DNA from: Lolium rigidum | Taxonomy: Eukaryota; Streptophyta; Magnoliopsida; Poales; Poaceae | Assembly (NCBI RefSeq): GCF_022539505.1 | Contig: NC_061510.1 | Span: 268,965,687-269,029,686, forward strand | DNA: 64,000 nucleotides | Direction of reading: 5' to 3' | Shown here: positions 1 through 64,000 of the stretch, piece by piece | How positions within the stretch are numbered: position 1 is the stretch's first letter | Layout of the letters: the number at the start of each line of letters is the position of its first letter | Made by a program: the position numbers and the translations under genes | Notes under the pieces: model-generated | The model's database searches: none | Told to the model about the DNA's origin: nothing | The model's input: only the letters and a program-made list of their open reading frames with translations

Positions 1-1537
1 GGCGTTCCCCAGAAGCATGGTTATCGCACAACAAGCAACTTAATAAAAGATAAAGTGCATAAGTACATATTCAATACCACGATAGTTTTTAAGGCTATTT
101 TGTCCCATGAGCTATATATTGCAAAGGTAAATGATGGAATTTTAAAGGTAGCACTCAAGCAATTTACTTTGGAATGGCGGAGGAATACCATGTAGTAGGT
201 AGGTATGGTGGACACAAATGGCATAGTAGTTGGCTCAAGGATTTTGGATGCATGAGAAGTATTCCCTCTCGATACAAGGTTTAGGCTAGCAAGGTTATTT
301 GAAGCAAACTCAAGGATGAACCGGTGCAGCAAAACTTACATAAAAGACATGTCGTAAACATTATAAGACTCTACACCGTCTTCCTTGTTGTTCAAAACTC
401 AATACTAGATATTATCTAGACCTTAGAGAGACCAAATATGCAAATCAAATTTTAGCAAGCTCTATGTATTTCTTCATTAATGGGTGCAAAGCATATGATG
501 CAAGAGCTTAAACATGAGCACAACAATTTCCAAGTATCACATTATCCAAGACATTTTAGAATTACTACATGTAGCATTTTCCAATTCCAACCATATAACA
601 ATTTAACGAAGAAGAAACTTCGCCTTGAACATTATGAGTAAAGCCTAAGGACATATTTGTCCATATGCAACAACGGAGCGTGTCTCTCTCCCACAAAGTG
701 AATGCTAGGATCCATTTTATTCAAACAAAAACAAAAACAAACCGACGCTCCAAGTAAATAACACAAGATGTGACTGAATAAAAATATAGTTTCGGGGAGG
801 AACCTGATGATGTTGTCGATGAAGAAGGGGATGCCTTGGGCATCCCCAAGCTTAGACGCTTGAGTCTTCTTAAAATATGCAGGGGTGAACCACGGGGGCA
901 TCCCCAAGCTTAGAGCTTTCACTCCTCTTGATCATAGTATACCATACTCCTCTCTTGACCCTTGAAAACTTCCTTCACACCAAACTTCAAGCAAACTCAT
1001 TAGAGGGTTAGTGCAAAATTAATAATTCACACATTCAGAGGTGACACAAACATTCTTTACACTTCTGGACATTGCATAAAGCTACTGGACATTAATGGAT
1101 CAAAGAAATTCATCCAATATAGCAAAAGAGGCAATGCGAAATAAAAGGCAGAATCTGTCAAAAACAGAACAGTTCGTAAAGACGAATTTTAAAATGGCAC
1201 CAGACTTGCTCAAATGGAAAAACTTAAAACTAATGAAAGTTGCATACATATCTGAGGATCACGCTCGTAAATTGGCAGATGTTTTAGAATTTTCTACAGA
1301 GACTTGTGCCCAGATTCGTGACAGACAGCAATGCTGTTTCTGCGCAGCGATCCCAAATATAACATCAACTTTAACATAGAAACTTTACTTGGCACAAAAA
1401 CATGATAAGGAGAGGTTGCTACAGTAGTAAACAACTTCCAAGACTCAAATATAAAACAAAGTACTGTAGTAAAAACATGGGTTGTCTCCCATAAGCGCTT
1501 TTCTTTAACGCCTTTCAGCTAGGCGCGAAAGTGCAAA
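1..1537 (-). other. D 3' internal non-coding region
   Basis: This stretch lies downstream of the gag-protease stop and upstream of the missing 3' LTR. It holds a 103-codon open frame (332-21, minus), a 94-codon open frame on the opposite strand (1095-1379, plus), two polypurine-like AAGCTTGGGGATGCC motifs (minus strand, near 847 and 910) and a perfect 9-bp hairpin at 827-847. All are shared with A, B and mostly C. I see no other gene. Confidence 0.7.
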
Positions 1538-3653
1538 TCAAGTAACATCGAGAGTAGAAGCATCAACATCATAACTTGTTCTAATAATAGAATCAAAAGG
1601 CAACTTCATTCTCTTTCTAGGGAAGTGTTCCATACCTTTCTTGAGAGAAAATTGATATTTAATATTACTTTCCCTCATATCAATAACAGCACCAACGGTT
1701 CGAAGAAAAGGTCTTCCCAACACAATAGGACAAGATGCATTGCATTCGATATCCAAAACAACAAAATCAACGGGGACAAGGTTATTGTTAACCGTAATGC
1801 GCACATTATCAATCCTCCCCAAAGGTTTCTTTTTAACATTATCGGCAAGATTAACATCCAAATAACAATTCTTCAATGGTGGCAAGTCAAGCATATCATA
1901 AATCTTTTTAGGCATAACAGAAATACTTGCACCAAGATCACATAAAGCATTACATTCAAGGTCATTGAATTTCATTTTAATGATGGGCTCCCAACCATCT
2001 TCTAACTTTCTAGGAATAGAAGTTTCAAGTTTTAGTTTCTCTTCTCTAGCTTTTATGAGAGCATTTGTAATATGTTTTGTAAAGGCTAAATTTATAGCAC
2101 TAGCATTAGGACTTTTAGCAAGTTTTTGTAAGAACTTTATAACTTCAGAGATGTGGCAATCATCAAAATCTAAATCATTATGAGCTACAGGAATGGGATC
2201 ATTGTTCCCAAGGTTGGAAAAAATTTCAGCAGTTTTATCACAAGCAGTTTCAGCAGTTTTAGCAATTTCAGGCAGTTTTGTACGCTTTGCACTAGGAGTA
2301 GAAACATTGACAACACCAATTATCTTACCATTGATAGTAGGAGGTGCAGCAACATGTGAATCATTATCATTACTAATGGTGGTGATAGTCCAAACTTTAG
2401 CTACATTATTCTCTTTAGCTAGTTTTTCATTTTCTTCTCTATCCCACCTAGCACGCAATTCAGCCATTAATCTTATATTCTCATTAATTCTAACTTGGAT
2501 GGAATTTGCTGTAGTAGTAATCTTATTATCAATATCATTATTAGGCATAACTTTAAATTTTAAAAGATTTACGTCAGAGGCAAGTCTATCAACTCTAGAA
2601 GCAATAATATCAATTTTATCAAGCTTTTCCTCAACAGATTTGTTAAAAGCAGTTTGTGTACTAATAAATTCTTTAAGCATAGATTCAAGACCAGAGGGTA
2701 CACTCCTATTATTGTTGTAAGAATTCCCATAAGAATTACCATAACCATTACCATTAGCAGAAGGATATGGCCTATAGTTATTACCAGAGTTGTTCCTATA
2801 AGCATTGTTGTTGAAATTATTATTTTTAATGAAATTCACATCAACATTTTCTTCTTGAGCAACCAATGAAGCTAAAGGAACATTATTTGGATCAACATTA
2901 GATCTACCATTCACAAGCATAGACATAATCACATCAATCTTATCACTCAAGGAAGAGGTTTCTTCAACAGAATTTACCTTCTTACCTTGTGGAGCTCTTT
3001 CCGTGTGCCATTCAGAGTAATTTATCATCATATCATCAAGAAGTTTTGTAGCCGACCCCAAAGTGATGGACATAAAGGTACCTCCAGCAGCTGAATCCAA
3101 TAAATTCCGCGAAGAAAAATTTAGTCCTGCATAGAAGGTTTGGATGATCATCCAAGTAGTCGATCCATGGGTTGGGCAATTCTTTACCAAAGTTTTCATT
3201 CTCTCCCATGCTTGAGCAACATGTTCGAGTATCTAATTGTTTAAAATTCATTATGCTACTTCTCAAAGATATAATTTTAGCGGGAGGATAATATCTACCA
3301 ATAAAAGCATCCTTACATTTAGTCCATGAATCAATACTATTCTTAGGCAAAGATAGCAACCAATCTTTAGCTCTTCCTCTTAATGAGAAAGGAAACACTT
3401 TCAATTTAATAATATCACCATCTACATCCTTATACTTTTGCATTTCACAAAGTTCAACAAAATTATTAAGATGGGCAGCAGCATCATCGAACTAACACCG
3501 GAAAATTGATCTCTCATAACCAGGTTCGAGTAAAGCAGGTTTAATTTCAAAGAATTCTGCTGTAGTAGCAGGTGGAGCAATAGGTGTGCATAGGAAATCA
3601 TTATTATTTGCGTTTGTGAAGTCACACAACTTAGTGTTTTCAGGGGTATTCAT
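1538..3653 (-). pseudogene. D gag-protease polyprotein, frameshifted
   Basis: Structural protein plus aspartic protease of a Gypsy element. It starts at ATG 3653 (MNTPENTK). The capsid-type retrotransposon gag domain (FSLRGRAKDWLLSLP) is followed by an Asn/Tyr-rich linker (NNNAYRNNSG), a coiled stretch and a retropepsin-like domain with the active-site motif DLGASISVMP and the flap/helix motif CPIVLGRPFL. It ends at 1538 (STLDVT). No zinc knuckle is visible. Two single-base shifts interrupt the frame, at 3488-3489 (CAG in B reads as CG here) and 3226-3229 (CAG reads as CGAG), both at CHG sites and so possibly sequencing artefacts. The last 553 codons (3199-1538) are open. B and C carry homologous copies. 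Confidence 0.85.
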
Positions 3654-3877
3654 TTTAGCAACAGTAAATAAAACAAACTAGATAAAGTAAATGCAAGTAA
3701 CTAATTTTTTTGTGTTTTTGATATGTAGAGCAAGACAGTAAATAAAGTAAAACTAGCAACTAATTTTTTTGTGTTTTGTTTAGGTGCAGCAAACAAAGTA
3801 GTAAATAAAATAAAGCAAGACAAAAACAAAGTAAAGAGATTGAGAAGTGGAGACTCCCCTTGCAGCGTGTCTTGATC

Positions 3878-3895
3878 TCCCCGGCAACGGCGCCA
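3878..3895 (-). promoter_or_regulatory. D primer-binding site, tRNA-Asp
   Basis: On the minus strand TGGCGCCGTTGCCGGGGA is complementary to the 3' end of plant tRNA-Asp(GTC), including CCA. It lies 11 bases inside the LTR end, as in A, B and C. Confidence 0.9.
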
Positions 3896-3906
3896 GAAAA
3901 CAGGCT

Positions 3907-5505
3907 TGATGCACGTAAATGTACACGTCCGTTGGGAACCCCAAGAGGAAGGTATGATGCGCACAGTGGCAAGTTTTCCATCAGAAAGAAACCAAGGTTT
4001 AATCGAACCAGGAGGAGCCAAGAAGCACGTTGAAGGTTGATGGTGGCGAAATGTGATGCGGCGCAACAACAGGGATTCCGGAGCCAACGTGGAACCTGCA
4101 CAACACAACCCAAGTACTTTGCCCCAACGAAACAGTGAGGTTGTCAATCTCACCGGCTTGCTGTAACAAAGGATTAACCGTATTGTGTGGAAGATGATTG
4201 TTTGCAAGAAAACAGTAAAAACAAGTATTGCGGTAGATTGTATGCTATGTAAAGAATAGGACCGGGGTCCACAGTTCACTAGAGGTGTCTCTCCCATAAG
4301 ATAAAAGCATGTTGGGTGAACAAATTACAGTCGGGCAATTGACAAATAGAGAGGGGCATAACAATGCATATTCATGATATGATAAATATAGTGAGATTTA
4401 ATCCGGGCATTACGACAAAGTACATAGACCGCCATCCAACTACATCTATGCCTAAAAAGTCCACCTTCAGGTTATCATCCGAACCCCATTCAGTATTAAG
4501 TTGCAAAGCAACATACAATTGCATTAAGTATGGTGCGTAATGTAATCGACAACTACATCCTTAGACATAGAATCAATGTTTTATCCCTAGTGGCAACAGC
4601 ACATCACAACCTTAGAACTTTCTCGTCACTGTCCCGGTGTCAATGAAGGCATGAACCCACTATCGAGCATAAATACTCCCTCTTGGAGTTAAGAGTAAAA
4701 ACTTGGCCAGAGCCTCTACTAATAACGGAGAGCATGCAAGATCATAAACAACACATAAACAATAGATTGATAATCACCATAACATAGTATTCTCTCGTCC
4801 ATCGGATCCCGACAAACACAACATATAGTATTACGGATAGATGATCTTGATCATGTTAGGCAGCTCACAAGATCCAACAATGAAGCACAATTAGGAGAAG
4901 ACGACCATCTAGCTACTGCTATGGACCCATAGTCCAGGGGTGAACTACTCACTCATCACTCCGGAGGCGATCATGGCGATGAAGAGTCCTCCGGGAGATG
5001 AATCCCCTCTCCGGCAGGGTGCCGGAGGCGATCTCCTGAATCCCCCGAGATGGGATTCGCGGCGGCAGCGTCTCTGGAAGGTTTTCCGTATCGTGGCTCT
5101 CGGTACTGGGGGTTTCGCGACGGAGGCTATTTGTAGGCGGAAGGGCAGGTCAAGAGGCGGCACGAGGGGCCCAGATGACAGGCCGGCGCGGCCAGGGCCT
5201 GGGCCGCGCCGCCCTGTCATCTGGCCACCTCGTGGCCCCACTTCGACTCCCCTTCGGTCTTCTGGAAGCTTCGTGCAAAAATAGGACCCCGGGCGTTGAT
5301 TTCGTCCAATTCCGAGAATATTTCCTTACTAGGATTTACGAAACCAAAAACAGCGAAAACAACAGAATCGGCTCTTCGGCATCTTGTTAATAGGTTAGTT
5401 CCATGAAATGCGTAAATACGACATATAATGTGCATAAAACATGTAGATATCATCAATAAAGTAGCATGGAACATAAGAAATTATCGATACGTTGGAGACG
5501 TATCA
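3907..5505 (-). repeat. D 5' LTR (1599 bp)
   Basis: Ends are TGATACG...GCATCA read on the minus strand, so the termini form a short TGAT/ATCA inverted repeat. Homologous full copies lie at 40514-42090 (C), 46079-47668 (A) and 58310-59908 (B), with partial ones at 51290-52801 and 52902-53368. The U3 part near 5130-5260 is GC-rich and palindromic. Confidence 0.9.
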
Positions 5506-5558
5506 GCCGCCGCCCCCCCAACCCTAGATGGGAAGGGGGGCCACCTTGGCCGGCCAGC
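5506..5558 (+). mobile_element. G: Copia LTR fragment between D and E
   Basis: These 53 bases are the remnant of the G 5' LTR left between the D and E insertions. The last five, CCAGC (5554-5558), are repeated at 38362-38366 where the LTR resumes, which proves E was inserted here. The part of the LTR upstream lies beyond D, outside the window. Confidence 0.85.
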
Positions 5559-8500
5559 TGTCAACACCCGGGTTTTTAAGTCCGGATGCCCTATTATATC
5601 ATACATCGCAATCCCAGGAAGATTGTTTTTGCGAGACATAATAGTAAGTCGTTCAGAGTCATCATTTATTACAACACATAAGGTCTTACAACAAGGGATC
5701 ACATGATCCAATATTACACGAATAGATTGTTCAACATCACACATAAGTAGCGGAAGCGTAGTAGTAGTGGACTCTATATTCCACAGGCAACGCTTGACGT
5801 TAGAAGACGATCCTAGTTATCGTAGACGTCCCGCTGTCCGTCATCCCGATCATCGTTGCTCCTCTTCATAGTCTGGCATTTGAATAGCCAGGGCAAAGCC
5901 ATGAGTACTTTTAAAGTACTCGCAAACTAATACTATGGTAAAGCATATTAAGTATAGTAAAGGGGTACTAAGCTCTAGGTTTATTTGCATAAAGCCAAGT
6001 TTTCCTTTGATAAACATTTACTAAAATCCTCATTATTCAATAGACTAACTCAAGTGGGAACATTAGTGTCATTCCCACAATTCATTTGGGATCCAAATCA
6101 ATTCCCAATCACCATCATTATTTCAACATAATTTCTGATAAAGGAAGTAGTATGGCCTTTCCAACCGTCCGTAACCACGGACACGGCTATTCGAATAGGT
6201 TTAACACTCGCAGAGGTTGTACTCTTGTGCCACAACTTTTGATTACATCCGTCGAGGATAACCTCGAATCATCGTAACTCAGTACGCGGATCATCAACCA
6301 TAACCTTTCACTTATATGTCCTAGTATAGGCACCTCTCCCCATGAGCTTGGCCTCCCGGTGAGAACCAACTGTTAACCCGGGAACTGCACGGGGCTTGGG
6401 TCGTACATTCACCTCATATTCACATCATTTCTCACATACGGAGGCAGCCTCGGCGTAACCCCTATGATGCTTGTTTAGAGGGAACCCATACTAAAATACA
6501 CAAGTTTCTAGTTAAGCCCTACCCATAATCAGGTATTGTGGGGGTACTTGTATAATTGGAAAGGTATCGCATTCAAGACCATATCAGGTTTATATCAAAA
6601 ATCACTATCTTCTCTTGGTCATATTCACCTTCAAAGTTATTCCATGGAATGAACCATCATTCCAAGGTTTCAAAATTCATATCAAATCACTTGTTCCCAT
6701 CTAGAGTAGTCAATTTTAAATTGATTAGCAATAGCAACTATATGAGGGATGCTATCTAGTTTTGAGTGGTGTTCATCTAATCCAAGTATTGTTCTATTCT
6801 ATACAAAGTGAATCATAAATCAAAAAGTACTTTGAAATAAATAAGCCAAAGCAACATTAAGTAAAAACATGGGATATGTAATACATAAAAGTAAAGTGTG
6901 ATGATGCCTTTGCTCTAGTAGAGCTAAGCATTTGTATTTAGCAAGGGTTAGCTTGCCTTGAGCTGAGTAGTGATCAAAGTTCTCTTCCTCTTCTTGGGAG
7001 TAGGCCTCCTCCTCTTGATACTCCTCGTTACTAGCGTCTATATACGAATACGAGGTATAAATACTAAACCAAACTCACATGCTAAACTAAGAACACTCAA
7101 AGAGTTCACACTCTAATCCTATTATCAATCAAACATGGCATGGTGAGTTATTTGAGGAATTCTTATTTAGTAGAAAATAATTTCCTCTCATTATTCCTAT
7201 TTCTTATATTTGGATATGTAGTTTCTTAGAGAAATTCATTTCTTCTTATTACTTCATATTAAGATTTAATCTCTTCATATAATAATCAGGTATGAAATAT
7301 AGGTTGACCCAAGTCAACATTTCATATCTATTATATGTGAGTATGATTTAATTAAAGGGCTATATTACACATGTTATCATACTACTATTTTAAATGCATT
7401 AAAATCTCTAAGTAATAATTATCAGGAGTTCATTAGCCTAGGTCATTCCCCCTGGTTATATTACTTAGGATCAAGATTTAAATGAGAGAGTAGCTCTCAT
7501 ACTCTTTATTAAATTTGAATTCCAAGTTGAATTGTTCTAGAATTTACTACATAGCTATCTTATTTGATCTAGTCCATGATCATACAAATAACATGCCTAT
7601 ATTATTGCATAATCAATTAGAGGACATCATTTGTGATTTATTGGAATTGGAAACAATTCAAAATCATTTATAGATTATTTTTAATGATTATTTGAAGTTA
7701 GAAAAGGCTCTGCCTTGTTATTTTTGTCATTTAAAATTTATTACAAATTTGGATATGAGACCAGTGGCATTATCTAGATAATTTCATGAGCTTCCCAATG
7801 ATATAAAGTTTGCTAGATTTGGTTTGGCAGATTTCAAGCTATTCAATTTTTACTAAACCATCAGTAGCACAATTCATAATTAAGTTTAAACATTTATTTG
7901 AATCTTGGGATTGGGCGGGAACTCTACTGGGCCGAAACGGGGTTTAAAAACACTGCGCAGCCCAGCAAGCCGCGGGTGTGTCAACACCCGGGTTTTTAAG
8001 TCCGGATGCCCTATTATATCATACATCGCAATCCCAGGAAGATTGTTTTTGCGAGACATAATAGTAAGTCGTTCAGAGTCATCATTTATTACAACACATA
8101 AGGTCTTACATCAATGGATCACATGATCCAATATTACACAAATAGATTGTTCAACATCACACATAAGTAGCGGAAGCGTAGTAGTAGTGGACTCATAATT
8201 CCACAGGCAACGCTTGACGTTAGAAGACGATCCTAGTTATCGTAGACGTCCTGCTGTCCGTCATCCGGATACTGTTGCTCCTCTTCATAGTCTGGCATTT
8301 GAATAGCCAGGGCAAAGCCATGAGTACTTTTAAAGTACTCGCAAACTAATACTATGTTAAAGCATATTAAGTATAATAAAGGGGTACTAAGCTCTAAGTT
8401 TATTTGCATAAAGCCAAGTTTTCTTTGAATAAACATTTAACAAAATCCTCATTATTTAATGGACTAACTCAAGTGGGAACATTAGTGTCATTCCCACAAT

Positions 8501-11500
8501 TCATTTGGGATTCAAGACAATTCATCAATCACCATTATTATTTCAACATAAATCCTGATAACGGAAGTAGTATGGCCTTTCCAACCGTCCGTAACCGTGG
8601 ACACGGCTATTCGAATAGGTTTAACACTCTGCAGAGGTTGTACTCTTGTGCCACAACTATTGATTTCATCCGTCGAGGATAACCCCGAATCATCGTAACT
8701 CAGTACGCGGATCATCAATCATAACCTTTCACTTATATGTCCTAGTATAGGCACCTCTCCCCATGAGCTTGGCCTCCCGGTGTGAACCAACTGTTAACCC
8801 GGAACCGCACGAGGCTTGGGTCGTACATTCACCACATATTCACATCATTTTCACATACGGAGGCAGCCTCGGCGTAACCCCTATGATGCTTGTTTAGAGG
8901 GAACCCATACTAAAATACACAAGTTTCTAGTTAAGCCCTACCCATAATCAGGTATTGTGGGGGTACTTGTATAATTGGAAAGGTATCGCATTCAAAACCA
9001 TATCAGGTTTATATCAAAAATCACCATCTTCTCTTGGTCATATTCCAAGATTTCAATTTCATACCACATCCACTTGTTCCCATCTAGAGTAGTCAAATTT
9101 TAATAATTTAGCAATAGCAACTATATGAGGGGTGCTATCTAGCTTGAGTAGTGCTCATCTAAACCAAGTATTGTTCTATTCTATACATGGTGACTCATAA
9201 ATCAAAAGTACTTTGAAATAAATAAACCAAAGTAAAATTTAAATAAAAACATGGGATAGGTAATACATAAAAGTAAAGTGGGATGATGCCTTTGCTCTTG
9301 TAGAGCTAAGCATTTGTATTTAGCAAGGGTTAGCTTGCCTTGAGCTGAGTAGTGATCAAAGTGCTCTTCCTCTTCTTGGGAGTAGGCCTCCTCCTCTTGA
9401 TAATCCTCGTTACTAGCGTCTATATACGAATACGAGGTATAAATACTAAACCAAACTCACATGCTAAGCTAGGAACACTCAAAGAATTCACACTCTAGTC
9501 CTATTATCAATCAAACATGGCATGGTGAGTTATTTGATGATTTCTTATTTATTAGAGGAATAATTTTCTCTCATTATTCCTATTTCTCAAATTTAGATAT
9601 GTAGATCCTTAGAGACAATCCTTTATTCCCTTTACTTCATAATAAGATTTAATCTCTTCATATAATAAGCAGGTATGAAATATAGGTTGACCCAAGTCAA
9701 CATTTCATATCTATTATATGTGAGTATGATTTAATTAAAGGGCTATACTACACATGTTATCATACTACTATTTTAAATGCATTAAAATCTCTAAGTAATA
9801 ATTATCAGGGGTTCATTAGCCTAGGTCTTTCCCCCTGGTTATATTACTTAGGATCAAGATTTAAATGAGAGAGTAGCTCTCATACTATTCATTCAATTTC
9901 AATTCCAAGTTTAATTGTTCTAGAATTAACTACATAGCTATCTTATTTGATCTAGTTCATGATCATACAAATAACCTGTCTGTATTATTGCATGAACAAT
10001 TAGAGGACATTATTTGTGATTTATTAGAATTGGAATCAACTTAAAAACATTTGTAGATTATTTTTAATAATTATTTGAAGTTAGAAAAGGCTCTGCCTTG
10101 TTATTTTTATCATTTAAAAATTAATACGAATTTGGACATGAGGCCAGTGGCATTAGTTAGATAATTTCATGAGCTTTCCAATGATATAAAGTTTGCTAGA
10201 TTTGGTTTGGCAGATTTCAAACTATTCAATTTTTACTAAACCATCTGCAGCACAAATCAAATTAAGTTTAAACATTTATTTGAATTCTGGGCTTGGGCGG
10301 GAAAGCTACTGGGCCGAAACGATTCAAACAGCACAGCGCGGCCCAGCAAGCAACGGGTGCGGGTGGGCTGCGCTGACAGGGTGGGGGCCACTCGTCAGCG
10401 CCTCATAACACGCCGAAGCGGTACGAGCGATGAGGAGCGTCAGATCAAGAGGCTGATCAACGGCTGGTGTGTGTCGTCGTCCCCGGCGGGATTCCGGCGA
10501 ACTCACAGCGCCAGTAGGGGGTCGGAGAGCTTACCAGGCCGTTGCAGGACTCTGGCAGTGTGCGCGTAGAAGCTGTCGTCGATGAGGAAGCTACTGGCGC
10601 AGTTGTGGCGCTCGGGGAGGCGTCAATTGAAGCAGAGCTTCCGCGGGCTCCGGCGGACTCGAGCTCGCAATTCGAGCGTCTCCGGCGAGCTCTGGTGAAA
10701 TTGACTGGTGGAGGAGTCTCAGTGAGGTGAGGGGAGTGGATTGTGTGAAGAGTGAGGGTGCCGATCGTCGCTATTTATAGAGGGAGGGAGGAGGCCGAGT
10801 GTGCTGCAAGGGCGCGGCCATGGCGCGGCTTCTGTGGTGCGCGAAGGGGCAAGGCGAGGACGGCATCGTGTAGGCGTCGTCCTAGCGATGCTCAACGGCT
10901 AGCTGGCGCAGAGGTAGGGCTACGGAAACGCTCGAGTTCTTCCAGTGATCATTACGGTACCGCGGTACGTCGACGACGAGGACGACGGCGACAAGGCTCT
11001 GGGCGGTGCTTGAGCGTGTCTAGGGCGTAGAGTGATTGGAGTGGATGCTCGACGCCAGGGTAGGGATGCAGGGCGAGGACGATCGCGTTCGAGTGCACGG
11101 CGTCCTGGCGCGCTCCAGAGCGCGCTCACCGCGGCATGGGCACGGTACTGGCATCAACTTGGCACGCTCGTTCCAGGCTCTGCCGTGCGTTGGCGATCAA
11201 GTGGGCTGTACCGTTGGTGTCCTTATGCAGTGTAGATGCTCCAGGACAAGGGCACGGGTTAAAACGAGGGCTGGAGGTGGAGATGCCAAAGGTGGCCGGC
11301 ATGGTGTAGGTTTGCATTTGTTTGTGTTTTTCCTCGACTTTAATCGACCATGCAAGTACTGGGCTAGAGGCAGGGGGTGTAGAACTAGCTAATGATCACC
11401 ATTGCAAAGTGGTTTAGTGAAGAAACTGCTGGACAAAGGAGTGTAACACATTTCTGAAATCATGCCTGCCAAGTGTTCGACACAATGGCCGCATGAAGAA

Positions 11501-14103
11501 AATTTTCAAATTTCGAAATTCTTTTTGGTGAATCTTTATGATGTAATTAATGTGAGGTTTTGGTGGTGGTGGCACTAAATTTGGAAAAGAATTGCAAAGT
11601 TTCAAATTGGAGGTGATCTAGTTTTTCTTCTCAGATCCTGTTTTGGCAAATAAATTCTGGTCAACCTAGTCAACTCTGGCCATGGTGGTCAACATGAAAA
11701 GTACTCACCTTGACATGGTCTTGGATGACATGGCTTTGGTTGACAAAGTTTAGTTTAGGTTTTAAGAAATACAGGGGTGCAAAGTGGGGAAGAAAATATT
11801 TTTCACCCAAGTGACCATTATCACATGTATGTTGAAATCTTTATTTTTCTTGATTTGATTCATGATCCAAAGATGCAATTGTGTTAGTTTATCATATTAA
11901 AGCATTTTAGAAGCAAGGAAGCAAGCAATTATGGCCTTAGTGAAGGATTTGCATTTTTGCATATGGTGTATGTGAGTGATTTTGGGTTTTTTCCTATTTT
12001 CTTGATTTCTCCTTAATTTAGGGTTTTGTGATCTTGATTAGGGTTCACATAGTAATAGATCAACAATGTTAACACTCATCATGGCAATTGCACAAAAGAA
12101 AATATTACTATATGCATGAATCTATATGTGGCACTATATGCATAGAAAAGTTTTTGTTTGTTGTAAATTTTGGGTAATTGAACTCTCACTTGCTTTATTA
12201 TTGTTGAAAACTTGGGATGTTACAGGGTGCGAGTGGGCTGCCTGACGAGGTGGGGGCCACCTGTCGGTGACAGTTTTAACAGCGAAACGGTATGATCGAT
12301 TTAGGCCGTTGGATTAGGAAGAAGATCGACGGCGCGTGAACGTCGTCGTCTCCGACGAGAGGCGAGCTTACTGGCGGCGAGCCTAGGGGGTCGGAGAGCA
12401 TACCCGGCCGATGCAGGACTCTGGCAGGGTGCTCGGAGAAGTGGTTGTCGACGAGGAACAGCCTGGTGCAGTGGCGGCGCTCGGGGAGGCTCCAATCGAA
12501 GCAGAGCTTCCGCGGGCTCCGGCGAACTCGAGCTCTCGATTCGAGCTCCTCCGACGGCTACGGGTGAAATTGATCTGGGGGTGTTGCTCAGTGAAGGGAG
12601 GGGAGTGTTTGGTGTGAAGAAATGAGGAGCCGATCGCCCCAATTTATAGTGTCGAGGGGTGGCCGTGGGGTGCTGTGGAGGAGCGGCCATGGCGCGGCTC
12701 CGGTGGTGCGCGAAAGGGCAAGGCGAGGACGGCATCGTGTAGGCGTCGTCCTAGCGATGCTCAACGGCTAGCTGGCGCAGAGATAGGGCTACGGAAACGC
12801 TCGAGTTCTTCCAGTGATCATTGCAGTACCCGCGGTACGTCGGCGACGAGGACGACGGTGACAAGGCCCTGGGCGGTGCTTGAGCATGTCTAGCGCGTAG
12901 AGGGCTTGGAGTAGATGCTCGACGCGGCGGTAGGGATGCAGGGCGAGGACGGCAGCGATCGAGTGCATGGCGTCCCGGCGCAGCAGTGCGCGCTCACCGC
13001 GTGCATGGGCGCGTGCTGGCATGGTTCTGGACACGGCCGTTCTGGGCAATGCCGTGCACTAGCGATCGATTGAGCGGTACTGGTTGAGTCCTTGTGATGC
13101 AGAGATGCTCGAGGACATGGAGATTCGACAAGGGAGAGGCCAGTGAGGGTTTTGGCCAAAGGTGGCCGGCATGGCCACAGCATGCCATAGTTTAGGGTTT
13201 TTCTCTCCCTCCTCTCACTTTAATCGACCAAGGCAGGTACTGGGAGGCTGCAAGGATCCTAGAACTAGCTAATGATCACAAGTTTAAAGTGGTTTAGGGA
13301 AGAATCCAGTGGACAATTGAGTGTAGCTCAATTTGGAAATGGTGCCTGCCAAGTGTTTGTTGAAATGGCCGCAAGAGAAATTTATTCAAATTTTGAAATT
13401 CTTTTTGGTGCATCTCTTTTATATAATTAGAGTGAAGTATTGATGGTGGTGGCACTCAATTTGGAATTGATTTGCTACTTTTCAAATTTGAGGTGATCTT
13501 GTTTTTATTCTCAGATCCTATTTTGTCAATTTAATTCTGGTCAACCTAGTCAACTTTAGGGAGGGTGGTCAACATGAAAAGTATTCACCTTGACATGGTC
13601 TTGGATGACATGGCTTTGGTTGACAAACTTTAGTTTAGGATTTGAGAAATACAGGGGTGTGAAGTGGTGAAGAAAATATTTTTAGCCCAAGTGACCATTA
13701 TCACATGTATGATGAATTCTTGATTTCTCTTGATTTGATTCATGATCCAATGATGCAATTGTGTTAGTTTATCATATTGAAGCATTTTAGAAGCAAGGGA
13801 GCAAGCAATTATGGCCTGGGTGAAGGATTTGCATTTTGGCATATGGTGTATGTGAGTGAATATGGGTTTTTCCCATTTTCTTTATTTCTCCTCCATTTAG
13901 GGTTTTGTGATCTTGATTAGGGTTCATATATCAATAGTTCAACATGCTAACACTCATCATGGCAATTGCACAAAGAAATATTACTTGCATGCATGAATCT
14001 ATATGTGGCACTATATGCATAGAAAAAGTTTTTGTTTATTGTAAATTTTGAGTAATAGAAACTCTCACTTGCTTTATTATTGTTGAAAACTTGGGATGTT
14101 ACA
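5559..14103 (-). repeat. E 3' LTR, split by a solo LTR
   Basis: The LTR begins TGTAACATCCC on the minus strand at 14103 and ends GTGTTGACA at 5559. Removing the solo LTR and one GGGTG copy leaves about 4294 bp, unusually long for an LTR. It matches the 5' LTR (32941-38361) closely along its length, and many of the differences I noticed fall on CAG/CTG sites. Apart from the solo LTR I see no gene in it; open frames in the GC-rich part (12301-13190) look incidental. Confidence 0.9.
7979..12224 (-). repeat. Solo LTR of the E family inside the E 3' LTR
   Basis: A full 4246-bp LTR with termini TGTAACATCCC (minus, 12224) and GTGTTGACA (7979) is flanked by perfect GGGTG duplications (7974-7978, 12225-12229). 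The uninterrupted 5' LTR of E has a single GGGTG at the same place. No internal region remains, so this is the product of LTR-LTR recombination of an older insertion. It differs more from the two E LTRs than they do from each other. A TATA-like TATAAATAG lies on the minus strand at 10771-10779. Confidence 0.95.
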
Positions 14104-14117
14104 AACCCTTCCCCCTT
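14104..14117 (-). promoter_or_regulatory. E polypurine tract
   Basis: On the minus strand AAGGGGGAAGGGTT directly abuts the 3' LTR start, the expected primer for plus-strand DNA synthesis. Confidence 0.85.
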
Positions 14118-14150
14118 ACAAAAGATCTCGTCCCGAGATCTGGAAGAAAA

Positions 14151-15926
14151 CTAGGTACTAAAGAGATTGGGGTATTCTGTCTTCATAAAGTCTTCTCTTT
14201 CCCAAGTGGCCTCTTCTTCGGTGTGGTTACTCCATTGGATCTTCAGAAACTTGATACTCCTGGTACGAGTGGTTCTGAATGCTTCCTCCAGAATGCGAAT
14301 AGGTACTTCGCGGTAGGTTAGATCTGAGTTGATATCCACAGTACGATGGTCGATGTTCTTGAACACCTCAGTCTTCTCAGGTACCTCTAAGCACTTCCGG
14401 AGTAACGAGATGTGAAACACATTGTGCACCGTTGACATTTCTTCTGGTAATTCCAGTTGATAGGACACTTCCCCTCGGCGACTCAGGACTTTGAAAGGTC
14501 CGACATAACGGGGTGCAAGCTTTCCTTTAAGCTGGAATCTCTGCATTCCTTTAAGGGGGGACACTTTGAGATACACGAAATCTCCGATCTCGAAGGTCAT
14601 CTCTCGGCGTCTCTTGTCGGCGTAGCTCTTCTGTCTGGATTGTGCGGTCTTGAGGTACTCGCGGATCTTGTGAACCTTCTCTTCAGCTTCCCGGAGAATA
14701 TCTGGTCCAAAGACTTGACTCTCTCCGACTTCCGACCAATTCAGAGGGGTACGACACTTCCTTCCATACAGGGCTTCAAAGGGGGCCATCTGCAAGCTGG
14801 CTTGATAGCTGTTGTTGTACGAGAATTCTGCGTACGGCAAGCAGTCTTCCCACTGGGATCCATATTCTAACACACATGCTCTCAGCATATCCTCTAGTAT
14901 CTGGTTGACTCGTTCAGTCTGTCCATCCGTCTGAGGGTGATAGGCTGTGCTGAAGTTCAGCCTAGTTCCGAGTCCTTCATGTACCTTCTGCCAAAATCTG
15001 GAGGTAAATTGGGATCCTCTATCGGATACTATTGACTTCGGGGTTCCGTGTAGGCTGACTATTCGTGAGATATACAACTCTGCAAGTCTCGGTCCTTGGT
15101 AGGTGGTCTTGACGGGGATGAAATGGGCGACTTTGGTCAATCTGTCGACCACTACCCAGATGGAATCATTTCCTTTACTTGATTTGGGCAATCCGGTGAT
15201 GAAGTCCATTCCTACCGAGTCCCACTTCCATTCGGGAATCTGCAGGGGCTGTAGCAGTCCTGCGGGTCGTTGATGTTCTGCCTTGACTCTCTGACAGATG
15301 TCACACTTGGCGATGTAACTCCCGATTTCTCGCTTCATCCCATGCCACCAGAACTGTTCCTTCAAGTCCTGGTACATCTTGGTACCTCCGGGGTGAATAG
15401 AATACAAGGTGTCATGGGCTTCCTTTAGAATCACTTGTTTTAACTCTGAATCTGACGGCACGCACAAGCGTCCGTTGTACCTAAGTACTCCTTCTTCATC
15501 AACAGTAAATCCCGGTGCCTTTCCTGCTGCTAGCTGGCTCTTAATCCCGTCAATGCTTGCATTGCTCTTCTGGGCTTCCTTGATTTGACTAATCAGGGTG
15601 GGTTGAAGTTCAATGCTGGCGAGAAATCCTTCACTCACTAGCTCCATTCTAAACTGTTCAAACTCTTGGTGAAGGCTAGGTTGTTCTTCGGCAATCATGG
15701 AGTTCAAATGACACGGCAGTCTACTCAAAGCATCTGCTACTACATTGGCCTTGCCTGGGTGATAGTGGATATCCATATCATAATCTTTGATTAACTCTAA
15801 CCATCTCCTTTGCCTCATGTTTAGTTCCTTCTGGGTGAAGATATACTTCAAACTCTTGTGATCCGAATAGATCTCGCATCGATTACCCATGAGGTAATGA
15901 CGCCAAACTTTCAAGGCTAACACTAC
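14151..15926 (-). CDS. E RNase H end, integrase and chromodomain
   Basis: C-terminal part of the E polyprotein, severed from its upstream half by F. Counting from the open frame that starts in the F LTR at 15956, the E-derived part begins at residue 11 with the end of RNase H ([12 protein letters not shown]). The integrase zinc site is H181, H188, C218, C221; the catalytic triad is D251 (MDFITGLP), D312 (SDRGSQF) and E348 (GQTERV). A C-terminal DNA-binding region (GPFKVL) is followed by a chromodomain at about 545-600 ([10 protein letters not shown]), which in chromoviruses directs integration to particular chromatin. This half is uninterrupted from the F junction to its stop at 14151. The codons VVLALK continue directly from LELAAVV at 28919-28945 once F is removed. 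Confidence 0.93.
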
Positions 15927-16311
15927 TGACATAGGCACCCCAAATGGGCCTGCCATAGATAGTACCCGGGATTTACTGAAGGTCCACTATCCGAAGAATA
16001 AGAAGATTTGGGAGCCCAAGATGTATTAAGGAAAGCTAGAGTTGTAATAGGAAGTATTATTTGTAATCTGGCGGGACGAGTTAGAAACCGTCCCGGACTC
16101 TGTAACTTGTACAATACGAAACCCTCGGCTTCACCTCCTATATAAGGGGGAGTCGAGGGACAAAGAAAGGATCGAATCGACTGTCAACATAACCCTAGTT
16201 TTCATAATCGCCGAGTACTTTTCGCCTAAACCTTCGAGATCTACTTGCCCTCTACTTCTAGCAAAACCCTAGTCTACAATCTGTAGGCATTGACAAGTTA
16301 ATCCTTTGTCA
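15927..16311 (+). repeat. F 5' LTR (385 bp)
   Basis: Starts TGACATAGG and ends CCTTTGTCA, a TGACA/TGTCA inverted terminal pair. A TATA box (TATATAAG) lies at 16139-16146. Confidence 0.93.
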
Positions 16312-16313
16312 AT

Positions 16314-16331
16314 TGGCGCCGTCCGTGGGAA
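16314..16331 (+). promoter_or_regulatory. F primer-binding site
   Basis: TGGCGCCGTCCGTGGGAA lies two bases inside the 5' LTR. Only the first eight bases match the tRNA-Asp 3' end; this form is typical of Tat elements, but I cannot assign the primer tRNA with certainty. Confidence 0.7.
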
Positions 16332-16357
16332 TTAGAGGCTGCAAGGATCTGATCTCG

Positions 16358-19300
16358 ATGGCACGTTCAAAATCTTCGACTTCATCAACAGCAAGCAACG
16401 CGATGGATCGAGGTAACAAGGGAAAATCCGATCTATTCAATTTTATTCCTCACCCGCCCTCCCGTATGGATGCATGTGCCTATCTGGAGGAGCCCATCAT
16501 CATGGCGTTCGGAGAATTCCGATTTGGCGTCAATAAGGAAGGATCCTACCGTCTCGAAGTTCCGATCTCGTCGGAATTTTCAGCGGTCGACTCCAACTTT
16601 TCGTCGAGTGACGAGGAGTTTTCGTCGCCATACTTCGTCGACAACAAGGCAAGCGGAAAGCTCGCCAAGATCTTCAGCAACACATCCTTCGAGTCGTCTG
16701 CGGACTCCTTTATAAGCAGCGACTCCGACAGCATCGACAACTTCAACTTCATCGACAAGTCTGCTGCCATCGGAAAGGTCTTCACCACTCTATATGATGG
16801 TGTCACCAATCCTGAAAAAAATCAATGCGCAAAATATCATCAGATCTATGTGGTAGAAGGGGCAGGCACATCAGAGCCGCAAACATCAGAGGCTTTCGAC
16901 GAATTGGGAAACCCATACGTTGATCCCGCTGATCTTCGACATGGCTTGGGCACTAAATATGCCGGATCCTCAACTCACGCAAGAGTACAGCTCCCGCAAG
17001 AAGCGTGGGACAGGGCTGCGAAAGCCATGGATGGCTCAGAACCTATGACCACCACTGCTACTATACAAGAACTTCAAGCATATCAATATAGACTTGCTCG
17101 AGTAAGCGAGAGAATTGGAAAAACGAGACGAGCATCTCCGAACGGGAGGAAAGAAGCGGCTTCGCATCAAGCGGACGCCGAGCGAGCTAAGTCGCCTTTC
17201 GGGAACATCGGGAGATAGTCACGAGAGAGGCTCGAAGGAGAGCAAGATCTCGGCTACAAAATATACCCGAAGGAGAAAGGGGAAACCTAATCCAGAATCT
17301 CGACATGTCCTTCATGACGATCGATGAAAGGGGAAATATCATCCCAAAAACACCGAAGCGAGGTTACATGGCAACACAGGCATACATCCTCGCATCCAGA
17401 CCACCTCCTGGAGACCCGAGAGAACCATTGTTCAATATGGCGATGGCTGGAGTAGGAGTTATGGGAACAGCGTTTGCAACAACGCCTCCCGAAGAAAATC
17501 CCAGGCAAAATAGTCCACGACCAAATACAGCAGTTCAAGACCCCACAAGAACAAGTGGAGCAAGAGACACAGCAGTCCAAGTAAGGGTGGACAGAGCGCG
17601 ACAAGAAAGGAGGGACCGTCAGCACTCGCCAGAGCTTGCCGACGAAGATATGTGTGGGCTCCCGTGCTTCACGAGAAGAGTTCGAAAAACTCGAGTCCCA
17701 AAAGGGTTCAAGCTACCCGAAAATTTCAAGAAATTCGACGGCCTGCAAGATCCCGAGGATTGGCTCGTGGATTATCTCGAGATGGTGAAGCTGGTAGGAG
17801 GAACCGGAGCAACAGCTATGCAAAGTATCCAAGTTCATCCGAGCGGTGCCGCGAGATCTTGGATAAAGAAACTCCCCCAAGTTCCATCGACAGCTGGGAG
17901 ACCTTTGAGGATATCTTCGTGAAAAACTTCCGATCCACCTGCAAAAAACCTGCGTCATTGGAGGAGTTGAGAGCGTGTCGACAAAAACACGACGAGTCGA
18001 TGAGGAAATACATACAGCGGTGGAATATCATAAAAAATTCGGCAGAAGATATATCTGACGAAAGGGCAATAGATGCGTTCGTGGCAGGAATCCGCCGAGG
18101 TGATTTTGTCGAGGACTTAGGGAGAACTAACCCTAAGACCATATCAGCACTCATGGAGATAGCCAATAAATGGGCAGATGGAGAAGACGCAATATACAAC
18201 AAGCGACACAGGTCGCCAGAGGAAGATCGTGGTCGAAATTATCAAAATAGAAGGCGATTTTCTCGCCAGTTCTACAACAACGATGCTCCCGGCCACATAT
18301 CGGCTGGTTTTCGGGGAAATCCTGGAGGAAACAGTCGAGATGATTATCAAAGGAGCAATGAGCAACAAGGCGACAATAGAGGTGATTTTCGCGGCAACAG
18401 ACAAAATAGTGGACCAAGGATTCAAAGACCTTACGTGTCTCCCGAGGAGATGATGAACGGTCCGTGTCAAATGCACTTTTACCTCGACAACAATGGAAAG
18501 AGGCAATCAGGACATCTACAGAAAGATTGCCGCAATTTTCAGGCAATGCTGCGAGCCGCAGGAATCGCAAACGCTCAAGCAAATAACAGAAATCCTCGGG
18601 AGCCAAGGAGCGAGATCCACCTTCCACCTCCTCCCGCAATAACCGAAGAAAATCGACACCAGCTTAGAATTGCGGCAGCACCACATCCACCTCCATATGT
18701 TGACCCCAACTCTAACGGTGTGGTCTCGATGATTCAGAAAGCCAGGCCGTCCAACAGGGCGCAAAAGGTTATATCTCGACAAGTGTTCATGGCAGAGAAG
18801 ATGCCTCCACCAACAGTCGAGTACTTAAATTGGTCGGGGCAAGACATCGGCTTCACAATTGCAGATCATCCGCAGCAAGTCCCTCGACCAGGACAATCGG
18901 CGCTCATCTTACCCGCTGTAATCGCCGGTTTCGACGTGTCGAGAGTTTTCATAGATGGCGACAGTAGCTTAAACCTCATGTATGCAGATACATTGAGGAA
19001 GATGAACATATCCCTAGCAAATCTGAAGCCAACTGACACACGCTTCCACGGGATTACACCAGAGAAGCCAAGTTACCCATTGGGCAAGATCAACCTCGAC
19101 GTTCAGTTTGGAACCCGAGAAAATTACAGAATCGAGAACCTGGAGTTCGAAGTGGTGGATTTCCCGTCACAATATCACGCTTTGTTGGGACGACCAGCGT
19201 ACGCCAGGTTCATGGCAGTGCCGCATTATACATATCTGTTGTGGAGGTTGCCTGGGCCTAAGGGACCTATCACAATCAAAGGAAGCTTTGCACTGTCCGA

Positions 19301-19517
19301 TAAATGCGACAAAGATTTTCATCGACTGTCAGAAACTTTCGGGATGCAAGCAGAATATGCGGCACCTAGGTTCACTGATTATGATGTGCTGCCAGAGGTA
19401 GGAAGACCTTCTAAGGAGCCAACTTTCAATATAAACAAAGATTCAAAAGAGGTACAGATTCACCCGACAGACCCAAAGAAAACGACGTCCATTGCCGCAA
19501 ACATGGATGTCGCATAG
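16358..19517 (+). pseudogene. F gag-protease polyprotein, frameshifted
   Basis: Structural protein and protease. The likely start is ATG 16358 (MARSKSSTSS); an earlier in-frame position would overlap the primer site. A Ser-rich acidic N-terminal part is followed by a basic coiled region, the frame beginning MSFMTIDERG at 17305, the gag core (FKLPENFKKFDG, then DSWETFEDIFVKNF), a basic RG-rich segment, a knuckle-like CQMHFYLDNN...GHLQKDC and a protease with FIDGDSS, where most relatives have DGGSS. Shifts occur near 17150-17210 and at about 17873, the latter compatible with loss of the G of a CTG. The frame ends at TAG 19515-19517, where relatives usually read through with CAG. Downstream of 17873 it is open for over 540 codons. 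Confidence 0.85.
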
Positions 19518-22500
19518 GAAAGCGCGCTCGTCGAGTTCCTCCGTGAGCACTGGAGAATCTTCGCATGGTGTCCAGCTGACATGCCAGGAGTACCCGGGGA
19601 ACTTGCCGAGCACCACCTCAATTTGGATCCTCTCGCACGACCAGTAAAGCAACCTTTGCGGCGTTTTTCGGAGCCTAGCCGCAAAGCCATGTTATCGGAA
19701 ATAGATCGACTCAAAGACGCTGGTTTTATCGAGAGAAATATCTACGAAGCCACATGGGTAGCTAACCCGAGTGATGGTGCCGAAGAAACACACAATAGTC
19801 CTTCGCATGTGCGTCGACTTCACGTGTCTCAATAAACATTGTCCCAAGGATCACTTTCCCCTCCCAAGGATCGATCAAATCATCGACTCCACGGCAGGAT
19901 GCGAACGTCTTTCCTTCCTGGACGCATATTCGGTTATAACCAGATTAGACTAAAAGAAGAAGATGAAGCCAAGACAGCGTTCATCACACCTTATGGCGTG
20001 TTTTGCTACAAAACAATGCCTTTTGGTTTGAAAAACGCGGGAGCAACATATCGGCGGATGATGCGAAGTGCTTAGCAACACGAGATCGGAAAAAATGTAC
20101 AAGTTTACATCGACGACGTCGTAATAACATCAAAGAAAGGGTCGACTTTGATCGAAGATTTAAAGGAAACCTTCGACAACCTCGACAAGTTACTGCCTCA
20201 AGCCGAACCCGACAAAGTGCTCTTTTGGAGTTCCCGCTGGAGAACTTCTCGGGTTCTTGGTATCGGCAAGGGGGATTGAAGCTAATCCCGAAAAAATACG
20301 AGGCCATCGTTACTATGAGAAAGCTAACAAAGTTGAAAGAAATACAACGACTAACGGGGCGAGTCGCAGCTTTAAGCAGATTCGTCGCCAGGCTAGGAGA
20401 AAAGGCGCTGCCGTTTTATGCGTTGATCAAGCAAGGGGAAAAATTTCAATGGAACGAGGAAGCAGACAGAGCTTTCGAGAATCTCAAGCGAGCAATTTCG
20501 ACACCACCGATATTGGTGGCGCCAAAAGAGAAAGAACCTCTCCTCTTGTATATTGCAGCCACACCTCAGGTGGTCAGCACGGCCTTAGTAGTCGAAAGGG
20601 AAGAAGAAGGCAAGCTTCATGGAGTTCAAAGGCCAATATATTTCATCAGCGAAGTACTGTCGCCGTCAAAACAGCGGTACCCGCAATATCAAAAGCTAGC
20701 ATATGGAGTATTCACGACAGCAAGAAAATTGCGGCACTATTTTTCGGCTCACCCAATAATAGTGGTCAATGAAGCTCCCTTATCAAATATATTGAACAAC
20801 CCAGAAGCTACGGGTCGTGTCTCCCTTTGGGGAATAGAACTTTCCCCTCGGGACATCACGTATGAAAAAAGAAAAGCAATAAAGTCGCAGGTCTTACCAG
20901 ATTTCATTGCAGAGTGGATGGAGCTACAAAACACGGGACCCCAGATTTATCGAGAACTTGGACCATGAACTTCGACGGGTCCAAGAGATTGGAAGGTCTT
21001 TGGAGCGAGGCGTGATATTAGTCTCACCTGAAGGCGACAAGTTGAAGTATGTTCTGCGGATGACGTTCCCAAACGCATCTAACAATGAAGCAGAATATGA
21101 AGCTCTCATACACGGGATGAAGATGGCGAAAGCTTGCGGTGCAACCCGACTGAAAATTTTCGGCGACTCACAGTTGGTAGCACAGCAAGTAATGAACCAA
21201 TGCGACGCGATCAACGAAAGTATGATAGCATACAAGGAGGTGTACAATGAGCTGGAGAAGCTATTCGACGGTTGTGAGGTAAACCACATCAGCAGGATGA
21301 GCAACGATGAAGCCGACGTTCTCGCAAACATCGGGTCACAATGCCTCGCAATCCCTCCAGGTGTGTTCTGGGAAGAGATTAGTGAGAGATCAACAAAACC
21401 AGCAAAAATAAAGGAGACAAAAGAGAAACCTTCGAGTATCGCCAAAAACATAGCAGAAGAAGAAGAAGAGCAAGATCTAGTCATGATGGTGCAAATTCCA
21501 TGGATGCAGGCGTACATATCATATATCCTAAGGAAAACCATACCCGACGATCCAGTCGAAGCAAGGCGAATAATTAGGAGATCCAAAGCCTTTACGGTGG
21601 TAAAAGGGGAGTCTGTACAAACGCGATATCTCGGGTGTGCTACAACGGTGCGTTACACCCGAAGAAGGAAGGATCATCTTAAAGGACGTGCATGAAGGAA
21701 TATGTGGGCACCACGCGAGTAGCAGAGCTATCGCGGCAAAGGTTTTCAGAGCAGGATTTTATTGGCTCACAGCAATTGAGGATGCAAAGGAAATAGTGCG
21801 CACTTGCGACGCATGTCAAAGATTTGCGGCAAGACCTCACTCACCAGCAGCGGAACTTATGCCAATCCCACTGTCTTGGCCCTTTGCTCAATGGGGTCTC
21901 GACATGGTGGGTAAACTGCACAAAGCTTCGCCAGGAGGATACGAGTACTTGCTAGTGGCTGTCGACAAATTTACCAAGTGGATAGAGGCGAAGCCAATAA
22001 ATTCACCAGATGCAGCATCCGCAATAAAGTTTGTGAAAAGCATTGTCTTTCGCTTCGGAGTACCTCACAGCATCGTCACAGACAACGGCAGCAATTTTAC
22101 GTCCAAAGAGTTCAAAGCATACTGCGCAGAAGTGGGCATTAAATTGAGTTTTGCGTCTGTTGCGCATCCTCAGACCAATGGACAAGTCGAGAAGGCCAAT
22201 GGCATCATCTGCAACGGCATCAAGAAACGTCTGCTAGGACCACTGGAAAAAGCTCGGCATACTTGGCCGGAGGAGCTGCCAAGTGTATTGTGGAGTATTC
22301 GAACAACACCAAATACAGCGACACAGGAAACGCCGTTTTTCCTGGTCCATGGAGCTGAGCCGATCCTGCCGATAGAAATCGAGCATGATTCTCCACGAGT
22401 CGCGAGAATACGACGAGGAAACCTCGAGAAAAGCTTTGGAAGATGATGTCGACGCACTCGATGAAGCTCGAGACGAGGTCCTGTCACGAGTCGCTAAATA

Positions 22501-22737
22501 TCAGCAGGACCTGAAAAACTACCACAGTCGACGATTGCGGCCAAGATCCTTCCAAGTGGGTGACCTGGTTTTACGACTCAATCAAAAAAGCCATGAAAAA
22601 CTCGAGTCACCACTGGCTAGGACCATACATCGTCACGAAGTAATAGAAGGAGGAGCATACAGAATTAAAGACAAGAAGACGGGGATCGACGAGCCAAATC
22701 CCGGAATGTGGCACGGCTCGGGCGTTTCTACGCCTAG
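19518..22737 (+). pseudogene. F pol: reverse transcriptase, RNase H, second RNase H, integrase
   Basis: Enzyme part of F. Reverse transcriptase begins after the TAG at 19515 (palm motif YIDDVV at about 20105) and runs into RNase H. A second, archaeal-type RNase H follows (MNFDGSKRLEG, NNEAEYEALIHG, GDSQLV; 20966-21370). Integrase has a zinc site (H19, H25, C57, C60 of the frame starting at 21637) and the triad D89, D149, E185, then a C-terminal region ending at about 22737. The frame is broken at least seven times: 19768, 19931, 20064, 20081, 20299, 22403 and 22702. Each break is a CAG or CTG, judged from conserved family motifs, turned into CGAG or CG. Other sites are altered without a shift (20052) or with additional changes (22636). 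These may be base-calling errors rather than decay. Confidence 0.88.
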
Positions 22738-23258
22738 ACGCCGAAAATATAGTCTCCCTTTGTAAAGCTACAATGTACTCGAAACGCCCGCGAGTTTTCG
22801 GACGCACTCTTTTCCTTTTTCGGGGCACCGGGTGGGGCCGGAGAAGGTTTTTAATGAGGCGGACTCGCGGTGCTGCAATATAATAAAGATAGTGGAATTA
22901 TATATCTCCTTCCCGACAAGATCAGGGGCTCCTCCCCTACGTGATACAATATATATATATAAACACATCGTCGACAAACGCAAAAGAAGCATCTTGCCTT
23001 GGTAGAAATACCTCGCCAAAATAAAAAGAGATACAGACAAGATAGCGATCAACAAAAGACTCGGGGGCTTACACCCACAAAAATAGTATACAGTGTATAT
23101 TATCTTGCCTTGGTTTAAAACCTCGCATTATACAAATACAGCGAGTAGCCACCAAAAAAATACTCAGGGGCCAGACAAAATATAGAAATATAATGTTTAC
23201 TTCACAACATAGTCATGTTCATGATTTACAAGGAAAAATTATCTACCAAAAGAAAAAA
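22738..23258. other. F region between integrase and antisense genes
   Basis: About 520 bases hold no gene I can support. There is a short TA-dinucleotide run near 22950 and polypurine-like fragments (ACTCGGGGGCTTAC near 23060). Confidence 0.6.
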
Positions 23259-24266
23259 TTAGTCTTGATTCAGTATATCATCAAGGGTAACTTTACTTTC
23301 CTCAGGAGCAGCGCCGAGAAAATCAGCGTAATGACCGTCTGCAAAAAAGTCGGCATCCATCCGAAGAAGGTCTTCAATCATTTCTTCGGCTATAGGTGAA
23401 ACCTTCGTATTAATACGATCGATACCAACTCTTCGGCGCCGAACCTTCTCGTGAACTTTCTCAACAACTTGGGTCAGATCAAGTTTTGAATGGCAGATCT
23501 GAAGCATTATAAGGGCAAATCTGGCGCCAGCTACCAGTTGAGCTCTGACAAAGTGATGGATCCTGTGGGCGTCCTTGAACTTCTCCATTAACTCGGGAAG
23601 AGTTTTTGGTTGAATGTTCCGAGGAAACATAGAATTATAAACCATAGAAAGGGTCTTGGTACAGAAGTCAAGATACCCGCGAACCTGAAGCGCGCGGTCT
23701 TGAAACCTCACGATTTGGCGAGTCCGTTCAGGGGTACCCCAAAAAGTCGACCCATGTTCACGTGCAAGTCGAAGAAGGACATTGGAACGGGCCTCGACAC
23801 GTTCATTCTCAGTTGCAGTATCCAAAAAAGCACCTATTGTTTCATAAAACAAGTCAGAGGAGAGTAAAAAGGCAAGCAGCAAAGGAAAAGAAGAAGCAAG
23901 GCGAAGATAATGAAACTTACCCGCCATATCCAAACTAGCATCTATTAGTAGTTGAAGCATAGAGTTTTCTCGAGACGTAGCCGCAGCAGCTTCAGCAACA
24001 GCGGTTTCCTTTTCAGACATAGCATCCTGAGTTTGTTGGAGTGCAAGTTTCTCCTTTCGAGAAGATTCTCGAGATTGCTCCATAAGCATAAGTGACTGTT
24101 TCTTCACGGACTTAAGTTGCTGTCGCAGTTCTTGCAAGTCTTCTGACAAAGGAGTGATTGAGGGACCTTCACGGAAATTGTCATCGGTTTCTACTTTCTT
24201 CGACAAGGAAGATGCAGGAGCAGCATTGAGGGAGCAAGGATTGGTCGAATAATTGTCAAATATTAA
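23259..24266 (-). CDS. F second antisense module: coiled-coil plus C-terminal domain, one intron
   Basis: Opposite-strand frame of two exons: 24266-23921 and 23833-23259, separated by an 87-base GT-AG intron (donor GTAAGT at 23920, acceptor AG at 23835-23834). An AG acceptor with a pyrimidine-rich tract directly precedes 24266, so this is probably a downstream part of a longer transcript rather than a separate gene with its own start. The first exon is a Lys/Glu/Gln-rich coiled coil (EDLQELRQQLKS), the second a helical domain (TLPELMEKFKDA, LLRMDADFFADG). The arrangement parallels exons 5-6 of the neighbouring antisense gene, suggesting a duplicated or alternative 3' module. Function unknown. 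The intron length is a multiple of three and free of stops, so the frame also reads through unspliced. Confidence 0.65.
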   Translation of the reverse strand, partial: LIFDNYSTNPCSLNAAPASSLSKKVETDDNFREGPSITPLSEDLQELRQQLKSVKKQSLMLMEQSRESSRKEKLALQQTQDAMSEKETAVAEAAAATSRENSMLQLLIDASLDMAGKFHYLRLASSFPLLLAFLLSSDLFYETIGAFLDTATENERVEARSNVLLRLAREHGSTFWGTPERTRQIVRFQDRALQVRGYLDFCTKTLSMVYNSMFPRNIQPKTLPELMEKFKDAHRIHHFVRAQLVAGARFALIMLQICHSKLDLTQVVEKVHEKVRRRRVGIDRINTKVSPIAEEMIEDLLRMDADFFADGHYADFLGAAPEESKVTLDDILNQD

Positions 24267-24455
24267 CTGGAAAATAAAATCTTCGGATCAATGACAGCAC
24301 CAAGAGGATTTTCATTACTTTTAAAAAGATTACACCATCATTACAAAAGAAGTTCTCTCAAGGGACTAGCAAGGTAATTGTCGCCAAGGCTAAAGTGACG
24401 ACAATAGCAAAAGAAGTAAAGAAAGCAAAAAATAGAAAAGACGAGAGGCATGCAA

Positions 24456-27177
24456 CTAGACCTCCGGCCTCGATGAACTTGGAGTCGAAGCCGGCTTGAC
24501 CCCAAGATACGCCAGGATTTTCTTCGTGTTGGGTTTCGCCGCTTTGACCAAGGATCGCCACTTGAGTTGTTCAATCTGATCTGTGTCGCCAACTTTGGTC
24601 CAGTCAATAGTTTGTTGACTGTCAGCGACCAGGGCAACGGTGCTCTCAACGGCAACCTTCTGGTTTTCATGGCGCATCTTCAGTCCGAGATCTTCGGGAG
24701 GATTAAAGCACTTGGCTAGATTCAGGAAAGTTGCAGGTGCCTCTTTCTTTGGGAAGAAATAGGGGAAGAGCCGCAATAGTCCTGCTTTAGCTTCGTCGAT
24801 ACCTTCACGTGCTTCCGTCCCGTGAAACTCGAGGAACGAAACGGCGTCAAGCAGAGGATCATCATCAGGATCTTCAAGCTCATATTCTTGAGCCGTTCGA
24901 GCTGCAACAATGAACATCCATTTAGCAAGAAATGAGTGAAGGAAAGAAAATCCAAAAGATTTGAATTAGAGTAAATACTCACCGACAAAGCGACGATTTT
25001 GGGTCCTTATGCGCTTAAGGATGGCTTCTTCGCGAGCAGATTGAGCAGTTATATGTTCACTCAGCGAAGTTTCGGCATCGTGAAGTTTCTTCCGGAGATC
25101 TTCGACACCAGCAGCATCAGCCTTGGCCTTATCAGCCTCCGCTCGAGCACCAATAGCGTCTAATTCAGCCTTTTTGCGAGCCTTCTCACTTTGCTCTAAT
25201 TGTTGAGCAAGTGTGTTGGCACGTTCATTGGCTTCCGCCAGTTTTTCTACCAAGGAAGATAAATATAGTTAAAAATCTCGACAACAAAAGGAGCAAGAGA
25301 AAAGAAGCAGGAGTAAAGCATTACCTTCAGCTTTACTGGCATACTCACGGTACCCGACAAATTGGGTACCAATGCGAAGAAGATCCTTTACCAGAGGCTG
25401 TTAAAAAAAAAGAAGGATAAAAAGAAATGGCGGTATGAGAAAAATATAATGGTGCATAGAAACCAACAAAGAAAACATAAACAATGACAAGGAAGTTAAG
25501 AACTTACATCTTCCAAGAGAGGGTTAGAGGAGCTACTCAATTGAGGAGTAGGCTCCGGGACGATCTCCGTCCTCGCCCTTTTCGACAAAGGGGCTCGGGG
25601 GCTTGAAGGAGGAGTAGCAGTGTCGACGTTCTGTCGAGGAGGCGAAGTTTCTTCTCCTCCAACTGGCGTCTCCGAGGCAACTAATGTATGTGACGTACTC
25701 GTTCGAGCAGCCACATCAGCGGTTGGTACCTCTTCTTCCTCATCACTACAAGTAAAGTGTCGACAATATAAACAGCAAGATAGATACGAATGTTCAAATA
25801 CAAGAAAAAAGATAGAAAAAGGACTTACGAACTGATGAGGGTCCCGAGATACGGATCATAAGCTGCCTTCTGCGACGAAGGATTAGCTTCTTCGGGTTTA
25901 GAAGTCCCGGAATCTTCGACATCATCCCTCTTCCTTTTGTTCTTTGGAGAAACAGCAAGAGGAGGAGATTGGGCCGATGCAGTGCCTTCAGAGGCAGCAT
26001 CCTTTTCAGCAGATCCCGCAGATTTTCGAGAATCAGCGGGTTCATTCACAAAAGAGGGGGCCTCTTGGTTATCATCAGAAATAACGGCCCTTTCTTCGAC
26101 TTCCCCACCTTCAGGAAGAGGAGGAAGTGAAACAAGATTTGGGTGGTCCTGTATAAAAAGAGGGAAGAATATCAGGAAGGAGAACACAATGCAAAAAAGC
26201 AAGGCAGTATGAAATTACGCGACAATGTTTACCTTAGGAAGTGCATGGGCAGCGCTGTATGGTTTCACGCGACAAGAAGAGGGGATAGAATCTTTTTTGC
26301 TCAGGGAGGTGATTTTTCGGACAAGTTTTTCCAAGTCCTTCACCTCCAAATCTGTCGACAGCCGATCCACGTCTTCGTCGCCAGTATATTTCCAAAGAGG
26401 AAATTTGCGAGCTTGAAGAGGCTGAACTCTACTCTTAAGAAAATACACTATAATCTGGATACCCGACAACTCTTTGCCGCGAGTATTTTGCAACTCGCGG
26501 ATACGAGTCATCAAGGCCTCAGTCGAAGCTTTTTCTTCTTCGGTAGCCTCCGCATCCCAAGAACGGCGACGAAGAATTTTCTCGTCACCATCAAACGGAG
26601 GGATGTTGTCCTCTGCGCATCCATGGTTTTCCTCACGAATGTACAACCACCTCTTACGCCACCCTTGAACGGAGTCAGGGAGTTTGACATCGAAGTAATT
26701 GGCAGTGGAGCGGATAGAGATAACAACGCCGCCTATATTATAGGCGACATTGTGAGAGCCATTGCGGCGACAAAAGAAAATGCGCTTCCATAGCGCCCAA
26801 TTGGGCGAGACGCCAAGGAAGGCTTCGCAGAGAGTAATGAAAATAGAAATATGGAGGATTGAGTTTGGCGTGAGGTGGTGCAGTTGAAGACCGTAGACAA
26901 AAAGCAATCCACGGAGAAAAGGATGAATGGGGGCGGATAAACCACGGATGAGATGGTCGACAAAACTTACCCGGTACCCCATTGGAGGGGCTGGGTAGCT
27001 TTCTTCCTTAGGGAAGCAAACCGCCTTGGGTTTCTTGGTGATCCCCAGTTTCTTCAGAAGATTCAAGTCCTGGTTCGTGACCTTGGACCTCTCCCACTCC
27101 ACGGCTCCTAGATCCGCGGCGGCCATCGATGAGTCAGGTGTGCTGTGCCTGGTCAATCGACGCGGTGGCATCAACAA
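24456..27177 (-). CDS. F antisense gene (six exons, putative gypsy-type transposon protein)
   Basis: Opposite-strand reading frame with exons at 27177-26233, 26148-25829, 25745-25508, 25397-25325, 25246-24983 and 24901-24456. All five introns are GT-AG, most with GTAAG-like donors, and phases match at every junction. The exons total 2286 bases, 761 codons plus stop, with no internal stop. Exon 1 has the conserved segment LRGLLFVYGLQLHHLTPNS, which I recognise as the plant 'putative gypsy type transposon' domain (PF04195, from memory). Exon 2 is acidic and Ser-rich with a KNKRKRDD nuclear-signal-like stretch; exon 5 is a coiled coil; exon 6 has LFPYFFPKKEAP and ends SSSRPEV. The start could be 27177 or the later ATG at about 27126. 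Antisense ORFs are known from Tat and Grande elements; their role is unknown. It is intact while the sense pol is broken. Confidence 0.8.
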
Positions 27178-28534
27178 TGGCGCGGAGGAGCAGCTACGAA
27201 GCGAAGAGCTTGAGAAGATGAGGAGCGCAGAAAGAAAATTCGCGAGGGGAACGGAGGTGCGGGCGCAAGCGAAGGACCTGGACCGAGGTTGAAGAAAGGT
27301 TTATATAGGATTCGGGCGAAGCGAGTGCACCGTTGGATGAAGAAATCGTGTGGTGAAAAAGGATCTCGCAGGTACAAGGGTAAAAAGGTATTTTTACGAA
27401 GAAGGAATGGAACGAGGCGTTACCGTACGTGCGCCGAGAAAAGCGGAGGACGTGTGTCCCCCACTTGCACGACGTGTCAACGTGGTGAGAACAATGGACC
27501 CACAAGGCAGAAAAAATCCCAGTTATTGATAGAGATGAAGAGAATTTGACAAAGGAGAATATGTCGACAAGAAAAATAAAAAGAGAATGGCGACAGGGCA
27601 AATCATTTGAATACTCTTGGAGCCTTTGATCAAATACAAGTTTTTGCCCAAACGCTCGGGGGCTACTCTGGAAAAATAGAAAATTTCGAGTATGACAATA
27701 TAGCAATGGCGAGAGCCTATGATCAAATCCAAGAATTTGTTCATAGCCTCGGGGGCTACTCCCATCGGGAGCGCTGGTCGCGCACCCGATAAATACAAAA
27801 ATATCGAGAAGAGTTATAAATATAGCGGCAAAGGATATTAATCTGTGGAGCCTACACCCAAGCACAAGTTCTTGGCTGTAGCCTCGGGGGCTACTCCCAT
27901 CGGGAACGCTGTTCGCGTGCCCGATGAATTTTTCCAAAATAGAGAAACAGAAGTGAGTATATTTCGAGTTACATAGATAACTCTACATATACTCCCATCG
28001 GGAAGACAAAATAAAGTCATCAAATATGACTCGATAAAATGTGCTATTCCAAAGGCGAAAAGCACTCGACAATATATTCTCAGAACGCCAAAGTTGCGAT
28101 CAATTTCTGAATGCCGCAAATATGCGAAGGTAAGACCCCAGATCCGTTCTGCTGGGCGTGGCATCGCCAAAGACTGCGCTCGCTACTTTTATCCGTATCA
28201 ACGGATACGAAGAAAAATCCTAACGGACGCGTTAGGTACCCGATAAATTTGATCGGGACTCGACAGAATGGTAAGACCTTAAGCGGCACTCGTCGAAGTT
28301 TACACCGAGTATCCCGAGATCATGTCCGGGGACGTGATCTTGAAGTAGGTTTTTGCGGATTGCCACTAGAGCGAGTTAACTAGTACCCGATCCGTCGGAT
28401 GAACTAGCCCCAACTACCATTATCCCTGTACAATATAGAATTTTATGTGAAGGAGTATGAATAAAAGCTGCGGAACAAAAATAAACGGGAGAGATTTTCC
28501 CGACTCTACGATTCAAGCAAAATCTCGGGGCTAT
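27178..28534 (+). other. F 3' non-coding region with polypurine-like repeats
   Basis: It lies upstream of the antisense gene and ahead of the 3' LTR, so it would hold any antisense promoter. CTCGGGGGCTACT occurs three times (27656-27668, 27748-27760, 27883-27895) and the LTR-adjacent tract is TCTCGGGGCTA (28524-28533). The motif CCCATCGGGA also recurs (27761, 27896, 27991). I see no other gene. Confidence 0.65.
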
Positions 28535-28918
28535 CGACATAGGCACCCCAAATGGGCCTGCCATAGATAGTACCGGGATTTATCGAAGGCCCACTATCCG
28601 AAGAATAAGAAGATTCGGGAGCCCAAGATGTATTAAGGAAAGCTAGAGTTGTAATAGGAAGTATTATTTGTAATCTGGCGGGACGAGTTAGAAACCGTCC
28701 CGGACTCTGTAACTTGTACAATACGAAACCCTCGGCTTCACCTCCTATATAAGGGGGAGTCGAGGGACAAAGAAAGGATCGAATCGATCGTCAACATAAC
28801 CCTAGTTTTCATAATCGCCGAGTACTTTTCGCCTAAACCTTCGAGATCTACTTGCCCTCTACTTCTAGCAAAACCCTAGTCTACAATCTGTAGGCATTGA
28901 CAAGTTAATCCTTTGTCA
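28535..28918 (+). repeat. F 3' LTR (384 bp)
   Basis: Matches the 5' LTR except at a handful of positions. It starts CGACATAGG instead of TGACATAGG; the change reads as ..CTG.. to ..TCG.. across the boundary. TATA box at 28746-28753. It ends at 28918 before the ACTAC duplication. Confidence 0.92.
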
Positions 28919-29997
28919 ACTACGGCTGCTAGCTCTAAGTCATGGGTTGGATAGTTCTGTTCATGCTGCTTCAGTTGCCTTGACAGGTACGAGATCACTT
29001 TGCCTTCTTGCATCAACACACATCCAAGACCAATCTTGGAGGCATCACAATACACATCAAAGGGTTTGGTGATGTCTGGCATGATCAGTATTGGGGCTGA
29101 AGTCAGTCTGCTCTTGAGCTGTTGGAAGCTCTCTTCACACTTGTTCGTCCATTCGAATTTCTTGTCCTTTTTCAACAATTGGGTCATTGGTCTGGCTAGG
29201 CTTGAGAATCCTTCAACGAATCGGCGGTAATATCCTGCCAATCCGAGAAATGCACGGACCTCAGTCTGGGTGGTTGGGGCTTTCCATTCTGCCACAGTCT
29301 TTATCTTTGAGGGGTCAACGGAAATTCCTCCTGCGGACAAGATGTGTCCCAGGAATCCTACTTCCTTCAACCAGAACTCACACTTGCTGAACTTGGCGTA
29401 CAGCTGATGTTCCCGAAGAGTATCTAAGACCATTTCCAAATGCTGCTCATGTTCTTCTTCGGTTTTGGAGTAGATAAGGATGTCGTCGATGAAGACAACG
29501 ACGAACTTATCCAGGAAGTTCATGAAGATCTTATTCATGAGATTCATGAAGTAAGCGGGGGCATTGGTTAATCCAAAGGACATGACATTGTACTCATACA
29601 ATCCATATCTGGTGGTAAAGGCAGTTTTGGGGATGTCCGATGCACGGATCTTCAGCTGATGGTACCCTGTCCTAAGATCAATCTTAGAGAACACGGTGGC
29701 ACCGGTCAACTGGTCAAACAGGTCTTCTATTTTGGGCAGAGGATACTTGTTCTTGATGGTGACATCATTGAGCTTGCGGTAATCCGTACATAAACGAATC
29801 GTACCATCCTTCTTGTCCACAAACAAAACTGGTGATCTCCAGGGTGATGCACTTGGCCTAATCAAACCCTTGGCTAACATATCATCCAGTTGTTTCTTTA
29901 GTTCCACCAATTCTGTCGGGTTCATACTGTAAGCTCTCTGGGCTATGGGTCCTGTTCCGGGGATTAACTCGATGATAAACTCGATATCCCGATCCGG
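28919..29997 (-). CDS. E reverse transcriptase and RNase H (upstream half)
   Basis: Continuation of the E polyprotein after a frameshift near 29998; the first in-frame Met (29925) is not a true start. Counting from it: the reverse transcriptase thumb/palm entry [20 protein letters not shown] (51-70), first catalytic D83 ([10 protein letters not shown]), motif VVFIDDIL with the D147-D148 pair, then the connection and RNase H start ([13 protein letters not shown]). The E frame stops at LELAAVV where F is inserted; the last 13 residues of the open frame come from the F LTR. The missing RNase H end resumes at 15926. No other lesion is visible, so this half appears functional apart from the shift and the insertion. 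Confidence 0.92.
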
Positions 29998-31697
29998 GGC
30001 ATACCGGGTAGGTCATCCGGAAACACATCGGAGTATCTACGGACGACTACGATTTGATCCGGGGTGGGTTTGGTTAAACTCTGGTTGCAGGTAAATTTTC
30101 TGGGCAGTTTTTCTGAGATGTGCTCAACTAACACTCCAGTACTACTAGTCATGGTGATGGCCTTCTTGGCACAATCAATCAATCCATGATGTTTGGACAT
30201 CCAGTACATACCCAGTACTACTTCCAAACCTTTTGTTCCCAGAACAATCAAATTGGCATAAAAGTCTATTTCATGAATTCTGATAGGAACATCTTTGCAA
30301 ATTTTTCTAGCTTTAGTGGTTGATCCAGGTATTTGTACTACCATGACATGCTTCAAACTGATGGGTTGAATCTTACTAGTGAATGCAAACTCTTCTGTAA
30401 CAAATGAATGCGATGCTCCAGAATCAAACAGCACTCTTGCAGGTATTGAGTTAACAGAGAACATACCCAGCACGACATCTGGGGCTTCCTGAGCTTCTTC
30501 CGCACTCATGTGAAAGAGGCGGCCGCTACGGTTGTTCGGGTTGTTGGGGGCGAACTTCTTGTTGTTGGCGACACGGTGTTGCTGCTGAGCAGGGCCAGTG
30601 GTGTTTGCGGCCATCTTGGCGAGTCTCTGGGGACACTCTTTGGAGTAGTGTCCCACCACACCGCACTCATAGCAGTTGATGGTGGACTTGTCCTTGGGGG
30701 CGACAGGGATAGCATTGCTCCCAGTCCTTGGAGCAGTGTTGGTGTTGGGGTTGGCAGGGGCTCTTGTCGGAGCGCGGTTGAAGTTGTTGTTGTGGTGGAC
30801 GAAGTTGTTGCTGTTGTGGTGGTGCCCTCCTGTCCTGGGGTTCCCTCCGCTTCGGTTCTGATAACCGGGGCGCGACATCTGTGCCGGTGGCCTGTTGTTC
30901 CTAGGGGTGAATCCTCCGCTTGAGCCAGGGCGAAACTTGGAGGTGTTGCTGGGCCCACTCTGGTGCATCATGCGGCGCTTGCGGTTTTCATTGGCTTGGT
31001 TCAGTTTGCCCTCCATCTGGATGGCAGAGTCAACAAGGGCTTCGAGGTCAGCAAAAGGAATGTTGACCAACACGGTCTGCATCTCATCGTGCAGTCCGTT
31101 CAGGAACCTCTCCTTCATCTTCTCGGTGGTGTCAGTCTCATCCGGGGCGTACCTTGACAGGGTGAGGAACCTGTCGCGGTATTCTACCACGGTCAGACGG
31201 CCTTGCTTTAACTCGCGGAACTCATCCCGCATCTTCTTGATGAGACCCGGTGGCACATGGTACTTGCTAAACTTGAGCTTGAAATCTGCCCAAGTCATTA
31301 GCTGCCCCGCATTCAATGCGCGAGCACTTGTCCACCAGGCACGTGCAGGTCCTGCCAGATAGTGGGTGGCAAACAGCACCTTGTCATCATCTTCCACTCC
31401 GGCAACCTCAAGATTGTTCTCCATTGTTTGGAGCCAATCATCGGCGTCAAGGGGTTCCTCCGTCTTGCTAAACACCGGTGGATTGGTGTTCTGAAAGTTC
31501 TTCAACTTGGAGCCTGGATGCTCATGGTTCCCGTGGCCTTGGTTGTTCTGGGCTAACTGTTGAAGTACAGCTAGGTTAGCTTGCCTTTCAGTTCTATCAA
31601 CTTCTCGATCAGCCAACATCTGTTGCAGTATCTGTGTCAGCGCATCCGGGTTGGCATTGCGATTGGGAGGTGCCATCTGAATAGGGAGATGGATCAT
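29964..31697 (-). CDS. E gag-protease
   Basis: Structural polyprotein with protease. The open frame starts at 31697, but the likelier start is Met8 ([11 protein letters not shown], 31676). A Gln-rich N-terminus precedes the retrotransposon gag domain ([13 protein letters not shown], about 114-127; [21 protein letters not shown]), a His/Asn/Gly-rich basic linker (240-320), a CCHC zinc knuckle (C342, C345, H350, C355) that binds RNA, and an aspartic protease with [11 protein letters not shown] (D425). Near 29998-30002 the frame shifts by one base in a C run (GCCCCGG on the minus strand), turning the end into GISSLSSS. Relatives read on into the pol domain, so the shift is a lesion or a sequencing error. 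Confidence 0.93.
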
Positions 31698-31931
31698 AAG
31701 ATGAGAGGGACAATTTCTATGGCTTAATTTTGGGGAGTAAACTCACATTTATCTAAAACTTGATTCATAATATAAAATATTACACACACGAACATAGTTA
31801 TGAAGGTAGCAATTATTACAAGCTAACAATCCGGAGGGTTTGAAGAACCCTTTCAACAATCTACGATACAAGGGGCGAATACAAAGGACCGATACATCTC
31901 AGACTACGCGGTGCTCAAGGAGGGATGGAAA

Positions 31932-32756
31932 CTATCCATCGATGCGGAGCGGGAAGGTGGTGTCCATCCCGGCAGGCAGGCGCTGGTGGAAGTCCTGGTC
32001 TTCCTCTTCCTCCGGCTCGTAGTCGTTGCCGTTGCTGACGTAGGAGTAGCCATCCCCTTGGATGTCCTCCCCCTCGCCTTCTCCTTCCAGGATCTGGAGC
32101 TGCTCCACCTGTGTGGAGATGGTCTCCTTCAGGACGGCGATCTTGGTCTTGAGGCGGTGGATGGTGGCGTCCCTCTTCGCGACTAGCTGGCGAAGAGTCC
32201 TGCGCTCCTTCGCGATGACCTTGATGGTATCCGCGTACTGGTCCAGCTGCTGCTGAGTGTGGTTGGCGGCGGAGCGGGAGTTACTCAGCGCAGACCGAGT
32301 CTCGTACAGCATGTAGTCGAGGTGGTCCACATGGTGCCTCAGCACGGGGTGGTACGGCAGGCTGAGGGGCAGACCAACAGAGGAGTGCCTTGCGAAGTGC
32401 GCAAAGTGTTCCCCTTCGATGGCCAGCGAGTTCTGCTCGCACAGACGAGCAAGAGACTCCTGCAGAGCATGGGCGAGTCCATCCACCCAGGTGTTTTCGC
32501 GGAGCGAGAACTGGATCTGGCGGAACATGGGTGACTCCGGCTTCCCTGGAAGGTTAGCCATGATGAGCCACTGGAGCTGGCCGTTGGCTGAAATCTGACC
32601 TCCGTAGAACACGGGAGGGGAGCGTCCGAGGAACTCGGTGAGAGCAAACAGATCCCTTTCAAAGATCAGATCCCCACCGTTCGCCAAGTCGTACACTTGG
32701 GTCTGGATGAAGGGCTCCGTCGGGATGATAGGCTCCATCTGTAGAGGGAGTGACAA
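31932..32756 (-). CDS. E extra ORF upstream of gag, unknown function
   Basis: A 274-codon open frame lies between the primer-binding site and gag, on the coding strand of E, ending about 230 bases before gag. It starts MSLPLQMEPII (or Met7). The N-terminal half is globular-looking (FYGGQISANGQLQWLIMANL). Residues about 150-215 are likely coiled coil (NHTQQQLDQYADTIKV, AKRDATIHRLKTKIAVLKE). The C-terminus is very acidic (EGEGEGED, EPEEEEDQ). I recognise no catalytic motif, zinc site or membrane segment. It is intact, and some long chromoviruses may carry such a leader protein. It could be a nucleic-acid or chaperone accessory; that is only a guess from the coiled coil and charge. Confidence 0.75.
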   Translation of the reverse strand: MSLPLQMEPIIPTEPFIQTQVYDLANGGDLIFERDLFALTEFLGRSPPVFYGGQISANGQLQWLIMANLPGKPESPMFRQIQFSLRENTWVDGLAHALQESLARLCEQNSLAIEGEHFAHFARHSSVGLPLSLPYHPVLRHHVDHLDYMLYETRSALSNSRSAANHTQQQLDQYADTIKVIAKERRTLRQLVAKRDATIHRLKTKIAVLKETISTQVEQLQILEGEGEGEDIQGDGYSYVSNGNDYEPEEEEDQDFHQRLPAGMDTTFPLRIDG

Positions 32757-32925
32757 ATAAGTTAATAATTGTCAGTGTTCAAAATTTTAAATAATAATCA
32801 TCAAAGGGGTTGTTTTGAAAAAGATTTCCAAGGTAAGGGTATGGGTGTATTTTCATAACTATTTTATTAGAAGCTAAGTTTGTTGGACGTCATTTCTAAC
32901 TAGGGTCTCCTAAGGTCAAACAATG

Positions 32926-32937
32926 GCTCTGATACCA
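32926..32937 (-). promoter_or_regulatory. E primer-binding site, tRNA-iMet
   Basis: On the minus strand TGGTATCAGAGC follows the LTR end (GTGTTGACA) after three bases and is complementary to the 3' end of initiator tRNA-Met. Confidence 0.93.
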
Positions 32938-32940
32938 ACT

Positions 32941-35900
32941 TGTCAACACCCGGGTTTTTAAGTCCGGATGCCCTATTATATCATACATCGCAATCCCAGA
33001 AAGATTGTTTTTGCGAGACATAATAGTAAGTCGTTCAGAGTCATCATTTATTACAACACATAAGGTCTTACAACAAGGGATCACATGATCCAATATTACA
33101 CGAATAGATTGTTCAACATCACACATAAGTAGCGGAAGCGTAGTAGTAGTGGACTCTATATTCCACAGGCAACGCTTGACGTTAGAAGACGATCCTAGTT
33201 ATCGTAGACGTCCTGCTGTCCGTCATCTCGATACTGTTGCTCCTCTTCATAGTCTGGCATTTGAATAGCCAGGGCAAAGCCATGAGTACTTTTAAAGTAC
33301 TCGCAAACTAATACTATGGTAAAGCATATTAAGTATAGTAAAGGGGTACTAAGCTCTAGGTTTATTTGCATAAAGCCAAGTTTTCCTTTGATAAACATTT
33401 ACTAAAATCCTCATTATTCAATAGACTAACTCAAGTGGGAACATTAGTGTCATTCCCACAATTCATTTGGGATCCAAATCAATTCCCAATCACCATCATT
33501 ATTTCAACATAATTTCTGATAAAGGAAGTAGTATGGCCTTTCCAACCGTCCGTAACCGCGGACACGGCTATTCGAATAGGTTTAACACTCTGCAGAGGTT
33601 GTACTCTTGTGCCACAACTTTTGATTACATCCGTCGAGGATAACCTCGAATCATCGTAACTCAGTACGCGGATCATCAACCATAACCTTTCACTTATATG
33701 TCCTAGTATAGGCACCTCTCCCCATGAGCTTGGCCTCCCGGTGAGAACCAACTGTTAACCCGGGAACTGCACAGGGCTTGGGTCGTACATTCACCTCATA
33801 TTCACATCATTTCTCACATACGGAGGCAGCCTCAGCGTAACCCCTATGATGCTTGTTTAGAGGGAACCCATACTAAAATACACAAGTTTCTAGTTAAGCC
33901 CTACCCATAATCGGGTATTGTGGGGGTACTTGTATAATTGGAAAGGTATCGCATTCAAGACCATATCGGGTTTATATCAAAAATCACTATCTTCTCTTGG
34001 TCATATTCACCTTCAAAGTTATTCCATGGAATGAACCATCATTCCAAGGTTTCAAAATTCATATCAAATCACTTGTTCCCATCTAGAGTAGTCAATTTTA
34101 AATTGATTAGCAATAGCAACTATATGAGGGGTGCTATCTAGTTTTGAGTGGTGTTCATCTAATCCAAGTATTGTTCTATTCTATACAAAGTGAATCATAA
34201 ATCAAAAAGTACTTTGAAATAAATAAGCCAAAGCAAAATTAAGTAAAAACATGGGATAGGTAATACATAAAAGTAAAGTGTGATGATGCCTTTGCTCTGG
34301 TAGAGCTAAGCATTTGTATTTAGCAAGGGTTAGCTTGCCTTGAGCTGAGTAGTGATCAAAGTTCTCTTCCTCTTCTTGGGAGTAGGCCTCCTCCTCTTGA
34401 TACTCCTCGTTACTAGCGTCTATATACGAATACGAGGTATAAATACTAAACCAAACTCACATGCTAAACTAAGAACACTCAAAGAGTTCACACTCTAATC
34501 CTATTATCAATCAAACATGGCATGGTGAGTTATTTGAGGAATTCTTATTTAGTAGAAAATAATTTCCTCTCATTATTCCTATTTCTTATATTTGGATATG
34601 TAGTTTCTTAGAGAAATTCATTTCTTCTTATTACTTAATATTAAGATTTAATCTCTTCATATAATAATCAGGTATGAAATATAGGTTGACCCAAGTCCAG
34701 TGGCGGAGCCACGTTGTGGCTGTGTAGTCAAGCGACTACACTGGTTTTTCTTTGTTTTCCGGAGGTGGGAAGTTACTCTCTTGAGCGGTTCCAAGGCCAC
34801 TCCATGGCCTATCCAATGGCCGGCGATGGACTCCGGCGTTTCAACCTCCGTTGCGAGGTTCTTCTTGAGGGTTGCAGTCGCATACTACGGCTGCGTGGAG
34901 GCAAGTGGTTTCGTCCCCGCCTCTTCGCATGACGGCGGCGTAGCAACTCTCTGGCTCGACGACGGCGAAAGAGAAGGATCTGGTTGCTTTTCTTCATCTT
35001 TTAGTGAGGTCTTTTCTGCAGATGCTAGAGATCTATTTGTACTTTTAGATCTTATGGGGTCCTTTGTAACTATTTGTACCGCCACCGTTTGCGTTTAATG
35101 AAAAGCTTCCTGGCCCTTCGGGGCACTCCTTGTTAAAAAAAAAACGCAAAACTCTCGCAATGACCACGCACGAGGCATGCCCACTTATCATGTGCTATGA
35201 GTATTATTCAGCTGAGCTAGCAAAGCGAACATAGGAGGCACTAGTAATTACCCTGATTCAATGGAGCGAGTATCTCTCTCTTCCATATCAGCAGCTTCCT
35301 GTAATCCCGTGTAGCCTGTAACTCTACTCCTAAACTTCTAATCCGTCTGACCTTAAATCCCCAAATCAATCTGCAAGCCTAATTAATCATGGCGCCATGG
35401 GAATGAGCAGGCCTCTGGTTCTACTAGCTCTGTTTTGATGAATACGGCGCATGCGTATTTTAAGATAAACTTTAATCGAAAAATTAAGTACTCTAACAAA
35501 ATTTTGATTATATTTTACATAATTAGTATCGTTGGATTCGTATTAAAAACACTTTCTCACAATGCTAATTTATACCAAAAATCATTATACATATATTTAG
35601 AGTAATTCTTGATCAAAGAAAAAACATAAAAAAGAGAGCGCCTTATTAATTGTACGAATCAAAGACTCTTTCTTTTGTGCTCTTGTTTAGTTTGTCTACA
35701 TAAATGTGTTATGTTTTTATCGGAAACAATAAAAAATAAGTGTGTTATTAAAATAAAATCTTCACACTCTTAAAGCTTGACATCACAGCTTTTGGATCCT
35801 GGCTCCGCCACTGCCCAAGTCAACATTTCATATCTATTATATGTGAGTATGATTTAATTAAAGGGCTATATTACACATGTTATCATACTACTATTTTAAA

Positions 35901-38361
35901 TGCATTAAAATCTCTAAGTAATAATTATCAGGAGTTCATTAGCCTAGGTCATTCCCCCTGGTTATATTACTTAGGATCAAGATTTAAATGAGAGAGTAGC
36001 TCTCATACTCTTTATTAAATTTGAATTCCAAGTTGAATTGTTCTAGAATTTACTACATAGCTATCTTATTTGATCTAGTCCATGATCATACAAATAACAT
36101 GCCTATATTATTGCATAATCAATTAGAGGACATCATTTGTGATTTATTGGAATTGGAAACAATTCAAAATCATTTATAGATTATTTTTAATGATTATTTG
36201 AAGTTAGAAAAGGCTCTGCCTTGTTATTTTTGTCATTTAAAATTTAATACAAATTTGGATATGAGACCAGTGGCATTATCTAGATAATTTCATGAGCTTC
36301 CCAATGATATAAAGTTTGCTAGATTTGGTTTGGCAGATTTCAAACTATTCAATTTTTACTAAACCATCAGTAGCACAATTCATAATTAAGTTTAAACATT
36401 TATTTGAATCTTGGGATTGGGCGGGAACTCTACTGGGCCGAAACGGGGTTTAAAAACACTGCGCAGCCCAGCAAGCCGCGGGTGCGAGTGGGCTGCCTGA
36501 CGAGGTGGGGGCCACCTGTCGGCGACAGTTTTAACAGCGAAACGGTATGATCGATTTAGGCCGTTGGATTAGGAAGAAGATCGATGACGCGTGAACGTCG
36601 TCGTCTCCGACGAGAGGCGAGCTCACTGGCGGCGAGCCTAGGGGGTCGGAGAGCATACCCGGCCGATGCAGGACTCTGGCAGGGTGCTCGGAGAAGTGGT
36701 TGTCGACGAGGAACAGCCTGGTGCAGTGGCGGCGCTCGGGGAGGCTCCAATTGAAGCAGAGCTTCCACGGGCTCCGGCGAACTCGAGCTCTCGATTCGAG
36801 CTCCTCCGACGGCTACGGGTGAAATTTATCTGGGGGTGTTGCTCAGTGAAGGGAGGGGAGTGTTTGGTGTGAAGAAATGAGGAGCCGATCGCCCCTATTT
36901 ATAGTGTCGAGGGGTGGCCGTGGGGTGCTGTGGAGGAGCGGCCATGGCGCGGCTCCGGTGGTGCGCGAAAGGGCAAGGCGAGGACGACATCGTGTAGGCG
37001 TCGTCCTAGCGATGCTCAACGGCTAGCTGGCGCAGAGATAGGGCTACGGAAACGCTCGAGTTCTTCCAGTGATCATTGCGGTACCCGCGGTACGTCGGCG
37101 ACGAGGACGACGGTGACAAGGCCCTGGGCGGTGCTTGAGCATGTCTAGCGCGTAGAGGGCTTGGAGTAGATGCTCGACGCGGCGGTAGGGATGCAGGGCG
37201 AGGCCGGCAGCGATCGAGTGCGTGGCGTCCTGGCGCAGCCAGTGCGCGCTCACCGCGTGCATGGGCGCGTGCTGGCATGGTTCTGGACACGGCCGTTCTG
37301 GGCAATGCCGTGCACTAGCGATCGATTGAGCGATACTGGTTGAGTCCTTGTGATGCAGAGATGCTCGAGGACATGGAGATTCGACAAGGGAGAGGCCAGT
37401 GAGGGTTTTGGCCAAAGGTGGCCGGCATGGCCACGGCATGCCATAGTTTAGGGTTTTTCTCTCCCTCCTCTCACTTTAATCAACCAAGGCAGGTACTGGG
37501 AGGCTGCAAGGATCCTAGAACTAGCTAATGATCACAAGTTTAAAGTGGTTTAGGGAAGAATCCAGGTGGACAATTGAGTGTAGCTCAATTTGGAAATGGT
37601 GCCTCGCCAAGTGTTTGTTGAAATGGCCGCAAGAGAAATTTATTCAAATTTTGAAATTCTTTTTGGTGCATCTCTTTTATATAATTAGAGTGAAGTATTG
37701 ATGGTGGTGGCACTCAATTTGGAATTGAGTTGCAACTTTTCAAATTTGAGGTGATCTTGTTTTTATTCTCAGATCCTATTTTGTCAATTTAATTCTGGTC
37801 AACCTAGTCAACTTTAGGGAGGGTGGTCAACATGAAAAGTATTCACCTTGACATGGTCTTGGATGACATGGCTTTGGTTGACAAACTTTAGTTTAGGATT
37901 TGAGAAATACAGGGGTGTGAAGTGGTGAAGAAAATATTTTTAGCCCAAGTGACCATTATCACATGTATGATGAATTCTTGATTTCTCTTGATTTGATTCA
38001 TGATCCAATGATGCAATTGTGTTAGTTTATCATATTGAAGCATTTTAGAAGCAAGGGAGCAAGCAATTATGGCCTTGGTGAAGGATTTGCATTTTGGCAT
38101 ATGGTGTATGTGAGTGAATATGGGGTTTTCCCATTTTCTTTATTTCTCCTCCATTTAGGGTTTTGTGATCTTGATTAGGGTTCATATATCAATAGTTCAA
38201 CATGCTAACACTCATCATGGCAATTTCACAAAGAAATATTACTTGCATGCATGAATCTATATGTGGCACTATATGCATAGAAAAAGTTTTTGTATATTGT
38301 AAATTTTGAGTAATAGAAACTCTCACTTGCTTTATTATTGTTGAAAACTTGGGATGTTACA
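32941..38361 (-). repeat. E 5' LTR, carrying a hAT insertion
   Basis: Starts TGTAACATCCC on the minus strand at 38361 and ends GTGTTGACA at 32941. Without the hAT element and one target copy it is about 4297 bp. A TATA-like element (CTATAAATAG, minus) lies at 36895-36904 within a GC-rich block (36480-37450) that probably holds the promoter and transcript start. This implies a leader of more than 2.5 kb between the TATA box and the primer site. Open frames in the GC-rich block are on both strands and look incidental. Confidence 0.92.
34698..35813. mobile_element. Non-autonomous hAT-type DNA transposon (1116 bp)
   Basis: Terminal inverted repeats of 14 bases (CAGTGGCGGAGCCA) bound the insert, flanked by perfect 8-bp duplications CCCAAGTC (34690-34697, 35814-35821). 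The same E LTR positions at 7310 and 9700 lack the insert. Eight-base duplications and CAGTG termini are typical of the hAT superfamily. There is no transposase. The left half (34740-35145) is GC-rich, holds a 132-codon plus-strand frame of no recognised family and ends in a run of ten A (35135-35144). The right half is AT-rich with nothing recognised. Confidence 0.92.
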
Positions 38362-38821
38362 CCAGCCCCCTATATAAAGAGGGGAAGGGGTGGCCGGCCA
38401 AACCATCCCCCCATTTCCTCCTCCTCTGGCCGCCTCTCCCTCCACCATACGCTGTCCGGGCTTAGGCGAAGCCCTGCAGTTTTCTTCCTCCACCACCACC
38501 ACCTCGCCGTCGTGCTGCTGGACGTTGGAGGAGATCTACCACACTCTGCTGCCCGCTGGAACGGGAGAGGAAGGAGCTTCATCGACACCGTACGCGCGAC
38601 CGAGTACGGAAGTGCTGCCGGATTGCAGCACCGGGGACGATCGTCTACACCAACAACGAGATTAATCTCGTAGGCTTTGGAATCTTCGAGGGTTAGTCTC
38701 ATCTCCATCTTGTTGCTTAGATCTAGTAGATTGGATCTTGGGTGTTCCATAGATTAGATCTGTTGGTTTTATTCGCTTTGCGGTAGGAATTTTTTTGTTT
38801 TCTATGCAACGAACCCCATCA
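38362..38821 (+). mobile_element. G: Copia 5' LTR, right part
   Basis: The G LTR resumes after E. TATATAAA at 38371-38378 is a good TATA box for plus-strand transcription. The LTR ends GAACCCCATCA at 38821, followed by G and the primer site. The downstream gag and this LTR end resemble Angela/BARE-type Copia elements. The left part of the LTR is outside the window except for 5506-5558. Confidence 0.85.
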
Positions 38822-38822
38822 G

Positions 38823-38835
38823 TGGTATCAGAGCC
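38823..38835 (+). promoter_or_regulatory. G primer-binding site, tRNA-iMet
   Basis: TGGTATCAGAGCC lies one base after the LTR end, complementary to the 3' end of initiator tRNA-Met. Confidence 0.92.
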
Positions 38836-40025
38836 ACGTCTATGCATAGATCTGTTGCACGAGTAGAACACAATGGTTTGTGGGCGGTGATGCTTTTGTT
38901 GCTTTAGTTTGTGTACTTTGCTTCTTGCGGGATGGTGGGATGAAGCGGCCCGGGCTAACTTTACATGACCGCGTCTCATGAGACTTGCTCCACGCTTGAC
39001 ATGCAACTTGTATTGCATAAGTGGCTTTGCGGGTGTCTATCTCTCCCACCATAGTGAAGATTGTAATTTGCACTTCTATTGTCAACACTAGTATCACCGT
39101 TGTGGTTCATGTTCGTAGGTAGATTGGATTTTACTCGAAAACCCTAAACCACGTAAAAGATGCAAACCAAATTAGAGGCGTCTAACTTGTTTTTGCAGGG
39201 TTTGGTGATGTGATATGGCCATAATGTGATGATGATTATATTTGATGTATGAGATGTTCATTGTTGTATTATGGGAACCGGCAGGAGCCTAATGGTTGTC
39301 TTTAATTTTTGTTAAAGACCTGCGTGTCTATTCATCATGTAATAGCTTTATTTCAAGTAGTTGTTATAGTAGCTATAAGTGATGGACAACCATGAAGCGG
39401 CGCCACTGACCTTGACGCCATGCTGGTGATGATGGAGATCATGTCCGTGCTTTGGAGATGGAGATCAAAGGCACAAGAAGAAAGGCCATATCATATCACA
39501 CATTATGAATTGCATGTGATGTTAATCCTTTTATGCATCTTATTTTGCTTAGATCGCGACGGTAGCATTATAAGATGATCCCTCTCACTAAATATCAAGA
39601 TAATGAAGTGTTCATCCTTAGTATGCACTGTTGCTAAGACTTGTCGTTTCGAAGCATCTCGTGATGATCGGGTGTGATAGACTCTACATGTGCATACAAC
39701 GGGTGCAAGCCAGATTTGCACGCGCGGATACTAAGGTTGCCTTGACGAGCCTAGCATGTACAGACATGGTCTCGGAACACGGGATACCGAAAGGTAGAGC
39801 ATGAGTCATATGAATGATATGATGAACACTTGAGTGTTCGCCTTTGAAGCTACATATTTTCTCGTGAAGATCGGACTTGGTGTAGTGGATTTGGTTCGTG
39901 TAATTACTAAGACAATGCGAGGGATGTTGTTTTGAGTGGGAGTTCACCTAGTTGATTTAAGAATTAAAATTGAACTCTATTTATCATAAACTTAGTCTAA
40001 GCTCTTTGCAAATATGTTGTAGATC
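38836..40025 (+). other. G 5' leader
   Basis: About 1.2 kb between the primer site and gag. It has no convincing gene on either strand; long leaders of this kind are usual in BARE/Angela elements, where they hold packaging signals. Confidence 0.6.
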
Positions 40026-40513
40026 ATGGCGCCCCCTCCATCAATTTTAATCAGTTCCTAGAGAAAGAAAAGCTTAAGGGCAATGGTAGCAACTTCACTG
40101 ACTGGTTCCGTCATGTGAGGATTTTCCTCACTGGCGTAAGCATGCAATATGTGCTCGAAGCAACGCTAGGCCCCCCACCACCTCCTGCAGTATCCGAGGA
40201 CATAAAGAATGTTTATGAGACTCGGGTAACTCGGTACTCCGAAGTTCAGTGTGCCATCCTGTGCAGTTTAGAGGCAGAGCTCCAAAAGCGTTTTGAGCAC
40301 CACGACCCTTGTGATATGATGCGTGAGCTGAAACTTATCTTTGAAACTCATGCGGCCGTGGAGAGCCATGAGGCCTCGAAACAGTTCTTTAACTGCATGA
40401 TGGAAGAGGGCAGCTCCGTTAGTGAGCACATGTTCGCAATGTCCGGACATGCGAAGAAGCTCAGTGACTTGGGGATTGTGATCCCTAACCAGCTGGGCAT
40501 TCATCGTGTCCTC
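40026..40513 (+). pseudogene. G Copia gag N-terminal part, cut by C
   Basis: The gag starts at ATG 40026 (MAPPPS) but shifts frame within about ten codons, near 40045 in ATTTTAATC. The Copia gag domain then reads from about 40060: DWFRHVRIFLTG, ILCSLEAELQKRFEHHDPC, ELKLIFETHAAVESHEASK and AKKLSDLGIVIPNQLGIHRVL. The domain is the UBN2-type Ty1/Copia gag. It ends abruptly where element C is inserted at 40514; the remaining gag, protease, integrase and reverse transcriptase are not in this window unless hidden in the gap. Confidence 0.9.
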
Positions 40514-42090
40514 TGATACGTCGCAAACGTATCTATAATTTCTTATGTTCCATGCTACTTTTATTACAATACTTGAGTCATTTATACATACTTTACAACA
40601 TTATTATACATTTTCCGGCACTAACCTATTGACAAGATGCCGAAGTGCCAGTTGCTGTTTTTCTGCTGTTTTTGGTTTCAGAAATCCTAGTAAGGAAATA
40701 TTCTCGGAATTGGACGAAATCAACGCCCAGGGTCCTATTTTTGCACAAAGCTTCCAGAAGACTGAAAGGGAGACGAGGTGGGGCCACGAGGCGGCCAGAC
40801 ACCAGGGCGGCGCGGCTTGGGCCTGGGCCGCGCGGCCCTGTTGTGTCGGCGCCTCGTGACGCCCCCTGACCTACCCTTCCGCCTACTTAAAGCCTCCGTC
40901 GCGAAACCCTCTGTACCGAGAGCCACGATACGGAAAACATTACTGAGAGGCCGCCGCCGCGAATCCCATCTCGGGGATTCGGGAGATCGCCTCCGGCACC
41001 CTGCCGGAGAGGGGAATCATCACCGGAGGGGCTCTACATCATCATGCCCGCCTCCGGATTGATGCGTGAGTAGTTCATCCTTGGACTATGGGTCCATAGC
41101 AGTAGCTAGATGGTTGTCTTCTCCGGTTGTTCTTTTATTAGATCTTGTGAGCTGCCTAACATGATCAAGATCATCTATTTGTAATGCTACATGTTGTGTT
41201 TGGCGAGATCCGATGAATATAGAATATTATGTTAAGTTGATTATCAATCTATCATATATGTGTTGTTTATGTTCTTGCATGCTCTCCGTTGCTAGTAGAG
41301 GCTCCGGCCAAGTTGATACTTGTAACTCCAAGAGGGAGTAATTATGCTCGATAGTGGGTTCATGCCTCCATTGAATCCGGGATCGTGACGAGTAGGTTCT
41401 AAGGTTGTGGATGTGCTGTTGCTACTAGGGATAAAACATTGATGCTTTGTCTAAGGATATTTGTGTTGATTACATTACGCACCATACTTAATGCAATTAT
41501 CCGTTGTTCGCAACTTAATACTGGAAGGGGTTCGGATGATAACCTGAAGGTGGATTATTTAGGCATAGATGCATGCTGGATAGAGGTCTATGTACTTTGT
41601 CGTAATGCCCTGATTAAATCACATAGTAATCATCGTTGATATGTATTGAATCTTTATTTATCAATTGCTCGCCTGTAATTTGTTCACCCAACATGTTAGT
41701 TATCTTATTGGAGAGACACCACTAGTGAATTGTGGACCCCGGTCCATTCTTTTACATCTGAATACATTCTACTGTTTTTACTGTTCTTTGCAAACAACCA
41801 CCATCTTCCACTCGATACGCTTAATCCTTTGTTTTCAGCAAGCCGGTGAGATTGACAACCTCACTGTTACGTTGGGACAAAGTACTTTGATTGTGTTGTG
41901 CAGGTTCCACGTTGGCGCCGGTTTCACTGGTGTTGCGCCGCACTACATTCCTCCACCAACAACCTTCACGTGCTTCTTGGCTCCTACTGGTTCGATAACC
42001 TTGGTTTCTTTCTGAGGGAAAACTTGCTGCTTGTGCGCATCATACCTTCCTCTTGGGGTTCCCAACGGACGTGTACTTCTACGCGCATCA
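40514..42090 (+). repeat. C 5' LTR (1577 bp)
   Basis: Begins TGATACGTCGC and ends ACGCGCATCA. A TACTTAAAG stands where the B 3' LTR has TATATAAG, so the promoter may be weakened. Confidence 0.9.
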
Positions 42091-42101
42091 AGCTCTTTTT
42101 C

Positions 42102-42119
42102 TGGCGCCGTTGCCGGGGA
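42102..42119 (+). promoter_or_regulatory. C primer-binding site, tRNA-Asp
   Basis: TGGCGCCGTTGCCGGGGA lies 11 bases after the LTR, identical to D, A and B. Confidence 0.9.
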
Positions 42120-42342
42120 GATCAAGACACGCTGCAAGGGGAGTCTCCACTTCCAATCTCTTTACTTTGTTTTTGTCTTGCTTTATTTTATTTACTACTT
42201 TGTTTGCTGCACTTAAACAAAACACAAAAAAATTAGTTGCTAGCTTTACTTTATTTATTGTCTTGTTCTCTATATCAAAAACACAAAAAAATTAGTTACT
42301 TGTCTTTACTTTATTTGCCTAGTTTACTTTATTACTGTTATA

Positions 42343-44426
42343 ATGGGTACTCCTGAAAATACTAAGTTGTGTGACTTCACTAGCACAAATAATAATGATT
42401 TTATATGTACTCCTATTGCTCCACCTGCTACTACAACATAATTCTATGAAATTAAACCTGCTTTACTGAATCTTGTTATGAGAGAGCAATTTTCTGGTGT
42501 TAGTGCTGATGATGCTGCTGCCCATCTTAATAATTTTGTTGAACTTTGTGAAATGCAAAAGTATAAGGATATACATGGTGATATTATAAAACTGAAATTT
42601 TTTCCTTTCTCATTAAGAGGAAGAGCTAAAGATTGGTTGCTATCTTTGCCTAAGAATAGTATTGATTCATGGACTAAATGTAAAGATGCTTTTATTAGTA
42701 AATATTATCCTCCTGCTAAAATTATATCTTTGAGAAGTAGCATTATGAATTTTAAACAATTTGATAATGAACATGTTGCTCAAGCATGGGAGAGAATGAA
42801 ATCTTTGGTAAAGAATTGCCCAACCCATGGACTGACTACTTGGATGATCATCCAAACCTTTTATGCAGGATTGAATTTTTCCTCAAGGAACTTATTGGAT
42901 TCAGCTGCTGGAGGTACTTTTATGTCCATCACTTTGGGCGCCGCAACTAAATTACTTGATGATATGATGATCAATTACTCTGAATGGCACACTGAAAGAA
43001 CTCCTCAAGGTAAGAAGGTAAATTCTGTTGAAGAAACCTCTTCTTTGGGTGATAAGATTGATGCTATTATGTCTATGCTTGCAAATGGTAGATCTCATAT
43101 TGATCCTAATAATGTCCTTTATCTTCATTAGTTGCTCAAGAAGAAAATGTTGATGTGAATTTCATAAAGAGTAATAATTTCAACAACAATGCTTATAGGA
43201 ATAATTATGGTAACAACAACTATATGCCATATCCTTCTAATAATGGTAATGGTTATGGTAATTCTTATGGTAATTCTTACAACAATAATAAGAGTGTACC
43301 CCCTGGTCTTGAATCCATGCTTAAAGAATTTATTAGTACACAAACTGCTTTCAATAAAACTGTTGAAGAAAAGCTTAGTAAAATTGATATTCTTGCTTCT
43401 AAGGTTGATAGTCTTCCTCTAGATGTTGATCTTTTAAAATTGAAAGTTATGCCTGAGAAAGTTGAAGATGCTAGGTTTGCTAAAACAAATGCCATCTAAG
43501 TTAGAATTAATGATAATATTAGAATGTTGGCTGAATTGCATGCTAGGTGGGATAGAGAAGAAAAAGAGAAACTTGCTAAAGAGAATAATGTAGCTAAAGT
43601 ATGGACTATTACCACCACTAGTAATGTTGATTCTTCACATGTTTCTGCACCTCCTACTATCAATGGTAAAATAATTGGTGTTGACAATGTTTCTACTCCT
43701 AGTGCAAAGCGCACAAAATTGCCTGAAACTGCTGTTTGTGATAAAACTGCTGAAATTTTTCAAAATATTGGTCACAATGATTCCATTGCTGTAGAACATA
43801 ATGGTTTAGACTTTGATGATTGTCATATTACTGAAGTTATAAAGTTCTTACAAAAACTTGCTAGAAGTCCCAATGCTAGTGCTATAAATTTAGCCTTTAC
43901 AAAACACATTGCAAATGCTCTCATTAAAGCTAGGGAAGAGAAATTAAAATTTGAAGCTTCTATTCCTAGGAAGTTAGAAGATGGTTGGGAGCCCATCATT
44001 AAAATGAAATTCAATGACTTATGTGATCTTGGTGTAAGTATTTCTGTTATGCCTAAAAAGATTTATGATATGCTTGACTTGCCACCATTGAAGAATTGTT
44101 ATTTGGATGTTAATCTTGCCGATAATGTTAAAAAGAAACCTTTGGGGAGGACTTATAATGTGCGCATTACGATTAACAATAACCTTGTCCCCGTTGATTT
44201 TGTTGTCTTGGATATCGAATGCAATGCATCTTGTCCTATTGTGTTGGGAAGACCTTTTCTTTGAACCGTTGGTGCTGTTATTGATATGAGAGAAGGTAAT
44301 ATTAAATATCAATTTCCTCTCAAGAAAGGTATGGAACACTTCCCTAGAAAGAGAATGAAGTTGCCTTTTGATTCTATTATTAGAACAAGCTATGATGTTG
44401 ATGCTTCGTCTCTTGATGTTACTTGA
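42343..44426 (+). pseudogene. C gag-protease, multiply broken
   Basis: Homologue of the D and B polyprotein starting at ATG 42343 (MGTPENTKLC). Lesions: a stop at about 42440 (CAACATAATTC), a shift near 43115-43131 (NVLYLH then stop), a stop at 43497 (ATCTAAGTT where B has CAA), loss of four codons before the protease (NDLCDLGVS instead of NDFECNALCDLGAS) and a stop at 44262-44264 (TGA for the Arg of FLRTVG in B). The active-site motif reads DLGVSISVMP. The order of gag core, Asn-rich linker, coiled region and retropepsin domain is otherwise preserved. Unlike F, most of these lesions look like ordinary decay, consistent with C being older than the elements nested in it. Confidence 0.87.
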
Positions 44427-46078
44427 TTTGCACTTTCGCGCCTAGGCGAAAGGCGTTAAAGAAAAGCACTTCTTGGGAGATAACCCATGTGTTTATTTTA
44501 CTACAGCAATTTTTGTTTTGTTGAGTCTTGGAAGTTGTTTACTACTGTAGCAAGCTCTCCTTATCATGTTTTTGTGCCAAGTAAAGTTTCTATGTTAAAG
44601 TTGATGTTATATTTGGGATCGCTGCGCAGAAACAGCATTGCTGTCTGCCACGAATTCTGGCATAAGTCTCTGTAAAAAATTCTAAAAAATCTGCAAAATT
44701 ACGAGCGTGATCCTCAGATATGTACGCAACTTTCATTAGTTTTGAGTTTTTTCATTTGAGCAAGTTAAGTGCCCAGTCCAGATGCATCTTTACGTACTGT
44801 TCTGTTTTTGACAGATTCTGTCTTTTATTTCGCATTGCCGCTTTTGCTATGTTGAATGAGTTTCTTTGTTCCATTAACTTTCAGAAGCTTTGTGCAATGT
44901 CAGAAGTGTTAAGAATGATTGTGTCACCTCTTAATATGTGAATTTGTGGTTATGCACTAACCCTCTAATGAGTTTGCTTGAAGTTTGTGTGCAGGAAGTT
45001 TTCAAGGGTCAAGAGAAGAGGATGATATACTATGATCAAGAAGAGTGAAAGGTCTAAGCTTGGGGATGCCCCGGTGGTTCATCCCTGCATATTTTAAGAA
45101 GACTCAAGCATCTAAGCTTGGGGATGCCCAAGGCATCCCCTTCTTCATCGACAACATTATCAGGTCACTTCTAGTGAAACTATATTTTTATTCCATCACA
45201 TTCTTATGTTCTTTACTTGGAGCGTCGGTTTGTTTTTATTTTTGTTTTGTTTTGAATAAAGTTGGATCTCGCCATTCTTATATTGGAGATATTACGCTCC
45301 GCTTTTTCTTATGGAACACTTGTGTTCTTAATTGTGCTTTAATGTTCATGGCGAAAGCTTATTGCTTCGTTAAATTGCTATTTGGTTGGAATTGGAAAGT
45401 GCTGCATATGGTTTGGTAAATTTGGCAATTGTTTGAGCTCTCATAGATCATGTTTAAGCTCTTGCATCATGTAGTTTAATCTATTAATGAAGAACTACTG
45501 TAGAGCTTGTTTAATTTGGTTTGCATGATTGATCTCTCTAAGTCTAGATATTTTCGGGTAAAGTGTTTGAACAAAAAGGAAGATAGTGTAGAGCCTTATA
45601 ATGCTTGCAATATGTTCTTGTGTGAGTTTTGCTGTACCTGTTCATACTTGTGTTTGCTTCAAACAACCTTGCTAGCCCAAACCTTGTACTGAGAGGAAAT
45701 GCTTCTCGTGCATCCAAACACCTTGAGCCAAAAACCATGCCATTTGTGTCCACCATATCTACCTACTATGTGTTATTTTTCTGCCATTCCAAAGTAAATT
45801 ACTTGAGTGCTACCTTTAAATTTCATTCCTCTACCTTTACAATATATAGCTCATGGGACAAATAGCTTAAAAACTATTGTGGTGATGAATATGTAGTTAT
45901 GTGTCTTAATTCTTATAAGTTGCTTGTTGATCGGTAACCATGTTTTACTGGGACGCCATCAACTTTATCTTTGTTGGATATCATGTGAGATGCTATGCAT
46001 GTTCGTCTTGTCTGAAGTAGTGGACTTCGCGATCAAATGGTTTGAGTATGCATATGTTAGAGAAGAACATTGGGCCGC
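44427..46078 (+). other. C 3' internal non-coding region
   Basis: Matches the corresponding parts of D, A and B. It contains the two polypurine-like motifs (45056, 45114) and the 9-bp hairpin (45120-45140). The 103-codon frame of the other copies is interrupted here (45629-45865 only). I see nothing else. Confidence 0.65.
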
Positions 46079-47668
46079 TGATACGCGTAGATACACACGT
46101 CCGTTGGGAACCCCAAGTGGAAGGTATGATGCGTATAGAAGCAAGTTTCCCTCAGTATGAAACCAAGGTTTAATCGAACCAGTAGGAGCCAAGAAGCACG
46201 TTGAAGGTTGATGGTCGCGAAATGTGATGCGGCGCAACACCGGGATTTCGGCGCCAACGCGGAACCTCGCACAACACAACCCAAGTACTTTGTCCCAACG
46301 AAACGAGTGAGGTTGTCAATCTCACCGGCTTGCTGTAACAAAGGATTAAACGTATCGAGTGGAAGATGTTTGCAAAGAAAACAATAAACACAATTGCGGT
46401 AGATTGTATGCTATGTAAAGAATAGGACCGGGGTCCACAGTTCACTAGAGGTGTCTCTCCCATAAGATAAAAGCATGTTGGGTGAACAAATTACGGTCGG
46501 GCAATTGACAAATAGAGAAAGGCATAACAATGCATATACATGATATGATAAATATAGTGAGATTTAATTGGGCATTACGACAAAGTACATAGACCGCCAT
46601 CCAACTGCATCTATGCCTAAAAAGTCCACCTTCGAGGTTATCATCCGAACCCCCTCCGATATTAAGTTGCAAAGCAACGAGACAATTGCATTAAGTATGG
46701 TGCGTAATGTAATCAACAACTACATCCTTAGACATAGCATCAATGTTTTATCCCTAGTGGCAACAGCACATCCACAACCTTAGAACTTTCTCGTCACGTC
46801 CCGGATTCAATGGAGGCATGAACCCACTATCGAGCATAAATACTCCCTCTTGGAGTTAAGAGTAAAAACTTGGCCGAGCCTCTACTAATAACGGAGAGCA
46901 TGCAAGATCATAAACAACACATGAACAATAGATTGATAATCACCATAATCATAGTACTCTCTATCCATCGGATCCCGACAAACACAACATATAGTATTAC
47001 AGATAGATGATCTTGATCATGTTAGGCAGCTCACAAGATCCAACAATGAAGCACAACAAGGAGAAGACGACCATCTAGCTACTCGCTATGGACCCATGGT
47101 CCAGGGGTGAACTACTCACTCATCACTCCGGAGGCGACCATGGCGGTGTAGAGTCCTCCGGGAGATGAATCCCCTCTCCGGCAGGGTGCCGGAGGCGATC
47201 TCCAGAATCCCCGAGATGGGATTCGCGGCGGCGGCGTCTCCGTAAGGTTTTCCGTATCGTGGCTCTCGGTGCCGGGGGTTTCGCGACGAAAGCTTTAAGT
47301 AGGCGGAGGGTCAACGCGGGGGCCACACGAGGGGCCCAGGGGGTAGGTCGGCGCGGCCAGGGCCTGGGCCGCGCCGCCCTCCCCTGGCCGCCTCGTGGCC
47401 CCACTTCGTTAGGTCTTCGGTCTTCTGGAAGCTTCGTGCAAAAATAGGACCCTGGGCGAAAGTTTCGTCCAATTCCGAGAATATTTCTTTACTAGGATTT
47501 CTGAAACCAAAAACAGCGAGAAAACAGCAAGCGGCTCTTCGGCATCTTGTTAATAGGTTAGTTCCAGAAAATGCATAAATATGGCATATAATGTGCATAA
47601 AACATGTAGGTATCATCAATAAAGTAGCATGGAACATAAGAAATTATCGATACGTTGGAGACGTATCA
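46079..47668 (-). repeat. A 3' LTR (1590 bp)
   Basis: Termini TGATACG (minus, 47668) and CGCGTATCA (46079). Directly upstream on the minus strand is the polypurine tract AAGCTTGGGGATGT (47669-47682). Confidence 0.92.
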
Positions 47669-50222
47669 ACATCCCCAAGCTTAGTTATGCTCGTCCCGAG
47701 CAGGTAAAACGATAACAAAGATAATTTCTGAAGTGACATGCCATCATAAACTTGATCATACTATTTGTAAACATATGTAATGAATGCAGCGATCAAAGCA
47801 AAGGTAATGACATGAGTAAACAACTGAATCATAAAGCAAAGACTTTTCATGAATAGTACTTCAAGATAAGCATCAATAAGTCTTGCATAAGAGTTAACTC
47901 ATAAAGCAATAAATCAAAGTAAAGGTGTTGAAGCAACACATAGGAAGATTAAGTTTCAGCGGTTGCTTTCAACTTCTAACATGTATATCTCATGGATATT
48001 GTCAACATAAAGTAATATAACAAGTGCAATATGCAAATATGTAGGAATCAATGCACAGTTCACACAAGTGTTTGCTTCTTAAGGTGGAAGGAGATAGGTA
48101 AACTGACTCAACAATAAAAGTAAAAGAAAGGTCCTTCAATGAGGAAAGCATCGATTGCTGTATTTGTGCTAGAGCTTTTATTTTGAAAACATGAAACAAT
48201 TTTGTCAACGGTAGTAATAAAGCATATGAGTTATGAAAATTATATCTTACAAGTTGCAAGCCTCATGCATAGTATACTAATAGTGCCCGCACCTCGTCCT
48301 ACTTAACTTGGACTACCGGATCTTCGCATGCCATGTTTCAACCAAGTGTCACAAAGGGGTACCTCCATGCCGCTCTGTACAAAGGTCTAAGGAGAATGCT
48401 CGCATTTCGGATTTCTCGCTTTTGATTATTCTCAACTTAGACATCCATACCGGGACAACATGGACAACGAGATAATGGACTCCTCTTAAATGCATAAGCA
48501 TGTAGCAATGATTATTGTTCTCATATGAGATTGAGGATATATGTCCAAAACTGAAACTTCCACCATGGTTCATGGCTTTAGTTAGCGGCCCAATGTTCTT
48601 CTCTAACAATTTTGCATGCTCCAACCACTAAAATGATAGACCTTCGGACAAGACGGACATGCATAGCAACTCACATGATATTCAACAATAGTTGATGGCG
48701 TTCCCCGAAGCATGGTTATCGCGCAACAAGCAACTTAATAAAATATAAAGTGCATAAGTACATATTCAATACTACGATAGTTTTTAAGGCTATTTTGTCC
48801 CATGAGCTATATATTGCAAAGGTGAATGATGGAATTTTAAAGGTAGCACTCAAGCAATTTACTTTGGAATGGCGGAGAAATACCATGTAGTAGGTAGGTA
48901 TGGTGGACACAAATGGCATAGTAGTTGGCTCAAGGATTTTGGATGCATGAGAAGTATTCCCTCTCGATACAAGGTTTAGGCTAGCAAGGTTATTTGAAGC
49001 AAACTCAAGGATGAACAAGTGCAGCAAGACTCACATAAAAGACATATTGTAAACATTATAAGACTCTACACTCGTCTTCCTTGTTGTTCAAAACTCAATA
49101 CTAGATATTATCTAGACCTTAGAGAAACCAAATATGCAAATCAAATTTAGGCAAGCTCTATGTATTTCTTCATTAATGGGTGCAAAGCATATGATGCAAG
49201 AGCTTAAACATGAACACAACAATTACCAAGTATCACATTATCCAAGACATTTTAGAATTACTACATGTAGCATTTTCCAATTCCAACCATATAACAATTT
49301 AACGAAGAAGAAACTTCGCCTTGAACATTATGAGTAAAGCCTAAGGACACATGTGTCCATATGCAACAGCGGAGCGTGTCTCTCTCCCACAAAGTGAATG
49401 CTAGGATCCATCTTATTCAAACAAAAACAAAAACGAAAACAAACCGACGCTCCAAGTAAAGAACACAAGATGTGATTGAATAAAAATATAGTTTCGGGGG
49501 AGGAACCTGATGATGTTGTTGATGAAGAAGGGGATGCCTTGGGCATCCCCAAGCTTAGACAGCTTGAGTCTTCTTAAAATATGCAGGGGTGAACCACGGG
49601 GGCATCCCCAAGCTTAGAGCTTTCACTCCTCTTGATCATAGTATATCATACTCCTCTCTTGACCCTTGAAAACTTCCTTCACACCAAACTTCAAGCAAAC
49701 TCATTAGAGGGTTAGTGCACAATTAATAATTCACACATTCAGAGGTGACACAATCATTATTTTCACTTCTGGACATTGCATAATGCTACTGGACATTAAT
49801 GGATCAAAGAAATAAATCTAATATAGCAAAAGAGGCAATGCGAAATAAAAGGCAGAATCTGTCAAAAACAGAACAGTCCGTAAAGACGAATTTAGAGATG
49901 GCACCAGACTTGCTCAAATGGAAAAACTCAAAACTAATGAAAGTTGCGTACATATCTGAGGATCACGCTCGTAAATTGGCAGTTTTTTTAGAATTTTCTA
50001 CAGATAACTGTGCCCAGATTCGTGACAGACAGCAATGCTGTTTCTGCGCAGCGATCCCAAATATAACATCAACTTTGACATAGAAACTTTACTTGGCACA
50101 AAAACATGATAAGGAGAGGTTGCTACAGTAGTAAACAACTTCCAAGACTCAACAAAACAAAAAATTGCTGTTGTAAAATAAACACATGGGTTATCTCCCA
50201 AAAAGTTCTTTCTTTATAGCCG
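47669..50222 (-). other. A 3' internal non-coding region
   Basis: Homologous to D 1-1537 and B 55735-58309. It contains a 103-codon frame (49027-48716, minus), a 94-codon opposite-strand frame (49799-50083, plus), the 9-bp hairpin (49530-49550) and polypurine-like motifs. I see no other gene. Confidence 0.65.
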
Positions 50223-51011
50223 TTAAGATGGGCTCAGTAATTTTAATGATACTCTCATGAGTAAATAAGAGTTGAAGCAAAAGAGAGCATCAAGAAGCAA
50301 ATTCAAAACACATTTAAACCTAACCCACTTCCTATGAAAAGGAATCTTGTACACAAATAAATTCATGAAGAACAAAGTGACAAGCATAGAAAAGCAACAC
50401 AAGTGCAATTTCAAGATTCTCAACATAAAGAGGGAAATTTAATATTATTAAGATGCATATAACCATGTTTCCCTCTCTCATAATAGTTTTCAGTAGCATC
50501 ATGAACAAACTCAACAATATAACTATCACATAAAACATTCTTGTCATGAGCCACATGCATAAAATTATTACTCTCCACATAAGCATAATCAATTTTATTA
50601 GTTGTAGTGGGAGCAAATTCAACAAAATAGCTATCACTATTATTCTCATCACCATAATCATCATATATAGGAGGCATATTGTAATCATAATTAATTTTCT
50701 CCTCAATAGTAGGTGGACTGAAAATATCATATTCATCATTGCAAGCATCATATATAGGAGGTAAAGTATCATCAAAGTAAATTTTCTCCTCCATGCTTGG
50801 GGCACTAAAAATATCACAACCTGACTTCCCCAAGCTTAAATTCTTCCATAGCTTTAGCAATAATAGTGTTCAAAGAGTTCATGCTAATAACATTGCTACA
50901 ACTATTTTGTAAACAAAGTTCCATGGGTTTTTTAATTTTCTCTTCAAACACATCATGTCCTAATTCAAGATATAGTTCATAAAGATCTCTAATTTTTTTG
51001 TTGTTTTCCAT
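50223..51011 (-). pseudogene. A accessory protein of unknown function, frameshifted
   Basis: Three consecutive minus-strand frames form one ancestral protein of about 260 residues: 51011-50814 (MENNKKIRDLYELYLELGHD), 50860-50420 (SGCDIFSAPSMEEKIYFDD, then two tandem copies of a IEEKI.YD..LPPIYD unit, then YAYVESNNFMHVAHDKN) and 50426-50223 (KIPFHRKWVRFKC). The shifts lie near 50835, beside AAGCTTGGGG, and near 50425. The middle is acidic and repetitive (DIFS.P..EEKI at two places); the last part is hydrophobic and Leu/Phe-rich, possibly membrane-associated. I recall similar sequences in wheat annotated only as hypothetical. It has no resemblance to the gag of its LTR-sharing relatives, and I assign no function. 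Confidence 0.7.
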
Positions 51012-51260
51012 TAAGCCTAACTAGTGAAAATAAAAACAAGTACAGGGCTAGACATGATAACAAAATAAATTAAATGCAAGTAACTAATTTTTTTGTGTTT
51101 TTGATATGGAGGACAAGACAATAAATAAAGTAAAACTAGCAACTAATTTTTTTGTGTTTTGTTTAGGTGCAGCAAACAAAGTAGTAAATAAAATAAAGCA
51201 AGACAAAAACAAAGTAAAGAGATTGAGAAGTGGAGACTCCCCTTGCAGCGTGTCTTGATC

Positions 51261-51278
51261 TCCCCGGCAACGGCGCCA
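51261..51278 (-). promoter_or_regulatory. A primer-binding site, tRNA-Asp
   Basis: Minus-strand TGGCGCCGTTGCCGGGGA, 11 bases inside the LTR end, as in D, C and B. Confidence 0.9.
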
Positions 51279-51289
51279 GAAATTTAGCT

Positions 51290-52801
51290 TGATGCGCGTA
51301 GATATACACGTCCGTTGGGAACCCCAAGTGGAAGGTATGATGCGTATAGAAGCAAGTTTCCCTCGGTATGAAACCAAGGTTTAATCGAACCGAGTAGGAG
51401 CCAAGAAGCACGTTGAAGGTTGATGGTCGCGAAATGTGATGCGGCGCAACACCGAGGATTTCGGCGCCAACGCGGAACCTGCACAACACAACCCAAGTAC
51501 TTTGTCCCAACGAAACAGTGAGGTTGTCAATCTCACCGGCTTGCTGTAACAAAGGATTAAACGTATCGAGTGGAAGATGTTTGCAAAGAAAACAGTAAAC
51601 ACAATTGCGGTAGATTGTATGCTATGTAAAGAATAGGACCGGGGTCCACAGTTCACTAGAGGTGTCTCTCCCATAAGATAAAAGCATGTTGGGTGAACAA
51701 ATTACGGTCGGGCAATTGACAAATAGAGAAAGGCATAACAATGCATATACATGATATGATAAATATAGTGAGATTTAATTGGGCATTACGACAAAGTACA
51801 TAGACCGCCATCCAAGCTGCATCTATGCCTAAAAGTCCACCTTCGGGTTATCATCCGAACCCCCTCCGGTATTAAGTTGCAAAGCAACGAGACAATTGCA
51901 TTAAGTATGGTGCGTAATGTAATCAACAACTACATCCTTAGACATAGCATCAATGTTTTATCCCTAGTGGCAACAGCACATCCACAACCTTAGAACTTTA
52001 CGTCACGTGTCCCGAGATGTCAATGGAGGCATGAACCCACTATCGAGCATAAATACTCCCTCTTGGAGTTAAGAGTAAAAACTTGGCCAGAGCCTCTACT
52101 AATAACGGAGAGCATGCAAGATCATAAACAACACATGAACAATAGATTGATAATCACCATAATCATAGTACTCTCTATCCATCGGATCCCGACAAACACA
52201 ACATATAGTATTACGAGATAGATGATCTTGATCATGTTAGGCAGCTCACAAGATCCAACAATGAAGCACAACAAGGAGAAGACGACCATCTAGCTACTTG
52301 CTATGGACCCATGGTCCGGGGGTGAACTACTCACTCATCACTCCGGAGGCGACCATGGCGGTGTAGAGTCCTCCGGGAGATGAATCCCCTCTCGGCGGGG
52401 TGCCGGAGGCGATCTCCGAGAATCCCCGAGATGGGATTCGCGGCGGCGTCTCTGTAAGGTTTTCCGTATCGTGGCTCTCGGTGCTGGGGGTTTCGCGACG
52501 GAAGCTTTAAGTAGGCGGAGGGTCAGCGCGGGGGCCACACGAGGGGCCCGGGGGTAGGTCGGCGCGGCCGGGGCCTGGGCCGCGCCGGCCTATCCCTCGG
52601 CCGCCTCGTGGCCCCACTTCGTTAGGCTCTTCGGTCTTCGGAAGCTTCGTGCAAAAATAGGACCCTGGGCGAAAGTTTCGTCCAATTCCGAGAATATTTC
52701 TTTACTAGGATTTCTGAAACCAAAAACAGCAGAAAACGACAAGCTGGCTCTTCGGCATCTTGTTAATAGGTTAGTTCCGAGAAAATGCATAAATATGGCA
52801 T
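51290..52801 (-). repeat. A 5' LTR, cut by the assembly gap
   Basis: Ends GCGCATCA on the minus strand at 51290. By comparison with the 3' LTR the first 81 bases are missing in the gap. Many differences from the 3' LTR are CAG/CGAG or CTG/TCG pairs. Confidence 0.9.
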
Positions 52802-52901
52802 NNNNNNNNNNNNNNNNNNNNNNNNNNNNNNNNNNNNNNNNNNNNNNNNNNNNNNNNNNNNNNNNNNNNNNNNNNNNNNNNNNNNNNNNNNNNNNNNNNN
52901 N
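52802..52901. other. Assembly gap (100 N)
   Basis: Exactly 100 N, a conventional placeholder for unknown length. It separates a minus-strand LTR (left) from a plus-strand LTR of the same family (right), an inverted repeat that assemblers often fail to cross. At least 81 bases of the A LTR and 1130 bases of the B LTR are missing here. Confidence 0.95.
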
Positions 52902-53368
52902 ATGTATATGCATTGTTATGCCCTTCTCTATTTGTCAATTGCCCGACTGTAATTTGTTCACCCAACATGCTTTTATCTTATGGGAGAGACACCTCTAGTG
53001 AACTGTGGACCCCGGTCCTATTCTTTACATCGCATACAATCTACTGCAATACTTGTTTTACTATTTTCTTGCAAACAATCATCTTCCACACAATACGGTT
53101 AATCCTTTGTTACAGCAAGCCGGTGAGATAGACAACCTCACTGTTTCGTTGGGGCAAATTACTTTGGTTTTGTTGTGCAGATTCCACGTTGGCGCTGGAA
53201 TCCCTGTTGTTGCGCCGCATCACATTTCGCCACCATCAACCTTCAACGTGCTTCTTGGCTCCTCCTGGTTCGATAAACCTTGGTTTCTTTCTGAGGGAAA
53301 ACTTGCTGCTATGCGCATCATACCTTCCTCTTGGGGTTCCCAACGAACGTGTGAGTTACACGCCATCA
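52902..53368 (+). repeat. B 5' LTR, last 467 bases
   Basis: Corresponds to 59440-59908 of the 3' LTR and ends ACACGCCATCA. Confidence 0.92.
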
Positions 53369-53379
53369 AGCTCTTTTTC

Positions 53380-53397
53380 TGGCGCCGTTGCCGGGGA
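53380..53397 (+). promoter_or_regulatory. B primer-binding site, tRNA-Asp
   Basis: TGGCGCCGTTGCCGGGGA, 11 bases after the LTR end. Confidence 0.92.
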
Positions 53398-53621
53398 GAT
53401 CAAGACACGCTGCAAGGGGAGTCTCCACTTCTCAATCTCTTTACTTTGTTTTTGTCTTGCTTTATTTTATTTACTATTTTGTTTGCTGCACCTAAACAAA
53501 ACACAAAAAAATTAGTTGCTAGTTTTACTTTATTTACTGTCTTGCTCACTATATCAAAAACACAAAAAAATTAGTTACTTGCATTTACTTTATCTAGTTT
53601 GCTTTATTTACTGTTGCTAAA

Positions 53622-55734
53622 ATGAATACCCCTGAAAATACTAAGTTGTGTGACTTCACAAACGCAAATAATAATGATTTCCTATGCACACCTATTGCTC
53701 CACACCTGCTACTACAGCAGAATTCTTTGAAATTAAACCTGCTTTACTGAACCTTGTCATGAGAGATCAATTTTCTGGTGTTAGTTCTGATGATGCTGCT
53801 GCCCATCTCAATAATTTTGTTGAACTTTGTGAAATGCAAAAGTATAAGGATGTAGATGGTGATATTATTAAATTGAAAGTGTTTCCTTTCTCATTAAGAG
53901 GAAGAGCTAAAGATTGGTTGCTATCTTTGCCTAAGAATAGTATTGATTCATGGACTAAATGTAAGGATGCTTTTATTGGTAGATATTATACTTCCGCTAA
54001 AATTATATCTTTGAGAAGTAGCATAATGAATTTTAAGCAATTAGATACTGAACATGTTGCTCAAGCATGGGAGAGAATGAAAACTTTGGTAAAGAATTTC
54101 CCAACCCATGGACTGACTACTTGGATGATCATCCAAACCTTCTATGCACGACTATTTCTTCGCGGAATTTATTGGATTCAGCTGCTGGAGGTACCTTTAT
54201 GTCCATCACTTTGGGGGCGGCTACAAAGCTTCTTGATGATATGATGATAAATTACTCTGAATGGCACACGGAAAGAGCTCCACAAGGTAAGAAGGTAAAT
54301 TCTGTTGAAGAAACCTCTTCCTTGAGTGATAAGATTGATGTGATTATGTCTATGCTTGTGAATGGTAGATCTAATGTTGATCCTAATAATGTTCCTTTAG
54401 CTTCATTGGTTGCTCAAGAAGAAAATGTTGATGTGAATTTCATTAAAAATAATAATTTCAACAACAATGCTTATAGGAACAACTCTGGTAATAACTATAG
54501 GCCATATCCTTCTGCTAATGGTAATGGTTATGGTAATTCTTATGGGAATTCTTACAACAATATTAGGAGTGTACCCTCTGGTCTTGAAGCTATGCTTAAA
54601 GAATTTATTAGTACACAAACTGCTTTTAACAAATCTGTTGAGGAAAAGTTTGATAAAATTGATATTATTGCTTCTAGAGTTGATAGACTTGCCTCTGATG
54701 TTAATCTTTTAAAATTGAAAGTTATGCCTAATAATGATATTGATAGTAAGATTACTACTACAGTAAATGCCATCCAAGTTAGAATTAATGAGAATATAAG
54801 ATTAATGGCTGAATTGCGTGCTAGGTGGGATAGAGAAGAAAATGAAAAACTAGCTAAAGAGAATAATGTAGCTAAAGTTTGGACTATTACCACCACTAGT
54901 AATGCTAATTCTTCACATGTTGCTGCACCTCCTACTATCAATGGTAAAATAATTGGTGTTGGCAATGTTTCTACTCCTAGTGCAAGGCGTACAAAACTGC
55001 CTGAAATTGCTAAAACTGCTGAAACTGCTTGTGATAAAACTGCTGAAATTTTTTCCAACTTTGGGAACAATGATCCCATTGCTGTAGCTCATAATGATTT
55101 AGATTTTTATGATTGCCACATCTCTGAAGTTATAAAGTTCTTACAAAAACTTGCTAAAAGTCCTAATGCTAGTGCTATAAATTTAGCCTTTACAAAACAT
55201 ATTACAAATGCTCTCATAAAAGCTAGAGAAGAGAAACTAAAACTTGAAACTTCTATTCCTAGAAAGTTAGAAGATGGTTGGGAGCCAATCATTAAAATGA
55301 AATTCAATGACTTTGAATGTAATGCTTTATGTGATCTTGGTGCAAGTATTTCTGTTATGCCTAAAAAGATTTATGATATGCTTGACTTGCCACCATTGAA
55401 GAATTGTTATTTAGATGTTAATCTTGCCGATAATGTTAAAGAGAAACCTTTGGGGAGGATTGATAATGTGTGCATTACGGTTAACAATAACCTTGTCCCC
55501 GTTGATTTTGTTGTCTTGGATATCGAATGCAATGCATCTTGTCCTATTGTGTTGGGAAGACCTTTTCTTCGAACCGTTGGTGCTGTTATTGATATGAGGG
55601 AAGGTAATATTAAATATCAATTGCCTCTCAAGAAAGGTATGGAACACTTCCCTAGAAAGAGAATGAAGTTGCCTTTTGATTCTATTATTAGAACAAGTTA
55701 TGATGTTGATGCTTCTACTCTCGATGTTACTTGA
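53622..55734 (+). pseudogene. B gag-protease polyprotein, two shifts
   Basis: Starts at ATG 53622 (MNTPENTKLC). A two-base insertion near 53700 (CCACACCTG versus CCACCTG in D) and a four-base loss near 54150 interrupt it; from 54067 to 55734 it is open for 555 codons. Order: gag core (FSLRGRAKDWLLSLP at about 53893), Asn/Tyr-Gly linker (54450-54560), helical region (MAELRARWDREENEKLAKEN), retropepsin domain with DLGASISVMP (Asp codon 55333-55335) and CPIVLGRPFL, and a basic tail (PRKRMKLPFDS). The open part covers the protease completely. Since the element lacks other enzymes, any mobility would require pol supplied in trans. Confidence 0.87.
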
Positions 55735-58309
55735 TTTGCACTTTCTGCGCCTAGCTGAAAGGCGTTAAAGAAAAGCGCTTATGGGAGACAACCCATGTTT
55801 TTACTACAGTACTTTGTTTTATATTTGAGTCTTGGAAGTTGTTTACTACTGTAGCAATCTCTCCTTATCATGTTTTTGTGCCAAGTAAAGTTTCTATGTT
55901 AAAGTTGATGTTATATTTGGGATCGCTGCGCAGAAACAACATTGCTGTCTGTCACGAATCTGGGCACAAGTCTCTGTAGAAAATTCGAAAAAATCTGCCA
56001 ATTTACGAGCGTGATCCTCAGATATGTACGCAACTTTCATTATTTTTGAGTTTTTCCATTTGAGCAAGTCTGGTGCCATTTTAAAATTCTTCTTTACGGA
56101 CTGTTCTGTTTTTGACAGATTCTGCCTTTTATTTCGCATTGCCTCTTTTGCTATATTGGATGAATTTCTTTGATCCATTAATGTCCAGTAGCTTTATGCA
56201 ATGTCCAGAAGTGAAAAGAATGTTTTTGTCACCTCTGAATGTGTGAATTATTAATTGTGCACTAACCCTCTAATGAGTTTGCTTGAAGTTTGGTGTGAAG
56301 GAAGTTTTCAAGGGTCAAAAGAGGAGTATGATATACTATGATCAAGAGGAGTGAAAGCTCTAAGCTTGGGGATGCCCCCGTGGTTCATCCCTGCATATTT
56401 TAAGAACACTCAAGCGTCTAAGCTTGGGGATGCCCAAGGCATCCCCTTCTTCATCGACAACATCATCAGGTTCCTCCCCTAAAACTATATTTTTATTCAA
56501 TCACATCTTGTGTTCTTTACTTGGAGCGTCGATTTGTTTTTGTTTTTGTTTTTTTTTTGAATAAAATGGATCCTAGCATTCACTTTGTGGGAGAGAGACA
56601 CGCTCCGCTATTGCATATGGACAAATATGTCCTTAGGCTTTACTCATAATATTCATGGCGAAGTTTCTTCTTCGTTAAATTGTTATATGGTTGGAATTGG
56701 AAAATGCTACATGTAGTAATTCTAAAATGTCTTGGATAATGTGATACTTGGCAATTGTTGTGCTCATGTTTAAGCTCTTGCATCATATGCTTTGCACCCA
56801 TTAATGAAGAAATACATAGAGCTTGCTAAAATTTGATTTGCATATTTGGTCTCTCTAAGGTCTAGATAATATCTAGTATTGAGTTTTGAACAACAAGGAA
56901 GACTCGTGTAGAGTCTTATAATGTTTACAATATGTCTTTTATGTGAGTTTTGCTGCACCGGTTCATCCTTGAGTTTGCTTCAAATAACCTTGCTAGCCTA
57001 AACCTTGTATCGAGAGGGAATACTTCTCATGCATCCGAAATCCTTGAGCCAACTACTATGCCATTTGTGTCCACTATACCTACCTACTACATGGTATTTC
57101 TCCGCCATTCCAAAGTAAATTGCTTGAGTGCTACCTTTAAAATTCCATCATTCACCTTTGCAATATATAGCTCATCGGACAAAATAGCCTTAAAAACTAT
57201 CGTAGTATCGAATATGTACTTATGCACTTTATCTTTTATTAAGTTGCTTGTTGTGCGATAACCATGCTTCTGGGGAACGCCATCAACTATTGTTGAACAT
57301 CATGTGAGTTGCTATGCATGTCCGTCTTGTCTGAAGGATCTATCACCTTAATGATTGGAGCATGCAAATTGTTAGAGAAGAACATTGGGCCGCTAACTAA
57401 AGCCATGAATCATGGTTGAAGTTTCAGTTTTGGACATATATCCTCAATCTCATATGAAAATAATAATTGTTGCTACATGCTTATGCATTTAAGAGGAGTC
57501 CATTATCTGTTGTCCATGTTGTCCCGGTATGGATGTCTAAGTTGAGAATAATCAAAAGCGAGAAATCCAAAATGCGAGCTTTCTCCTTAGACCTTTGTAC
57601 AGGCGGCATGGAGGTACCCCTTTGTGACACTTGGTTGAAACATGGCATGCAAAGATCCGGTAGTCCAAGCTAAGTAGGACAAGGTGCGGGCACTATTAGT
57701 ACACTATGCATGAGGCTTGCAACTTGTAAGATATATTTTACATAACTCATATGCTTAATTTATTACTACCGTTGACAAAATTGTTTCATGTTTTCAAAAT
57801 AAAAGCTCTAGCACAAATACAGCAATCGATGCTTTCCTCTTTGAAGGACCATTCTTTTACTTTTATTGTTGAGTCAGTTTACCTATCTCCCTCCACCTTA
57901 AGAAGCAAACACTTGTGTGAACTGTGCATTGATTCCTACATACTTGCATATTGCACTTGTTATATTACTTTATGTTGACAATATCCATGAGATATACATG
58001 TTATAAGTTGAAAGCAACCGCTGAAACTTAATCTTCCTTTGTGTTGCTTCAACACCTTTACTTTGATTTATTGCTTTATGAGTTAACTCTTATGCAAGAC
58101 TTATTGATGCTTGTCTTGAAGTACTATTCATGAAAAGTCTTTGCTTTATGATTCAGTTGTTTACTCATGTCATTACCATTGTTTTGATCGCTGCATTCAT
58201 TACATATGTTTACAATATGATCAAGTTTATGACGGCATGTCACTTCAGAAATTATCTTTGTTATCGTTTTTACCTCGCTCGGGACGAGCGTAACTAACCT
58301 TGGGGATGC
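55735..58309 (+). other. B 3' internal non-coding region
   Basis: About 2.6 kb without a recognised gene. It holds the 94-codon opposite-strand frame (56178-55894, minus), two AAGCTTGGGGATGCC motifs (56362, 56420), the hairpin (56426-56446), the 103-codon frame (56950-57261, plus) and, next to the LTR, the polypurine tract CTTGGGGATGC (58299-58309). Confidence 0.7.
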
Positions 58310-59908
58310 TGATACGTCTCCGACGTATCGATAATTTCTTATGTTCCATGCCACATTATTGATGATATCTACATGTTTTATGCACACTTTATGTCATATT
58401 CGTGCATTTTCCGGAACTAACCTATTAACAAGATGCCGAAGTGCCGGTTCTCGTTTTCTGCTGTTTTTGGTTTCAGAAATCCTAGTAACGAAATATTCTC
58501 GGAATTGGACGAAATCAACGCCCACGTTCCTATTTTGCCCGGAAGCATCCAGAACACCCGAGAACCGCCAGAGGGAAGCCCTGGGGGCCCCACACACCAC
58601 CCTGACGCGGCCAGAGGGGGGGCCGCGCCGCCTTACTGTGTGGGCCCACCAGGCCCCCTCCGAGGATGCCCTTTCGCCTATATAAGGTCCCTGACCTAAA
58701 AACCCCAATACCGAGAGCCACGATACGGAAAACCTTCCAGAGACGCCGCCGCCGCGAATCCCATCTCGGGGGATTCAGGAGATCGCCTCCGGCACCCTGC
58801 CGGAGAGGGGATTCATCTCCCGGAGGACTCTTCATCGCCATGATCGCCTCCGGAGTGATGAGTGAGTAGTTCACCCCTGGACTATGGGTCCATAGCAGTA
58901 GCTAGATGGTCGTCTTCTCCTAATTGTGCTTCATTGTTGGATCTTGTGAGCTGCCTAACATGATCAAGATCATCTATCCGTAATACTATATGTTGTGTTT
59001 GTCGGGATCCGATGGATAGAGAATACTATGTTATGGTGATTATCAATCTATTGTTTATGTGTTGTTTATGATCTTGCATGCTCTCCGTTATTAGTAGAGG
59101 CTCCGGCCAAGTTTTTACTCTTAACTCCAAGAGGGAGTATTTATGCTCGATAGTGGGTTCATGCCTTCATTGACACCTGGGACAAGGTGATGAAAGTTCT
59201 AAGGTTGTGATGTCTGTTGCCACTAGGGATAAAACATTGATTCTATGTCTAAGGATGTAGTTGTCGATTACATTACGCACCATACTTAATGCAATTGTCT
59301 CGTTGCTTTGCAACTTAATACCGAATGGGGTTCGGATGATAACCTCGAAGGTGGACTTTTTAGGCATAGATGCAGTTGGATGGCGGTCTATGTACTTTGT
59401 CGTAATGCCCGGATTAAATCTCACTATATTTATCATATCATGTATATGCATTGTTATGCCCTTCTCTATTTGTCAATTGCCCGACTGTAATTTGTTCACC
59501 CAACATGCTTTTATCTTATGGGAGAGACACCTCTAGTGAACTGTGGACCCCGGTCCTATTCTTTACATCGCATACAATCTACTCGCAATACTTGTTTTAC
59601 TATTTTCTTGCAAACAATCATCTTCCACACAATACGGTTAATCCTTTGTTACAGCAAGCCGGTGAGATTGACAACCTCACTCGTTTCGTTGGGGCAAAGT
59701 ACTTTGGTTTTGTTGTGCGGATTCCACGTTGGCGCCGGAATCCCCGTTGTTGCGCCGCATCACATTTCGCCACCATCAACCTTCAACGTGCTTCTTGGCT
59801 CCTCCTGGTTCGATAAACCTTGGTTTCTTTCTAAGGGAAAACTTGCTGCTGTGCGCATCATACCTTCCTCTTGGGGTTCCCAACGAACGTGTGAGTTACA
59901 CGCCATCA
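58310..59908 (+). repeat. B 3' LTR (1599 bp)
   Basis: Begins TGATACGTCTCC and ends ACACGCCATCA. A TATA box TATATAAG at 58679-58686 follows a GC-rich U3. This LTR is the most canonical copy in the window. Confidence 0.93.
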
Positions 59909-61104
59909 CCCCCACGCCCCCATCTCATCTAGGGCCGGCGGCCACAAGGGGGAGGGGTGGCCGGCCTGGGCCTTTGAGGCTTGGTGCGCCTGGCCCATTA
60001 GGGCTAGGCAGCACCCCCTCGGCCCATGTAGGCCCCCTAGGTCGTGGGCCCCATGGTGGACCCCTCCGGAACCTTCTAGAACCTTCCAGTCTTCACCGGA
60101 AAAATCCCGAACTTTTCCGAAACCTAGAAATCAACTTCACTTATATGAATCTTATTCTCCGGACCATTCCGGACCTCCTCGTGATGTCCTAGATCCCATC
60201 CGAGACTCCGAACAAACTTCGGTCTCCATCTCATATTCCGAATCTACTTATGCGACATCGAACCTTAAGCGCGTCACCCTACGGTTTGTGAACTATGCAG
60301 ACATGGTCGAGACTTATCTCCGAGCAATAACCAATAGCGGGATCTGGAGATCCATAATGGCTCCCACATATTCAACGATGACTTAGTGATCGATTGAACC
60401 ATTTACATACGATGCCGATTCCCTTTGTCTTGCGATATTTTATTTGTCCGAGGTTCGATCATCGGTATCTCCATACCTTGTTCAACCTCGTTACCGACAA
60501 GTACTCTTTACTCGTACCGTGGTATGTGATCTCTTATGAACCATTCATATGCTTGCAAGCTAATCAGATGACATTCCACCGAGAGGGCCCGAGTATATCT
60601 ATCCAGTCATCGGGATGGACAAATCCCACTATTGATCCATATGCCTCAACTCACACTTTCCAAATACTTAATCCCACCTTTATAGCCACCCATTTACGCA
60701 ATGGCGTTTGATGTAATCAAAGTACCCTTCCGGTGTAAGTGATTTACATGATCTCATGGTCGAAGGACTTAGGCAACTATGTATCGAAAGCTTATAGCAA
60801 ATTGAACTTAATGACTTGATCTTATGCTACGCTCATTTGGGTGTGTGTCCATTATATCATTCACCTAATGACATAACCTTGTTATTAATAACATCCAATG
60901 TTCATGATCACGAAACCATGATCATCCATTAATCAACAAGCTAGTTATACAAGAGGCTTACTAGGGACTCCTTGCTGTTTACATAACACACATGTATCAA
61001 TGTTTCGGTTAATACAATTATAGCATGAGATGTAAATATTTATCATGAACACTAAGATATAACAATAACTAATTTATTATTGCCTCTTGGGCATATCTCC
61101 AACA
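59909..61104 (-). mobile_element. Copia (Angela-like) LTR, truncated by B
   Basis: On the minus strand the LTR starts TGTTGGAGATATGCCC at 61104 and runs to 59909, where B is inserted. The U3 body shows the usual Angela/BARE-like features by memory (GGGAGCCATTATGG, ATCCCGCTATTGGTTATTG, GAACCTTCTAGAACCTTCC). The TATA region and R-U5 are beyond B, in or past the gap. Its orientation is opposite to G, so it belongs to another insertion. Whether it is solo or part of a full element cannot be seen. Confidence 0.82.
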
Positions 61105-61162
61105 ACCGTGGCACTCCCCCAAGCTTGGAACAAACCAAGGGGATGCCAATACCGATGATGAA

Positions 61163-61642
61163 TTACTCCTTCGGTGGTGATGGTGGATTCTTCTCGCGCT
61201 TCTTAAAGATCTCCTCCAGCTTCAGCTTCTCAGTTTGGCAGTTCTGCACTAAAACTCGAAGAGATTCATTGTTATTCGAATGTGGCGGTGGCGGCCTTGT
61301 GATGGGAATCGGGTAATATTCCAGCATTCTGCGAAGTCGCTGGTTCTCCTCCTGAAGTATCTCCACTTCCCTTCTTAGAGCACGATATTGATCACAAAAC
61401 TCATCGGTAACCCGTATTGCTTCCTCCACACAAGGGAAAGAGTCGAGGCTAAGAGCAGGCGGAAGAATTCCCTGCAAGTTATGAGAAAAAGAACGCCCAG
61501 TGTTAACCGATCCCACCAAGATTGGCTTACTCTCCATAGTTTCCCGCTCTCTTTTTGCTGATGCTATCTTCTTCTCCCCCTTATTGATCCTTTCATCCAT
61601 CTCTTCCTCCCAAGGCTCCTTGTCTTTGTTGTTGGAGACCAT
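61163..61642 (-). CDS. H 3' ORF, coiled-coil protein of unknown function
   Basis: Intact 159-codon frame downstream of integrase. It starts MVSNNKDKEPWEEEMDER. A charged N-terminal region with KKIASAKRERETME is followed by a linker and a leucine-spaced coiled coil at about 88-112 (EVEILQEENQRLRRMLEYY), a Pro-rich stretch (PITRPPPPHS), a second helix (EKLKLEEIFKKREK) and the tail NPPSPPKE. No signal peptide or membrane segment is seen, so it is not an obvious envelope protein. TATATAAT on the minus strand at 61735-61742, about 95 bases upstream, could be its own promoter. It is intact while the upstream pol is broken. Confidence 0.72.
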   Translation of the reverse strand: MVSNNKDKEPWEEEMDERINKGEKKIASAKRERETMESKPILVGSVNTGRSFSHNLQGILPPALSLDSFPCVEEAIRVTDEFCDQYRALRREVEILQEENQRLRRMLEYYPIPITRPPPPHSNNNESLRVLVQNCQTEKLKLEEIFKKREKNPPSPPKE

Positions 61643-61980
61643 AGTGCTTCTAGATCAAAAACAGATCTGGCAGAAAACAGCTCGAAACAAAACACGACGA
61701 GAAGACGATATACGGACCTCTGGAGATCCGGGGGATTATATAGCAAATACTTTTACGACAAAAGGAAGGTTCTAGGCCGAAAACGAGTGGAAACGGGACG
61801 CCGAGGGGCTGTCCCCATAGGGCGGCGCGGCCAGGGTGGGGCCCGCGCCGGCCTATGGTGACGGGCCCTCGCGCGTCTCCTCCACTCCGTTTCGATCCCG
61901 TAATTTTTCATATTTTCCATAAACAGCAGAAATATTGTTCGGAAAGCTAAACGCGGACTTTTTATTACTAAAACTGTTAC
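61643..61980 (-). promoter_or_regulatory. H intergenic segment with TATA-like element
   Basis: 338 bases between integrase and the 3' ORF. On the minus strand a GC-rich palindromic stretch (61815-61865) precedes TATATAAT at 61735-61742 and then the ORF start, which suggests an internal promoter. This is inference from spacing only. Confidence 0.45.
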
Positions 61981-64000
61981 CTATTCAAAGGCGGACTCTG
62001 CAGAATTGTCAATTTGATCTTTGATGAAAGCTTCCGGAGTTATCACTTGAATAACATCAATATCTTCATTATAAGAATCTCCAGAAATATAATGATTGAG
62101 TCTTTGTCCATTCACTACTTGTGTGGCATTACCTTCCAAAGAGCTAATTTTTATTGCCCCTGAACGATATACCTCCTCAATAACATATGGTCCTTCCCAT
62201 TTTGAGAGTAATTTCCCTGCAAAAAATCTGAGACGAGACCGATACAATAGGACTTTATCTCCAACATTAAATTATCTTTTAATAATTCTTCTATCATGCC
62301 ACTTCTTAACTTTCTCCTTAAAATTTTTAGCATTTTCATAAGCTTCACTTCTCCATTCATCTAAAGAACTCAATTGTAGCAACCTCTTCTTACCGGCAAG
62401 TTTAAAATCTTTATTAAGTTCTCTCACAGCCTCAATAAGCTTTGTGCTCTAATTCTAAAGGTAAATGACAAGCTTTTCCATAAACCATTTTATAAGGAGA
62501 CATTCCCATAGGATTTTTATAAGCAGTTCTATAAGCCCACAATGCTTCCTTTAACTTACTAGACCAATTCTTTCTAGATTTATTAACAGTCTTTCCCAAA
62601 ATAGCTTTAATTTCTCTATTTGATAATTCTACTTGCCCACTAGTTTGAGGATGATAAGCTGAAGCAATTTTATGATTAATACCATATTTGGCAAGAGTTT
62701 TTCTAAAACCACCATGAATAAAATGAGAACCTCCATCAGTCATAATATATCTAGGTACTCCAAATCTAGGAAATATAACATCTACAAGCATTTTTATAGA
62801 GGTCTCACCATCAGCACTTTTTGTAGGTATAGCTTCTACCCATTTAGTAACATAATCAACAGCGACAAGTATATGAGTGTTACCTTCTGAAGAAGGGAAA
62901 GGACCCATGAAGTCGAATCCTCAACAATCAAATGTTTCAATAACAAGAGTATAATTCATAGGCATTTCATTGCGTCTAGAGATATTACCAACTCTTTGAC
63001 ATTCATCACAAGATAAGATAAATTTCCTTGCATCCTTGAAAAGTGTTGGCCAATAAAAACCTGATTGTAGAACCTTTTGTGCGGTTCTATCTCCGACGTG
63101 ATGTCCTCCATAAACACTACCATGACACTTACTCAATATCTCTTGTTGTTCATATTCTGGGACACATCTTCGCATAATACCATCCACTCCTTCTTTATAT
63201 AAGTGTGGGTCATCCCAAAAATAATGCCTCAAATCATAAAAGAATTTCCTCCTTTGCTGAGCTGAAAAGGTTGGGGGCAAGTACTTCGAAACAATAAAGT
63301 TAGCATAATCAGCATACCAAGGACTATCTTGCGAGCTCACCTTTATTACAGCCAATTGTTCATTTGGAAAACTATCATTAACATGAACAGGATCATAAGT
63401 AATATTTTCCAATCTAGACAAATTATCAGCGACAGGATTATCAGCACCTTTCCTATCTACAATATGTAAATCAAATTCTTGCAAAAGAAGCACCCATCTA
63501 ATAAGCCTTGGCTTAGCATCTTTCTTTTCCATAAGGTACCTAATCGCAGACATGATCAGTATGAACTGTAACTTTTGAATCAACAATATAGGGTCTAAAC
63601 TTGTCACATGCAAAAACTATGGCTAATAACTCTTTCTCAGTTGTAGCATAATTTCTTTGAGCAGCGTCTAGAGTTTTACTAGCATAATGAATAACATTCA
63701 ATTTTTTTATCTACTCGTTGTCCAAGGACAGCACCTACAACAAAATCACTAGCATCACACATAATTTCAAAAGGCAAATTCCAATCAGGAGGTTCAACTA
63801 CAGGAGCAGTTGTTAAGGCTTTCTTTAGAGTTTCAAAAGCTTCCTTACAATCATCATAAAAAACGAAAGGTACATCTTTTTGAAGAAGATTAGTAAGAGG
63901 CTTTGAAATTTTAGAGAAATCTTTAATAAACCTCCTATAAAAACCAGCATGACCAAGAATACTACGAATACCTTTAACATCCCTAGGATAGGGCATATTC
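61981..64000 (-). pseudogene. H pol: RNase H, integrase, multiply broken
   Basis: Enters the window in the late reverse transcriptase/connection region (HAGFYRRFIKDFSKISKPL) and RNase H (FEIMCDASDF). A shift in an A run near 63703 and another near 63555 disrupt RNase H. The zinc site lies in [14 protein letters not shown]...CDECQ. A TGA at about 62920 interrupts the entry to the catalytic core ([11 protein letters not shown]). The core continues 62908-62432 with MTDGGSHF and GQVELSN supplying the second and third acidic residues. Shifts near 62445 and a stop near 62273 precede the C-terminal region (GKLLSKWEGPYVIEEV), which ends at 61981. The sequence type is Athila-like. The reverse transcriptase active site is outside the window. 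Confidence 0.87.

Follow-up and report, generated by a model that had tools for sequence, protein, structure and literature searches.

CAG/CTG-class differences between repeat copies of a Lolium rigidum assembly as probable nanopore consensus errors at presumably methylated CWG sites

In K. pneumoniae assembled from nanopore reads with default models, approximately 70% of the consensus errors were located at Dcm sites (CCAGG/CCTGG), and these errors almost disappeared after training on methylated DNA (PMC6591954, Wick et al. 2019, in the part of the article available to us). For plants, reduced nanopore accuracy on native DNA has been reported (PMC7501810), and a plant-specific sup model exists, being named in PMC13232507, both sources having been available in excerpt. 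A CWG-to-CG error spectrum in a plant assembly was not found described in our partial survey of the open-licence literature. The Lolium rigidum assembly (2.44 Gb, N50 of 361.79 Mb, 7 scaffolds and 1,757 contigs) was built from nanopore R9.4.1 reads called with Guppy 5.1 (dna_r9.4.1_450bps_sup.cfg) and was polished three times with Racon and three times with Polca, according to the accessible portion of PMC9664059. Herein, we analyzed a stretch of 64,000 nucleotides of ryegrass DNA (the window), which we infer to belong to this assembly and thus to have been called with a generic, non-plant sup model.

Differences between repeat copies in the window

The original prediction held that CAG alternates with CGAG, CGG or CG, and CTG with CTCG, TCG, CCG or CG, at homologous positions of the repeats inside the window. 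All nine site pairs cited for it were present to within 1-2 bases when the sequence was re-read, and a tenth pair, in the E repeat (6525/33907), added at re-reading, was likewise present within 1-2 bases. The CAG/CTG-class difference signature is confirmed as real, and it was also found outside the window. Seven alignments within the window (at least 96% identity over at least 300 bases) were then itemised difference by difference, alignment ends being left out. A difference block was assigned to the CAG class when it was a swap among CAG, CGAG, CGG, CGA and CG, scored on the strand on which the site reads CAG. The repeats and stretches concerned are as follows.

1..3150, + strand: non-LTR stretch with copies near 54100-57281 (other strand) and elsewhere; low strict rate (4/157 CAG cells)
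3226..5505, + strand: start of the span of the original prediction; CGAG versus CAG at 3227/54049 and 3528/53748
3907-5505, within the preceding stretch: A-type LTR copy, 92% to the A LTR
5559..7315, + strand: E repeat stretch; pairs with 32941-34697 at 99.0%; strict CAG events are few, with several CAG/CGG changes
12225..14122, + strand: E repeat stretch; pairs with 36480-38378 at 98.3%; single CTG/CTCG event (13348/37605)
15923..16312, + strand: F repeat, copy 1; CTG at 15926, 15976 and 16181
28531..28919, + strand: F repeat, copy 2; TCG at the corresponding places (swap form)
46079..47668, + strand: 5' LTR of the A element; starts TGATACG and ends CGTATCA; dense CAG-class differences
51290..52801, + strand: 3' LTR of the A element; 3' end cut by a 100-N assembly gap
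52902..53368, + strand: B repeat, copy 1; CTG at 53044 and 53141, CTGG at 53195
59440..59908, + strand: B repeat, copy 2; CTCG at 59582 and 59680, CCGG at 59735

The signature was densest in the LTR pair of the A element (46079-47587 versus 51290-52801), in which 25 of the 38 difference blocks, spread over 1.5 kb, fell into the class {CAG, CGAG, CGG, CGA, CG}. Among the 9 blocks of the B pair, CAG contributed two insertions and three A>G changes, and the 5 blocks of the F pair included two CAG swaps; the F site at 15926 lay too near the alignment end to enter the difference list and was confirmed by re-reading. The 43 blocks of the E repeats contained one insertion, one deletion and eight CAG/CGG changes at CAG; taken alone, these CAG/CGG cases could be ordinary transitions. 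An older pair (1-4375/57281-52902, 108 blocks) carried strict events at CAG (5), CAC (1) and CAT (1).

The derived forms CGA and TCG ranked beside CAG in the tabulation of the window pairs, the CGA count being equal to the CAG count in B, F and E and one above it in the pair 1-4375/57281-52902. We read this high ranking as the same CAG sites viewed from the error form. The claim that one-base insertions are restricted to CHG sites proved too strong, since the exact C[G]AG/CT[C]G form made up 31 of the 93 non-homopolymer one-base indels in all window alignments, which include redundant pairs. At least 20 further one-base indels, counted among the top 30 listed, were of the CAG/CG type, and other non-homopolymer indels were also present.

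Two features of the window are recorded here in their own right. A run of 100 Ns (52802-52901), marking an assembly join, lies at the cut end of the A 3' LTR directly before the B repeat, and the order across it is a matter of scaffolding inference. The interval 16001-28000 is rich in CGA and TCG, with CGA at 1.1-1.3 of expectation and TCGA at 60-96 per 4 kb, on both strands, a composition unlike that of the rest of the window.

Sequence context and ancestry of the CAG-class differences

The dependence of the differences on sequence context was determined in 28 close copies of the A LTR. Of the 40 best places in the genome, 28 had been retrieved, 8 loci from the first genome search and 20 more copies; as the copies were chosen by likeness to the window, they represent one family. 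Two loci were excluded as duplicates of window copies (L001 and L008), and three divergent LTR copies with 85-92% identity (W_3907, W_58309 and W_40513) were kept out of both the A-LTR tables and the ancestry test described below. When differences were tabulated by trinucleotide context, as the original prediction had proposed, CAG ranked first of the 32 classes for length-changing differences (14.7%), the next class, which overlaps CAG, reaching 5.0%.

A G was inserted at CAG in 46 of 756 cells, versus 0/1792 at CAA, 0/1120 at CAC and 0/1792 at CAT (together 0/4704). Loss of the A (CAG>CG) was likewise observed in 46/756 cells, versus 0/2912 for CAC and CAT together. The A was read as G (CAG>CGG) in 110/756 cells, versus 11/4704 for CAA, CAC and CAT, and the order was swapped (CAG>CGA) in 14/756, versus 0/4704 for the same three triplets. 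Insertions, deletions and swaps thus accounted for 106 of the 756 CAG cells. Fisher's exact p values for these contrasts ranged from 9e-13 to 8e-84, with cells treated as independent although 27 sites in 28 copies are not. By our count on the table, at least two of the forms CGAG, CGG, CGA and CG occurred among the copies at 23 of the 27 CAG sites. CAG>CAA was found in 17 cells.

Although the original prediction spoke of CHG sites in general, this scope was too broad: the analogous C[G]CG insertion at CCG was absent from all 1456 cells of the 28 copies, and the other changes at CCG were nine cases of CCG>CG, a change in a C run, and one of CCG>CGG. The errors therefore kept to CWG, CCG being free of insertions, and the affected context is CWG (CAG/CTG) rather than all of CHG.

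We also sampled 36 loci elsewhere in the genome, namely 16 chromosomal stretches at round coordinates and 20 stretches of unplaced contigs. Ten of them had an alignable partner, most of these ten being relatives of the window's own repeats. Strict events affected 27 of 404 CAG sites in these ten loci, versus 5 of 3674 CAA, CAC and CAT sites; the control triplets TAG, AAG and GAG gave 4/869, 6/1164 and 10/885, respectively. It might be argued that the signature reflects chance and ambiguous alignment, with striking cases picked out by eye, given that 62 of the 93 non-homopolymer indels in the window lack the exact C[G]AG form, even though at least 20 of them are CAG/CG. This is extremely improbable, because an unselected tabulation puts CAG first of all classes and the CAG excess is repeated in the sampled loci.

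Some of the sampled loci showed features of their own. One locus from a stretch of the outside-LTR type (L048) had no strict events in 1512 bases. Another, on an unplaced contig (L052, C500), is organised as tandem repeats with an approximately 494-base period and 96.6% identity between shifted stretches, and it carries two CAH events beside one of the CAG class. A third, an unplaced contig with one tRNA-Asp (L051), was considered as organelle DNA, and this assignment was dropped; in our reading, the adjoining open frame resembles a piece of a LINE reverse transcriptase.

An element inserts with two identical LTRs, so that its own LTRs are expected to show fewer inherited differences than LTRs taken from different elements. 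Four LTR pairs, taken as elements from their strand and their spacing of 5.1-5.3 kb, were compared with 374 other pairs. Ordinary differences behaved as expected, with a mean of 12.0 within elements and 31.0 between them, a drop to 39%. Strict CAG-class differences averaged 12.75 within elements versus 11.1 between, and CAG/CGG differences 7.5 versus 5.5. The CAG-class differences were thus as many within as between elements and were not inherited with the sequence; since they are not reduced within elements, they are errors, not inherited mutations, and they arise anew in every assembled copy. The CAG/CGG changes, transition-like in form, also behave as errors in the A-LTR family. Sequencing errors at CAG/CTG sites probably account for many of the differences among the ryegrass repeat copies.

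In silenced plant repeats, deamination of 5-methylcytosine (5mC) turns CHG into TAG or CAA. Real variation, in which such deamination was joined in the plant by some further process inserting bases at CHG sites, would account for the transition-like form of some CAG/CGG (CTG/CCG) differences, such as those in E, for the presence of CAG>CAA, its expected product, and for the under-representation of CAG in the window (0.71 of expectation). Insertion, deletion and swap are not products of deamination, however, and deamination would leave C>T/G>A changes only, following ancestry. What was found instead were the 106 insertions, deletions and swaps, 110 CAG>CGG cells against 17 CAG>CAA cells, at least two error forms among the copies at most CAG sites, and CAG differences that were as numerous within elements as between them, the other differences having dropped. 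We therefore regard real variation as very unlikely, while the CAG>CAA cases may belong to deamination.

Cytosine methylation, base calling and regional rates

Silenced plant repeats normally carry 5mC at the cytosines of CAG and CTG, and the CWG sites in the LTRs of these retrotransposons would presumably do so too. Most of the 5mC known to the base-calling model was probably in CG, and the model may often call a methylated C that precedes A or T with a G after it. On the CAG strand, the predicted outputs of such a process would be CGAG (G added), CGG (A called as G), CGA (order swapped) and CG (A lost). Read-based polishing would retain the errors because they are systematic, and short-read polishing would clear them only where reads map cleanly, which may explain their persistence in young, high-copy LTRs.

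The original prediction had attributed the signature to a base caller that knew 5mC only from CpG and wrote CG at methylated CAG. This attribution is partly supported, by the non-inherited nature of the errors and the CWG rule, as well as by the generic, non-plant nanopore model used for the assembly to which the window presumably belongs (PMC9664059) and the Dcm precedent (PMC6591954), each as far as the available text of the source goes. Considering the error spectrum observed here, its confinement to CWG and its independence of ancestry, together with the platform, model and polishing described in the same part of PMC9664059, we hold it highly probable that the CAG-class differences are R9.4.1 nanopore consensus errors caused by 5mC at CWG, not sequence evolution. 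Methylation of these sites would be the most likely explanation of the CAG/CTG miscalls.

The same spectrum would be expected if the R9.4.1 sup model, or the Racon and Polca steps, corrupted CAG/CTG independently of methylation. Within the A LTR (46079-47587 and its copies), the error depended on the next base, as in a k-mer effect: 9 of 182 CAGC cells were affected, versus 161 of 792 other CAG cells, with 16-25% error cells for CAGA, CAGG and CAGT. Yet every genome contains abundant unmethylated CAG/CTG. The default-model errors of K. pneumoniae, obtained with an older Guppy, were approximately 70% Dcm and then mostly homopolymers (PMC6591954, in the section available), and CAG rates like the present ones outside Dcm sites would have been conspicuous there. 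Polishing errors would be expected to hit any variable site; the length-changing events instead centre on CAG and on CGA, TCG and CGG. Judging from the known behaviour of nanopore consensus sequences on other genomes, an intrinsic miscall of CAG would be unlikely.

Miscalling at methylated CWG, our preferred explanation, does not by itself predict where the errors are dense. The strict CAG rate was 170/974 in the A LTR, 4/157 in 1-3150, 4/65 in 47.7-50.2 kb and 2/99 in the E element, counting only sites with three matching flanking bases and with the window copy in every A-LTR comparison, so that the A LTR and the other stretches differ three- to nine-fold. The outside-LTR stretches and the E element, with strict rates of 2-6% versus 17.5% in the A LTR, are probably methylated too, which counts against methylation alone as the cause. 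Since CHG methylation normally extends to the interior of silenced elements, the rate differences probably owe something to polishing success, copy similarity or local sequence; flanking G+C, assessed in small bins, was not supported as their cause. The scarcity of CAG-class differences in 1-3150 and 54100-57281, against their abundance in the A LTRs, could reflect methylation, copy similarity or polishing.

Given this regional spread and the dependence on the next base, the proposal that the errors serve as a crude map of CHG methylation was not borne out. In such a map, methylation would be confounded with sequence context and, probably, with how well the short reads had polished the sequence. 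Uncalibrated, the residual errors are not usable for it; the changes introduced by short-read polishing would serve better. Nor can errors be located where homologous copies are lacking, since the excess of CGAG k-mers is weak, at 1.18 in the window and 1.06 in the 16 sampled loci. A bolder reading is that the CG-creating errors of plant assemblies called with generic nanopore models preserve, site by site, a fossil trace of CWG methylation, readable from a finished FASTA file by way of LTR pairs, the three- to nine-fold rate differences between the A LTR and other stretches being partly real differences in methylation. We put this forward tentatively and think it rather doubtful; if it were true, neither raw signal nor bisulfite data would be needed.

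LTR dating and comparison with described systems

The error class makes up approximately two thirds of the apparent LTR divergence of the young A element (25/38 blocks), and the CAG-class shares in the LTR pairs of three other elements were 19/30, 20/29 and 17/32; the L020/L014 pair (21/54 blocks) is not an element pair and was not counted as one. The divergence of the A pair was 2.5 blocks per 100 bases with the CAG class and 0.9 without it, which would shift the insertion date of the element up to approximately three-fold if all CAG-class blocks are errors. The age and the diversity of young mobile elements are then overstated. Assemblies of this kind would likewise give biased values for LTR insertion dates, CpG content, copy diversity and the number of frameshifts in transposons. 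Comparing CAG with CGAG, CGG, CGA and CG in LTR pairs provides a quick check on other plant genomes and can serve as a filter in dating.

Deamination of 5mC resembles the ryegrass signature, as interpreted here, in being tied to CHG methylation and to the depletion of CAG; it is heritable, consisting of C>T changes that follow ancestry, whereas the ryegrass signature consists of insertion, deletion and swap. The sources on reduced accuracy and base calling in plants (PMC7501810 and PMC13232507) differ from the present case in giving, in the excerpts consulted, no motif or error spectrum. The strand-specific R/Y ambiguities of bacterial assemblies are, as the ryegrass errors probably are, systematic miscalls beside a methylated base; the methylated base there is adenine and the errors are substitutions on the methylated strand, whereas in ryegrass the context is CWG and the errors include one-base insertions and deletions (PMC12016153, in the portion available).

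The likeness to Dcm methylation in bacterial nanopore assemblies is closer in several respects, going by the accessible text of PMC6591954: with Dcm, native DNA was read by a model untrained on the mark, as is probable for ryegrass; the mark is 5mC followed by A/T and G (in CCWGG), as it presumably is in ryegrass; and the errors survived consensus. Training on methylated DNA removes the Dcm errors. The ryegrass case differs in its plant host, in the affected CAG/CTG standing outside a CC..GG frame and in errors that create CG. It differs also in that the ryegrass errors come to light only when repeat copies are compared, in a sequence already polished with short reads, and the likeness is drawn irrespective of the letters of the Dcm errors.
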